The translations under genes and the position numbers were made by a program. From the IMG/VR virus record IMGVR_UViG_3300005590_000048, positions 1 through 38,947 of that record: 38,947 nt of DNA. One strand, 5' to 3'. Below the pieces are notes generated by a model. The model made no database searches, was not told the DNA's origin, and saw only the letters and a list, made by a program, of their open reading frames with translations. Each line of letters starts with the position of its first letter. Position 1 is the first letter of the stretch. Below, one piece after another: positions 1 through 38,947 of the stretch. This DNA is from a virus.

Positions 1-2685
1 GGCCTTACCCTCCATCAAATATTTCTCGAACCCACGGGCCACTTTCTCGTGGGCCTCTGTTGGTATGGTTTTTTCACCAACTTCAAACCCAGCCCACTGC
101 GCCAGGTACCCAAGCTCTTCGGCTATCTGGTCATTTTCCCTGGAGTAGTCGTTCAGTATCTCAAGGAAAACATGGGCAGATTCATGTATGGTCGTAGTGC
201 GGTTAGCATGCTTAGTGAGTGTAACTTTAAAGCCTTCCTCAATTCGCTGCATAAATCCGCGAGTAACTGTTTTATCGTCTTGCTTTAATTTTTTACCGCG
301 ATCTGCTTCAGTTAACCAGATGCTATCAAAACCTGACTCCACTTCTGCAGCCATTTCAGCTTTCACGTAAGCCGCATATAAATCAGCGTCTTTTTTGTAG
401 CTGTCAACATCCAGGCCCAAGTCCAGCATACGTTGTAGTAATTGATTACCTACTTCACGCTGCTTGAGTTTAGCTTCGTCAAAGACATCGCCTTTATCGT
501 AACGGACTCCGTTATCAATCTCGTTGTCCAGCACTTCACGGATATTTCTAGAAGTCCATATGGCGTTACCTTCCGCGTCAAATTCAGCATTAGGGCCTTC
601 TGTTGGTGGCGGGTAGCCCTCATCACGGACCATTTCTTCAATTCTATCCCAGGTATGTTTGGGTGCTGCGCCTAGCGTGCCCCCGTAACTCTCCATGACA
701 TCAGGGTCTTTAATACCGCCAATGCTTTTAACATACTCAAGTAGGCTAGCGCCGTAAATTGTACGGTCCTCAATCACTGCACCCCTACGAACTTCAGATA
801 CTAAGGCACGCAATTTGGTTAACGGCTCTGGTGTGCGGTCAAGTGTCTCTTTCTCTAAAAGCACCCTGTTATCAGCGTATAGCTTTTCAACTGAATAGCC
901 GGTGACTTCTGACAGCCTGGTGAAAAAAGCATCATATATACGAATAACAGCCTTAGCTTCTTTAGCGCCCTTGGCTACCGTAATATCTTCAAGAAGTTTT
1001 TGCCGAGGTGTATTCTCTTCCATACCCTCCATAAAATCAGCAGCTTCGTCGGTACCCTCTTCTTCCCAGGGAATATCTTCGTCATCATAATGCTTAGCTG
1101 TCGGGGAGCCCTGGAAAGCAAAAGAATCTTTAAGCTCTTCCAGCTTATTCGCTTTAGTGGCGGCCTGAGTTAACTCAACAAAAACTTCAGGTTGGGATAA
1201 GTCAAGGCTACCAGTGCCGTCGTTCTCAGCTTTTTCAATCGCTTTATTTAAATGTGGGTAGTTGTTGGCTATATCCAGGCCGTAGGGGTCATCGGAAAAA
1301 ATCTCGTCATCCGTCTGGAATAGCTTACGAACTTCATCAACTTCAATATCCACGCCGTCGAGCATATTGGTTGCGCCCTCGGCCACCATTAATGACGCAA
1401 GCTGGGTAGTGTCCGCACCTTCGACATCGCTCGCTTCTGATACAACGTCAACTAAATCGGAAGTCCTGGCTTTGGCAATTTTAGCGCCTTTACGGCGACT
1501 ACGCTCTCTCGCAGTGAAGTTAGCCAGGCCACCCATAACACCGAAGACGGTAGTTACCGGTAGAGCTTCAGCTGTCTGTTCACCGATGCGCGTAGGTAGG
1601 TTGAAATCTGCATTAGCTTCCGCAGCAGCAACATGGCCCAACGTAGAGATTGTCGCATTGACGCCCTCTTCAGCTGTCTCGATAGCTGTTATCGCAGCGC
1701 CTTTCACACCCGCGTAACCGAGAGAAGTCCATATAGTGCTGGTGTCCATTTCCTTGAACATCTTCTGCATCGTCTTGTCTTTCATCAAGATTTTAGATAA
1801 TTTCTTCGTCGGCATCGCAGCAAATTTTTCAAGCCCCGGGATCAACTTCGCTACAGCATGGAGCCCTACAACCTCTACCGTCGTGTTTAACGCGGCAATC
1901 GTTATGGCTGCATTTCTGGCTGATTCAGGATCAATTCGATTACCTTCAATATCTTTCGCAAAATATAACTCACGAAAAGTCTCCCCTGCTTGCGTAGGAA
2001 ACTCATAAGTTAACGCTGCATCGCCAGTCACACCAAGGCCAAAGGCTGTAGGTAAACTGACTGGGGTGCCCGCCCAGGAGATCGCACCAACACCGGAGAG
2101 CGATGCTATGGTGTTTGCGGTTAAAAGACCGCCTACGGCAAGTCCGCCGCCCTCTTTACCTTCCCAGACAAACCTGGAAATATCGGCACCTTGCTCGGCG
2201 GTCATGTGTAACCAGGACCAACCGCCCAGTACCTTGTTGTAGTCAACACGGTTTTCTTCTTCAAGTGCGCGTGCTTCTTCGAACCCAGGTTCATAACCTA
2301 AGTTTGACATCGCTGAAAGATCGTCAAGCGCACGATCACCTCGGCCCCAACCCTGGTCGATAGCTTGGTGGAAGGCATTGGCTAAATTAGTGAACTTACC
2401 GGTAGCGAAATAGGCTTTACGGGTAGCCGGGCTAACAGGCTCCAGCATACGGGCCTTATGCTCTTCGACTTCCTCTTCCCAAGGTTTCTCCGGAACTTCA
2501 GCATCTTCGGTACCAGCACCCGGTTTTATCTCAAACGGGTCGAAATCTTCAGACGCCCGGGGTTTTACATTTGATTCAAAATCAGGAATCGCATCAGGGT
2601 CAACGGTCTGTAAGTAATCCGCAGCAGACTCTTCGCTCTTTTGAGCGGCTTTCTCTACAAAATTAAATACATTCTCATCAGCCAT
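1..2685 (-). CDS. Giant internal virion / polyvalent protein with HExxH metallopeptidase, N-terminal part (runs off left edge)
   Basis: The frame is open from ATG 2685 to base 1 (895 codons) without a stop, so the gene is cut by the window edge. It starts directly after the stop of the upstream gene. Residues 834-838 read HESAH, the zinc-binding HExxH motif of gluzincin peptidases, followed by VFLEIL. The last residues read ARGFEKYLMEGKA, which resembles the segment after the peptidase in phage large polyvalent proteins and probably carries the third zinc ligand (E). Around residues 180-235 there is a Gly/Ala-rich hydrophobic stretch. By position (after gp14- and gp15-like genes) it corresponds to T7 gp16, the protein ejected into the host envelope; no lytic transglycosylase motif was seen. 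The ORF at 35418-38947 is probably its C-terminal half. Peptidase motif certain; virion role inferred. Confidence 0.8.
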   Translation of the reverse strand, partial: MADENVFNFVEKAAQKSEESAADYLQTVDPDAIPDFESNVKPRASEDFDPFEIKPGAGTEDAEVPEKPWEEEVEEHKARMLEPVSPATRKAYFATGKFTNLANAFHQAIDQGWGRGDRALDDLSAMSNLGYEPGFEEARALEEENRVDYNKVLGGWSWLHMTAEQGADISRFVWEGKEGGGLAVGGLLTANTIASLSGVGAISWAGTPVSLPTAFGLGVTGDAALTYEFPTQAGETFRELYFAKDIEGNRIDPESARNAAITIAALNTTVEVVGLHAVAKLIPGLEKFAAMPTKKLSKILMKDKTMQKMFKEMDTSTIWTSLGYAGVKGAAITAIETAEEGVNATISTLGHVAAAEANADFNLPTRIGEQTAEALPVTTVFGVMGGLANFTARERSRRKGAKIAKARTSDLVDVVSEASDVEGADTTQLASLMVAEGATNMLDGVDIEVDEVRKLFQTDDEIFSDDPYGLDIANNYPHLNKAIEKAENDGTGSLDLSQPEVFVELTQAATKANKLEELKDSFAFQGSPTAKHYDDEDIPWEEEGTDEAADFMEGMEENTPRQKLLEDITVAKGAKEAKAVIRIYDAFFTRLSEVTGYSVEKLYADNRVLLEKETLDRTPEPLTKLRALVSEVRRGAVIEDRTIYGASLLEYVKSIGGIKDPDVMESYGGTLGAAPKHTWDRIEEMVRDEGYPPPTEGPNAEFDAEGNAIWTSRNIREVLDNEIDNGVRYDKGDVFDEAKLKQREVGNQLLQRMLDLGLDVDSYKKDADLYAAYVKAEMAAEVESGFDSIWLTEADRGKKLKQDDKTVTRGFMQRIEEGFKVTLTKHANRTTTIHESAHVFLEILNDYSRENDQIAEELGYLAQWAGFEVGEKTIPTEAHEKVARGFEKYLMEGKA

Positions 2686-4593
2686 TTATAACCCCAACCC
2701 TACAGGCGCATCTGTGTATGGGCTAAATTCATCAGCTTCAGCTTCTTGTATCGCGTCGCCCAGGTATATCTCTCCAGGCTTAGCGCCATGCGCTCTTAAG
2801 AAGGCATCCTGGATCATGGTGTCTTCACCCCAACGCTTGCCGCTGCGTAATTCCTCTTCGAGGCTTTGGAAGAAAATTTCGCGCTTATACTCGTCTTTTA
2901 AACGGTCAGCCATTTCTTTAAAAGTCATGCTGGCCTTACCGCCCCAACCAGGCATTGTATATTTTATGTTCAATACATTAGCCATAAATTCACGATTCCT
3001 TAAAGTAGTGGCCTCCATATCTAAACCGAGGCCCGTGTCTTTACTGGTGAAAGCTGAAAACAACTCCCCGTACCTAAGGCCTGCTTTCTCGCGCTCAGGC
3101 TTGTCACCAACATCACGGGAAAAACCTAACCCATCTAAAATAATGGGTGAGTATTGGTCTTTAAAAACTTTATGTGCCGGTATAACGCCGGACTCTAAAG
3201 CAGTGTCGTCTTCACCTATACGCTGCAAAAGAGCGGTTCTTTCACGGCTTGCCAATCGGCCATAACCTTGAGGGTTTGCCTCTAACCAGGCCTTCGGGCC
3301 GCCTAGTTCAGGGTTCGCCATAACAGTGCGGTATGAGTTCATCATAATCGAATCTGTTTTACCAAGCTCACCAGTGCTTAAATTTCGCTCAACAACGCTG
3401 TTAATTTCATTGATTATATCTGTATCATAGAAAAGCCCTAAGGCACCACCTTCTTCACTCGCGGTCCGGTGCATGATATGTTTAAGTCGCTCACCTTCCT
3501 GAAACACTTGCTCGTAAGTTATTACGCCGTCGGGTGTAGGCACGCCTATCATTTCGGCCATGTTACGAAGTTTGGTTAACGCAGGGTTAAACTGATGCAA
3601 TACATCATTCCAGGTAGGCTTACCGCCACCTCCAAGCCCTTTGTTCTCGACTAAACGTCGTACAGCTTTTGCCCAAGATATTGATTTATCATCATTTTTT
3701 ATCTGGCTGGCCCTGACTTTCAAGTCCTGGATACTCACGCCTTTTACCTGGTGCATATTTTGAACAGTCATCCAGCTATCGTGGTCCAGTAAATCTTGCT
3801 CTAATTTAGCTTTAACCGCTTCATACTGGTCGCCGTAAACTTCTTTACCGTAGGCTTTAACTGTTTCCAGGGCGCTGCTAAAACGCTCTTTACGTTCAAC
3901 ATCATCAATATTTTTTTCATAAACTCGATCTAGGCTACCAATAACCTCGGCTTTCATAATACCGAAAAGCGCGGGCTCTTGGGTATCAGGCGTTAAGTCA
4001 GGGGCCAATGCTTTAGCCTCCTCGTACTTACCTTGCTCGGTCAACCTATCAATATTATCAAGGGTGACTTCTTGCTGCATTTTTTCAGCCTGGTCACGCG
4101 CTACTACCAATGAACGGGCAGTTTCTTTCTCGATAGTTACTTTTGCTTCAGCCTCAAATTTCTCTCTTAAAGGCCCATAACTTATACCTTCAGCCGCGCG
4201 GGCCGCGGCATCTTCTCTTAACTTACGTTGTATTTCAGGAAAGACTTTAAAATTTTGTATGACGTCTTCATCTTTACCACCTTGCCACACGAAATTTTGC
4301 GTTGTGTGCTGTGATACATCAATACCGAGTTCTTCAAGCTGAGACACCGGGATGTAATCACGGCCCTCAATATCCGCTATGCGGGTATCCGTTTCGGCCA
4401 TATGTGTATTAACATTCTGTATTTCAATGGTGTCACGACGATCTTGCAGCTCATCAAAAAGCTGCATACCCATTTCTGAAACTTTGGCGCCAACTTTTGC
4501 TTTGTTCGCAGCTTCATTAGCTATACGCTGGGCATCACTAGGCTCAGGCGTTAATTTCTCTACCCCTCGCTGTCTGTATTCAGGTAACTTCAT
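2686..4593 (-). CDS. Internal virion protein, T7 gp15-like position
   Basis: A 635-residue soluble protein rich in charged helices, for example residues 20-60 and 160-230, with long EAKA/KxxEE patterns suggesting coiled coils. No catalytic motif or signal peptide is visible. It sits between a small gp14-like protein and the giant peptidase-containing protein, the same order as T7 genes 14-15-16, whose products form the ejected inner core. Its ATG overlaps the upstream stop as ATGA, and its own stop directly abuts the next ATG at 2685, so translation is probably coupled. The function is inferred from position, size and composition; I do not recognise its sequence family with certainty. Confidence 0.7.
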   Translation of the reverse strand: MKLPEYRQRGVEKLTPEPSDAQRIANEAANKAKVGAKVSEMGMQLFDELQDRRDTIEIQNVNTHMAETDTRIADIEGRDYIPVSQLEELGIDVSQHTTQNFVWQGGKDEDVIQNFKVFPEIQRKLREDAAARAAEGISYGPLREKFEAEAKVTIEKETARSLVVARDQAEKMQQEVTLDNIDRLTEQGKYEEAKALAPDLTPDTQEPALFGIMKAEVIGSLDRVYEKNIDDVERKERFSSALETVKAYGKEVYGDQYEAVKAKLEQDLLDHDSWMTVQNMHQVKGVSIQDLKVRASQIKNDDKSISWAKAVRRLVENKGLGGGGKPTWNDVLHQFNPALTKLRNMAEMIGVPTPDGVITYEQVFQEGERLKHIMHRTASEEGGALGLFYDTDIINEINSVVERNLSTGELGKTDSIMMNSYRTVMANPELGGPKAWLEANPQGYGRLASRERTALLQRIGEDDTALESGVIPAHKVFKDQYSPIILDGLGFSRDVGDKPEREKAGLRYGELFSAFTSKDTGLGLDMEATTLRNREFMANVLNIKYTMPGWGGKASMTFKEMADRLKDEYKREIFFQSLEEELRSGKRWGEDTMIQDAFLRAHGAKPGEIYLGDAIQEAEADEFSPYTDAPVGLGL

Positions 4594-5063
4594 TTTGTAC
4601 CCCCACTACTGGGTATCGTCTTAGGTCCGCCAAAACCTCTATCAAAGGCCGTGGCGGTTTGCTGCACTGCCTGGAGCGCGTATAAGGTACTTTGAGCTTT
4701 CAATCCACTGGTGTCAATGGCAGCGCCTTTACGGGCCGCTACGGCCTTCAACTCTCCCGCTCTCAGTGTCCAGGCATTGGTCTTCTCTCGTTCAGTCCTG
4801 AGAAAATCCATATAGGCCCCTGTACTACCACTACCACGTAAGCCCGCAGCTGCAATAGTAGACATACCCTGGCCATGCTCTAGCGCGTCGGTTATAGCTT
4901 TACGACGAAGTGTTTCCGCTGTCTCCTCACGTATGAAGTCGCGAGCGGCTCTACCTGCTTTACCTGCTCTCTCATCAGCTTTTTCCGCTCCTGAGCGGGC
5001 TGTGGATGAGCTGTATAGGGCACTACCTATACCGGCTACTGCTGCAATCACTGGCCATACCAT
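4590..5063 (-). CDS. Small internal virion protein, T7 gp14-like
   Basis: A 157-residue protein with an N-terminal hydrophobic segment (about residues 3-17, VWPVIAAVAGIGSALYSSS region) followed by an Ala/Arg/Glu-rich helical part and a Gly-rich tail. Many podoviruses encode such a protein directly after tail tubular protein B. In T7 the equivalent, gp14, is ejected first and inserts in the outer membrane to help form the DNA channel. Its ATG overlaps the stop of the upstream gene by one base (TAATG), and its stop overlaps the next start (ATGA). Family assignment rests on size, hydrophobic N-terminus and gene order. Confidence 0.7.
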   Translation of the reverse strand: MVWPVIAAVAGIGSALYSSSTARSGAEKADERAGKAGRAARDFIREETAETLRRKAITDALEHGQGMSTIAAAGLRGSGSTGAYMDFLRTEREKTNAWTLRAGELKAVAARKGAAIDTSGLKAQSTLYALQAVQQTATAFDRGFGGPKTIPSSGGTK

Positions 5064-7786
5064 TATAAAAAGTCCTCTGCTATCTCAAGGAACACGCCCG
5101 AAATCCTAAAAGGTACCGGATCGGGTTGCGTTAACCTGATTAAACCGATTACAGAATCTTTAGTCTCTATCTCTAAAGGAAGATCACCGGTAAAGTTAAG
5201 TATAGGCCCTGTGTCGCCTCCTGTGGCTAATTGGTCACGAGGTAGCTGGCCGTTAACATACGGAGGCGCTGAAGCGTACACACGCACTGACCCTCTTCGA
5301 GGCTGCTTAACTGATAGTAACGGCGCTCTGCTCTGGCCGGTCACTACAGGTAGCGGCTCCCATGCTCGCTCAAAGGCATAACCTAGGGCTATCTGGGCCC
5401 CCTGCGGTACGTCTTTTAAAACTTTTCTGCTCTCGCTATCAAATTCTATATCCTTCGGCTCCCCATTAATTAACGCATGAGTGTACTTATACGCTTCTGG
5501 GGGTATTAGAAAGTCCGAATACGTCACATCAGGATCAATAGAATTTAGGTAAAAACGCGTGGAGTCTAGTAACGCCTCGTCTTCAACTTCAAGTGACAAG
5601 GCATTTTCCCTGCGAACCAACAACCAAATTCTTCCGTCGCCAGGTAAGTTAGTGTGACATGAGCTAACTACCTCCGCGCCTACGTCGTAATTAAAAGACC
5701 CAAAGACTTCTGTTTCAGGTGCTACAGTGAAGCCCACTAAACGGCCTGAACTATTGACTAACCATAATATGGACTCAGGGTTATTGCTGTAATATAAATC
5801 AGTAGGGCTGTTAACAAGATGCTCAGCGTAAGTGCTGACTTCCTCTGAAGTCCAGCTCTCATTACCTTTGTTAAAATCTATGGCACGTAATTTTTTATCG
5901 CTGGCGTCTACAAAAATAACACTGGTACCGACAACTGCGACCTGCTGGTCGACCGCTCCGAAACGACTCTGTACCGTCACACGTGGCGGGTTCATAGCTG
6001 ACAGGACAGTGCCTTCAGCTCTCAATGCCAGTTCCCCTAGCGTAGTGCCGACAAGTAAATCGTCGCGACTCGCTAACCAACGGATGACACCACCGGTAGC
6101 AAGATCATAAGATAAAGCCTCGTCAGCTGAAGCTGGTACCGCTGGCGGGTCAATATTCAAGTAATCATTCGACGCGCTACCCCAAAGCCTGAAAGGTTTG
6201 GCAGCGACGCCACCCCACCAGGAACGCCCTTGGTAAAAGGTAACGCAACTCGGATAATTATCAGGGCCCCACTCAGAAGGGAAGCCTGTGGGGTTAGCTA
6301 CTGTAAAAGACCATAATTCCGTCACCCTGTTATAGGACAGTATGTGTGGCGGATAGCCCTCAGACACAAAATACATTGCATCATTCTCAGGGGCCGTAGC
6401 AAACTTCAAACTAGCCAGAGCCTCCTTGGGGTATGGTGAAGGCACCACCGCGCCTGAGTCTGATGTCTCTAGTGGCGTGGTTATTGATATTTTTTTAAAC
6501 CCAATTTCTTCATCCCAGTAAGCTCGTTTATTGCTAACCTCGGAATAGTTAGGCCCTAAATCTCTTGTGCGCGGGTCTTCGACTACCTCATTAGGTGGCC
6601 CAACTACCCTGCGCGTGGGATCGCCGTAGGTTCTGACTGAAACCCAGACAGGCGTTGTACTACCAGGGCCGCCACCAGTGCCGACGTAATCTCTCAAGTC
6701 TACGACCATTGTATCTGTACTACCGAGGGCGCTCTGGGCTAACTCTCTACCTGATGTAAGCCTTTTTGTGGCTTCAAGCCTATCAAGCTCTTCCTGGGTA
6801 TTTTCTAAATCAGGGTTGCGGCCAGGCTGAAAACGGTCAGTAATCCAGCTCTCTATGTACGCCAGGTCTTCGTCAGTCTCTTCATTCTTCGCGTAGCGGG
6901 TCCATGCATCAACAGGTTTAATATCTTCTAAATCCGCGGGCACCCTGGAGCGATTAACTGAATTAGAATATATAAGACCTATGTCAGAGGCCCCTTCAGT
7001 GGTACCTAACTCAACAACAAAGTACCGCTGGCTATTCTTTCTGAGATCACTCTCGTCACTAAAACGGAGATACCTCTCAGGGCTCAACCAGGTGTTGACG
7101 GACTCTATAGTTAAATTAACTTCAGTGCCGTCATTAGGTAAACTCACTAGCTGGGAAACACGCCCTACAATACTTAAGTGATCCGGTACCAGCTCAATCT
7201 GAGAGTCATCAACACTGTCAACACCGTTGCTTTCAAAACGTATGTCGCGAGTGCTGGACCTTAAAACCAACGGCGCGTCAATGTAATTACCATCATTTCT
7301 GGTCACGAAGAAATTAGGTGCCGGGATAATACCGGTGACATCCGCAGGGCGCACAGTACCTATCGGCGTTAGCGCGTAACTTTCTGGAGTCCACGCCTCA
7401 TCAGTGATCATCGTCTTACGCCAGCCTGTAGTATTCCAGCTCGAAAAATCAAAGGTGAATGTAGGGTTTAGTAAATATTCTAACTGGTTAGCGAAACGCT
7501 CCCCCAGTATTTGGAGGTTGCCGTCGTCACGAAAAATTAAGACACCTTCCTGGAAACCTTCAATTTCTAAGGGAAAAATTTTCGCGTCATCACCAGGTAT
7601 GTCCAAAAAATGTTTGAATCCGTTACGACCTTCAAGGCTACCCTGGCGGGTACCTCGGCAATTCTTCATTTCACGGGCCCACGAGCTATATTTCTCGCTA
7701 TCTACGCGCCCGCGAACTGAGGGTGCAACTTCACCCCCTGAAAAATCTGTGTAATTTAAACTGGATTTTTTACTTACATTACTCAA
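5063..7786 (-). CDS. Tail tubular protein B (T7 gp12-like nozzle)
   Basis: A 907-residue protein beginning with a FSGGEVAPSVRGRVD motif, then a conserved stretch with NCRGTRQGSLEGRNGFKH, the recognisable N-terminus of podovirus tail nozzle proteins. It later contains TFYQGRSWWGG (around residue 515) and VGTTLGELAL, also typical of the family. Six copies form the distal tail tube in T7. It is somewhat longer than T7 gp12 (about 800 residues). Its start overlaps the end of tail tubular A by 8 bases, matching the usual A-B gene order. The start ATG at 7786 is followed by the conserved N-terminus within about 10 residues, supporting the choice. Confidence 0.9.
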   Translation of the reverse strand: MSNVSKKSSLNYTDFSGGEVAPSVRGRVDSEKYSSWAREMKNCRGTRQGSLEGRNGFKHFLDIPGDDAKIFPLEIEGFQEGVLIFRDDGNLQILGERFANQLEYLLNPTFTFDFSSWNTTGWRKTMITDEAWTPESYALTPIGTVRPADVTGIIPAPNFFVTRNDGNYIDAPLVLRSSTRDIRFESNGVDSVDDSQIELVPDHLSIVGRVSQLVSLPNDGTEVNLTIESVNTWLSPERYLRFSDESDLRKNSQRYFVVELGTTEGASDIGLIYSNSVNRSRVPADLEDIKPVDAWTRYAKNEETDEDLAYIESWITDRFQPGRNPDLENTQEELDRLEATKRLTSGRELAQSALGSTDTMVVDLRDYVGTGGGPGSTTPVWVSVRTYGDPTRRVVGPPNEVVEDPRTRDLGPNYSEVSNKRAYWDEEIGFKKISITTPLETSDSGAVVPSPYPKEALASLKFATAPENDAMYFVSEGYPPHILSYNRVTELWSFTVANPTGFPSEWGPDNYPSCVTFYQGRSWWGGVAAKPFRLWGSASNDYLNIDPPAVPASADEALSYDLATGGVIRWLASRDDLLVGTTLGELALRAEGTVLSAMNPPRVTVQSRFGAVDQQVAVVGTSVIFVDASDKKLRAIDFNKGNESWTSEEVSTYAEHLVNSPTDLYYSNNPESILWLVNSSGRLVGFTVAPETEVFGSFNYDVGAEVVSSCHTNLPGDGRIWLLVRRENALSLEVEDEALLDSTRFYLNSIDPDVTYSDFLIPPEAYKYTHALINGEPKDIEFDSESRKVLKDVPQGAQIALGYAFERAWEPLPVVTGQSRAPLLSVKQPRRGSVRVYASAPPYVNGQLPRDQLATGGDTGPILNFTGDLPLEIETKDSVIGLIRLTQPDPVPFRISGVFLEIAEDFL

Positions 7787-8390
7787 AGTCAGGCCTGCTA
7801 CCGGTGCCCGTTAACCTCGCACGGTGCAAACGGCCCTCTTTACGGTATTCTGATGAGCCCTGTACTGCGTCGTAGGAAGCTGCGATAGATAATTGCTTAA
7901 TCGCTTTCTTGTCAAGGCGGTCGTGAAGTGTTTTTGATTCGGGAATACCCAATGCAATCTCAGCCGCTAGACGATATTCAAGCGCCAAACGAAACGCAGG
8001 AGAGTAATCACTCACAGGTACCGTTTTACTGACATACTGGATATTTAAAGGATTCGGCACGAAACCTCCAAGGAGTAACAATGTACGACCCTGGATGCGC
8101 CATTTCTTTATAGACTCACGATTACGAGGTAGCCCGTCGATATAACCAACGCGCACGCAATCATTAGGAAGCTGGAAAGCTGCTTGAGCGTGTGGCGGTG
8201 TCTCGGCTAACCGAGGTAACGTCACAGTCTTGGAAGCGAACCCCCAGAGTGCAGACTCAATCAACTCTTCTTTAAGAGTAGGCAACAAGGCTTTACATAA
8301 CCGTGCGCCTTTCGTGGTGTCTTCTATATCACCGATACGCTCTGCGCCAACACGCGCCAAAGCATTGTTAGCAATCGTCGTATCCGTCAT
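7779..8390 (-). CDS. Tail tubular protein A (T7 gp11-like adaptor)
   Basis: A 203-residue protein with the family signature ANNALARVGAERIGDIED at the N-terminus, followed by an ARLCKALLPTLKEELIESALWGFA helix, then a C-terminal segment RLALEYRLAAEIALGIPES. These match head-to-tail adaptor/gatekeeper proteins of podoviruses, which form a ring linking the portal to the nozzle. The length is close to T7 gp11 (196 residues). It lies directly upstream of tail tubular B and overlaps it by 8 bases. The assignment is strong from sequence and context. Confidence 0.92.
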   Translation of the reverse strand: MTDTTIANNALARVGAERIGDIEDTTKGARLCKALLPTLKEELIESALWGFASKTVTLPRLAETPPHAQAAFQLPNDCVRVGYIDGLPRNRESIKKWRIQGRTLLLLGGFVPNPLNIQYVSKTVPVSDYSPAFRLALEYRLAAEIALGIPESKTLHDRLDKKAIKQLSIAASYDAVQGSSEYRKEGRLHRARLTGTGSRPDFE

Positions 8391-8406
8391 AGCTGACCCC
8401 TACGTG

Positions 8407-8550
8407 TTAATCTTCTTTAGCCTTTTTACTGGCCGCAGCTTTTTTCTCTTTAATATTTTTTGGTTTCTTTGGCTCGCCTGGCTCTGCGCTTGGCTGGCCC
8501 TTTCGCCTTTTTGCTTGGTTTTGCAACCTTTCTTCTAGTGGTAGTGCCAT
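8407..8550 (-). CDS. Very small basic protein in a frame overlapping the preceding gene
   Basis: A 47-codon ORF starts at ATG 8550 inside the 80-residue gene (8450-8692), in another frame, and ends with TAA at 8407, filling the gap before tail tubular A. The product begins MALPLEERLQNQAKRRK and ends AAASKKAKED; it is lysine- and proline-rich, with no membrane segment. An AGAGG Shine-Dalgarno-like site lies 9 bases upstream of the ATG. The bases 8407-8449 would otherwise be unused in a densely packed operon, which is the main argument that it is real. Function unknown. The alternative is a +1 shifted extension of the upstream gene, for which no clear slippery site was seen. Confidence 0.5.
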   Translation of the reverse strand: MALPLEERLQNQAKRRKGQPSAEPGEPKKPKNIKEKKAAASKKAKED

Positions 8551-8692
8551 TTTTCATCGCCTCTAGTACCTCAACAGCTTCGGACCTGGTGATACCCAGG
8601 CCCTCAGATGTTGTTAGAATGTCAAGACGGCCAAACTTCCTGCGAAGTCCGACCGCTCTCTCCGTTAATGCTTTCAGTTCAACCGATTGCAT
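8450..8692 (-). CDS. Small late protein following the capsid gene, unknown
   Basis: An 80-residue protein whose ATG overlaps the capsid stop codon (TAATG). Residues 1-50 are predicted helical (VELKALTERAVGLRRKFGRL, then TRSEAVEVLEAMKNG), and the last 30 residues are very basic (KKAKGPAKRRARRAKETKK). Such a tail suggests binding to DNA or to an acidic protein surface inside the head. The position between capsid and tail adaptor genes fits a head-completion or minor head protein, but no family was recognised. The basic tail region also encodes the start of an overlapping small ORF in another frame. Confidence 0.7.
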   Translation of the reverse strand: MQSVELKALTERAVGLRRKFGRLDILTTSEGLGITRSEAVEVLEAMKNGTTTRRKVAKPSKKAKGPAKRRARRAKETKKY

Positions 8693-9552
8693 TAAGCGTC
8701 GTCGTGATCAAAGAATACGATTTTCTCGTCTTCTACACGAGTCGCAGCCATTGTCCACGCAGCGTACACTTGAATGAGGTATGACAAGTCATCACGCTCA
8801 TTAACACGGAACATCATATCCTGGTTCACACCAAGGCATAAGGCATCCATTGTGTAGCACATGTTGTAAGTACGGCCTGCGCCAGCACTTTCCAAACGGT
8901 TCGACAAAATTGCTTTACCGCCAAAGATGCTTGAAACCACACCATTGGTTAGTAGCATGTTCAACTTCTGGTAGTCAGAGTTGATGATCTTATCATCATT
9001 CAATAACTCTTTAACCGCAGAAGGTGAAAGCACCCAGCAACGCTCATCATCAGGATCAACATCACCTGAGTGCAAGAAGTCTTGCATTTCAAGTACGTTT
9101 GAATAATCCAGTTTTTGAGTCGCACCACCTAGGGTATTAGCACCAGGTAGCGGAACGGCAACACCGTCGCCGTCAAGTGCATCAGCACGGGCAGAGGCAA
9201 TAAGTAAGTCGTCAATCGCACGACGCATAGACATACCACAGTTTTGAGCATATGCATTTTGAGGGTCGATAAGCATTTTAACTTTATCTTCCTGCTCAAA
9301 GGTGTCAGCCCAGTGGAAAGTCTTAGGTGTCGCAACACGACGGCTCCAAGGCGAATCAACGAAAGGCGTAGCAACACGAGCTGCTGTCTTCTCGATTGAA
9401 TCGGTTTGGCCTAGACGGTCAATATTAAGAGCTTCACCAGTCAAAGGTTCCTCACGAACCGTTGGGCGAAGGCGTGTATCTGATTGCTGCGCAAGATGCA
9501 CAACATTGTCCTTAAATTGCTGGACAAAAGCACTGTCGATTGTAATAGCCAT
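8692..9552 (-). CDS. Major capsid protein
   Basis: A 286-residue protein recognisable as a podovirus-type HK97-fold coat protein: N-terminal helix (FVQQFKDNVVHLAQQS), a central MSMRRAIDDLLIASARADAL region, then YSNVLEMQDFLHSGDVDP and WVLSPSAVKELLNDD, and a C-terminal AAWTMAATRVEDEKIVFF strand. It resembles capsid proteins of BPP-1-like and related phages (Phage_capsid_2 type, from memory). It follows the scaffold gene and precedes tail genes. A GGAG ribosome site lies 8 bases before ATG 9552, and a strong sigma70-like promoter (9662-9689) lies about 110 bases upstream, which would give it extra transcription. Confidence 0.92.
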   Translation of the reverse strand: MAITIDSAFVQQFKDNVVHLAQQSDTRLRPTVREEPLTGEALNIDRLGQTDSIEKTAARVATPFVDSPWSRRVATPKTFHWADTFEQEDKVKMLIDPQNAYAQNCGMSMRRAIDDLLIASARADALDGDGVAVPLPGANTLGGATQKLDYSNVLEMQDFLHSGDVDPDDERCWVLSPSAVKELLNDDKIINSDYQKLNMLLTNGVVSSIFGGKAILSNRLESAGAGRTYNMCYTMDALCLGVNQDMMFRVNERDDLSYLIQVYAAWTMAATRVEDEKIVFFDHDDA

Positions 9553-9645
9553 GATGCTATCTCCAAATATATTTATTTATATTTAAAAAGTCTCACACCG
9601 TGGCCGAATATACGGGGGCGTTAAATTTTTGCCGTATCCATAAAT

Positions 9646-9673
9646 GGGGGCATTTGTTCATATAATAGCCCCC
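9646..9673. repeat. GGGGGC inverted repeat flanking the capsid promoter -10 box
   Basis: GGGGGC at 9646-9651 and GCCCCC at 9668-9673 form a 6-bp inverted repeat with a 16-base loop holding the -10 element. A further direct copy of GGGGGC lies at 9614-9619. It could be an operator or an RNA hairpin in the leader. Short arms limit confidence. Confidence 0.4.
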
Positions 9674-9689
9674 TTTACGTTGCTGTCAA
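9662..9689 (-). promoter_or_regulatory. Sigma70-type promoter for the capsid gene
   Basis: On the minus strand, TTGACA (9684-9689, perfect -35) and TATTAT (9662-9667, 5 of 6) are separated by 16 bases. An alternative -10 reading, ATTATA, gives a 17-base spacer. It points at the capsid gene start at 9552. GGGGGC/GCCCCC arms at 9646-9651 and 9668-9673 flank the -10 box, which may be a regulatory palindrome. Confidence 0.7.
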
Positions 9690-9691
9690 GC

Positions 9692-10570
9692 TTATACGCT
9701 AATTGACATCGAAACTCCGTTATCGGCAGGTTTCGTGCCATGCGCGTATTGGTACAGCTTACGCATCTGTTCCTGGGCCGCATTATGCCCTGGGTCCGCC
9801 CTGTTATGGTACGGATGCGCTGAGTTATTTCGTATCTCAGTGATACGCGCTTGAGCTTCACCTGGTGTCATCGCAGTAGCTTCCTGGCCCTGGAGCCCCG
9901 TATCAATACTGCTACCACCTTCGGCATTAAGTTTTTCAGCCATGGCTAAAAACTCTTTGCAGGTTTCAAGTCCGAAAGTCGCAAGCTCAGTGTCTTTCAC
10001 TGAAGGGAAATTTTTCGCTAGAAAATCCTTGATGATGTTGGTCTTGCCCTCATACGCGGCCCCGAACTCAGCTTTGATAGCTGTCTCAGCTTCCGTCATC
10101 TTGGTTTTTTCATTGGTTTGCCCTGTGAGTGTGCTTTCTAACTCACGCTTCGCCAATGCATCAAATTGTTTTTGGGTAAGCCCTAAGCTGTGGGCCAGTT
10201 CCCCAAAGGCCTGAAAACCTTCAGCTTCCATCGACACGCCTTCAGGCGGCTCGGTGATCGTGTACCCAGAGGCTTCACCTGGTCGGCCTAGCTGTTGGTA
10301 GACATTGGTCAGCATATCATCATAACCCTCGTCACCTTCCTGCGGGAGTTTGATAACACCCGGTACTTTATCAACCAACTTCTGAGTAAACTCAAGCATT
10401 TGCTCAGTGCTGGCATCTTCGCCGGGTATACGAATACTGTTACCACGGTACTCGTTCAAGTCCTGGACACGCTGGAATACCGCCTCCATGCTATCGGCTT
10501 CTTTTACAACACCCATTTCATGGTATTGTTCGGGTATGGCTTGACGCCATTCAGTGTTTTCTTCTGACAT
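9692..10570 (-). CDS. Capsid assembly scaffolding protein
   Basis: A 292-residue acidic protein immediately upstream of the capsid gene. Motifs EWRQAIPEQYHE near the N-terminus, a GRPGEASGYTITEPPEG segment around residues 95-112, and a helical Glu/Lys-rich part (residues 120-200: LGLTQKQFDALAKRELE) match phage scaffolding proteins of this type. Scaffolds guide procapsid assembly and leave before DNA packaging. The C-terminal 30 residues, with RKLYQYAHGTKP, may be the capsid-contact helix. Two bases separate it from the Bbp19-like gene, indicating cotranscription. The call is well supported by sequence pattern and position. Confidence 0.85.
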   Translation of the reverse strand: MSEENTEWRQAIPEQYHEMGVVKEADSMEAVFQRVQDLNEYRGNSIRIPGEDASTEQMLEFTQKLVDKVPGVIKLPQEGDEGYDDMLTNVYQQLGRPGEASGYTITEPPEGVSMEAEGFQAFGELAHSLGLTQKQFDALAKRELESTLTGQTNEKTKMTEAETAIKAEFGAAYEGKTNIIKDFLAKNFPSVKDTELATFGLETCKEFLAMAEKLNAEGGSSIDTGLQGQEATAMTPGEAQARITEIRNNSAHPYHNRADPGHNAAQEQMRKLYQYAHGTKPADNGVSMSISV

Positions 10571-10572
10571 GG

Positions 10573-10785
10573 TTAATCCTCGATGGTGGTTTTTATAGCT
10601 AATATTACGCCGCGCTGGCCCTGCTTGTAGAAAGACTTGTTGATATTATCGTCGAAGGTATTACCCCCAAACGACTTCTCCAGGTCTTCTAAAACCATTT
10701 TACCTGCGGGCGAGTTAAATACCTGACGGTATGCACTGACAATTTTTTCTCGCTCTTCGTTTTTTACGACGGGGCGTTTGTTCAT
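10573..10785 (-). CDS. Bbp19-like small phage protein
   Basis: A 70-residue protein with YRQVFNSPAGKMVLEDLEKSFG followed by a YKQGQRGVILAIKTTIE segment, the pattern of the Bbp19 family first seen in Bordetella phage BPP-1. These small proteins lie between portal and scaffold or capsid genes in many podoviruses; the molecular role is not established. The ATG at 10785 overlaps the portal stop (ATGA). The short, helical, charged protein has no membrane segment. Confidence 0.8.
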   Translation of the reverse strand: MNKRPVVKNEEREKIVSAYRQVFNSPAGKMVLEDLEKSFGGNTFDDNINKSFYKQGQRGVILAIKTTIED

Positions 10786-12401
10786 CGCGCACCTTCCTCT
10801 TTATTTTTTGCATCAGCAGCAAGATTAGCAGCACCCATTTGGTCTTTGTTGGTGGCGGCCTCCAGTGCTTTTTGTTGCGCCTCTTCACGGGCTTTTTTAA
10901 TATCCATGGCTTCGCTTAAACTCTTACGGGCTTCTGCAGGTACACCTAAACGCTCGCCTGCATCGTCAATAATTTTATGGAAGTCAGGTATATCGGTAAC
11001 ATCTGGAGACACCTGGGCGTACTCCATGATTAATCCTATCCAGTTACGGTACGAGTCAACAGCATCAAGACGCTGTAGACGGGCTAAAGCACCGACATAC
11101 TCAACATCCACATCTTTAAGCGACAGGCCTTCAGGCATATCTGGTAATCTACCGCCTCTGTACTCTTCCATGAACGTACGCTCAACCAGCTTATCAAGGA
11201 AATCTGACTTGGCACGAATAACCGCCCCACCCAGGAAGCGCTGCATCTGCTCCATCCGGGCATTAACCTCGGTGGCGGTCATGGCTGGGCTATCACGTAG
11301 CTCCAGCTTATCCTGGAAGAACGCATAGCGGACCACTTGCTGCATCTGGTCAACCGCCATGCTGCCAAACTCAACCTTGGCGCCAGTCATAAATTCTTTA
11401 ATGGCGTCGTGGCTCTCAACGTAAGTCACCCCACGTGCGGCCAGGTCAATATCACCAAGCACACCCCTGGAGGTGGCGGTCACTGGTGGCTCGATTGCCA
11501 GCTCGTTGGCTGTCAGTGTCATGCTAACCAGCTCTTGCAAACTAAGTATGTGACCCATAACCACCATGGATTGTGAGTAGCCCCACTTGCTGCCTGCGGT
11601 CCTGGCCCAGCGTAGGAAGTATACAGGCATTGAGTAATAGCCGTGTGTCTTACCTAGCTGGAGTTTAGATTCCCCAAGCACATATTTTTGCAAAAATTGA
11701 CGTTCTTCTGGCTTGTCAATAACACTGCCGTCGTCGGGATTAGCTTTAAAATTTTTGTAGATACAGTTATACAAAGTGAATTTCTTACCCGTCGGCTTCT
11801 CAATCTCAGTGAGTACAGCTTCAGGTAGCACGTCATCAGGGAACATATCGCGTATCTGTAGGCCTGAATACTTACGCTTACGGTAGAATCGCAAGACATC
11901 GCCGTCAGCACTCTCCTCGAAGTAGCACTCACGTACCATACAGGTCTTGAACTTGTGCTTACCACCAGGTTCAACCTCATGCAACATGCTCGCGGAGCCA
12001 AAACCTACATCATCATGGTAGAACTCGCTGACCTCAAGATGGAAGTTACTGCTGTGAGTGAAGATGTTGTGTACGTGCAGGGTGCAGGCCTGGAGCCATT
12101 CAGCAAATTCTTTTTTACTAGCCAGCTTCGGGTCGCGAAACTTCAAACCAAACCAGCTTGCAGCCTGGTTGGTCAGGGTCGAATGGATGGTGGCGGCCAA
12201 GGACTGGGCTGCAAAGACAGCGGTATCGTCAAAGCGCTCACGGTGACGCCAGTCCACGGCCTTTTCTTCTGAGTCCAGGTCCGTAAAGAACCTGCCTCTG
12301 TTCGGCATGACGTAGGATTCAATTAAATCCCACTGGTATTCTACGTTTTTGCGGTCACTATCTAATCGCTCACAGTCCGCAACTAATTGTGCTGGTTCCA
12401 T
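10782..12401 (-). CDS. Portal (head-to-tail connector) protein
   Basis: A 539-residue protein with the podovirus portal pattern: an N-terminal ESYVMPNRGRFF motif (residues 28-39), then DDTAVFAAQSLAATIHSTLTNQAASWFGLKF, an FYHDDVGFGSASM segment, and a C-terminal helical region with ATEVNARMEQMQRFLGGAVIRAKSDFL. The last 40 residues are Ala/Lys/Glu-rich and probably flexible. Twelve copies form the DNA channel at the special vertex and bind the terminase. The gene starts with its ATG overlapping the TerL stop by one base, and its stop overlaps the Bbp19-like start. Length is normal for the family. Confidence 0.92.
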   Translation of the reverse strand: MEPAQLVADCERLDSDRKNVEYQWDLIESYVMPNRGRFFTDLDSEEKAVDWRHRERFDDTAVFAAQSLAATIHSTLTNQAASWFGLKFRDPKLASKKEFAEWLQACTLHVHNIFTHSSNFHLEVSEFYHDDVGFGSASMLHEVEPGGKHKFKTCMVRECYFEESADGDVLRFYRKRKYSGLQIRDMFPDDVLPEAVLTEIEKPTGKKFTLYNCIYKNFKANPDDGSVIDKPEERQFLQKYVLGESKLQLGKTHGYYSMPVYFLRWARTAGSKWGYSQSMVVMGHILSLQELVSMTLTANELAIEPPVTATSRGVLGDIDLAARGVTYVESHDAIKEFMTGAKVEFGSMAVDQMQQVVRYAFFQDKLELRDSPAMTATEVNARMEQMQRFLGGAVIRAKSDFLDKLVERTFMEEYRGGRLPDMPEGLSLKDVDVEYVGALARLQRLDAVDSYRNWIGLIMEYAQVSPDVTDIPDFHKIIDDAGERLGVPAEARKSLSEAMDIKKAREEAQQKALEAATNKDQMGAANLAADAKNKEEGAR

Positions 12402-14038
12402 TAACCTACCCTTCTCGGCTTGTTACGGCCATTTGCCCTGGGCCGTACTTTACGCGCCCCTGATGAATGTTTAATTGTGACTTCCTGCGGCAAGTTGTTT
12501 CTGCCAAGCTCAGAAATCTCAGTATCAACACTACTATAAACCACTGCATCGCCTTTGTCAGGGCTTCGGCCTAGACGTTTTACAATATCATCTTTACTTT
12601 CAATGTAAAATCGGGTACCCGTCGCAGGTAGCTTGTACCTTGCAGCCGTCAAATCAGCTCGTAGCTCACTGTCTGGAGGTAGCGCAACCTCAAACCCTGA
12701 GTTAGGGTCGAGTATGCATCTGAACTCCCAATAGAGCTGGGCCCTCAAGTTACCGTAAACTAACCCCGGTATGTTTATCACCTGGCTGGCCGTCGCTGCG
12801 GCCTGCATCAACAGGCTGTCGTGTCTTACGCCCCACCCTGCGAGGTGATCGACCACACTGGCACCAATGCCGTTGCCGTCAACACGGACCGGGCAACCTT
12901 TACCGAGGTGGCCCATGATCGCAGCTGCAGCCGTGCGCCCATCCATCGTCACGTTTGGTGGTACCTGGATCAGCTCGTCGTACCACCAGCCATACCGGGG
13001 GGCCAGCCACATGCTATCACGGCCACCCCTGGAGACATCAGCACCCATTGAGGTCATTGTTGGTTTTTTACTCAGCTTATCACCCCACCGCTCCATCGCC
13101 TTATCCACCCAGGCTGTCGGTATGCACTGGTATACGTGGTCATCAATACCGGCAGAGAAGTCTCCATAGAGCATCTGACTTCTCAATGGCTCCGGTAGCG
13201 CTTGCAGTGTAGACATATACCCCGTGTTGACCAGGTACGGGTTATCAACCACCCGGGCCGGTATGAAAGTCCTGCTTTGGGGGGTGATGTGTTTCTTCAG
13301 CTCCTCATCATACACAGGGCTGTTGTCCTCAACCTCTTTATCAATACCGCCTATGGTCGCGAACCACCGTAGCTCCCCTGGCTCAGCAGGGTTCGGGTAG
13401 TTATCATCCAGCCAAGGCGCGAAGTAACTCTTAATCCAATAGCCTTCTGGCGTCGTCGGGGGGTTGAAGCACAGCAGAGTCCGGCACCGCTGCGTCGGAT
13501 CGACGGACCGCACCCACCCCATGATGAACCGCACCATGGCTTCCAAAAAGTTGGCCGCCTCATCCACGATCAGCAGGTCTTTCGGCCTACCCTGGTACTT
13601 AGTCTCATCACCAGGATGCGGTGTAGAGCAAAATTCAAATTTCTTACCCAGCTTCGGAGCCCGCCATATCCCCTTCTGGCCGTTGTACCCATCACGGGTA
13701 CCCATCAACTCCTCCATGTAATCGACAATACCCTCAAGCTGAGTACCTTCACGCCTGAAGAACGCCGTGTTCTGATGCTCGTTCATCGCCAGGCCGCAGG
13801 CCAGGGCCGTCTTACCGCCACCAGCTGCACCCCCATAACCGACAACATCCGCTTTGGACTCATATGCCATGGTCTGAGCGCCGGGTAGCGGTATCCACAC
13901 CCGGGAGTCCGCAGACAATAAGACTTCATGTAGCTGTTGGTACGTGTTGGGGTCTTCTCGCAACATCGTTTCCATCAGAGCTTGTAGTTCTGACGGGTCT
14001 AAATCCTTAAACTCTTCCAGGCTGGATAGTGGGTTCAT
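12401..14038 (-). CDS. terL: Terminase large subunit
   Basis: A 545-residue DNA-packaging motor. The ATPase domain shows Walker A GGAAGGGKT at residues 69-77 and Walker B DLLIVDEA at 154-161, followed by a coupling-motif-like LLCFNPPTT near 188-196. The nuclease domain shows the RNase-H-like acidic residues D334 (MGADVSRGG), D387 (VRVDGNG) and D497 (KGDAVVYS). All parts of a complete TerL are present. The last 25 residues are basic (ARKVRPRANGRNKPRR). It packages DNA into the procapsid through the portal encoded immediately downstream, and it overlaps both neighbours. Confidence 0.95.
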   Translation of the reverse strand: MNPLSSLEEFKDLDPSELQALMETMLREDPNTYQQLHEVLLSADSRVWIPLPGAQTMAYESKADVVGYGGAAGGGKTALACGLAMNEHQNTAFFRREGTQLEGIVDYMEELMGTRDGYNGQKGIWRAPKLGKKFEFCSTPHPGDETKYQGRPKDLLIVDEAANFLEAMVRFIMGWVRSVDPTQRCRTLLCFNPPTTPEGYWIKSYFAPWLDDNYPNPAEPGELRWFATIGGIDKEVEDNSPVYDEELKKHITPQSRTFIPARVVDNPYLVNTGYMSTLQALPEPLRSQMLYGDFSAGIDDHVYQCIPTAWVDKAMERWGDKLSKKPTMTSMGADVSRGGRDSMWLAPRYGWWYDELIQVPPNVTMDGRTAAAAIMGHLGKGCPVRVDGNGIGASVVDHLAGWGVRHDSLLMQAAATASQVINIPGLVYGNLRAQLYWEFRCILDPNSGFEVALPPDSELRADLTAARYKLPATGTRFYIESKDDIVKRLGRSPDKGDAVVYSSVDTEISELGRNNLPQEVTIKHSSGARKVRPRANGRNKPRRVG

Positions 14039-14229
14039 TTGAAGTTAGCTATCCGTAGTTCCAGCACACCTAAATAAGCTTCCATGATCGGTAACTGTAG
14101 TGACAGCATAGCCCTTTCGGCTGGATCAAGTTCCTGGAACATCGGAGTGTCTAAAAAAGTGTCTAACTTACTGGCTTTCGCCCGTAACTCATTATGCTCA
14201 TCGACTACTCTTTGTTGGTGGGGTTGCAT
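14035..14229 (-). CDS. Small helical phage protein (crAss001_48-related type)
   Basis: A 64-residue protein starting MQPHQQRVVDEHNELRAKASKL and continuing with an EELDPAE-type turn and a second helix ending LELRIANF. This two-helix pattern (PHQQRVVDE...L..KL..F) recurs in small phage proteins that I recall under the name crAss001_48-related; function unknown. It lies between the terminase subunit genes and overlaps the terL start by 4 bases, so it is almost certainly translated. The family link is from memory and needs a profile search. Confidence 0.6.
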   Translation of the reverse strand: MQPHQQRVVDEHNELRAKASKLDTFLDTPMFQELDPAERAMLSLQLPIMEAYLGVLELRIANFK

Positions 14230-14231
14230 AG

Positions 14232-14795
14232 TTAATTTCCTTTAGTTTTACGCGGTCTGCGCTTTGTTTCACATGGAACATCTTTGGGCTTGGGCACTTC
14301 GGCAACCACCGTCGGGTCCATCTTCTTCTGAGCTGCCAGTAGGATGTTGTGTATCCTGTTGGCCGCCTCAGTAGCCGGTAGCTGTTTGGGCACGTTATCT
14401 TCGATTGTTATACTATCGGTCTGCCAGCCTAACCACTGTTTCATCATGCTCTTGGCAAACGTCGCGTTCACCAGGTCGAGTGCCGCAGCACTGGCGATGG
14501 TCGTTTCCATAAACGCCTTGAAAATATCCACTGCCTCAACCCAGGGGCATGCCTCCGGGAGCAGTACATTTTCATTGTAGAGTTTTTGCAGGTTTTTTGG
14601 GGGTATCCGCATCTTGACGCAGAAGCCCTGGATGTTTGGCACTTCATCACCGATAAATACGTGGCGGCCTTTGAACTCACTTTTGCGCTCGCCCGACTCC
14701 TCGCAATAATCCGAGTGGTCTTCCTGGAATAACTCGAAAGTTTCCATGTAGGCGTACAGCGCTTGGGCTAAAAAATCAGGGGTGTATTCTTTCAT
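14232..14795 (-). CDS. terS: Terminase small subunit (putative)
   Basis: A 187-residue protein, first gene of the late block. A helix-turn-helix-like segment (VPNIQGFCVKMRIPPKNLQKLY, residues about 51-72) is followed by helices including LDLVNATFAKSMMKQWLGW (about residues 107-125), the plan of phage small terminases in which an N-terminal DNA-binding part recognises the packaging site and a central oligomerisation helix follows. The C-terminal 25 residues are basic and proline-rich. It precedes terL by one small gene. No Shine-Dalgarno site lies before ATG 14795, and a possible promoter -10 ends only 6 bases upstream, so a leaderless message is possible. Confidence is moderate because small terminases diverge strongly. 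Confidence 0.7.
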   Translation of the reverse strand: MKEYTPDFLAQALYAYMETFELFQEDHSDYCEESGERKSEFKGRHVFIGDEVPNIQGFCVKMRIPPKNLQKLYNENVLLPEACPWVEAVDIFKAFMETTIASAAALDLVNATFAKSMMKQWLGWQTDSITIEDNVPKQLPATEAANRIHNILLAAQKKMDPTVVAEVPKPKDVPCETKRRPRKTKGN

Positions 14796-14819
14796 ATAGA
14801 CATTGTAGTCAATCTATAC
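14796..14819. repeat. Imperfect 24-bp palindrome, candidate operator
   Basis: Arms TATAG and CTATA enclose inner arms ATTG and CAAT around a central TAGT, with an extra AC on the left side. The palindrome sits over the candidate late -10 box and touches the small terminase start codon. It shares TATAGAC and CTATACT words with the other control regions (15486-15513, 17556-17583, 24229-24260). Confidence 0.45.
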
Positions 14820-14831
14820 TGAAAATAGCAA
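14802..14831 (-). promoter_or_regulatory. Candidate late promoter upstream of the small terminase
   Basis: On the minus strand TTGCTA (14826-14831) and TACAAT (14802-14807) are 18 bases apart. The predicted start of transcription falls on or next to the ATG at 14795. The strong terminator at 14846-14884 blocks transcripts from further right, so a late promoter is expected in exactly this interval. The elements are imperfect and the spacer slightly long. Confidence 0.4.
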
Positions 14832-14845
14832 ATTTTTTATTTTTT

Positions 14846-14884
14846 AAAAAAGACCAGGGCCTCCCCATCAAAGAGGTCCTGGCC
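14846..14884 (-). terminator. Rho-independent terminator, leftward
   Basis: Arms 14852-14863 and 14873-14884 form a 12-bp stem with two G-U wobbles and a 9-base loop. Read on the minus strand the stem is followed by six T. It would stop leftward transcripts from the control region and isolate the late genes from it. Confidence 0.85.
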
Positions 14885-14890
14885 AAATAT

Positions 14891-14919
14891 CGTTGGGTGT
14901 GGCTGTGGAGTTCCCAACG
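14891..14919. repeat. Hairpin CGTTGGG / CCCAACG
   Basis: Perfect 7-bp arms at 14891-14897 and 14913-14919 with a 15-base loop, next to the leftward terminator. No T-run follows on either strand, so it is not an intrinsic terminator by itself. Confidence 0.45.
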
Positions 14920-15072
14920 ACCTGCCGATTGTAGGCGATTTTAATTTTTGATGTAAGCCTTCATGGCAAAGACGGCGACGGCTTTGCATATCGCGGGGTA
15001 CCCCCTCTCGATTTTCACACCAGATCGCAAATTCTCACGGGCCAGCGCGACAACCTGAAGGCCTGAAGGCTG

Positions 15073-15114
15073 GCGACAAATGGAGCGCGACAAATGGAGC
15101 GCGACAAATGGCGC
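15073..15114. repeat. Three tandem 14-bp repeats (iteron-like)
   Basis: The unit GCGACAAATGGAGC occurs at 15073-15086 and 15087-15100, and with one change (GCGACAAATGGCGC) at 15101-15114. Fourteen is not a multiple of three, so the repeats are not explained by a repeated peptide. Their position between the small terminase and the AT-rich repeat region suggests initiator or terminase binding sites. Confidence 0.65.
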
Positions 15115-15205
15115 ACAATAAATAACTAGCCAGGTATTTTTAACAGCGTGTAACACTGCATGCATATAGTCATGCTTCCAGGCCCGCGGGCACACACTTT
15201 TACGT

Positions 15206-15219
15206 TTGGTTAACCAAAA
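15206..15219. repeat. Palindrome TTTGGTTAACCAAA
   Basis: A perfect 14-bp palindrome made of two inverted TAACCAAA words. The same word recurs on both strands through 15265-15476, so this looks like one site of a family of protein-binding sites. Confidence 0.55.
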
Positions 15220-15283
15220 GGTTAGCTATTGGGTAGCTCTAAAAACAGCTTAACCTATTGATACCGTTACCAAATACCGCATT

Positions 15284-15397
15284 GGTTGGTTATTTGGTTA
15301 GATATTTTGCCTCAAACCTTATATACATATACGTATACACAAACTATAAAACCCTCTTATATATAAGTAGTAAAAACATCTAACCAAATAACCAACC
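15284..15397. repeat. Perfect 20-bp inverted repeat around an AT-rich core
   Basis: The left arm GGTTGGTTATTTGGTTAGAT (15284-15303) is the exact reverse complement of the right arm at 15378-15397. The 74-base interval is AT-rich, with alternating TATA/CATA/CGTA steps. Each arm contains a TAACCAAA word. The structure could bind an initiator on both sides of a melting region or extrude as a cruciform. Confidence 0.7.
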
Positions 15398-15485
15398 ACC
15401 TAAAAGAACACATGTAAAATCAATAACTTAGCTAACTTTTACACCTAACCAAAAGACCCCCCAAAGGTGTAACCAAACTAAACAC

Positions 15486-15513
15486 TTGCAATACTCTATA
15501 TAGACTCTATACT
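15486..15513 (+). promoter_or_regulatory. Early promoter P1 (sigma70 type)
   Basis: TTGCAA (15486-15491), 16-base spacer, TATACT (15508-15513). The spacer end plus -10 (CTATATAGACTCTATACT) is nearly identical to that of P2 at 17556-17583, differing at one base. Transcription would start near 15520, 30 bases before the first early gene, with AGAGGA as ribosome site. Confidence 0.75.
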
Positions 15514-15549
15514 TAACGTATGTTAAATAAATGAAGAGAGGAAACGCGC

Positions 15550-15741
15550 ATGTTAGAAGTAGCTCGTTATGAGGATAAAGCTCGCGGCCTGATAGTTATT
15601 AGGTGGACCAACCCCGCGGCCCGTTTGGATGTAGTTAAAGAATATCTACACGGCACTTGCACATATCACACCCGCCACACTTGCAGCCAATATGGCGCAA
15701 ACCAATCGTACTACAGCCGAATAAACCGAGGTAAAAAATAA
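15550..15741 (+). CDS. First early gene, unknown small protein
   Basis: A 63-residue basic protein, preceded by a good ribosome site (AGAGGA, about 9 bases before ATG 15550) and by promoter P1. It contains two Cys and several His in TCTYHTRHTCSQY (residues about 36-48), which could bind a metal, but this is only a pattern. No family was recognised. As the first gene behind the strongest-looking early promoter it is a candidate host-takeover factor by analogy with other phages. Its stop overlaps the next ATG by one base (TAATG), so the two are translationally coupled. Confidence 0.65.
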   Translation: MLEVARYEDKARGLIVIRWTNPAARLDVVKEYLHGTCTYHTRHTCSQYGANQSYYSRINRGKK

Positions 15742-16034
15742 TGTATATATTAGACGGGACTTTAACAGCACTCGCGAGCCTGGCTCAGCATCATTGCGAC
15801 AAGGCAGATAAAACCTTAGTTATCACACCGACAAAAAAGGGTTTACTGCTTGAGTACGGCAGCAGTGTTTTACATAGGTTTGAAGTGTCGCTAAATAAAG
15901 ACGCGGCCGATAGTATGGATGTTTTTTGGCCGGTCACAGGTAATGTTTACTCCGGTGTAACCCTCGCAGAATTTGAGAGCCATTTAGCAGACCGCTTTAT
16001 AAATGCTGTTATCCCTGAATCATTCCTTAAATAG
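15741..16034 (+). CDS. Early protein, unknown
   Basis: A 97-residue protein starting MYILDGTLTALASLAQHHCDKAD. The middle has alternating hydrophobic strands (TLVITPTKKGLLLEYG, then VLHRFEVSL), suggesting a small alpha/beta or beta-rich domain; the C-terminus is helical (ADRFINAVIPESF). No membrane segment or catalytic motif is visible and no family was recognised. It is coupled to the upstream gene through TAATG. A hairpin with four T follows 10 bases after its stop and may reduce transcription into the RadC-like gene. Confidence 0.65.
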   Translation: MYILDGTLTALASLAQHHCDKADKTLVITPTKKGLLLEYGSSVLHRFEVSLNKDAADSMDVFWPVTGNVYSGVTLAEFESHLADRFINAVIPESFLK

Positions 16035-16044
16035 TTAATAGCTT

Positions 16045-16066
16045 AAAACCTTGTGCGCAGGGTTTT
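16045..16066 (+). terminator. Hairpin after the 97-residue early gene, possible attenuator
   Basis: AAAACCTTG (16045-16053), TGCG tetraloop, CAGGGTTTT (16058-16066): a 9-bp stem with one G-T wobble, ending in four T. The T-run is short, so partial termination or mRNA stabilisation is as likely as full termination. Confidence 0.5.
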
Positions 16067-16099
16067 GACGTATTAACAACACAACAAGAGGAAAACACA

Positions 16100-16549
16100 A
16101 TGTTATCAGAAAAAACGCAGCGCTTAGTAGATAGAGCGCTTAAAGCAATGGAAAAAGAAACCATATATCACAGGCCCCAAGTAGACAGCGCAACTGCGGC
16201 CCGAGCTTATGCCTCGTTAAAACTAAGAGGCGCAGAGCGTGAAAAATTCGCTGTCATGTTTCTTAACTCGCAGAATGAGATAATTAGCTTTGACGTATTA
16301 TTTGAGGGAACAATAAACCAAGCGCCGGTTTTCCCTCGGGAGATAGCCAAGGCAGCATTAACACATAACGCCGCAGCAGTTATCCTGGCGCACAATCACC
16401 CATCGGGAACAGAAGAACCGAGCATGGCAGACAAAGACATCACAGAGTTGATATGCGATGTATTAGGTGGGTTGGATATACGCGTTTTAGATCACTTCAT
16501 TATAGGAGACAACAAAGCATATTCATTTGCAGAACACGGCCTGATTTAA
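16100..16549 (+). CDS. radC: RadC-like JAB/MPN domain protein
   Basis: A 149-residue protein consisting essentially of one RadC/JAB domain. The metal-binding signature HxHx7SxxD is complete: H98, H100 (HNHPSG), S108 and D111, and the upstream LFEGTINQAPVFPREI strand-helix fits the family. Bacterial RadC proteins carry an N-terminal helix-hairpin-helix part (about 220 residues in total); here it is missing, as in short RadC proteins of phages, plasmids and anti-restriction loci. The biochemical function is not established. An AAGAGGA ribosome site precedes the ATG. Its early position would fit a role against host defence or in DNA repair, which is inference. Confidence 0.88.
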   Translation: MLSEKTQRLVDRALKAMEKETIYHRPQVDSATAARAYASLKLRGAEREKFAVMFLNSQNEIISFDVLFEGTINQAPVFPREIAKAALTHNAAAVILAHNHPSGTEEPSMADKDITELICDVLGGLDIRVLDHFIIGDNKAYSFAEHGLI

Positions 16550-16586
16550 AAACCAGGCTTTACTAAAACAGCGCGAAAAAAGCTGG

Positions 16587-16612
16587 CCCTCTGAAAACTG
16601 GGGGTAATTTTT
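16587..16612 (+). terminator. Weak terminator-like hairpin after the RadC-like gene
   Basis: CCCTC (16587-16591), 8-base loop, GGGGG (16600-16604), then TAATTTTT. The short stem has one wobble, so efficiency is probably low. It is followed by a TTTTTCGT...CTGG...GGAAAATTTT block that recurs at 17499-17521. Confidence 0.4.
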
Positions 16613-16667
16613 CGTGCCTGGTGGAAAATTTTGGGAACACAATAAGGCCAAGTGCCTGGAGTATTAC

Positions 16668-16868
16668 ATGCGAAATATATTAGCAGAAATTGAGCGACTA
16701 CTAGCAAAAGAAAATATGTCTATAAAATGCATCAACGGTATTAACTACCAAGAAGCTGAGCGCCCCAAATATATACACGTAAACTTAACGGCAATCGAAG
16801 CGGGCACCGGCCAGCTATTTGATTGTGATTTTAGGACCACAAAAAACCGCACCACCTGGACTTGCTGA
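16668..16868 (+). CDS. Early protein, unknown
   Basis: A 66-residue protein from ATG 16668. I prefer this start because GGAG lies 6 bases upstream; a GTG at 16614 would add 18 residues but overlaps a terminator-like element and has no ribosome site. The product has an N-terminal helix (MRNILAEIERLLAKENMSIK), then a predicted beta part with YIHVNLTAIEAGTGQLFDCDF, and three Cys, one as the final residue. No family was recognised. It lies 13 bases before the next gene and is probably cotranscribed with it. Confidence 0.6.
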   Translation: MRNILAEIERLLAKENMSIKCINGINYQEAERPKYIHVNLTAIEAGTGQLFDCDFRTTKNRTTWTC

Positions 16869-16881
16869 GGAGTAAATTATT

Positions 16882-17454
16882 ATGGGTATGTTTTCTTTTC
16901 TATGTTGCAAATGCAACGAGCCGATAAACTACGGCACACGCGCCGCGATATTAACGCCTTGCGGCGATAACATATATACAGACTACTACGACGGGTACGG
17001 CCGTTTTAATGGTGTTGATATATTCGAGCGACACGCTGAAGATAACGCGCATCTATGGCCCGAGGTATCGAGCGAAGGCCTACACCGTGACGACGGTATA
17101 AACCTGTACTACAACGATGACGACCAAGCGCCAGAAGGCTACAACCCTTTGAAAGCTATTTGCGGCCGGTGTTGTACAGGCCCGGCCACCGCGGCCAGCT
17201 TTGTATATGATAACTACGGGCCGAGTGAGAGCGACCCGAACCAGGGTTTTAATAATTATAGCTACGAAACATCTAGGCAAATGCTCGAAAGCCTCAAGGC
17301 CTCCGGTGATTGGGAGTGCCCGGAGTGCGGCCAAGGAGACTGCGAGCTAGATACCTGCTTAACTGATGAACAGAGCGATTACTGGCCCACTAAACAAGAA
17401 AGAGCTAAGCGAGCGCTTGAGAGGGGAACAACGGCCCGCGATTGGTACAGCTAA
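16882..17454 (+). CDS. Cysteine-rich early protein, possible zinc-binding
   Basis: A 190-residue acidic protein with Cys pairs at both ends: CCKCNEPINYG (residues 8-18), CGRCC near residue 93-97, and CPECGQGDCELDTC near 151-164. The first and last sets could form zinc ribbons, so a role in binding nucleic acid or protein is possible. The middle is rich in Tyr, Asp and Asn (NLYYNDDDQ, FVYDNYGPSESDP). The C-terminal tail is basic and helical. No family was recognised. Strong terminator structure follows 18 bases after the stop, closing this transcription unit. Confidence 0.7.
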   Translation: MGMFSFLCCKCNEPINYGTRAAILTPCGDNIYTDYYDGYGRFNGVDIFERHAEDNAHLWPEVSSEGLHRDDGINLYYNDDDQAPEGYNPLKAICGRCCTGPATAASFVYDNYGPSESDPNQGFNNYSYETSRQMLESLKASGDWECPECGQGDCELDTCLTDEQSDYWPTKQERAKRALERGTTARDWYS

Positions 17455-17472
17455 AACTTAAACTTTAAAACT

Positions 17473-17502
17473 AAAACCCTGGGCAAAAATCCGGGGTTTT
17501 TT
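17473..17502 (+). terminator. Rho-independent terminator, end of first early unit
   Basis: AAAACCCTGG (17473-17482 region), loop GCAAAAAT, CCGGGGTTTT then TT: a 10-bp stem with one wobble and a run of six T. It separates the P1 unit from promoter P2. Confidence 0.85.
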
Positions 17503-17555
17503 CGTTCTGGGGGAAAATTTTTTAACTTTTTATCAAGAGTTAAGCGCCTGGCTTC

Positions 17556-17583
17556 TTGCTATTATCTATATAGCCTCTATACT
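17556..17583 (+). promoter_or_regulatory. Early promoter P2 (sigma70 type)
   Basis: TTGCTA (17556-17561), 16-base spacer, TATACT (17578-17583). The last 18 bases match P1 except for one position. Distance to the downstream ATG (17619) is 35 bases, nearly as for P1, and a GAGGA ribosome site follows. The conserved spacer suggests a bound regulator or selection for the same early timing. Confidence 0.75.
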
Positions 17584-17618
17584 GAGTTTAAATACAACAC
17601 AGAAGAGGAAAAAGCACC

Positions 17619-17807
17619 ATGAAATCATTTTCAAAAGCCGGCCACAAAGTGACCCTACACTATAGCCGCATTAATCAAGAATACTTCTTATGCCATACGA
17701 TGCACGGAAAGCAGTTAGCGCCTACGTTATTCCACTGGCACGACCAAGCGCAACACGCTTTCCGCCGTAAGGTTGAATTTATCCAAACCATAACATCGGG
17801 AGCTTAA
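17619..17807 (+). CDS. Small early protein, unknown
   Basis: A 62-residue basic, histidine-rich protein (six His among residues 8-46, for example FHWHDQAQHAF). A ribosome site AAGAGGA lies about 10 bases before ATG 17619 and promoter P2 is directly upstream. The pattern of short strands (KVTLHYSRI, YFLCHTM) followed by a helix (WHDQAQHAFRRKVEFIQ) suggests a small folded domain. No family was recognised. It is followed after 5 bases by the next gene. Confidence 0.65.
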   Translation: MKSFSKAGHKVTLHYSRINQEYFLCHTMHGKQLAPTLFHWHDQAQHAFRRKVEFIQTITSGA

Positions 17808-17812
17808 GCGCC

Positions 17813-18394
17813 ATGAAAAAATTTAAAAAATTAAATGTAACTGAATTTAGAGAGCTTATACACAACGGCACTACGGCCGACTATGAAAAGTATAAGGTAG
17901 AGCTTAAAGCTTTTACAGAGGCCCTGGAGGAGGAAAATCACAAGGCCCGATATAATGCAATGGTAGAACTTGACGCAATATCAAATACTATCCCGCAATT
18001 TGTAGAGACTTTTAAGAGTATCAAATTAAAAGCCGATAACGATTACACCAAAAAAACCAAGCCTATCATGGATGATTTTTTAGCCTTAATGAAAACACAA
18101 TACCCCACAGTAAAAATCTGGATAGATAAAGCCGTTTTTTCTGTGTATGTAGAGTTTAGAGTTGACTACCGGATAAAACGCCAAGACGGAGATACTAACC
18201 GCGATACAGTAGAAAGGAAATTATATGTATGTCAGTTAGAAGATTTAAAGCGCGATTGCACAGAGTACAGCACCTTTAACACTGGCAGTTTTGCACAATA
18301 CAAAGCGAAAATTAAAAAGCTACGTGATAAAGAGCTGGAACTTGAAAACCTGGAAACTGAAATTTCACGCCTTAAATGGGATTTAAACCTATAA
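17813..18394 (+). CDS. Early protein with helical ends, unknown
   Basis: A 193-residue charged protein. Residues 1-75 are predicted helical with heptad-like spacing (DYEKYKVELKAFTEALEEE), residues 100-145 look like beta strands (KIWIDKAVFSVYVEF, then VERKLYVCQL), and residues 160-193 are again a coiled-coil-like helix (KIKKLRDKELELENLETE). No membrane segment or catalytic motif was seen. It belongs to the P2 unit. The call is limited to this description. Confidence 0.65.
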   Translation: MKKFKKLNVTEFRELIHNGTTADYEKYKVELKAFTEALEEENHKARYNAMVELDAISNTIPQFVETFKSIKLKADNDYTKKTKPIMDDFLALMKTQYPTVKIWIDKAVFSVYVEFRVDYRIKRQDGDTNRDTVERKLYVCQLEDLKRDCTEYSTFNTGSFAQYKAKIKKLRDKELELENLETEISRLKWDLNL

Positions 18395-18412
18395 CAACTG
18401 GAGTATAGAACA

Positions 18413-19087
18413 ATGAGAGCTTTAACATTTCCGCAAATCAAAACTTTTAAAGGCTTATTTAATAGCCTTGAAGTTTTTAGTGATCTTAAACCGCGCCAGG
18501 ATGCAACAGCACCCTATAAAGGCGTGCATGGTGTAATGATGGACCACTTGAACAAAGATGGGCATACACATTTTACAGTTAAATTAAATGACAATGTAGC
18601 AGCTGTCTACGATGATATGAAAGGTATGTCTGGTGGTGTTTATTTTCAGTTTGTGCAGCGTAGCGACCTAAGCACATTAGTATGCTTAAAATATAATTCT
18701 ATTATCGGTTCAAGATGGCTAGCTATTATCCCCCCTGAAGGTATGCCGGAAGCACTGCGACCTGTTGAGCATGTGAACCATGCACCGCCAGGCTACACCA
18801 CTTATATACACCACATAGCCCACGGTAACAGTTTAAATCATTTGGTAGAGCTTATAGGTGATTATGAGCTGGACCCTTTTTGGGGCCTACATGATGAAGA
18901 AACAGAAAACGGTATGTATGATATACACGGCAATTTCACAGAGTTTAGCCTGAGCTTTCATATTGAAACAAACGACCCGCAACTTATCAAGAAAATGCGT
19001 TACAACATAGCGACCTGTAAAAACCTGGAAAATATAGAACCTGAAAACCTGTTTTCTAATATGAGGAGCGCCAACGATGTTAGTTAA
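18413..19087 (+). CDS. Early protein, unknown
   Basis: A 224-residue soluble protein, mixed alpha/beta by eye. Notable segments are TFPQIKTFKGLFNSLEVF at the N-terminus, HTHFTVKLNDNVAAVYDDM near residues 51-69, and VNHAPPGYTTYIHHIAHGN near residues 119-137 with clustered His. No known motif or transmembrane helix is evident. GGAG lies 10 bases before ATG 18413. The last 11 bases overlap the next gene, whose ribosome site (GAGGAG) is inside this one. No family was recognised. Confidence 0.65.
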   Translation: MRALTFPQIKTFKGLFNSLEVFSDLKPRQDATAPYKGVHGVMMDHLNKDGHTHFTVKLNDNVAAVYDDMKGMSGGVYFQFVQRSDLSTLVCLKYNSIIGSRWLAIIPPEGMPEALRPVEHVNHAPPGYTTYIHHIAHGNSLNHLVELIGDYELDPFWGLHDEETENGMYDIHGNFTEFSLSFHIETNDPQLIKKMRYNIATCKNLENIEPENLFSNMRSANDVS

Positions 19088-19277
19088 AGGACTCAACACA
19101 ACAGCAAAACCAACCTATGAAGGGGAGCTTATAAAATTTAAGTCACCCTTCGCAGATGTATGGTTATTAGATGAAGCTGTAAAAAATAGTACCTACGGCT
19201 ACCTGGAATTTATAGCAGTTAACCCTTGGGATATTGACTATGATAAAAAATTAACGATAGCGACGGAGGAAAAATGA
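19077..19277 (+). CDS. Small early protein, unknown
   Basis: A 66-residue acidic protein whose ATG lies 11 bases inside the previous gene, with GAGGAG 7 bases upstream. The composition is aromatic and charged (KFKSPFADVWLLDEAVK, YLEFIAVNPWDIDYD). Its stop overlaps the next ATG (ATGA), so translation is coupled on both sides. No family was recognised. Confidence 0.6.
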   Translation: MLVKGLNTTAKPTYEGELIKFKSPFADVWLLDEAVKNSTYGYLEFIAVNPWDIDYDKKLTIATEEK

Positions 19278-19504
19278 AAGCATTTTATTATGAGCCAATG
19301 GTTAATGACCATTACGACAGCGAAGAACACGCCATAAGCGAATTTATAGGTATAGTTGATTGTGATTACATGCTAGACGAGGAGCCAATAGAACAAGATC
19401 TGGCATACCTGACACACATAGCAGAACATAAAGGCTATGATCTATATTATTGTTACGGTGCCGATCATTACTGTATCGGTGTTGATGAATACCCAGAAAG
19501 TTAA
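19274..19504 (+). CDS. Last gene of the second early unit, unknown
   Basis: A 76-residue strongly acidic protein with many Tyr and His (KGYDLYYCYGADHYCIGVDEY near the C-terminus). A GGAGG ribosome site precedes ATG 19274, which overlaps the previous stop. Such acidic small phage proteins sometimes mimic DNA to block host enzymes; this is only a possibility. Its TAA shares the palindrome TTAA with the stop of the convergent gene on the other strand. Confidence 0.6.
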   Translation: MKAFYYEPMVNDHYDSEEHAISEFIGIVDCDYMLDEEPIEQDLAYLTHIAEHKGYDLYYCYGADHYCIGVDEYPES

Positions 19505-19773
19505 GCTTTATCAACGCGGGCCAGAATAACCCTGGCCCGATGTTGCATGTAATGAGCCACAGCCAAACGCACTAAAATATTATCCCCTTTTTTAATATCC
19601 CCCAGAGAAACCCCCAGCCAGTTAGCCAGCGCCTCGGGCCTTAAATCACAAGCGCCTAGGTTAATTTGGTGCTGTGTTTTATCAGGTATCGCCGGAGGCC
19701 TCACAGGAGCATTTTTTAACTCGGACCCGGAAAGCGAGGAGCCCCCAAGCCTTAAGCGCCTATTGTTACCCAT
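19501..19773 (-). CDS. Small protein downstream of the primase-helicase, unknown
   Basis: A 90-residue basic protein. The first 35 residues are Gly/Ser/Arg/Pro-rich and probably disordered, and the rest may form a helical domain (LRPEALANWLGVSLGDIKKGD, then LVRLAVAHYMQHRARVILAR). The helix-turn-helix-like look of ALANWLGVSLGDI could mean DNA binding. The ATG at 19773 overlaps the end of the primase-helicase gene by 8 bases, so it belongs to the same leftward operon. The stop overlaps that of the convergent early operon. No family was recognised. Confidence 0.6.
   Translation of the reverse strand: MGNNRRLRLGGSSLSGSELKNAPVRPPAIPDKTQHQINLGACDLRPEALANWLGVSLGDIKKGDNILVRLAVAHYMQHRARVILARVDKA
19517..19539. 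terminator. GC-rich hairpin at convergent gene ends
   Basis: CGGGCCAG (19517-19524), 7-base loop, CTGGCCCG (19532-19539), a perfect 8-bp stem 12 bases past the stop of the rightward early unit and inside the end of the leftward gene. No T-run follows, so it may only slow polymerase or protect the 3' end. Confidence 0.4.
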
Positions 19774-22108
19774 GGTTAACTACCTGGGCCAACGGTGTTG
19801 GAAGTAGCCACATATGCTTACCACCGGAAAGACTAAGCGCCCGTGTTTTACGGCCTTTAAGTTTAAGCTTACCACCCTTTGGCGTACTGTCTTTTAAATA
19901 AGCCCTAAGCCGTGAGAGGTATAATCTAATTTCTTTTTCAGAAGCGCCCGCAATTTCTGGCGAGGGTAACATAGATATAATCTCACGCTCAGTAAGACGG
20001 TGCCCCATTGTATTATTATGGTAGGCACGCAGTTTTAAGTCGGGCCATAAGCGCTTAAAATCTTGGACTATCACATCATCATTATATAAGGCAGCATCCA
20101 CCGCGGACTCCTCTACAAGCTCAGCTTGATCTACAGTTAAGCGCCTTGATAATTCACCTGATTGAACTTTGCAGTCTATCTCGGCCCATAATTGACCTAC
20201 ATCAATTTTATGGCTCCACTCTATTTCGTTACACTCAACAACCCAGAAGCGCCTATACCCGCCACCAGTCATATCAGATAGGAATAGTGAGTCATTCACG
20301 GTAGCGGAAAAGCTGGTCATACGTGGAAAGTCTAGCACCTCACGCCCGTATGGTGGCCGGTAACTGTCAACCTCTTCAGTCAAGAAAGCCTTGAGCGCTG
20401 CCATATCTGAGCGCCTGAAGGTACCGTCAAGCTCCCCTAGTTCAGTAATCCAGGCCCCACACGCCTTAGCTACGTCATCCTTATTACCTGGAGACATTAA
20501 CACACCGGTTTTTAAATAGTCTCTTAAGTGCCTGGGCACGAGCGATTGAAGTATAGCCGTCTTACCGATACCACCACGGCCCGTTAAAACCAACACAGCG
20601 CCGCCGCCTTGGTTTTCGCCACGGGCCATATCAACACATTGAGCGAGCCATGAAGGCACAACAATGTCACGCACACCGGAGTTATTGCAATCAAATAAGT
20701 TAAGAAAATCAGGAAGCCTTGAGCGCCCATCCCAAGTGAGGGTATCAAGCCAGTCAGCTACAGGGTTGTAGTCTACGGTCCTGAGCGTAACAGCCGCGTC
20801 AAATACATCCTTAAAGCCTGCGGTACCTGTGAACTCGGTTAGCACTGCCTGGCTACGCACCTGGCCGTAGACGTATTCGATATTTACACGTTCACCACGA
20901 ATAACACAATACTCTTTGCGATTAATAACATCGCGCACACGACGCACGCCGTGAGCGTCAAGGATAGCAACCAGATTATCAGTAGTAAGGGTTGGGCAGA
21001 GTTGCGAATTTTTTCCCGAACCCACCAGTTTCTTATTGGGGAAGAGATCATGCGGAAGAACTTCACCAAAATCATAAATACGGTTTTCATTATCGGGGGT
21101 AGGGTCATGGTCGCCACCTTGTTTAATTTCAGAAACATCTACACCAAGCGTAGTCGCCATATCCGCAAGCGCCACCTCTAAAGATACCGCGTCGCGGGAG
21201 CCTACTTCAATACCGGATTTATCATGCACCCAATCCAGGAAGTCATTAGTGCCTCCCTCATGTGAGTGATGACACTTGAACAACCGGTATTCAGGCTCAT
21301 CGCCTATACCGAGAGGCTTATAGCCTGCCTCATCACGCCCGTCGCTATGCTCTTTATGCCACGGGCACTGTATCTCATAGAAGCCGTTACCCTGTTTGCC
21401 ACGTACAAAGCCACCTTCCTGGAGCCACTCGAAAACCGGGTCAGCTATCTCAGGCATATCCATATCATTATAAGCGCTCGCGATATAGGAAACCCTGGAC
21501 ACCTTAGACTCCGGGGGTAGGTCCAGGTCAAATTTTTCAGCCAGCTCAGGCAAGTCGTAAGTTATATCTGGATTCCAAAGCGTAAGCGCTGACAGCCAGC
21601 CGCCGCGCCCCTCTTTCACATTCTTGGATAGCGGTACCCGCATTATCCTGGTCGAATCGAGAGTACCCTTGTCGGCGTACCCTTTAGCGCCCACGCCAGC
21701 CATGAACAACTCAAACCACTGCATGTTATCGACGGGAGTCGTGAGCATATAGCCGTATTGGAAGTTACCTTCAGATGTTTCGAGTATCCAGCTTGGTGAT
21801 ACCGGGGGCACCTCACACTTTGTACCAATGTCATCCAGTACAACACAATAGACGGCGCACATATCCTGCTTGCGTCGTTTCAATGTTGTAGTGCTGGTGT
21901 TTTTTACGGTTGAGATACCGAAATACCAGTCTACAGGGTCGCTGCTGCCGGTAGAAAATTTATTGAATGAATCGTGAGAGGGCCTGAGCTGTTTGAAGCG
22001 CCCCTTGTATTTCCCTTTGTGTATCGGTTTTGCTACAAGTATCGTCTCGTCATCCGGTACGTCGAAAAAGATTGCGTCTAAAAATTGCGTTGGTGTTATT
22101 TTTGTCAT
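19766..22108 (-). CDS. Primase-helicase fusion (PrimPol-like N-terminus, VapE/DUF5906-type SF3-like helicase)
   Basis: A 780-residue replication protein. The N-terminal 200 residues carry a VVLDDIG motif (D92, D93) and an RIMRVPLSKN segment, consistent with the archaeo-eukaryotic primase fold. A middle region has Cys/His pairs (CPWHKEH from residue 248; CHHSH from 279) that could bind zinc. The C-terminal half is a virulence-associated-E-like ATPase with P-loop GRGGIGKT (510-517), an acidic ITELGELDG Walker-B region (553-561), sensor-like FSATVND (600-606) and GGGYRRFWV with the arginine finger (616-624). It should open and prime the DNA for the polymerase encoded just upstream. Primase call moderate, helicase call strong. 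Confidence 0.85.
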   Translation of the reverse strand: MTKITPTQFLDAIFFDVPDDETILVAKPIHKGKYKGRFKQLRPSHDSFNKFSTGSSDPVDWYFGISTVKNTSTTTLKRRKQDMCAVYCVVLDDIGTKCEVPPVSPSWILETSEGNFQYGYMLTTPVDNMQWFELFMAGVGAKGYADKGTLDSTRIMRVPLSKNVKEGRGGWLSALTLWNPDITYDLPELAEKFDLDLPPESKVSRVSYIASAYNDMDMPEIADPVFEWLQEGGFVRGKQGNGFYEIQCPWHKEHSDGRDEAGYKPLGIGDEPEYRLFKCHHSHEGGTNDFLDWVHDKSGIEVGSRDAVSLEVALADMATTLGVDVSEIKQGGDHDPTPDNENRIYDFGEVLPHDLFPNKKLVGSGKNSQLCPTLTTDNLVAILDAHGVRRVRDVINRKEYCVIRGERVNIEYVYGQVRSQAVLTEFTGTAGFKDVFDAAVTLRTVDYNPVADWLDTLTWDGRSRLPDFLNLFDCNNSGVRDIVVPSWLAQCVDMARGENQGGGAVLVLTGRGGIGKTAILQSLVPRHLRDYLKTGVLMSPGNKDDVAKACGAWITELGELDGTFRRSDMAALKAFLTEEVDSYRPPYGREVLDFPRMTSFSATVNDSLFLSDMTGGGYRRFWVVECNEIEWSHKIDVGQLWAEIDCKVQSGELSRRLTVDQAELVEESAVDAALYNDDVIVQDFKRLWPDLKLRAYHNNTMGHRLTEREIISMLPSPEIAGASEKEIRLYLSRLRAYLKDSTPKGGKLKLKGRKTRALSLSGGKHMWLLPTPLAQVVNHG

Positions 22109-22168
22109 ATTATCTGCCTTGAAGTAAGTGTTGCCTTGATATTTTCTTCATCTATGTTGTTGTTGTTC

Positions 22169-22202
22169 GAAAGCCCATACCGGTCGCCCAGTATGGGCTT
22201 TC
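22169..22202. terminator. Strong hairpin between polymerase and primase-helicase genes
   Basis: GAAAGCCCATAC (22169-22180), 10-base loop, GTATGGGCTTTC (22191-22202): a perfect 12-bp stem. On the plus strand T-rich sequence (TTCTTATTTA) follows, on the minus strand none. It lies just after the polymerase stop, so it may set polymerase mRNA 3' ends or stop antisense transcripts entering from the left. Confidence 0.6.
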
Positions 22203-22205
22203 TTC

Positions 22206-24209
22206 TTATTTACCGTACACAACTGCGGTGTCAATCGTACAGCCCATCGGTAAGCCGGTTGTCCAGTGTAAACCCTCCAACATTATTTCTTCAAGCAGTT
22301 TAATGTCAGCGTCTTCACATATAATCTCATCGTGAGTATGGCCAGCAACCACCAGCCCTTCATCCACGCAGGTTACAAGCTTATCTCTTAAGATGTCAGC
22401 GCAGGCAGCCTGGGTAATATTTTCTGCCAGGATTCCATACCAAAGATCGTGCCGGGTCCACTCGGTAGCATTGGCCTTCGGCCTGAGCGCTGCCTTCACC
22501 GCGGAAATAGTTTTACCGTAGCGCCCTTCAACAATACGAGCGTCGGCATAGTACAGATTGCGGCCGGAAGGCAGCTTGCATAATAACCAGGTAGTACCGG
22601 CGATACGTTCAGACCGGTAGGCCACGAGATTAACATCGAACCACCGACCAGGGCGGCGCATCGCACGCATGGCAGCTTTAGATAATTCCTTCCAGAAGGG
22701 TTGAGCCCAGGGGTTAGTCTTCCGCCACCCTGCAACTACACCGCTGGGATTATCAATACTAACTCCATAGCCTCTGGCCATAGCCAGTAGAGCGCCGTCA
22801 GCGCCTCCAAAACCAAGAGAAAGGCGAGCCACTTTACCGACTTGTCGTTCATCTTCGTCAATATCGTCTTTGTGATAGATTCCTTGGGCATCATAAATAT
22901 ACACATCCTCATCATTTCTAAATACATCCAGTAATATTTGAGCCGAAGCATAATGCCCGGCTAACCATGGTAAACACCGAGCCTCAATGCTTGACCAGTC
23001 AGCGTAGTTCAGCACACTGCCAGGTTCGGCGTGAATAACAGGCCTGAGCATGGAGCCAAGCGCGTCACCCAAACCCTGGGCAGGTTTTGATTTTCCAGGC
23101 TTACCCACCATTATAGGCTCTTTCTCAAAAGGTACATTTTTTCGCAGGGTAGCTTTAGCTTGCTCGATGTCGGTCACACACTGACGTTTCAAGTTATGCA
23201 TCTGGGCACCGGTAGAGCTGAAACGCCCGGTACCAGCACCGCCAGCAAACACGTAAGCACCTCGCAGCCTATCGTCTTCGGGATCCATGCGATCCAGCAT
23301 ACGATTGAACTTGGCGACCGCACTGTTAGAGCCAGCCTCGATCATTTCTATAAACTCAAGCACTTCAGGCTCCAGCTCATCAGCCCGCTTCAACAGGTCA
23401 GCCCTGATGTCAGAGGCGAAGGAGAATTTTTTCTCATCCTTTTTATACACGGTGCATGCATCCACGGCCCAGTCAGGTAGCCGAGGCTTAAGCCATGCGT
23501 TGATGCGTTGAAACTGCCTGGCCGTTTGCACATCACCATCAGTGAAAGCATTGAGCTTGCTGTTCAATTCAGCCTTCTCTTCAGCTGCTCGGTGGCTGGC
23601 TAACTGGCAGGCTTCACGATCAATCAATAACCCGCGGTCATTAATAATCTCATTAGCCCAGTATTCTTCCTGCTCCAGCTCGTCGAGTGGCGGTAGCGCG
23701 TCATCAATCACACGCTCCACACGCACATCCTGAAGGCAGTAAACCCCCAGCTCAGCAAGCACGTCGGGCTCCATGTTGAACGGCGGCACGCAGCACATCT
23801 GAATGAGTGCAGCACCGCGGGGGTCTTTCCTTAACGGCGCTCCCATGGCCTGGGCTGCGTGATCCAGCTTACCAGGTAGCCCACGGCTACGGCACAAGGC
23901 CGCAGTACAGTAGAACGACTCCAGAGGTGGCTCAGGCAGGTCATAGTCAGGGCACATGACGTACCAGAATATTAACCTCTCGAAGGCTGCGTTATGCGCG
24001 TGTATGCTGCCGTCGAGGCCGTCAGCCAGGTGCTTTTTTACGCGGTCAGGCACCTCCTGGCCTTCGGTCCACAGCTCAGGCTCTTCATCATCGAAGGCCC
24101 ACCCCATACAAATAACCTGGGTTGATGGATGTGTAGCGTACAAGTAGGCTCCGTGCTTAATCAGGTCTACCTCGCTTCGTGTTTCAAAATCAATATGTAG
24201 TATCTTCAT
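22206..24209 (-). CDS. Family A DNA polymerase with 3'-5' exonuclease
   Basis: A 667-residue replicative polymerase. The exonuclease domain has IDFETRS (D7, E9), HNAAFE (72-77) and YCLQD (157-161), so proofreading should be active. The polymerase domain has motif A NYADWSSIEAR (D404, E409), motif B RQVGKVARLSLGFGG (455-469) and motif C HDE (626-628). A T7-type thioredoxin-binding insertion was not evident. A GGA ribosome site precedes ATG 24209. It is the first gene of the leftward replication operon, transcribed from the promoter at 24253-24280, and works with the primase-helicase next to it. The assignment is secure. Confidence 0.95.
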   Translation of the reverse strand: MKILHIDFETRSEVDLIKHGAYLYATHPSTQVICMGWAFDDEEPELWTEGQEVPDRVKKHLADGLDGSIHAHNAAFERLIFWYVMCPDYDLPEPPLESFYCTAALCRSRGLPGKLDHAAQAMGAPLRKDPRGAALIQMCCVPPFNMEPDVLAELGVYCLQDVRVERVIDDALPPLDELEQEEYWANEIINDRGLLIDREACQLASHRAAEEKAELNSKLNAFTDGDVQTARQFQRINAWLKPRLPDWAVDACTVYKKDEKKFSFASDIRADLLKRADELEPEVLEFIEMIEAGSNSAVAKFNRMLDRMDPEDDRLRGAYVFAGGAGTGRFSSTGAQMHNLKRQCVTDIEQAKATLRKNVPFEKEPIMVGKPGKSKPAQGLGDALGSMLRPVIHAEPGSVLNYADWSSIEARCLPWLAGHYASAQILLDVFRNDEDVYIYDAQGIYHKDDIDEDERQVGKVARLSLGFGGADGALLAMARGYGVSIDNPSGVVAGWRKTNPWAQPFWKELSKAAMRAMRRPGRWFDVNLVAYRSERIAGTTWLLCKLPSGRNLYYADARIVEGRYGKTISAVKAALRPKANATEWTRHDLWYGILAENITQAACADILRDKLVTCVDEGLVVAGHTHDEIICEDADIKLLEEIMLEGLHWTTGLPMGCTIDTAVVYGK

Positions 24210-24228
24210 TTATTTTTCCTATATCGCC

Positions 24229-24257
24229 TTGACAGTCGTTCACTATAGACCTAGTAT
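24229..24257 (+). promoter_or_regulatory. Rightward promoter P3 (sigma70 type)
   Basis: TTGACA (24229-24234, perfect), 17-base spacer, TAGTAT (24252-24257). It drives the DNA-metabolism operon starting at 24297. The spacer end and -10 (CTATAGACCTAGTATA) resemble P1 and P2. Confidence 0.7.
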
Positions 24258-24280
24258 AAGCACATAACTTAATTAATCAA
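24253..24280 (-). promoter_or_regulatory. Leftward promoter for the DNA polymerase operon
   Basis: On the minus strand TTGATT (24275-24280) and TATACT (24253-24258) are 16 bases apart. The -10 is the complement of bases used by the rightward promoter's -10, so the two polymerases could not initiate simultaneously. The 24209 ATG lies about 35 bases beyond the expected start. Confidence 0.55.
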
Positions 24281-24296
24281 GCCGAAGGGTGAAAAA

Positions 24297-24488
24297 ATGT
24301 CAGAAGATAAAAAAGTGCAGCTACCACTGTACGTGCCTCGATCAGTAGGCTCAGATATAGACTTGCTGCGCGAGAAAATGGCCGCAGATTTGGGGGTCAG
24401 TAACATATCACGAGGTGATTACGTTGCTAACCTAATCAAACGTGAGAAAGAAATGCAAGACCTGGAATCCTTTGGAGAGAATGTATAG
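24297..24488 (+). CDS. Ribbon-helix-helix-type putative regulator
   Basis: A 63-residue protein with the layout of an Arc/CopG-like fold: a strand (KVQLPLYVP, residues 6-14), helix A (SVGSDIDLLREKMAADLG, 16-33) and helix B after ISRGDYVANLIKREKE (37-52). RHH proteins bind DNA as dimers and often repress their own promoter. An AAGGG ribosome site lies 7 bases before ATG 24297. It is the first gene behind the divergent promoter region, the usual place for an autoregulator, and its targets might be the related sites at 14796, 15486 and 17556. Fold call from pattern; regulation inferred. Confidence 0.55.
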   Translation: MSEDKKVQLPLYVPRSVGSDIDLLREKMAADLGVSNISRGDYVANLIKREKEMQDLESFGENV

Positions 24489-25306
24489 TGAGTCGAATTG
24501 TCTGTTGGTTTTCATGCGGTGCAGCCTCCGCCTACGCTACAAAGTTAGCCATAGAAGCTAATGCCGGTGAACGTGAGCTGGTGGTTGTATCCATTTTTTT
24601 AGAAGACGAGCATCCAGACAGTGACCGCTTCCTGGAAGATTGCGAAAAGTGGTTCGGCCAGGAAATCATTCAGATTGCCGATGAGAAGTACGGGGCCAGT
24701 GTAGATAAGGTTATTGCCTCTACTAAGTATATGTCGGGAGCCCGCGGTGCCCGCTGCACTAAAGAGTTAAAGAAACAGGTCCGCCTGGACTGGCAGCGCG
24801 ATGACGACACCCACGTATTTGGCATGCACATCGGCGAAGAGAAACGAGTTAACCAGTTAATTGACGGCGAACCTGATTTAGATGTGTGGCCGATACTGGT
24901 CGAGGAAGGTATTGATAAACAGCGGTGCTTCGATGCTGTTGAGAAAGCAGGTATTGAAATGCCTGAAATGTATAAGCTTGGGTACCATAACAACAACTGT
25001 ATTGGTTGCCTTAAAGCGCAGAGCGCAGGCTATTGGAACAAGATACGCCAGGACTTCCCTAAAGTATTTGAGACACGGGCCGAACAAGAAAGACTTGTAA
25101 GTGTCGCAATGTGCCGCGTTCAGGCGCAAAAATTCATTAATGAATACGAAGATAATTTCAGGGCAATGCTGGATGACCCGCACTGCCAGATTAAGATTAA
25201 CGCGAAGGGTGCATTGATGGTACCTTTGCGATATTTACCCCCAGATGTGGGTAAGCACGACCCTGCTTACGTTCCCAACTGTGGATTTTTTTGCGAAACA
25301 ACATAA
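24488..25306 (+). CDS. PAPS reductase-like (ATP pyrophosphatase PP-loop) protein
   Basis: A 272-residue protein of the phage PAPS-reductase-like group. The PP-loop reads FSCGAASA (8-15); ARCTKELKK (88-96) and NNNCIGCLKAQSAGYWNK (168-185) are the conserved Cys-containing motifs of the family. True sulfonucleotide reductases reduce PAPS to sulfite; the phage versions are of unknown function and have been suggested to modify nucleotides or sulfur compounds. The start is GTG at 24488, overlapping the stop of the RHH gene (TAGTG), with GGAGA upstream. C10 in the PP-loop replaces the usual Gly (SGGxxS), which is odd. The nearby nucleases suggest a DNA-related task. Confidence 0.85.
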   Translation: MSRIVCWFSCGAASAYATKLAIEANAGERELVVVSIFLEDEHPDSDRFLEDCEKWFGQEIIQIADEKYGASVDKVIASTKYMSGARGARCTKELKKQVRLDWQRDDDTHVFGMHIGEEKRVNQLIDGEPDLDVWPILVEEGIDKQRCFDAVEKAGIEMPEMYKLGYHNNNCIGCLKAQSAGYWNKIRQDFPKVFETRAEQERLVSVAMCRVQAQKFINEYEDNFRAMLDDPHCQIKINAKGALMVPLRYLPPDVGKHDPAYVPNCGFFCETT

Positions 25307-25318
25307 AAGGCGAAGACT

Positions 25319-26470
25319 ATGCAACACTCCAATCTCATTGGCGGATCAACGACCGCTCGAATTATTGCTTGCCCGTACTCAATGTCGGCACCGAAGCACC
25401 CCCAACCAGAGTCTCCGTTTGCAGAGGAAGGCACCTATCTCCATGATGTTATGGAAAAAATTCTTCTTGGTGAATTGCTTGAAGATGAAGTTAAAGACTA
25501 TGAAGGCATGACCCAGGAGCTACTGGATGAAAAAGTCTACCCAGCTCTTGAGGCTTTTGATACGGTCACTGACGAGTATGTGCCTGAAGGCGAAGACTGG
25601 ACCGACTACCTACCTGAAGCTGAATACCATTATACCGGTGAGCTTGCAGGCTGTTTTGGCACCACGGACTTTGTGGGCCGCCACGGTAAGACACTACTGA
25701 TACTCGACTGGAAGTTCGGCGACGGTGTGGCTGTATCACCTGTTGAGAATACCCAGATGAAATTCTACTGCGGTGCTATCATGGATACTAACCCTAATTT
25801 ATTTTACGGTGTCGAAGATATTGCTTTCTGTATCGTGCAGCCTATTCGCGGCAAGGACTGTGAGCCGTTACTCTGGCACACTACCGTTGAAGATATTAAA
25901 GAGTTTAGAGGAGTCCTGGCGACCACGTTAGCAACGGCCCAAGGCGATAACCCACCAATGCAAACCGGTGATCACTGCCGTTTCTGTGACCATAAGCCCT
26001 TATGCCCTGAAGTCCAGGGTATGGTATCGACGGCCCTGCTGGCCCAACCTGATGCGATGACGCCGGAAGAGTTAGCCAAGGCCCTGGAGACTGTGGATAT
26101 TATAGAGCAGTACGGCAAGGATATTCGCAAGCTGGCCTTCTCGGTACTGGAAGAAGGCTATGACCTGCCAGGCTTTAAGCTGGTGGCTAAAAGAGCTACC
26201 CGTAAATGGACCGACACTGAAGCTGTGGAGAAAAAATTAAAAGGCATGAAAGCATCTTTGACTGATTGCAAAGAGCGGCCTAAACTTAAAAGCCCAGCCC
26301 AGGTTGAGAAAATTCTCAAGAAGGCTGAAAAAGATTTCTCGAAGCTTAGCGACTTAATTGTCAAAGAGTCTTCGGGCAATACCGTCGCTCCTGAGAGTGA
26401 CAAACGTGAAGCCGTTGAGACACTGCCTAAGCAGTTAGACGAACTGGCCGAACAATTAAACATAAACTAA
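25319..26470 (+). CDS. DUF2800 family Cas4-like PD-(D/E)xK nuclease
   Basis: A 383-residue protein matching DUF2800. Motif SxxxRxxACP-like IIACP near residue 18 (C18), GTYLHDVMEKIL (38-49) with H42, GTTDFV (D117) and LLILDWKFG (D130, K132) give the PD-(D/E)xK active site. C220, C223 and C229 (CRFCDHKPLCPE) together with C18 match the four-cysteine Fe-S cluster of Cas4/AddB nucleases. The C-terminal 130 residues are helical, Lys/Glu-rich. These enzymes usually act as single-strand exonucleases in phage recombination; here the gene is followed by a probable ssDNA-binding protein. An AAAGGCGAAG ribosome region precedes ATG 25319. Confidence 0.88.
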   Translation: MQHSNLIGGSTTARIIACPYSMSAPKHPQPESPFAEEGTYLHDVMEKILLGELLEDEVKDYEGMTQELLDEKVYPALEAFDTVTDEYVPEGEDWTDYLPEAEYHYTGELAGCFGTTDFVGRHGKTLLILDWKFGDGVAVSPVENTQMKFYCGAIMDTNPNLFYGVEDIAFCIVQPIRGKDCEPLLWHTTVEDIKEFRGVLATTLATAQGDNPPMQTGDHCRFCDHKPLCPEVQGMVSTALLAQPDAMTPEELAKALETVDIIEQYGKDIRKLAFSVLEEGYDLPGFKLVAKRATRKWTDTEAVEKKLKGMKASLTDCKERPKLKSPAQVEKILKKAEKDFSKLSDLIVKESSGNTVAPESDKREAVETLPKQLDELAEQLNIN

Positions 26471-26491
26471 AAACATAAAAGGTAAAGACAA

Positions 26492-27133
26492 ATGTCAAAA
26501 CAAGTAGCTAACCCAGACGCCGCCACCCTGGCCGCGCAAATCGAACAAGCTATTGCGACAAGCCCCGCTGTATCCGGTGACATCGCGTTCATGAAATTCG
26601 CTAAAGGCGAATGGTTATATGGTGCTGATGAAGATGAAGCTGCAACAACATCTTTATGGGCCGTTAACCCTAAGTCATTCTGCCAAGGCTATATAGTTTG
26701 GGGCGATAATGAAGTAGAAGATGAACAAATGGCTCAACTTGGTCAACCTGCTCCATCTATGCCTGCGGGCGCCGATGCCCAGGTAGCCTTTGAAATGCTT
26801 TGTATTGAAGGTGAAGATGAAGGTACTCGCGTACTCTTCAAAACCTCCAGTAAAGGTGGCCGCAAGGCTGTTATGAAGCTGATCAAAGCTGTCGGCCTAC
26901 AGTCTAAAGAAGGCCAGCCGTTTGTACCTGTGTGTCTCCTGGATAAGGATTCATATAAGCACAAAGAGTTCGGAAAAATCTACACACCAGTATTTACTGT
27001 GGAAGAGTGGATTAATGAATCCGATATAGGCACACCTGCTGAGCCTGAAGAGGTTGAGCCTGAAGAGGTTGAGCCTGAGCCGGAAAAAGAAGAAGAAGAA
27101 GCACCGAAGCGTCGCAGACGCCGTGCCTCTTAA
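26492..27133 (+). CDS. Putative single-stranded DNA-binding protein (DUF2815-like position)
   Basis: A 213-residue protein. Residues 30-165 look like a beta-rich domain (IAFMKFAKGEWLYGADEDE, SLWAVNPKSFCQGYIVWGD, YTPVFTVEEWI) similar to phage ssDNA-binding proteins found next to DUF2800 genes. The C-terminal tail is strongly acidic (PEEVEPEEVEPEPEKEEEE), as in SSB and T7 gp2.5, but then ends in RRRRRR-type basic residues (KRRRRRAS), which is unusual. It would coat single strands made by replication and by the neighbouring nuclease. Specific family (DUF2815 or another) not certain. Confidence 0.7.
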   Translation: MSKQVANPDAATLAAQIEQAIATSPAVSGDIAFMKFAKGEWLYGADEDEAATTSLWAVNPKSFCQGYIVWGDNEVEDEQMAQLGQPAPSMPAGADAQVAFEMLCIEGEDEGTRVLFKTSSKGGRKAVMKLIKAVGLQSKEGQPFVPVCLLDKDSYKHKEFGKIYTPVFTVEEWINESDIGTPAEPEEVEPEEVEPEPEKEEEEAPKRRRRRAS

Positions 27134-27401
27134 GACTGAAGCCGATCTGGAACGGGCCTGCTCCAAGCTTGCATCATTTGAGGGTTGTAAGCTTTGGAAA
27201 TGGTCTAGCCCTGGCCTAGCCGGGGTTCCAGATCGCCTCCTCTTTAAACCCCACGGTGAGTTAATCATCGTGGAGTTTAAAACCCCTAAAGGCACCGGTA
27301 TCCTATCGGCCATGCAAGAGCGACGTATCGCTGAACTGCGTGAGCTTGGGTTCCGTGTGGAAGTGATAGACAACATAGAAGAATTCAAGGCACTACTATG
27401 A
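27123..27401 (+). CDS. VRR-NUC domain nuclease
   Basis: A 92-residue protein if started at GTG 27123, which overlaps the previous gene by 11 bases. The frame is open further upstream to a TTG at 27054, but that extension merely translates the acidic-tail region of the previous gene in another frame, giving a lysine run. The core motif WKWSSPGLAGVPDRLLF, then IIVEFKTPKG, contains D37, E51 and K53 of the VRR-NUC PD-(D/E)xK site. Stand-alone phage VRR-NUC proteins are structure-specific or nicking nucleases. The stop overlaps the helicase ATG (ATGA), a gene pair seen in many phages. Confidence 0.88.
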   Translation: MPLKTEADLERACSKLASFEGCKLWKWSSPGLAGVPDRLLFKPHGELIIVEFKTPKGTGILSAMQERRIAELRELGFRVEVIDNIEEFKALL

Positions 27402-28747
27402 AAACCACTGACCTGCTACCCAAGTCAGCACTCAGGCCGTACCAGAACGATCTGATAACCCACCTGTACGAGCATGACGGCACACTGGCCAGGCTCCCTA
27501 TGGGCGCAGGTAAGACGGTCTGCACACTGACAGCCATTAAGGAACTCATTGATGACGGTGTATTAAACAAGGTACTGGTGGTAGCACCGTTGCGCGTAGC
27601 GACGCTTGTGTGGAAGCAGGAGGCCGCACGCTGGGAGCATCTGGCCGGCATGAAAGTGGCTATTGCTTGCGGTAACGAGAAGCAAAGGCTTAAGGGCCTG
27701 GCAGAATACCCTGACGTACTGACTATTAACATAGAAAACTTGCCGTGGTTCGTCAGCAACGGCCACCTAAAATATTTCGACGGCATTGTCTTCGACGAGA
27801 TAACCAAATTCAAAGCACCAACAGGCAAACGCCTTAAGGCCATTGAGAAAGATGTCAGCCAGATAGGTTGGCGCGTCGGCCTGACTGGCTCCATCAGGCC
27901 CCAGGACTTACAGGATGTCTTCGCACCGATGAAACTGGTGACGAATGACAGGCCGCTGGGCAAAAACATTACAGCCTTCAGGAAGTCTTTTATGATACGT
28001 GACCCTTATGTTACAGGCCGGTATCATGCTATCCCTGGAATGGAAGAAACGGTTGCGAAGAAAATGAGTAAATGGGTTTACCAAATACCTGAAGAAGATT
28101 ACCTGGACCAACTACCTGAGCTGAATATCGTCAGGGTTCCGGTCGTTATGCCGAAGAAGGCTGTTGATGTCTACAAGAAAATGAAGTTTGAATACATGGC
28201 CGAAGATGTTGAAGCCCTTAGCGCTGCATCTATGGTCCTGAAGCTGCAACAAATCACATCCGGTTTTATGTATGGGCCTGACAACACTGTGGTCAAAGTA
28301 CATGACGCCAAGCAAGAAGCACTGAGAGAATTATGCAACGAGACTACCGGCAATATTTTGATAGCTTACTGGTTTCAAGAAGACCTGAGACTCATAAAGC
28401 AGGTTTTAGGGTGTCATCACTTAGGCTCAGGGGTGAACCAAAAGAAAGCCGACTCGATAGTTACCGAGTGGAACGCAGGCAACATAAAAGAGTTGGCCGT
28501 ACACCCGGCATCAGTAGGCCACGGCTTAAACCTTCAAGACGGAGGCAACACGATCATCTGGTTTACTGGTGTATATTCTTTCGAGCTTCACGAACAATTG
28601 ATCGCCAGGCTCAGGCGCTCTGGACAGTCTTCAGGGCATGTAACCAGTATGCACCTTATCGCGGCGGAGATAGACGACGTGGTACTACAGACCGCGCTTG
28701 GTAAGGGTGACATTCAAGATAATTTTGTGAGGTTTTTAGATGCTTAG
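27398..28747 (+). CDS. SNF2/DEAD-type helicase
   Basis: A 449-residue superfamily 2 ATPase. Motif I MGAGKT (35-40), motif Ia VVAPLRVA, motif II VFDEITKFK (131-139, DEIT instead of DEAH), motif III GLTGS near 165, and in the second domain HPASVGHGLNLQDG and QLIARLRRSGQ with the arginine finger of motif VI. It resembles phage SNF2-like helicases encoded after VRR-NUC genes. A role in fork remodelling or recombination is likely; the exact substrate cannot be read from the sequence. It begins at ATG 27398, overlapping the nuclease stop. Confidence 0.9.
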   Translation: MKTTDLLPKSALRPYQNDLITHLYEHDGTLARLPMGAGKTVCTLTAIKELIDDGVLNKVLVVAPLRVATLVWKQEAARWEHLAGMKVAIACGNEKQRLKGLAEYPDVLTINIENLPWFVSNGHLKYFDGIVFDEITKFKAPTGKRLKAIEKDVSQIGWRVGLTGSIRPQDLQDVFAPMKLVTNDRPLGKNITAFRKSFMIRDPYVTGRYHAIPGMEETVAKKMSKWVYQIPEEDYLDQLPELNIVRVPVVMPKKAVDVYKKMKFEYMAEDVEALSAASMVLKLQQITSGFMYGPDNTVVKVHDAKQEALRELCNETTGNILIAYWFQEDLRLIKQVLGCHHLGSGVNQKKADSIVTEWNAGNIKELAVHPASVGHGLNLQDGGNTIIWFTGVYSFELHEQLIARLRRSGQSSGHVTSMHLIAAEIDDVVLQTALGKGDIQDNFVRFLDA

Positions 28748-28829
28748 TGTACTAGCTACCCTACGAATACATTCAGCACGAGTAAAAATTTTTCAGTATG
28801 AAGTTAACGCCGCATTTGGGGAGAAAGTT

Positions 28830-29030
28830 ATGGGAGCAGGCAAAGGCGACAGGCCTAGAAAATCACAGATAGCCGAAGAGCTACGTCGATTGAAATACGA
28901 GTTTACTTTTGAAACGAACCCGATAAAGAAAGAGGCACTGCGGAAACAGATCGCAGACCTGGAGGTTGGCGGGTCGTTATCAGCCAGTGGTGAATGTGAG
29001 AACAGCAACGGGGAGAGTGAAAATGAATGA
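28830..29030 (+). CDS. Small charged phage protein, unknown
   Basis: A 66-residue protein from ATG 28830. The frame is open from an ATG at 28740, but GGGGAGA lies 5 bases before 28830 and the product then begins MGAGKGDRPRKSQ, a typical start of small phage proteins followed by a helical segment (IAEELRRLKYEFTFE, KKEALRKQIADLE). The C-terminus is Ser/Glu/Asn-rich. The 82 bases between the helicase stop and this ATG would be leader. Function unknown. Confidence 0.65.
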   Translation: MGAGKGDRPRKSQIAEELRRLKYEFTFETNPIKKEALRKQIADLEVGGSLSASGECENSNGESENE

Positions 29031-29187
29031 TGGATTTATAACATTTATGTTTGGAATTATTTTAGGCGCATTTATATCATGGGTTTTTACATATGGAGTT
29101 TATTTTAACAACTATATTATTGAATGTGAAAAGGAATTACCAAGAAACCAAAACTGCAAGGTAATAGCAGTACCGGAGGATAAATGA
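29023..29187 (+). CDS. Small single-pass membrane protein
   Basis: A 54-residue protein from ATG 29023, with GGGGAGA about 6 bases upstream; the longer frame from 28966 overlaps the previous gene and has no ribosome site. Residues 5-26 (FITFMFGIILGAFISWVFTYG) form one transmembrane helix, and the remainder has two Cys (IIECEKELPRNQNCKV). It overlaps the previous gene by 8 bases and the next by 4. It could alter the host membrane, but its role is unknown. Confidence 0.65.
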   Translation: MNDGFITFMFGIILGAFISWVFTYGVYFNNYIIECEKELPRNQNCKVIAVPEDK

Positions 29188-29492
29188 GTAAGTTAAAGCA
29201 GATATTTGATGAAGTAACAAAACATGCCATAGAAGATTCTGAAGGTATCCGTGATGATGGTTTGGCAAGACTTTTAAAATTCCTCTCGGTTCAGTACGAT
29301 GAACTCGATGCCAGTTACATGCTTATTGAGGGTTGGGTTAGTGTTGATGATAGGCTGCCTGAAGATAGTAGAATAGTTTTAACTGCTTCTCAATACGGTA
29401 TAGAATGCGATTACCTACATAAAGATAGGTGGGATAGAAGAGATATTACTCACTGGATGAACTTGCCCCTACCACCCATTAAGGATGAATAG
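29184..29492 (+). CDS. DUF551 domain protein
   Basis: A 102-residue protein. The C-terminal half matches DUF551: GWVSVDDRLPEDSRIVLTA, then a DRWDRRDITHWMNLPLPP ending, with the characteristic W-V-DRLP and THW-LP-P pattern. The N-terminal half is helical (LKQIFDEVTKHAIEDSEG). DUF551 proteins are common in phages of Gram-negative bacteria and have no known function. It starts at ATG 29184, overlapping the stop of the membrane protein. Confidence 0.8.
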   Translation: MSKLKQIFDEVTKHAIEDSEGIRDDGLARLLKFLSVQYDELDASYMLIEGWVSVDDRLPEDSRIVLTASQYGIECDYLHKDRWDRRDITHWMNLPLPPIKDE

Positions 29493-29493
29493 C

Positions 29494-29754
29494 ATGAACT
29501 ATGATGAAACTTTTACATATAACGGTTTAAAAGCGTGTATTGCTCAACCTTACCAAGTTGAAGTTCTCGCTAATAATATACAAGTTAGTTCTGAATTTAG
29601 AAAAGATTTTAATTTATGGTTGGGCGGTTTTTTCGGATATAAAGAAACACTGCCAGATGGTGAAATTTTAGTAGCTAAACATTTAGGCACAATGACAATG
29701 AACCTACCTACATTCATTAGATTAAAACAAGAACTTGAAACCCGTAAAGCATAA
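29494..29754 (+). CDS. Small protein, unknown
   Basis: An 86-residue protein. I choose ATG 29494 rather than 29485 because AAGGA lies 8 bases before it, whereas it abuts the earlier ATG. The product has short strands (TFTYNGLKACIAQPYQVEVLA region) and a FNLWLGGFFGYKET segment; the C-terminus is helical. No membrane segment and no family recognised. It lies 1 base after the DUF551 stop. Confidence 0.6.
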   Translation: MNYDETFTYNGLKACIAQPYQVEVLANNIQVSSEFRKDFNLWLGGFFGYKETLPDGEILVAKHLGTMTMNLPTFIRLKQELETRKA

Positions 29755-29769
29755 TAGGAGATAGATAAG

Positions 29770-30279
29770 ATGAAAGAGCAAATAATAAATTATCTCAGGG
29801 AAAGAGGGCTAGAACCTACTGAGCGCGACATAACAGTATTTAAAGAAATATTTGATCGTGAATCTCAATCACGCATAGCGCAATTAGAGAAACAAATCTC
29901 AATGGACACAGTAAGATTCAAGGAAATGGAAGAATCAGGCTTGAAACTTGAGCAGCAAAACACCCAGCTACTTGAGCGTGAACAGGAACAAGTGATAATG
30001 GCAAAAGGTTTAGCTGGTCAAGAGTTAGCAGGTATATTTTACGATGGTTCTTACCGTAATGGGCGAGCAGTAAAGATATGTGAAGAATATACACAAAACC
30101 AGATTAAGCTACTCAACAATACAAGTGATGACATACCGCAAGCCCCATCAAAGGCTGATGTGATAAGAGAGGCTGTAGAGGCTTACAAGCAAGAACATTC
30201 AACAGTACCTATGATTAAATTCAGTGAAACATACGAAGCTTTAGATTGGCTGATCGAATACGCAGGTGATGACGAATGA
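29770..30279 (+). CDS. Coiled-coil phage protein, unknown
   Basis: A 169-residue protein with a long helical segment at about residues 25-80 (RESQSRIAQLEKQISMD, then LKLEQQNTQLLEREQEQ) that should form a coiled coil. A VIREAVEAYKQEH helix and an EALDWLIEYAGDDE tail follow. Similar Ea8.5/DUF-like small phage proteins exist, but no specific family was recognised. A GGAG ribosome site lies 9 bases before ATG 29770. Confidence 0.65.
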   Translation: MKEQIINYLRERGLEPTERDITVFKEIFDRESQSRIAQLEKQISMDTVRFKEMEESGLKLEQQNTQLLEREQEQVIMAKGLAGQELAGIFYDGSYRNGRAVKICEEYTQNQIKLLNNTSDDIPQAPSKADVIREAVEAYKQEHSTVPMIKFSETYEALDWLIEYAGDDE

Positions 30280-30440
30280 ATAAGCCACCAGTAACAGGCA
30301 GTGCCGCAAGCAAGAGGCGTAAAGCCGATGAGCATAACCTACGGTACGTTGAGCGCAAGCAGGCCAAACACATTGAAGACATATTGCAACAAGCACTGGA
30401 TAAAACTGAGAAGGATACCGGTAGATGTGTGCAGAAGTAG
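30276..30440 (+). CDS. Very small basic protein, unknown
   Basis: A 54-codon ORF from ATG 30276, overlapping the previous stop (ATGA), to TAG 30440. The product starts MNKPPVTGSAASKRRKADEH and has a helix with VERKQAKHIEDILQQALDK. It is highly basic in the first half. It fills what would otherwise be an empty stretch and overlaps the next small gene by 16 bases. Function unknown. Confidence 0.6.
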   Translation: MNKPPVTGSAASKRRKADEHNLRYVERKQAKHIEDILQQALDKTEKDTGRCVQK

Positions 30441-30598
30441 CCAAGTGTAATAATTGCGGTAAACCCCTGGGTGAAAGATTCTGGTACAATCGCGCTTCAG
30501 GCTTACGCTATGTGTTTTGCAGCAAAGACTGTTACAATAATTTTTACGGAATAGATTCTAACGATGAAAGAGATTTATGGGGTGAAGATAATGGATGA
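30425..30598 (+). CDS. Small zinc-finger-like protein
   Basis: A 57-residue ORF from ATG 30425 to TGA 30598. Four cysteines in a CNNCGKPL and FCSKDC arrangement (C8, C11, C32, C36) form a classic treble-clef/zinc-ribbon pattern of the kind seen in small phage proteins. The tail is acidic. It overlaps both neighbours by 16 and 8 bases. A metal-binding role is likely; the partner is unknown. Confidence 0.7.
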   Translation: MCAEVAKCNNCGKPLGERFWYNRASGLRYVFCSKDCYNNFYGIDSNDERDLWGEDNG

Positions 30599-30725
30599 CT
30601 TGAAAACCAGAAAAGAAATTGAAGAGGAAGATCGTAACAAACGTCGAGGCGACATACTAAGTATAATCGCCCTGGGTTTTTTCATCCTGGTAATGGGCCT
30701 TATAAGCGGGCTACCTGGTGCTTAA
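30591..30725 (+). CDS. Small single-pass membrane protein at the end of the rightward operon
   Basis: A 44-residue ORF from ATG 30591 (GGGGTGA upstream) to TAA 30725. The first 20 residues are charged (DDLKTRKEIEEEDRNKRRGD) and the rest is one transmembrane helix (ILSIIALGFFILVMGLISG). The positive residues just before the helix suggest a cytoplasmic N-terminus. It ends face to face with the leftward lysis genes, sharing TTAA, with the stops in the loop of a CTGGTG/CACCAG hairpin. Role unknown; a lysis-related function is possible but it is on the other strand. Confidence 0.6.
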   Translation: MDDLKTRKEIEEEDRNKRRGDILSIIALGFFILVMGLISGLPGA

Positions 30726-30732
30726 TCACCAG
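30715..30732. terminator. Hairpin containing both convergent stop codons
   Basis: CTGGTG (30715-30720), loop CTTAAT, CACCAG (30727-30732). The loop holds the TAA stops of both strands. The stem is short and lacks a T-run, so termination efficiency is uncertain. Confidence 0.35.
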
Positions 30733-30955
30733 CACGGTGCCTTTCAGCTAACCTATCAAGAGCGCTAGTCACACCTACTATAGTGTCGTTAGTCTCTTTA
30801 TGCCGTCTTTCATCGGCTTCACGCCACTCACCACGTTCCTCCCGATGCTCATCCCGCATAACTTTCTGGTCGTCTTGGTAACGCTTCAGGCTATAAAGCA
30901 TAAAAGCCACCATAAGACCCACCAAACCGTACTCTTGAAACGCCGCAAAATCCAT
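30722..30955 (-). CDS. Holin-like / BhlA-type single-pass membrane protein
   Basis: A 77-residue protein with one N-terminal transmembrane helix (about residues 8-24, GLVGLMVAFMLYSLK) followed by a long, highly charged helix (KVMRDEHREERGEWREADERRHKE). This is the layout of BhlA/UviB-type holins and some phage lysis accessory proteins. It is the last gene of the late operon, after the endolysin and another holin-like gene. Function inferred from shape and position; it could also be a spanin-like or regulatory lysis protein. Confidence 0.6.
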   Translation of the reverse strand: MDFAAFQEYGLVGLMVAFMLYSLKRYQDDQKVMRDEHREERGEWREADERRHKETNDTIVGVTSALDRLAERHRAGD

Positions 30956-30964
30956 AATAGGCTC

Positions 30965-31213
30965 CTAGTCGTCGCTGTGTTTCTGATAAAGGCGCATACC
31001 CAGCACCCAGATTGCAGTCACCAGGGCAGTGACCGAAGTTGTCTCGATAGTGTCTACACCACCAAGACTGTATTGCTGGTAGATAGCCAGTGCGCTTGCG
31101 AAGATACCCCCGGCGCTGGCTTCTTTAATACCGGTCTTCGGCTTTGATTTAATTTTTGAGATAACCGCTATCAATATTTCTATGCCTGCTTTGATTGCCA
31201 ATGGGTTAGCCAT
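30965..31213 (-). CDS. Putative holin
   Basis: An 82-residue protein with two hydrophobic stretches, about residues 34-50 (AGGIFASALAIYQQYSL) and 58-76 (TTSVTALVTAIWVLGMRLYQ), and an amphipathic N-terminal helix. Size, basic loops and location directly after the endolysin fit a phage holin that permeabilises the inner membrane at the end of infection. Three bases separate it from the endolysin gene. The specific holin family was not identified. Confidence 0.6.
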   Translation of the reverse strand: MANPLAIKAGIEILIAVISKIKSKPKTGIKEASAGGIFASALAIYQQYSLGGVDTIETTSVTALVTAIWVLGMRLYQKHSDD

Positions 31214-31216
31214 AAT

Positions 31217-31525
31217 TTACTCCGGGTCGTATTCTACATGGATGTGAGATTTATGAACTACAACATCATAGTCCGAACCTAATGCTGCTCGCAGTTTTTC
31301 TGCGGCTTCTTCTTTTTCGTCTTTAGTAAAGTAACGGGATCGCAAGTCGATAGCCAGGCCGTAGTAATGTAGGCTGCCTGCTGAGTGTGCGCCGTCAAGC
31401 CCTGCGGTAATAACAAGTTCCTGGCCCAGCTCATTCCAGATAGCGTCGGCACTGATAAGTACCTTACGCATGACAAGCTGCAAGCCCGCAAGAATCACAC
31501 CATCTTTAATTTGCATTAAGGCCAC
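31217..31525 (-). CDS. M15-type endopeptidase endolysin
   Basis: A 102-residue protein with the peptidase M15 zinc motifs: SLHYYGLAID (residues 51-60) supplying H53 and D60, and HKSHIHVEY (91-99) supplying the last His ligand. The preceding VITAGLDGAHSAG fits the family. M15 enzymes such as phage L-alanoyl-D-glutamate endopeptidases cut peptidoglycan cross-bridges. There is no signal peptide, so export should need the neighbouring holin. The protein is short but seems complete. It overlaps the upstream gene by 10 bases. Confidence 0.85.
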   Translation of the reverse strand: MALMQIKDGVILAGLQLVMRKVLISADAIWNELGQELVITAGLDGAHSAGSLHYYGLAIDLRSRYFTKDEKEEAAEKLRAALGSDYDVVVHKSHIHVEYDPE

Positions 31526-31899
31526 CCTTCATCAGTTTGTATGGATTCAATGCAATGGCTTGTTTTGGCTCTGGGGTCTATCCAGGTTAGCACTGCATCA
31601 ATAATAAATAAGCACCTATGCGAACCATACGGAAATTGCTTCAGGTTTTTACCTATCGCACTACTGACCGTTTCATCCTCGGCACCGAAACGGTACGACG
31701 GATCACCGAGAAGTTTTTGCAGGAAAGGGGCCAGGCTGGTATTGAATTGTTTATCGTAGGCAAGAAACACCAGGCGAGCATATTCGGAATCCGTTGTCAG
31801 GGCCAGGCCCAAGCAGATCACAAAATGGATAGGCTGCCAGATGTAACCACCTAGCAGATACCCGATTGTAAACAGTCCGAATAAAACAGCACGTATCAT
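31516..31899 (-). CDS. Membrane-associated late protein, unknown
   Basis: A 127-residue protein with a hydrophobic N-terminus (residues 1-36, with FGLFTIGYLLGGYIWQPI and FVICLGLALTT) that may form one hairpin or two membrane segments. The rest is soluble, with a few Cys. It lies between tail-fibre-like genes and the endolysin, overlapping the latter by 10 bases. A role in lysis or in the virion is possible; no family was recognised. Confidence 0.6.
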   Translation of the reverse strand: MIRAVLFGLFTIGYLLGGYIWQPIHFVICLGLALTTDSEYARLVFLAYDKQFNTSLAPFLQKLLGDPSYRFGAEDETVSSAIGKNLKQFPYGSHRCLFIIDAVLTWIDPRAKTSHCIESIQTDEGWP

Positions 31900-31900
31900 A

Positions 31901-32704
31901 TTAACCCTTAATTTTTAGGATCTTATCGCCGATAGCAATATCACCTACGGCTACTGTGGCGGTTGTGAAATACCAATCATTAGTAACTAACCCACCTACA
32001 CCGGCTGCGGTATCATCAGCATAATCAGATAGGCCGCTAATGTTAAGCTCGCCAGTACCAGCTATTGAGGCGGATATATTTCTATTACCCGAACCATCCT
32101 CATCAATTTGGAAGCTTATAACATTACCTACATGCATTTCATAAACTGCCGCACCAGTTGAGGGGTCAAACTTATAGAAAGTAGCTGACTCATTCTTAGT
32201 TCCTTCATGGGTAACACCACTAACAAACCAGGCATTCTCGGTATCAGCAGTAACAATATCTAATACATTAAAACCTATCTTAGTAGTACCTGCTAGTACA
32301 GTGTTAACACCTTGAGTAATAGTCGAACCAATAGCCCAAAGTATCTTCATAAGATGGTAGGTAGTAGTAGCACCAACTTGATCACCACCTACAGCAATGG
32401 TGGGGTCAGCAGGCTCACTGGTAGCCCAAGTAGTAGGCACTGAGGTATCAAGGCCAGCAGCGCTATTGTCTTCAAGGCACCAGCCACCAGCCACAGCCGC
32501 AGTGATAAAGTCACCGGCAGCATAATCGGTAGAGCCTTCACCCAGGTCATAAGTGCCTGCGCCAGTAACCTTGTACCGATTACCTGCAAGCGCCGTATCT
32601 CCACTCGAAAGAGTAGGCGTGTTAGTGGTGGCGTTCCACGTACCTAAAAGCTGACCGCCGTCAGCACCGCCACCTTGGTTGTCTGTATCACTTGGATGAC
32701 CCAT
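31901..32704 (-). CDS. Tail fibre / receptor-binding-associated protein
   Basis: A 267-residue Gly/Thr/Ala-rich protein. The N-terminal part has LLGTWNATTNTPTLSSGDTA and GAGTYDLGEGSTDYAAGD, a repeat-like motif (G-W-A-x-T-N-x-P-x-L, then D-F) that recurs in phage fibre proteins. The middle contains a long beta-rich stretch (AWFVSGVTHEGTKNESATFY) and the end reads VAVGDIAIGDKILKIKG, a typical trimeric-fibre tip. It lies downstream of the main tail fibre. Receptor binding is inferred from composition and place. Confidence 0.65.
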   Translation of the reverse strand: MGHPSDTDNQGGGADGGQLLGTWNATTNTPTLSSGDTALAGNRYKVTGAGTYDLGEGSTDYAAGDFITAAVAGGWCLEDNSAAGLDTSVPTTWATSEPADPTIAVGGDQVGATTTYHLMKILWAIGSTITQGVNTVLAGTTKIGFNVLDIVTADTENAWFVSGVTHEGTKNESATFYKFDPSTGAAVYEMHVGNVISFQIDEDGSGNRNISASIAGTGELNISGLSDYADDTAAGVGGLVTNDWYFTTATVAVGDIAIGDKILKIKG

Positions 32705-32706
32705 GG

Positions 32707-33042
32707 TTAATACCTCGCTACTATCATGCGCCAGTGAGTAGCACCAGCGATTGGGATTACTGGAACAGCCTTAATGTTCGAGAAAGAACCAGACACCCTT
32801 GGGCGGGCATAGTCTTCCAAAGTAACATCAATATCGCTGCCACCAGAGAAAGTGCCGTAGTTAACCCCCTGCTCGGAAGCAGTAGCGGTAACAGTACCGG
32901 CTGACGGTATAACTATACTGGCATTTTCAAAAGTGTCATCGCTGGCAAATTCAAAATATACATAAGTGCGCTCAAGCTTGTAGTCCAGATAGCCGCTGAC
33001 TATCTCTTCAGTCACTAATTTTGCGGGTGATACGTCTCTCAT
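32707..33042 (-). CDS. Late structural accessory protein, unknown
   Basis: A 111-residue predicted all-beta protein, with strands such as RTYVYFEFASD, ASIVIPSAGTVTATAS and THWRMIVARY and many Thr/Ser/Val. Such proteins near fibre genes are often small tip or decoration domains. Two bases separate it from the next gene. No family was recognised. Confidence 0.6.
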   Translation of the reverse strand: MRDVSPAKLVTEEIVSGYLDYKLERTYVYFEFASDDTFENASIVIPSAGTVTATASEQGVNYGTFSGGSDIDVTLEDYARPRVSGSFSNIKAVPVIPIAGATHWRMIVARY

Positions 33043-33058
33043 TGGTCTATCCTCTTGG

Positions 33059-33295
33059 TTAAACGACTACGCGAACTTCGCCCGCGGGTGTCTTGTATGG
33101 ATCGTCAATAGCCAAACCGCCACCTAATGCCGCAGCATTATCTATAAACACTGGCAGGTTGTTGGTATTGATGAATCCTAATTCTTCCAGGGTCAAAGGC
33201 TTAAAGGCCCAGCCTGGTATGCTTGCATCATAAACGTAGGTGACATCACCTTCGGTATGTTCTTGCCCGTTTAATGGGTCATCTGGAAAAGCCAT
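33059..33295 (-). CDS. Small fibre-associated protein
   Basis: A 78-residue protein beginning MAFPDDPLNGQEHTEGDVTY and continuing with VYDASIPGWAF, a pattern (FP-P-G-x-Y-D-G-W) frequent at the N-terminus of phage fibre or structural proteins. After that comes a Gly/Ala-rich stretch. It may be a small adaptor of the fibre complex. No enzymatic motif. Confidence 0.6.
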   Translation of the reverse strand: MAFPDDPLNGQEHTEGDVTYVYDASIPGWAFKPLTLEELGFINTNNLPVFIDNAAALGGGLAIDDPYKTPAGEVRVVV

Positions 33296-33304
33296 ATTAA
33301 ACCT

Positions 33305-33889
33305 CTACCTGTTATCCACTACCGCGGCTACTGCCGCTTCGTCTACGGCAGCTTTGATCGATACTTTCAAAGCCCTACCAGTTTGTAAGTGCCCTATCTT
33401 CACGCCAACACCGGCTATAAAGAAATCAGATAAGTCACTTGTGTTTTGTATCAGGTACTCGGAATCATCTTTAGTGGTGACACCGAAAGGATAAGTTATC
33501 ATGGCGTTCTGGTCTGATACCTTTAAACCTACCCAATTAATTTGGGCCACTTCTGATAGGCTGAATAACGTACTATCGTACGTGAAGCCAGCAGCTATTA
33601 GCTCGCCAGTTCGTCTATCGACCGCAGCACACGCATCTAGTTTAACTTGCTCCAGGGTCGAAGGATCAGGCTCAGGCACATGCCCTGATACCAGGTTATC
33701 AAGTATCGTTTTATCCGCAGCATCCAGGGCTTCAGAAAAAGTAACCTTCAGCGTATCCATAGGCGAGTCGCCGTCTGGAGCCGACTCAGATAAGCCGAGA
33801 AACCGGTCGCTTAATGAACTGGCTTTAATCTCGGTAGCTATCTGCCTGAATTTGTACGCCGAGGTATATGTATAAGTTGTGTTAGCCAT
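33305..33889 (-). CDS. DUF4376-like fibre-associated protein
   Basis: A 194-residue protein. Residues 85-125 (LDACAAVDRRTGELIAAGF, then YDSTLFSLSEVAQINWVGL) match the DUF4376 pattern of a helix followed by GFxYxxxxFxLxxxAQxN. This domain occurs in phage fibre-associated and fibre assembly proteins. The N-terminus is polar and Thr/Tyr-rich and the C-terminus is Ala/Val-rich. It lies immediately after the main tail fibre gene, where fibre chaperones or tip proteins are usually found. Confidence 0.65.
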   Translation of the reverse strand: MANTTYTYTSAYKFRQIATEIKASSLSDRFLGLSESAPDGDSPMDTLKVTFSEALDAADKTILDNLVSGHVPEPDPSTLEQVKLDACAAVDRRTGELIAAGFTYDSTLFSLSEVAQINWVGLKVSDQNAMITYPFGVTTKDDSEYLIQNTSDLSDFFIAGVGVKIGHLQTGRALKVSIKAAVDEAAVAAVVDNR

Positions 33890-33895
33890 TCTGCT

Positions 33896-35425
33896 TTACT
33901 CCGATAACTTAATGACAGAAAGTGAACGCTCATGCACGTTAGCAGTATCAGTAGTATACCACCACACATCAAATGTATGGCTGCCTGCACCTACCACGGT
34001 CACTAACTCAGAGTGAATATTGTATATCGCTTCTTTCTTCTTAAAGAATACTTGCCTTAAAGTCCAGGCTGCCGCTACAGCATCCTGACGTATGTAGTAA
34101 GACATAACATGGTCATCTGAATCAACATTACCCGTACCATCAAAAACGCACAGGAATGTACCTGGCCCCGTTACGGTGACAGACATTGAAGGCATTAAGT
34201 CACCCGGCGCACCTAGCGAGGTACTTGGTGAGTTGGTTGCAACGGAAGTCGAGGCTTCGTTCAAGCCGTAAATATCACTACGTTCTTGGTTGGTGATTAT
34301 CGCACCTGAGCCCGCGTTACTAACGTCACTGTGGGTAGTTACCGATCCGGTAGCTGATACCTTATTATCCCAAGCTGTCTGCTCAGCATCCGAAGGTATG
34401 TTACCGTCGCCTACCGAGTTAATATCGCTCAACAATGCTGCGGAGGTATTCTGGAAAACAGGGTCGAGATTAATATCCAAAAGAGGCGTAGGGTCGTTAC
34501 GTCTTGAGCCTGCAATTATCCGGTAAGTAGGTGATCCCGCGGGATCGGGAGTTCCCCCAGGCCTGTCTGGGTTAAGGCCTAAAATATATTGAATATCATA
34601 ATCAATATCGTCGTCAAACTTTAACTGATTAAGTGCGTCGGTTGCCGTAGTACCGGCTACATCTGACGCATTAGCTATCTCATTCGTTGAAGGTGGCGGC
34701 ACTACAGGCGCAACGGCGGCTATATTACCAACACACTGTTCAACCCAATGCTCTTGCGTACCGGTGTTAAAACGGATAAAACTCTGACCTGTTGACGGTA
34801 TGGTCCAGGTATCATTAACCCTCGCGGCACCAGGCTCAGTTTCCTGAGCGTAGTTCGTCGGGGTTTCATGGGGGTTAGCCACATCAGCTACATGGTCAGT
34901 AATCTGAGTCTGTAAGTCTTCAAGCTCAGTGCCTAATTCAAAATTCTCAAGCACACCTTCCACATCCGACCACATAGGTATCGCACCTTCAAGGTACGCA
35001 GGGAATATAACGTCGTATGTAGGTAAAGGTTGATCTGGATCAAGGCTTATCTTATACACCAGTTCATCGCGTATACGCTGAACAACTAAAGTCTGCTTGT
35101 CGATAGCCTGCTCGTGTAAGTCCGCGGGGAAACGCTCAAACGGTGAGTAATCCACGGTCTGGTCAGCAGGCACGTTCTGGCGTATAGACACCACGGCCTG
35201 GTCCGCTGGTGCGGTGTTGAAAGTTACCTTGGCGCTAACTACTGGGTTCGCCAGGTCAGCAGGCTTACCGTTTGCTGTCTCAAGATCAACAGTGTAACCT
35301 GTGACATCTGCGCTATCGACACGCACAATAAGCTCATCGGCATTGTATATTGGAGCCGGGTAGAAATACTCAACCGCTACGCCGTTGCCAGTGTAGTGGT
35401 ATATCGTGGGTTTATCATCAATCAT
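33896..35425 (-). CDS. Tail fibre protein (T7 gp17-like N-terminus)
   Basis: A 509-residue protein. The N-terminal 150 residues (IYHYTGNGVAVEYFYPAPIY, then VTFNTAPADQAVVSIRQNV and an HEQAIDKQTLVVQRIRDEL helix) match the T7 gp17-type anchoring domain that attaches the fibre to the tail. The remainder is beta-rich, with a LEDLQTQITDHVADVANPHET helix and a C-terminal jelly-roll-like part (FLCVFDGTGNVDSDDHVMSYY). It overlaps the end of the giant protein gene by 8 bases. Anchor domain clear; receptor tip uncertain. Confidence 0.85.
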   Translation of the reverse strand: MIDDKPTIYHYTGNGVAVEYFYPAPIYNADELIVRVDSADVTGYTVDLETANGKPADLANPVVSAKVTFNTAPADQAVVSIRQNVPADQTVDYSPFERFPADLHEQAIDKQTLVVQRIRDELVYKISLDPDQPLPTYDVIFPAYLEGAIPMWSDVEGVLENFELGTELEDLQTQITDHVADVANPHETPTNYAQETEPGAARVNDTWTIPSTGQSFIRFNTGTQEHWVEQCVGNIAAVAPVVPPPSTNEIANASDVAGTTATDALNQLKFDDDIDYDIQYILGLNPDRPGGTPDPAGSPTYRIIAGSRRNDPTPLLDINLDPVFQNTSAALLSDINSVGDGNIPSDAEQTAWDNKVSATGSVTTHSDVSNAGSGAIITNQERSDIYGLNEASTSVATNSPSTSLGAPGDLMPSMSVTVTGPGTFLCVFDGTGNVDSDDHVMSYYIRQDAVAAAWTLRQVFFKKKEAIYNIHSELVTVVGAGSHTFDVWWYTTDTANVHERSLSVIKLSE

Positions 35426-38400
35426 CGAAGTATTCCTCTATCTCTTCGGCCAACTCTTTAGGCATTTTCGTCGGTAGCTTTAAGCCTAGACCTATTGCGG
35501 TTAATAGTCCAGAAGGTTTCAGTGATGTAGCCCCGCCGTACAGCGATTGGCTATAGTCAACAAACGGCCCCCTAAACTGCCCTGTGTAAAGCTCGGAACT
35601 TATTAAAGACCCCAGCCCTGGAATTGTGCCAATGGATGAAGACACTGAAGAAGTCAGGCTGTTACGCATATAGCGGTACCAAAACTCTTCCTCTTCACTG
35701 TCATCAGTCTCTTGCCAGGCCGTACGAAACAGCGCATCAACCATAGGCATAAGTATCAATAAAGGCATCAACTCGTAAAAACCTTTAGTCTTAGTGTAGA
35801 TTTTTTCTTCGGCATTGGCTAATTTATGTTCTAATACTTTAATATTAGCTTGCTCTTCGGCTGTCAACGCACGGCCTTCAGCCTCCGATTTAATCTTCTC
35901 AATAGCAGCCCTGTGAGCTACAACACCCCTATCTCCATGGCGTACACGTAATCCAGTGTTTAAAATCTTACTGGCAAAGGCCGATAGTGGTGTAGAGAAT
36001 AACGCTGCAAGTCTGTAAAAGCCCCTACGGCTTTGGTAGTACGATAAGTCGTGAATCTGGCCTGAGCCCTGGGTCAAACGTACCGCACTGTCAGCTTCTT
36101 CAACCGCGCGCGCTTGATTGTTATGCTCTTCAATACCTTGCTGGTACCTGGCGTGCCAAACGGTCATAGATACTTGGCGTTGTACCGCCATGATCATAAG
36201 GAAACTGCCTTCACGAATATCAATAACGGCCCCGTCAAAGCGTGATTTATGTAGCTTACGGGTAAACTCCCTGATGTTGACATCAAAGTTAGCTTCATAA
36301 TTCTTCATAAAGCCGCTCATTTCACGGGCCTTATCCATGGAAGCCGTTGGGTTCGCCAGCATTTCACGTACAGCACGCCTGATATATTTACCTTTTGTGT
36401 CTGTAGCCGCGTTAACCAGGCCGTAATAGTTTTTAGCTGCCGACACTGGATTCCAGCCAAGGTGGAAGATTGTTGTCGCAGAGGCTATATGGTCCAGAAG
36501 ATCATCAATACTGCCAGCTTCACCTATAAACCTGCGGTTAGTAGCTACCTGCAATAGTTTAGCTTTGAAAGTCTGGTAAACTTCTTTACCGAAATAATTA
36601 GTCATTGTGTCTTCAAGCGCTCTCAGCAACTTGTCAGCCTCAACAACTTTCTCGTAGTGCGTAACCATATGGGCACTATCTTCAATATGTGTGTGCGCCA
36701 CGCTTAAGTCCAGCAGTAAAGGAGCCACAACACTGGTACGCTCCATAGTCACACCAGTACCAACACGGACCAGCTCTTTAGCGGCCTGCATGGCATCTGC
36801 GGGGTCTTTGGTGCTTTCGATAATATTTTTTACCGCAGCATCGTAGCCTCCGTTGGCGTCTTTCAACCGGTCTTTATTCGCAGAAGTTAAGCCTCTATCG
36901 TAAACAACTGGGTAATACATACCCTTAATAACGCCGTGCTTAGTCTGTATGGCGACACCTTCAACCTCAACAAAGTCTTTCAGCAAGACTTTTTCAGTGA
37001 ATTTTTTAATTGGGTTTTTCAGCCTGTTAACAGCCTTCCAGGTATCCGTCACATAACGCCAGTCAGCCTTAGTCATCACACGATCAAGCTCAGCCATGAC
37101 AGCATCTTCGGACCAACGCTCATAGCCTTCAAGCGCCGCGTACCCATTAACCAATTTCTCTCGGTTACTCAAGGTACCTACGTTCAAGGCAATAGATAAG
37201 ACCTGGGCTTTACTCATTGTTTTGCCTAAAAACTCTACGTCGGCACCCAGGGCCAGATCATTCATTCTACGGCTTAAAGCACTTGGGCCTTCTTTAGATG
37301 CTGCAACAGCCTGGTTTAACCTGGTGGCGGCATCTTCAAGGTCTTTGATAGGGCCATTAGCCATATCGTCACGAGCGTTTGCAGCCTCTTGGGTCCATCC
37401 GTAAATATTCTTGTACCAGATACCAACCTTACCACCGTCAGCTATCTTCAGCAGGCCCTCAAGTTTAGTGATTTCACCGAACCATTTATTGAGCTGGTTT
37501 AAAATTTTTGTCTGTATGCTGCCTTCGACATCCGTGGTAGCTCGCTCCAGTGCGTACATATTTTCATCAATCGACTCTTTCATTTCTTCAATAGTCGCTT
37601 CACGAGCTGCTAGGCGTTCAGCCGTTTGGCTGGCTTCATAGGCTTTAGCTTCTTTATAAATACGATCAGCAAAACCGGCAATCTCTTTTAATTGCTCGTA
37701 TGATAATTCTTTAAAGTTTGGTATTTCATCCTGGAACTCTTCGAGTAAAGGAACATCACCGATAGTTCGCAGCTCACCGGAGTCATTCAAGAATTTATCT
37801 AACCGTTGTAGATTCTGGTTAGGGTTTAAGTCCTTCAGTTTCTTTTGCTTAAAGTCAAAAGAATTTAGGAAGTTAAACATCACATTATGGTAGTTTATCT
37901 CTCCGGTGCTGGCCCTGCGTAGGGCATCCTGGCGAGATTTTTTGTAATATTTGTTCAATCGTTTAGGTAGCGTATTTCTGAACCTGACGACATTCAAAGC
38001 CTCTTTATAGGCTGTCATTGCAAAATGCGCATCCTGTGAGGCTTTCAGAGCTTTCGCATAATCCTTGTTGTTAGGGTCCGCGAGTGCGTCGTTCATGGTG
38101 CGGATAGCTTTCTTGTACGCACGAAGGTACATATCAGGCTTCACAAAGCCTATAGCTTTCTTGCGAATCTGTTTTCTGTACCGCGATGTAATATCTGAAA
38201 GTACAGGGGCCCGCTGCTTTGACCTTGAAGAAAAAATCCGGGTCCATGCATACAGCGTAATTTCGCTGGTCTTTTCAGCCATTATCATATCGGCCTGTAC
38301 TTCAATACCTTCGGTACTAAACTCACGAGCCAAACGGCGCTCAACTTCAGCTTTCACTTCCTGGGCCATAGGCGTTATGGAAGTAAGCTGGTTAACCATA

Positions 38401-38947
38401 TCTTCAATAGAATCAAAGCCGTAGTCCTTGGCAACTGTTTCTGGGGGTATCCCTTCGCCAGGCTTCGCGTCTTTATTCGTCATCATATGGCGAACACGTG
38501 CAAGCCCTTGGGCCGTTGCGTAATGCGCTTTCATCAACGGCGCATTGAGCTTAGCGTTATCACCGTATTTTTTATCAATGTCAGTCTCTTTGCCTGAGAG
38601 GTATAGCGCCAGGCCAGCTACAGGGTCTTTACGACGCTGGGCTTCTATCTCCTGGGTAACTGTCTCCGTCAGGTCAATACGACGCTGCTTACGTTCTGCC
38701 TCGGACTCTTTGTTCAAGTCACGCATAACCATGGCGCGTATCTCATTGGCTGCTTCACGCATGGCTGTTTCCACCAGCGCACGCCCCTCGGCATCCATTA
38801 ACTCAGGCAGGCCTTCAACCTTACCCATTTCAAAATCATATTTGGCTTCTATAGCCAGCCTTTCAGATGTCAGCATCAGGTTGAAAAACTCACGAGCTTC
38901 ATCCGATAGCTCCAGTTTACTTCGCATGGCCTTACTGTATGCATGCA
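35418..38947 (-). CDS. Giant internal virion / polyvalent protein, C-terminal part (enters from right edge)
   Basis: The frame is open from base 38945 (HAYSKAM...) down to the stop at 35418, about 1175 codons. The first ATG inside, 38927, is probably not the start because the frame stays open upstream to the window end. The first residues (KLELSDEAREFFNLMLTSE) resemble the part following the peptidase and EGKA segment in phage polyvalent proteins. Further on come long helical regions (residues 150-700) and, near the C-terminus, a LAALFSTPLSAFASKIL and LMPLLILMPMVDALF hydrophobic part. It is most simply the remainder of the gene at 1-2685, giving a protein near 2,090 residues. Confidence 0.75.
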   Translation of the reverse strand, partial: HAYSKAMRSKLELSDEAREFFNLMLTSERLAIEAKYDFEMGKVEGLPELMDAEGRALVETAMREAANEIRAMVMRDLNKESEAERKQRRIDLTETVTQEIEAQRRKDPVAGLALYLSGKETDIDKKYGDNAKLNAPLMKAHYATAQGLARVRHMMTNKDAKPGEGIPPETVAKDYGFDSIEDMVNQLTSITPMAQEVKAEVERRLAREFSTEGIEVQADMIMAEKTSEITLYAWTRIFSSRSKQRAPVLSDITSRYRKQIRKKAIGFVKPDMYLRAYKKAIRTMNDALADPNNKDYAKALKASQDAHFAMTAYKEALNVVRFRNTLPKRLNKYYKKSRQDALRRASTGEINYHNVMFNFLNSFDFKQKKLKDLNPNQNLQRLDKFLNDSGELRTIGDVPLLEEFQDEIPNFKELSYEQLKEIAGFADRIYKEAKAYEASQTAERLAAREATIEEMKESIDENMYALERATTDVEGSIQTKILNQLNKWFGEITKLEGLLKIADGGKVGIWYKNIYGWTQEAANARDDMANGPIKDLEDAATRLNQAVAASKEGPSALSRRMNDLALGADVEFLGKTMSKAQVLSIALNVGTLSNREKLVNGYAALEGYERWSEDAVMAELDRVMTKADWRYVTDTWKAVNRLKNPIKKFTEKVLLKDFVEVEGVAIQTKHGVIKGMYYPVVYDRGLTSANKDRLKDANGGYDAAVKNIIESTKDPADAMQAAKELVRVGTGVTMERTSVVAPLLLDLSVAHTHIEDSAHMVTHYEKVVEADKLLRALEDTMTNYFGKEVYQTFKAKLLQVATNRRFIGEAGSIDDLLDHIASATTIFHLGWNPVSAAKNYYGLVNAATDTKGKYIRRAVREMLANPTASMDKAREMSGFMKNYEANFDVNIREFTRKLHKSRFDGAVIDIREGSFLMIMAVQRQVSMTVWHARYQQGIEEHNNQARAVEEADSAVRLTQGSGQIHDLSYYQSRRGFYRLAALFSTPLSAFASKILNTGLRVRHGDRGVVAHRAAIEKIKSEAEGRALTAEEQANIKVLEHKLANAEEKIYTKTKGFYELMPLLILMPMVDALFRTAWQETDDSEEEEFWYRYMRNSLTSSVSSSIGTIPGLGSLISSELYTGQFRGPFVDYSQSLYGGATSLKPSGLLTAIGLGLKLPTKMPKELAEEIEEYFDD

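Follow-up and report, generated by a model that had tools for sequence, protein, structure and literature searches.

Bordetella phage BPP-1 (Rauchvirus, bbp10) and the Caulobacter phages SR18 and Jess A (proposed Jessavirus) have a large protein gene that is preceded by a lysozyme-type gene and followed by a tail fiber gene. The window analyzed here is the complete 38,947-base IMG/VR contig IMGVR_UViG_3300005590_000048, and its edges are the contig edges. It has a homologous large protein gene in the same setting, with the lysozyme slot assigned by position. Its TerL is 45 to 47% identical to those of BPP-1, SR18, and Jess A, whereas the head, portal, and replication genes differ. For this comparison, no reverse transcriptase was found among the PHROG matches of the window. 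A further set of relatives is the Pseudomonas phages HU1, AF, and UFJF_PfDIW6 (Purivirus), in which one gene of 2039 to 2213 codons matches both window edges with a 19-residue spacer. Identity is about 23 to 25% over the matched large-protein parts, and only 22 to 30% for TerL and portal.

CheckV and IMG/VR recognize a complete circular virus contig by a direct terminal repeat that is 20 bp or longer (PMC8116208). The window has no such repeat, and a search for a terminal overlap between its two ends found none. We conclude, with a probability of about 0.94, that the window represents a single, essentially complete podovirus genome with a circular map, opened inside the large gene with the loss of about 49 bp.

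The open frames at the two contig edges

Two minus-strand frames are open at the contig edges (Table 1). The left frame has no stop up to base 1 and ends on a whole codon with HEKVARGFEKYLMEGKA (EGKA). The right frame is open at its start, begins with HAYSKAMRSKLELSDEA (HAYSKAM), and has a stop after 1175 residues. It is preceded by the two remaining bases of a broken codon (xTG-H-A-Y). The preliminary description had reported both open frames, and it had argued that the length of the gap has to be 1 mod 3 and that joining the ends directly breaks the frame. The frames at the edges bear out each of these points.

Both edge open reading frames (ORFs) match PHROG 9880 (length 2231). The left piece matches positions 924 to 1043 (E = 4e-19), and the match runs to its last residue. 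The right piece matches positions 1118 to 2032 from its residue 52 (E = 4e-84), which places its first residue near position 1067. Because these are adjacent, non-overlapping stretches of one family with such E values, the match between the edges is more than chance. An alignment of both halves to one full-length homologue, which had been proposed as a check, gave the same answer. In HU1, PfDIW6, AF, and Cobetia phage Carin1, both pieces match neighboring stretches of one annotated gene of 2039 to 2854 codons, and a single full-length large gene was found in nine phages. Also, when the codon usage of 36 gene pairs was compared at matched size, no pair was closer than the two halves, whose distance falls in the range obtained when a gene is compared with itself.

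Alignment-based scans of IMG/VR and GTDB genomes provided 160 more homologue loci. (Scans that used a single sequence of the large protein, the portal, or the tail proteins as query yielded no loci.) The junction domain and the C-terminal part were in one open frame at 159 of the 169 fetched loci that have the C-terminal part. The remaining 10 were six frames starting at a contig edge, L158 (at an edge and broken), L163 (broken), L169 (one ORF, in which the junction domain was undetected), and L171. In L171, the junction-bearing ORF stops at a TGA about 865 residues past the domain, and the remainder follows directly, in frame. The preliminary description had named separate genes for the two halves in homologues as the contrary case. 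We looked for this in the 169 loci, and none had the large gene split at the window's cut site. With the adjacent PHROG 9880 matches and the single ORF at 159 loci, its claim that the two edge frames are parts of one gene stands. (The L171 TGA is near position 10660 of that locus, between 2336-codon and 532-codon parts of the homologous large gene, and it is possibly due to recoding, mutation, or sequencing error.)

The gene order across the join is terminase, portal, head, tail, 635-aa gene, large protein, fiber, and lysis, as in relatives. Without the join, the late module is divided between both contig ends. PHROG matches and the order in relatives agree with the earlier claim that the late gene order is unbroken only across the join. 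Each hallmark gene is present in one copy, judged by PHROG matches in the window. The endolysin-like gene (31217 to 31525) had no match in the PHROG library. A 26-nt inverted repeat (15283 to 15308 and 15373 to 15398, 96% complementary, with a 64-nt loop) sits in the gap where the late module, read leftward, meets the early modules, read rightward. The early modules include a RadC-like JAB-domain gene (16100 to 16549, plus strand) and a PAPS-reductase-like gene (24488 to 25306, plus strand).

Table 1. Features of the window that bear on the join between its ends
Feature	Position	Strand	Basis
N-terminal 895 codons of large polyvalent-type protein gene, broken by contig edge after EGKA	1..2685	-	Open to base 1; PHROG 9880
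HESAH (HExxH), zincin-like metallopeptidase-type segment	172..186	-	Read in left piece (P0001); aligns with invariant HExxH of homologues
635-aa gene directly upstream of large gene, where relatives have the virion lysozyme-type gene	2686..4593	-	Position alone; homology not found
Late module: 187-aa gene (TerS position), TerL, portal, protease-like gene, major head protein, tail proteins	4590..14795	-	PHROG matches
Probable lysis genes: M15-peptidase-like endolysin (31217..31525, GTG start) and small membrane proteins	30722..31525	-	Translations by eye
Tail fiber-type gene directly downstream of large gene	33896..35425	-	PHROG tail fiber matches; order as in relatives
C-terminal 1175 codons of the same large gene, open at contig edge, starting HAYSKAM	35418..38945	-	PHROG 9880
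TG of broken codon; 49 nt inferred missing between TG and base 1	38946..38947	-	19-residue spacer in 159/159 homologues

The missing segment and its domain

The spacer between the A of EGKA and a conserved Y is exactly 19 residues in all 159 alignable homologue matches (136 distinct sequences). Pairwise alignments and a weak profile alignment placed Y3 of the right piece at the conserved Y. Because the spacer is constant, the missing segment is best put at 16 codons and one base, or 49 nt, so that the window would be short of 17 residues, the last of which is the partial codon xTG. An indel peculiar to this phage would shift this value by multiples of three, and no insertion at this site was found in any of the 159 alignable homologues. 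The preliminary description had put the loss at about 60 bases, which was a fair estimate that we revise to 49. It had also linked EGKA, through about 20 residues, to an AY...LSDE-type segment. This linkage holds in the homologues and in the placement of Y3, and the window's own spacer is in the missing bases.

To place this segment, we modeled one homologue, L016, with AlphaFold2, using 33 aligned sequences as input; the local pLDDT was about 80 to 95. The model has a HExxH helix and a later Glu-bearing helix, and the lost segment sits on a confidently predicted helix after the HExxH and ARGFE helices. Therefore, the contig cut is predicted to divide a folded domain. A PDB fold search for confirmation of a zincin gave no significant match, and the zincin-like label comes from the HExxH motif and the polyvalent-protein survey of Iyer and colleagues (PMC5512222). 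Pfam LPD22 was found in eight of nine aligned members of the PHROG 9880 family. No Pfam domain, LPD22 included, was found in either piece (P0001 or P0002) at E 0.001, likely due to divergence, and we do not call the product an LPD22 protein. We infer that the gene encodes an ejection-type virion protein that has a HExxH domain of zincin-like type.

The ends might belong together with a gap other than 49 nt, either by an in-frame overlap at GGCCTTAC, implying a deletion, or by a larger insertion or intron. GGCCTTAC occurs at both ends (1 to 8 and 38928 to 38935). These 8 shared bases keep the reading frame, and the right-hand copy is 12 bases from its edge. The chance of such a recurrence is about 3e-4 for the last 20 bases and 1% for the last 300. 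Furthermore, some cause must exist for the assembly to break here. We count the shared GGCCTTAC against a 49-nt loss. However, no homologue has an insertion at the site, and an overlap join would remove a helix-forming segment of fixed length that all 159 homologues retain. For the latter reason we rejected a direct join via GGCCTTAC, and a gap of any other length is improbable.

Origin of the break

According to the authors of CheckV, the point at which an assembler breaks a circular template appears to be random, and a repeat of k-mer length remains, for example 55, 77, or 99 bp (PMC8116208). In the 49-nt reading, a circular, concatemeric, or terminally redundant template would have given a ring-shaped assembly graph. 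The assembler would have opened this ring at an arbitrary point, inside the gene for a large polyvalent-type protein of about 2,087 residues. With no end overlap left, IMG/VR would have found no end repeats. The closed genome would be about 38,996 bp, and the loss of about 49 bp would amount to 0.13%.

Another contig, IMGVR_UViG_3300036770_004468 (L045), has a related large gene and was opened within the same domain. Unlike those of the window, its ends overlap by an exact 127 bp, so that it closes without loss and the large gene is whole across the overlap. L045 is a different phage, with about 25% protein identity to the window, and we therefore took the equality of its size to the predicted 38,996 as coincidence. 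By our analysis, it is a direct precedent for a contig cut inside this domain. Among 23 edge-truncated homologues, the distance from the cut to the motif downstream of it ranged from 11 to 1523 residues, with no clustering. This scatter does not indicate a fixed physical end, and together with the L045 precedent it favors an arbitrary assembly cut. Two further observations count against our reading. A 49-base loss in place of an end overlap is an atypical assembler signature, and no read or contig spans the join, exact end probes of IMG/VR having found no second contig of this phage. (The flanking bases had been suggested as a check, but the record is the entire contig, with no bases past its edges.) The loss may be a matter of coverage, strain variation, or end trimming.

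The contig could instead be a chimera of pieces from two related phages, with a separate copy of the gene at the end of each piece, so that the edges just look complementary. A mosaic genome and the codon usage of TerL (see below) would fit this. However, the edge pieces are complementary without overlap, no other pair tested is as close in codon usage, and every hallmark gene is single copy, which makes a chimera very unlikely. Just as unlikely is a linear genome with a true fixed end inside the large gene, the gene being mended on circularization and the terminal bases being lost in library preparation. The lack of an end overlap, unlike a typical circular assembly, would agree with that, but the cut sites of related contigs are scattered. 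Also, the deposited genome of SR18, a TerL relative, has terminal repeats of 2.08 kb that are 99.9% identical to each other, and these are at its terminase genes and a long way from the large gene. (These could be true long repeats or captured redundancy.) We hold it similarly doubtful that the edges mark a real terminus or a preferred packaging cut in the metallopeptidase-type domain, with a virion gene broken until circularization. Least credible is a linear genome that has the two halves as distinct genes, one at each end. An ATG at 38927 permits an alternative 1169-aa reading of the right ORF, but the region of homology begins before this ATG, at residue 3, and the left frame is without a stop. 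Moreover, a split would cut the modeled domain helix, and no related locus splits here, the other breaks being contig edges, the broken L163 frame, and the far-downstream TGA of L171.

The preliminary description had called the molecule circular or circularly permuted. One gene across the ends and the late gene order uphold a circular map, but permuted virion DNA is not derivable from the window. Circular assembly is possible for headful, terminal-repeat, and cos phages alike, and the window does not distinguish among them. SR18, with its deposited terminal repeats, is among the nearest terminase relatives. "Circular map" is the wording supported.

The chief use of this finding is in completeness calling. 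A contig without end repeats was shown by a split-gene test to be about 99.9% of a genome, and terminal overlap was not needed. The same test (two edge ORFs on adjacent parts of one protein family) could rescue near-complete viral contigs that overlap criteria miss.

Comparison with known phages

No DNA-level relative of the window was found among 50,697 phage records. The genome is a mosaic in which the nearest relatives differ between the TerL, head, and replication genes. TerL is 45 to 50% identical to those of DC33, zth2-2, SR18, Jess A, and BPP-1. The TerL gene (12401 to 14038, minus strand) is a codon-usage outlier, with a GC3 of 0.60 versus 0.42 to 0.57 in other genes. Whereas DC33, zth2-2, and BPP-1 are relatives by TerL, the portal and head genes point to ZP6 and K300, and TerL was probably acquired separately. 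(Limnohabitans phage DC33 [L176, PQ492659.1] is filed under Inoviridae. However, a TerL homologue is present in its genome of 39 kb, and the large-protein match falls in a gene of 9.4 kb. Judged by this content, it is a tailed phage.)

Alteromonas phage ZP6 (Mareflavirus) and Vibrio phage K300 have the nearest portal (38% and 37%), head, and tail genes to those of the window, but its large protein gene has no match in either. That assembly should open a circular-mapping genome within a gene and leave it nearly complete is ordinary; the phage itself is a poorly described, mosaic podovirus.

Follow-up and report, generated by a model that had tools for sequence, protein, structure and literature searches.

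The stretch from 15205 to 15477 of a tailed-phage record, a 38,947-bp IMG/VR sequence that was analysed over its whole length and is called the window here, is probably the replication origin of the phage, and it would work like origins of the SaPI type. The layout of this stretch, the conservation of the layout at its place in the genome and the presence of a SaPI-Rep-like primase-helicase are each evident from the sequence and from comparison with other phages. To our knowledge, few tailed phages other than a handful of models have a known replication origin. The signature described below predicts origins in many phages, including Bordetella phage BPP-1 (26607–26710).

Repeats in the divergent gap of the window

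Profile searches identified tail, capsid, head-tail adaptor and TerL genes reading leftward from 14795. Small early genes read rightward from 15550, as do a DUF2800 exonuclease and a DEAD helicase, also identified by profile search. The divergent gap between the two groups (14796–15549, 754 bp) houses both a cluster of short words and an inverted repeat. The sole ORF there is an unsupported 84-aa GTG ORF on the minus strand, and a search of the region for RNA families and tRNAs found none. The features of the window are as follows.

14232–14795, minus strand: putative small terminase (TerS, by position), first gene of the leftward late operon
15205–15218, no strand: palindrome TTTGGTTAACCAAA, two overlapping inverted iterons
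15283–15303, minus strand: terminase-side arm, doublet of TAACCAA at 15286 and 15294 with an 8-bp step
15304–15377, no strand: AT-rich core, proposed melting site, 74 nt between the exact arms
15378–15398, plus strand: early-gene-side arm, inverted doublet of TAACCAA at 15381 and 15389
15446–15453, plus strand: additional iteron TAACCAAA
15470–15477, plus strand: additional iteron TAACCAAA
15550–15741, plus strand: first gene of the rightward early operon, 63 aa, HTH-like by eye only
19766–22108, minus strand: primase-helicase, proposed initiator, with an AEP primase N-terminus and a VapE-like helicase at 454–667
22206–24209, minus strand: family A DNA polymerase (PolA), in the same replication module as the primase-helicase

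The original prediction had described a concentration of repeats in this gap, and these repeats are real. The word cluster and the inverted repeat both lie far above chance. TAACCAA occurs eight times within 271 bp (15206–15476), compared with at most four copies per 300 bp for the next-best unrelated 7-mer in the window and three to four in order-2 Markov genomes. The longer word TAACCAAA is found nine times in the window, a count matched by none of 100 shuffles, and six of these copies are in the cluster, at 15205(-), 15211, 15293(-), 15381, 15446 and 15470. The predicted 14-bp palindrome is exact. The inverted repeat is also exact and has the 74 nt between its arms that had been given, but the arms are 21 bp long rather than 20, or 26 nt if one mismatch is allowed. 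It is unique in the window: there is no second exact inverted repeat of at least 13 bp with arms within 200 nt. The most natural reading of the repeat is a pair of iteron doublets that face one another. A cruciform was considered and judged unlikely because of the 74-nt spacer. Measured between the words rather than the arms, the core is 80 nt long and 74% A+T. Its A+T content peaks beside the early-gene-side doublet, a trend that most relatives share.

The tandem 14-mer GCGACAAATGGAGC is present as predicted (15073–15111, plus strand, 2.8 copies); it is a different word from TAACCAA, and no link to the TAACCAA system or to the layout was shown. Cumulative GC skew, proposed earlier as a check, does have a local minimum at the region, but a deeper minimum lies near 24 kb and both track gene orientation, so the skew speaks neither for nor against an origin here. 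Just upstream of the first late gene, a hairpin followed by a T-run is found on the minus strand at 14850–14884, with a second stem beside it at about 14894–14922. The hairpin and T-run resemble a terminator that would stop leftward transcription coming out of the origin region.

The same layout with different words in relatives

When phage records were searched for near-identical copies of the region, no match was obtained, and no close relatives of the window phage were found in the collections searched. An exact search of IMG/VR with an 18-mer of the arm returned nine contigs, which were taken as chance matches; one of them, L006, is a VapE phage that has iterons of its own at another place on the contig. 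A set of relatives was defined as 80 IMG/VR loci fetched by alignment of three PolA proteins, with PolA 39–45% identical. Many of these loci carry 7-mer doublets with a 9-bp step, 5–7 kb past PolA, inverted around ∼100–130 bp of AT-rich DNA. A detector for inverted doublets matched 31 of 86 loci compared with 6 of 258 shuffled loci. Among the 42 loci that hold the whole interval from primase-helicase to TerL, 20 were matched inside the interval (165 kb) and none in the 555 kb outside it, although one of the 20, in the GC-rich locus L029, is probably a spurious chance match. The other 22 have no inverted doublet in the interval, and some of them have other word clusters. The core was more A+T-rich than its own locus in all 26 cases listed, with the excess as a rule strongest beside the early-gene-side doublet. 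The doublet step is 8 bp in the window versus 9 in most relatives.

The words themselves vary from phage to phage: nTAACCAAA in the window, and nTGACCCAA/T, TTGCCTACA, TTGCCCACA, TTGCCCTCA and TTGTCCACA elsewhere. The exact word of the window is not shared with any relative found. Comparison supports the origin reading, for which absence of the repeats from close relatives had been named as a refutation: relatives lack the exact words, but the layout is conserved in them between the replication genes and the terminase. The circular phage MW202483 (L017) has, at the corresponding place, CTACCAA words in inverted orientation on either side of an AT-rich stretch; this site does not pass the strict detector. 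Next to the CTACCAA site of this phage, at 28224–28486, lies a further cluster made up of another word (TTTATGTAAACA, about 10 copies). In MW202742 (L018), CGGAAA-type clusters lie at 28475–28744 and 34560–34688, beside the repA gene and just before terL, a possible two-site origin.

Some of the words are related to DnaA boxes. Those of L056 include the perfect DnaA box TTATCCACA, perfect boxes are also present in L071, L081 and L084, and the words of many relatives are only a few positions off such a box. There are eight perfect boxes in the 21 kb around sites versus three in 461 kb elsewhere; all eight fall in loci with a DnaA-like word, so this count is not independent of the word. The boxes at the sites of some relatives tie the layout to replication. 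They could also mean that a host factor, DnaA or another, opens the origin and that the phage helicase is loaded only afterwards. We consider this very unlikely for the window, where no DnaA box (TTWTNCACA) is present in the region, the two in the window being elsewhere (17856 and 18289), and neither TAACCAAA nor TGACCCAA, for example, is a DnaA box.

Sites beside VapE- and D5-type helicase genes

If the VapE-type helicase is the initiator, phages with that helicase type should carry sites near the helicase gene. This was the case in L004 and L005, which are TerL relatives, and in L006. The first two have four copies of TGTCACCct, an AT core and four inverted copies, and in L005 the layout starts ∼22 bp after the helicase stop codon and ∼2 kb from terS. 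In L006, GTGGTAAga doublets lie directly 3′ of the helicase stop codon. The layout also lies directly downstream of the bordering VapE/D5-type helicase gene in L103–L111, and a scan by VapE alignment found it in nine of nine loci, which belong to the same two clades as L004/L005 and L006.

For scans of cultured phages, the gap range of the detector was widened to 40–200. Eight cultured phages were surveyed. In Yersinia phage YeP5 the primase stop codon is followed directly by the complete layout. Shewanella SFCi1 passes the detector upstream of VapE, but the gap is GC-rich. Looser iteron clusters were found 3′ of VapE in Listeria phage LWP01 and at the helicase gene in Vibrio 1.009, the latter meeting the detector weakly. 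The remaining four have no iteron layout at the helicase gene. The layout is absent from HTVC010P and SR18. Acinetobacter phage 4316 has it, with another word, between the primase stop codon and terS.

In BPP-1, TTGCCTCGTTTGCCTCG, a 70-nt AT-rich gap and an inverted copy lie at 26607–26710, between terS and the primase, where the record annotates no origin feature. The site resembles that of the window in its inverted doublets (TTTGCCTCG, 9-bp step), its AT-rich gap and the same exonuclease/PolA/helicase gene set. It differs in having its own word, and a D5_N-type helicase takes the place of VapE. Limnohabitans phage DC33 (PQ492659.1, L015), whose 39-kb record encodes a BPP-1-like terminase 49% identical to the TerL of the window, is filed under Inoviridae; this placement is likely a taxonomic mislabel.

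The site adjoins terS in the window and in most relatives, and might for this reason be a packaging (pac or cos) site bound by the small terminase, all the more as the terminal repeats of phage phiM5 lie beside the terminase. However, the TerS of the window shows no detectable similarity to those of BPP-1, 4316, L092 and L005, and the layout persists in all four, which makes packaging a most improbable function. The words resemble DnaA boxes, TerS does not co-vary with the word (r 0.05), and the L005 site is by the helicase gene rather than by terS. In Sinorhizobium phage phiM5 (L102) itself, a cluster of ATTGCGC is found at 43215–43521, just outside the terminal repeat.

The primase-helicase as candidate initiator

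The origin reading calls for a protein that recognizes the words. The original prediction had proposed the primase-helicase, the small terminase or an early protein. The first is now favoured and the second disfavoured, and among the 27 origin-bearing loci no small early DNA-binding protein is common to all. The primase-helicase and PolA are encoded in 27 of 27. The helicase of the window matches PF05272 with 142 bits in a profile search, and its domain matches PriRep1 (7pds, listed in the structure library with dsDNA) with an E value of 1.1e-13. The 3′ end of the gene faces the site from 4.3 kb away. In relatives, the profile of the primase-helicase matches the NrS-1 primase, and a confident model of the L092 protein (pLDDT 86.5) matches NrS-1, the SaPI5 primase-helicase (7ola) and PriRep1 (7pds); the order of helices and strands at the C-terminus of this model appears winged-helix-like. 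The model of the window protein can be trusted no further than the AEP primase part, which has the AEP primase fold, and is poor beyond it because the relatives have a different type of helicase. Across the phages, the AEP half is conserved and the helicase half varies: the window has VapE, most relatives have a DUF5906/NrS-1-like type and BPP-1 has D5_N.

In both SaPI Rep and SCCmec Cch2 the iterons are recognized by the C-terminal domain, and SaPI Rep apparently acts as two hexamers (PMC7581432). Near the site, the only gene common to all origin-bearing relatives whose product might plausibly be the binder is that of the primase-helicase, in which an AEP primase is joined to a helicase of the VapE/D5 group and which is related to the primase-helicases of SaPIs and to NrS-1 polymerase. 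Given its presence in every origin-bearing locus, the lack of a shared small protein, the matches to PriRep1, NrS-1 and SaPI5 and the precedent of SaPI Rep and Cch2, we are inclined to regard it as the binder of the iterons. Co-variation between word and protein did not single it out: its best segment gave r 0.26 with a max-statistic P of 0.25, which did not exceed the result for PolA. The primases of BPP-1 and 4316 are near-orthologous and the words of the two phages differ, and a segment-by-segment comparison of identity in this pair revealed no clear specificity domain.

Other early proteins were also considered. A match to Bac_DnaA_C was found in 6 of 50 related records, four over the cut-off. 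A phage protein with DnaA domain IV was rejected as a universal binder, since it occurs in those six records only and is absent from the window. The small early-region proteins with this match are in L028, L017, L076 and L079 (for example L017, 31423–31719), and in the last three the protein is encoded ∼2.5 kb from the origin site. A family of early proteins of 200–280 aa occurs in L032, L042, L049, L067, L078 and L099 (for example L067, 15666–16307). Its L067 member matches the central domain of DNA polymerase III beta, the sliding clamp, and phages with this family may carry their own clamp.

The cores of L032, L064, L065, L066, L078 and L084 contain LexA-like CTG-N10-CAG boxes (for example L066, 7774–7895), which fit the SOS consensus at as many as 19 of 20 positions; AT-rich boxes of this kind occur at ∼0.04 per kb over all loci. 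A promoter is therefore likely there, and the boxes suggest that in these relatives a promoter at the origin is under SOS control. Such boxes, the proteins with a Bac_DnaA_C match, the divergent gap and a sigma-70-like site within it at 15486–15513 would all suit an operator, with the words as sites of a phage regulator that acts as the switch for the two divergent promoters, early rightward and late leftward, and with a promoter instead of a melting site in the core. We think this unlikely. In L005, L006, YeP5 and 4316 the layout follows the helicase stop codon instead of occupying a divergent gap, and a regulator would have to be found where the origin-bearing loci share no small DNA-binding protein; the 63-aa first early protein of the window gave zero matches in a database search and has no detectable relative.

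Proposed mechanism of initiation

For the favoured origin, we infer the start of replication, the identity of the binding protein and the loading order of two hexamers. The phage primase-helicase would bind the 8-nt words as iterons, and the inverted doublets at 15283–15303 and 15378–15398 would place two helicase assemblies face to face across the AT core. The core would then melt and one helicase would be loaded per strand, after which the AEP primase domain would prime and the phage family A polymerase would extend.

A broader proposal, which we put forward tentatively and with a little less than even confidence, is that one layout of inverted doublets and AT core is used by a wide range of phages in which AEP primases are joined to three alternative types of helicase (VapE, DUF5906/NrS-1-like and D5_N), and that the word drifts fast, being a perfect host DnaA box in some phages and an unrelated word in others, giving each phage a private initiator–origin code. 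From a limited literature search, the breadth of the layout, the fast-changing words and the presence in BPP-1 appear to be new. The choice of origin by primase-helicases becomes testable, with BPP-1 and 4316 as a ready-made comparison of specificity.

Comparison with known origin systems

In phage P4, the iterons of ori and crr are read directly by the alpha primase-helicase and two separated sites are needed; the window has one cluster only. The origins of SV40 and the papillomaviruses, viruses unrelated to the window phage, have sites for the helicase (T-antigen or E1), partly inverted, beside an AT tract; the helicase acts as two hexamers and its binding domain is N-terminal. A likeness to bacterial oriC is seen in those relatives of the window that have perfect DnaA boxes at the site.

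The closest comparison is with SaPI and SCCmec elements (SaPI Rep, PriRep1 and Cch2; PMC7581432), each of which reads its short iterons with a VapE/D5-group helicase or primase-helicase of its own. The window encodes a primase-helicase of this group and has multiple short iterons beside an AT-rich stretch. It differs in that the iterons form inverted doublets with a step of 8–9 bp around an AT core, and in that the site lies in the gap between divergent early and late genes. SaPI-type origins adjoin the helicase gene, as do the sites in L005, L006, YeP5 and 4316. In the window the two are separated by 4.3 kb, and the origin is therefore filed as a variant of the SaPI type rather than a member.
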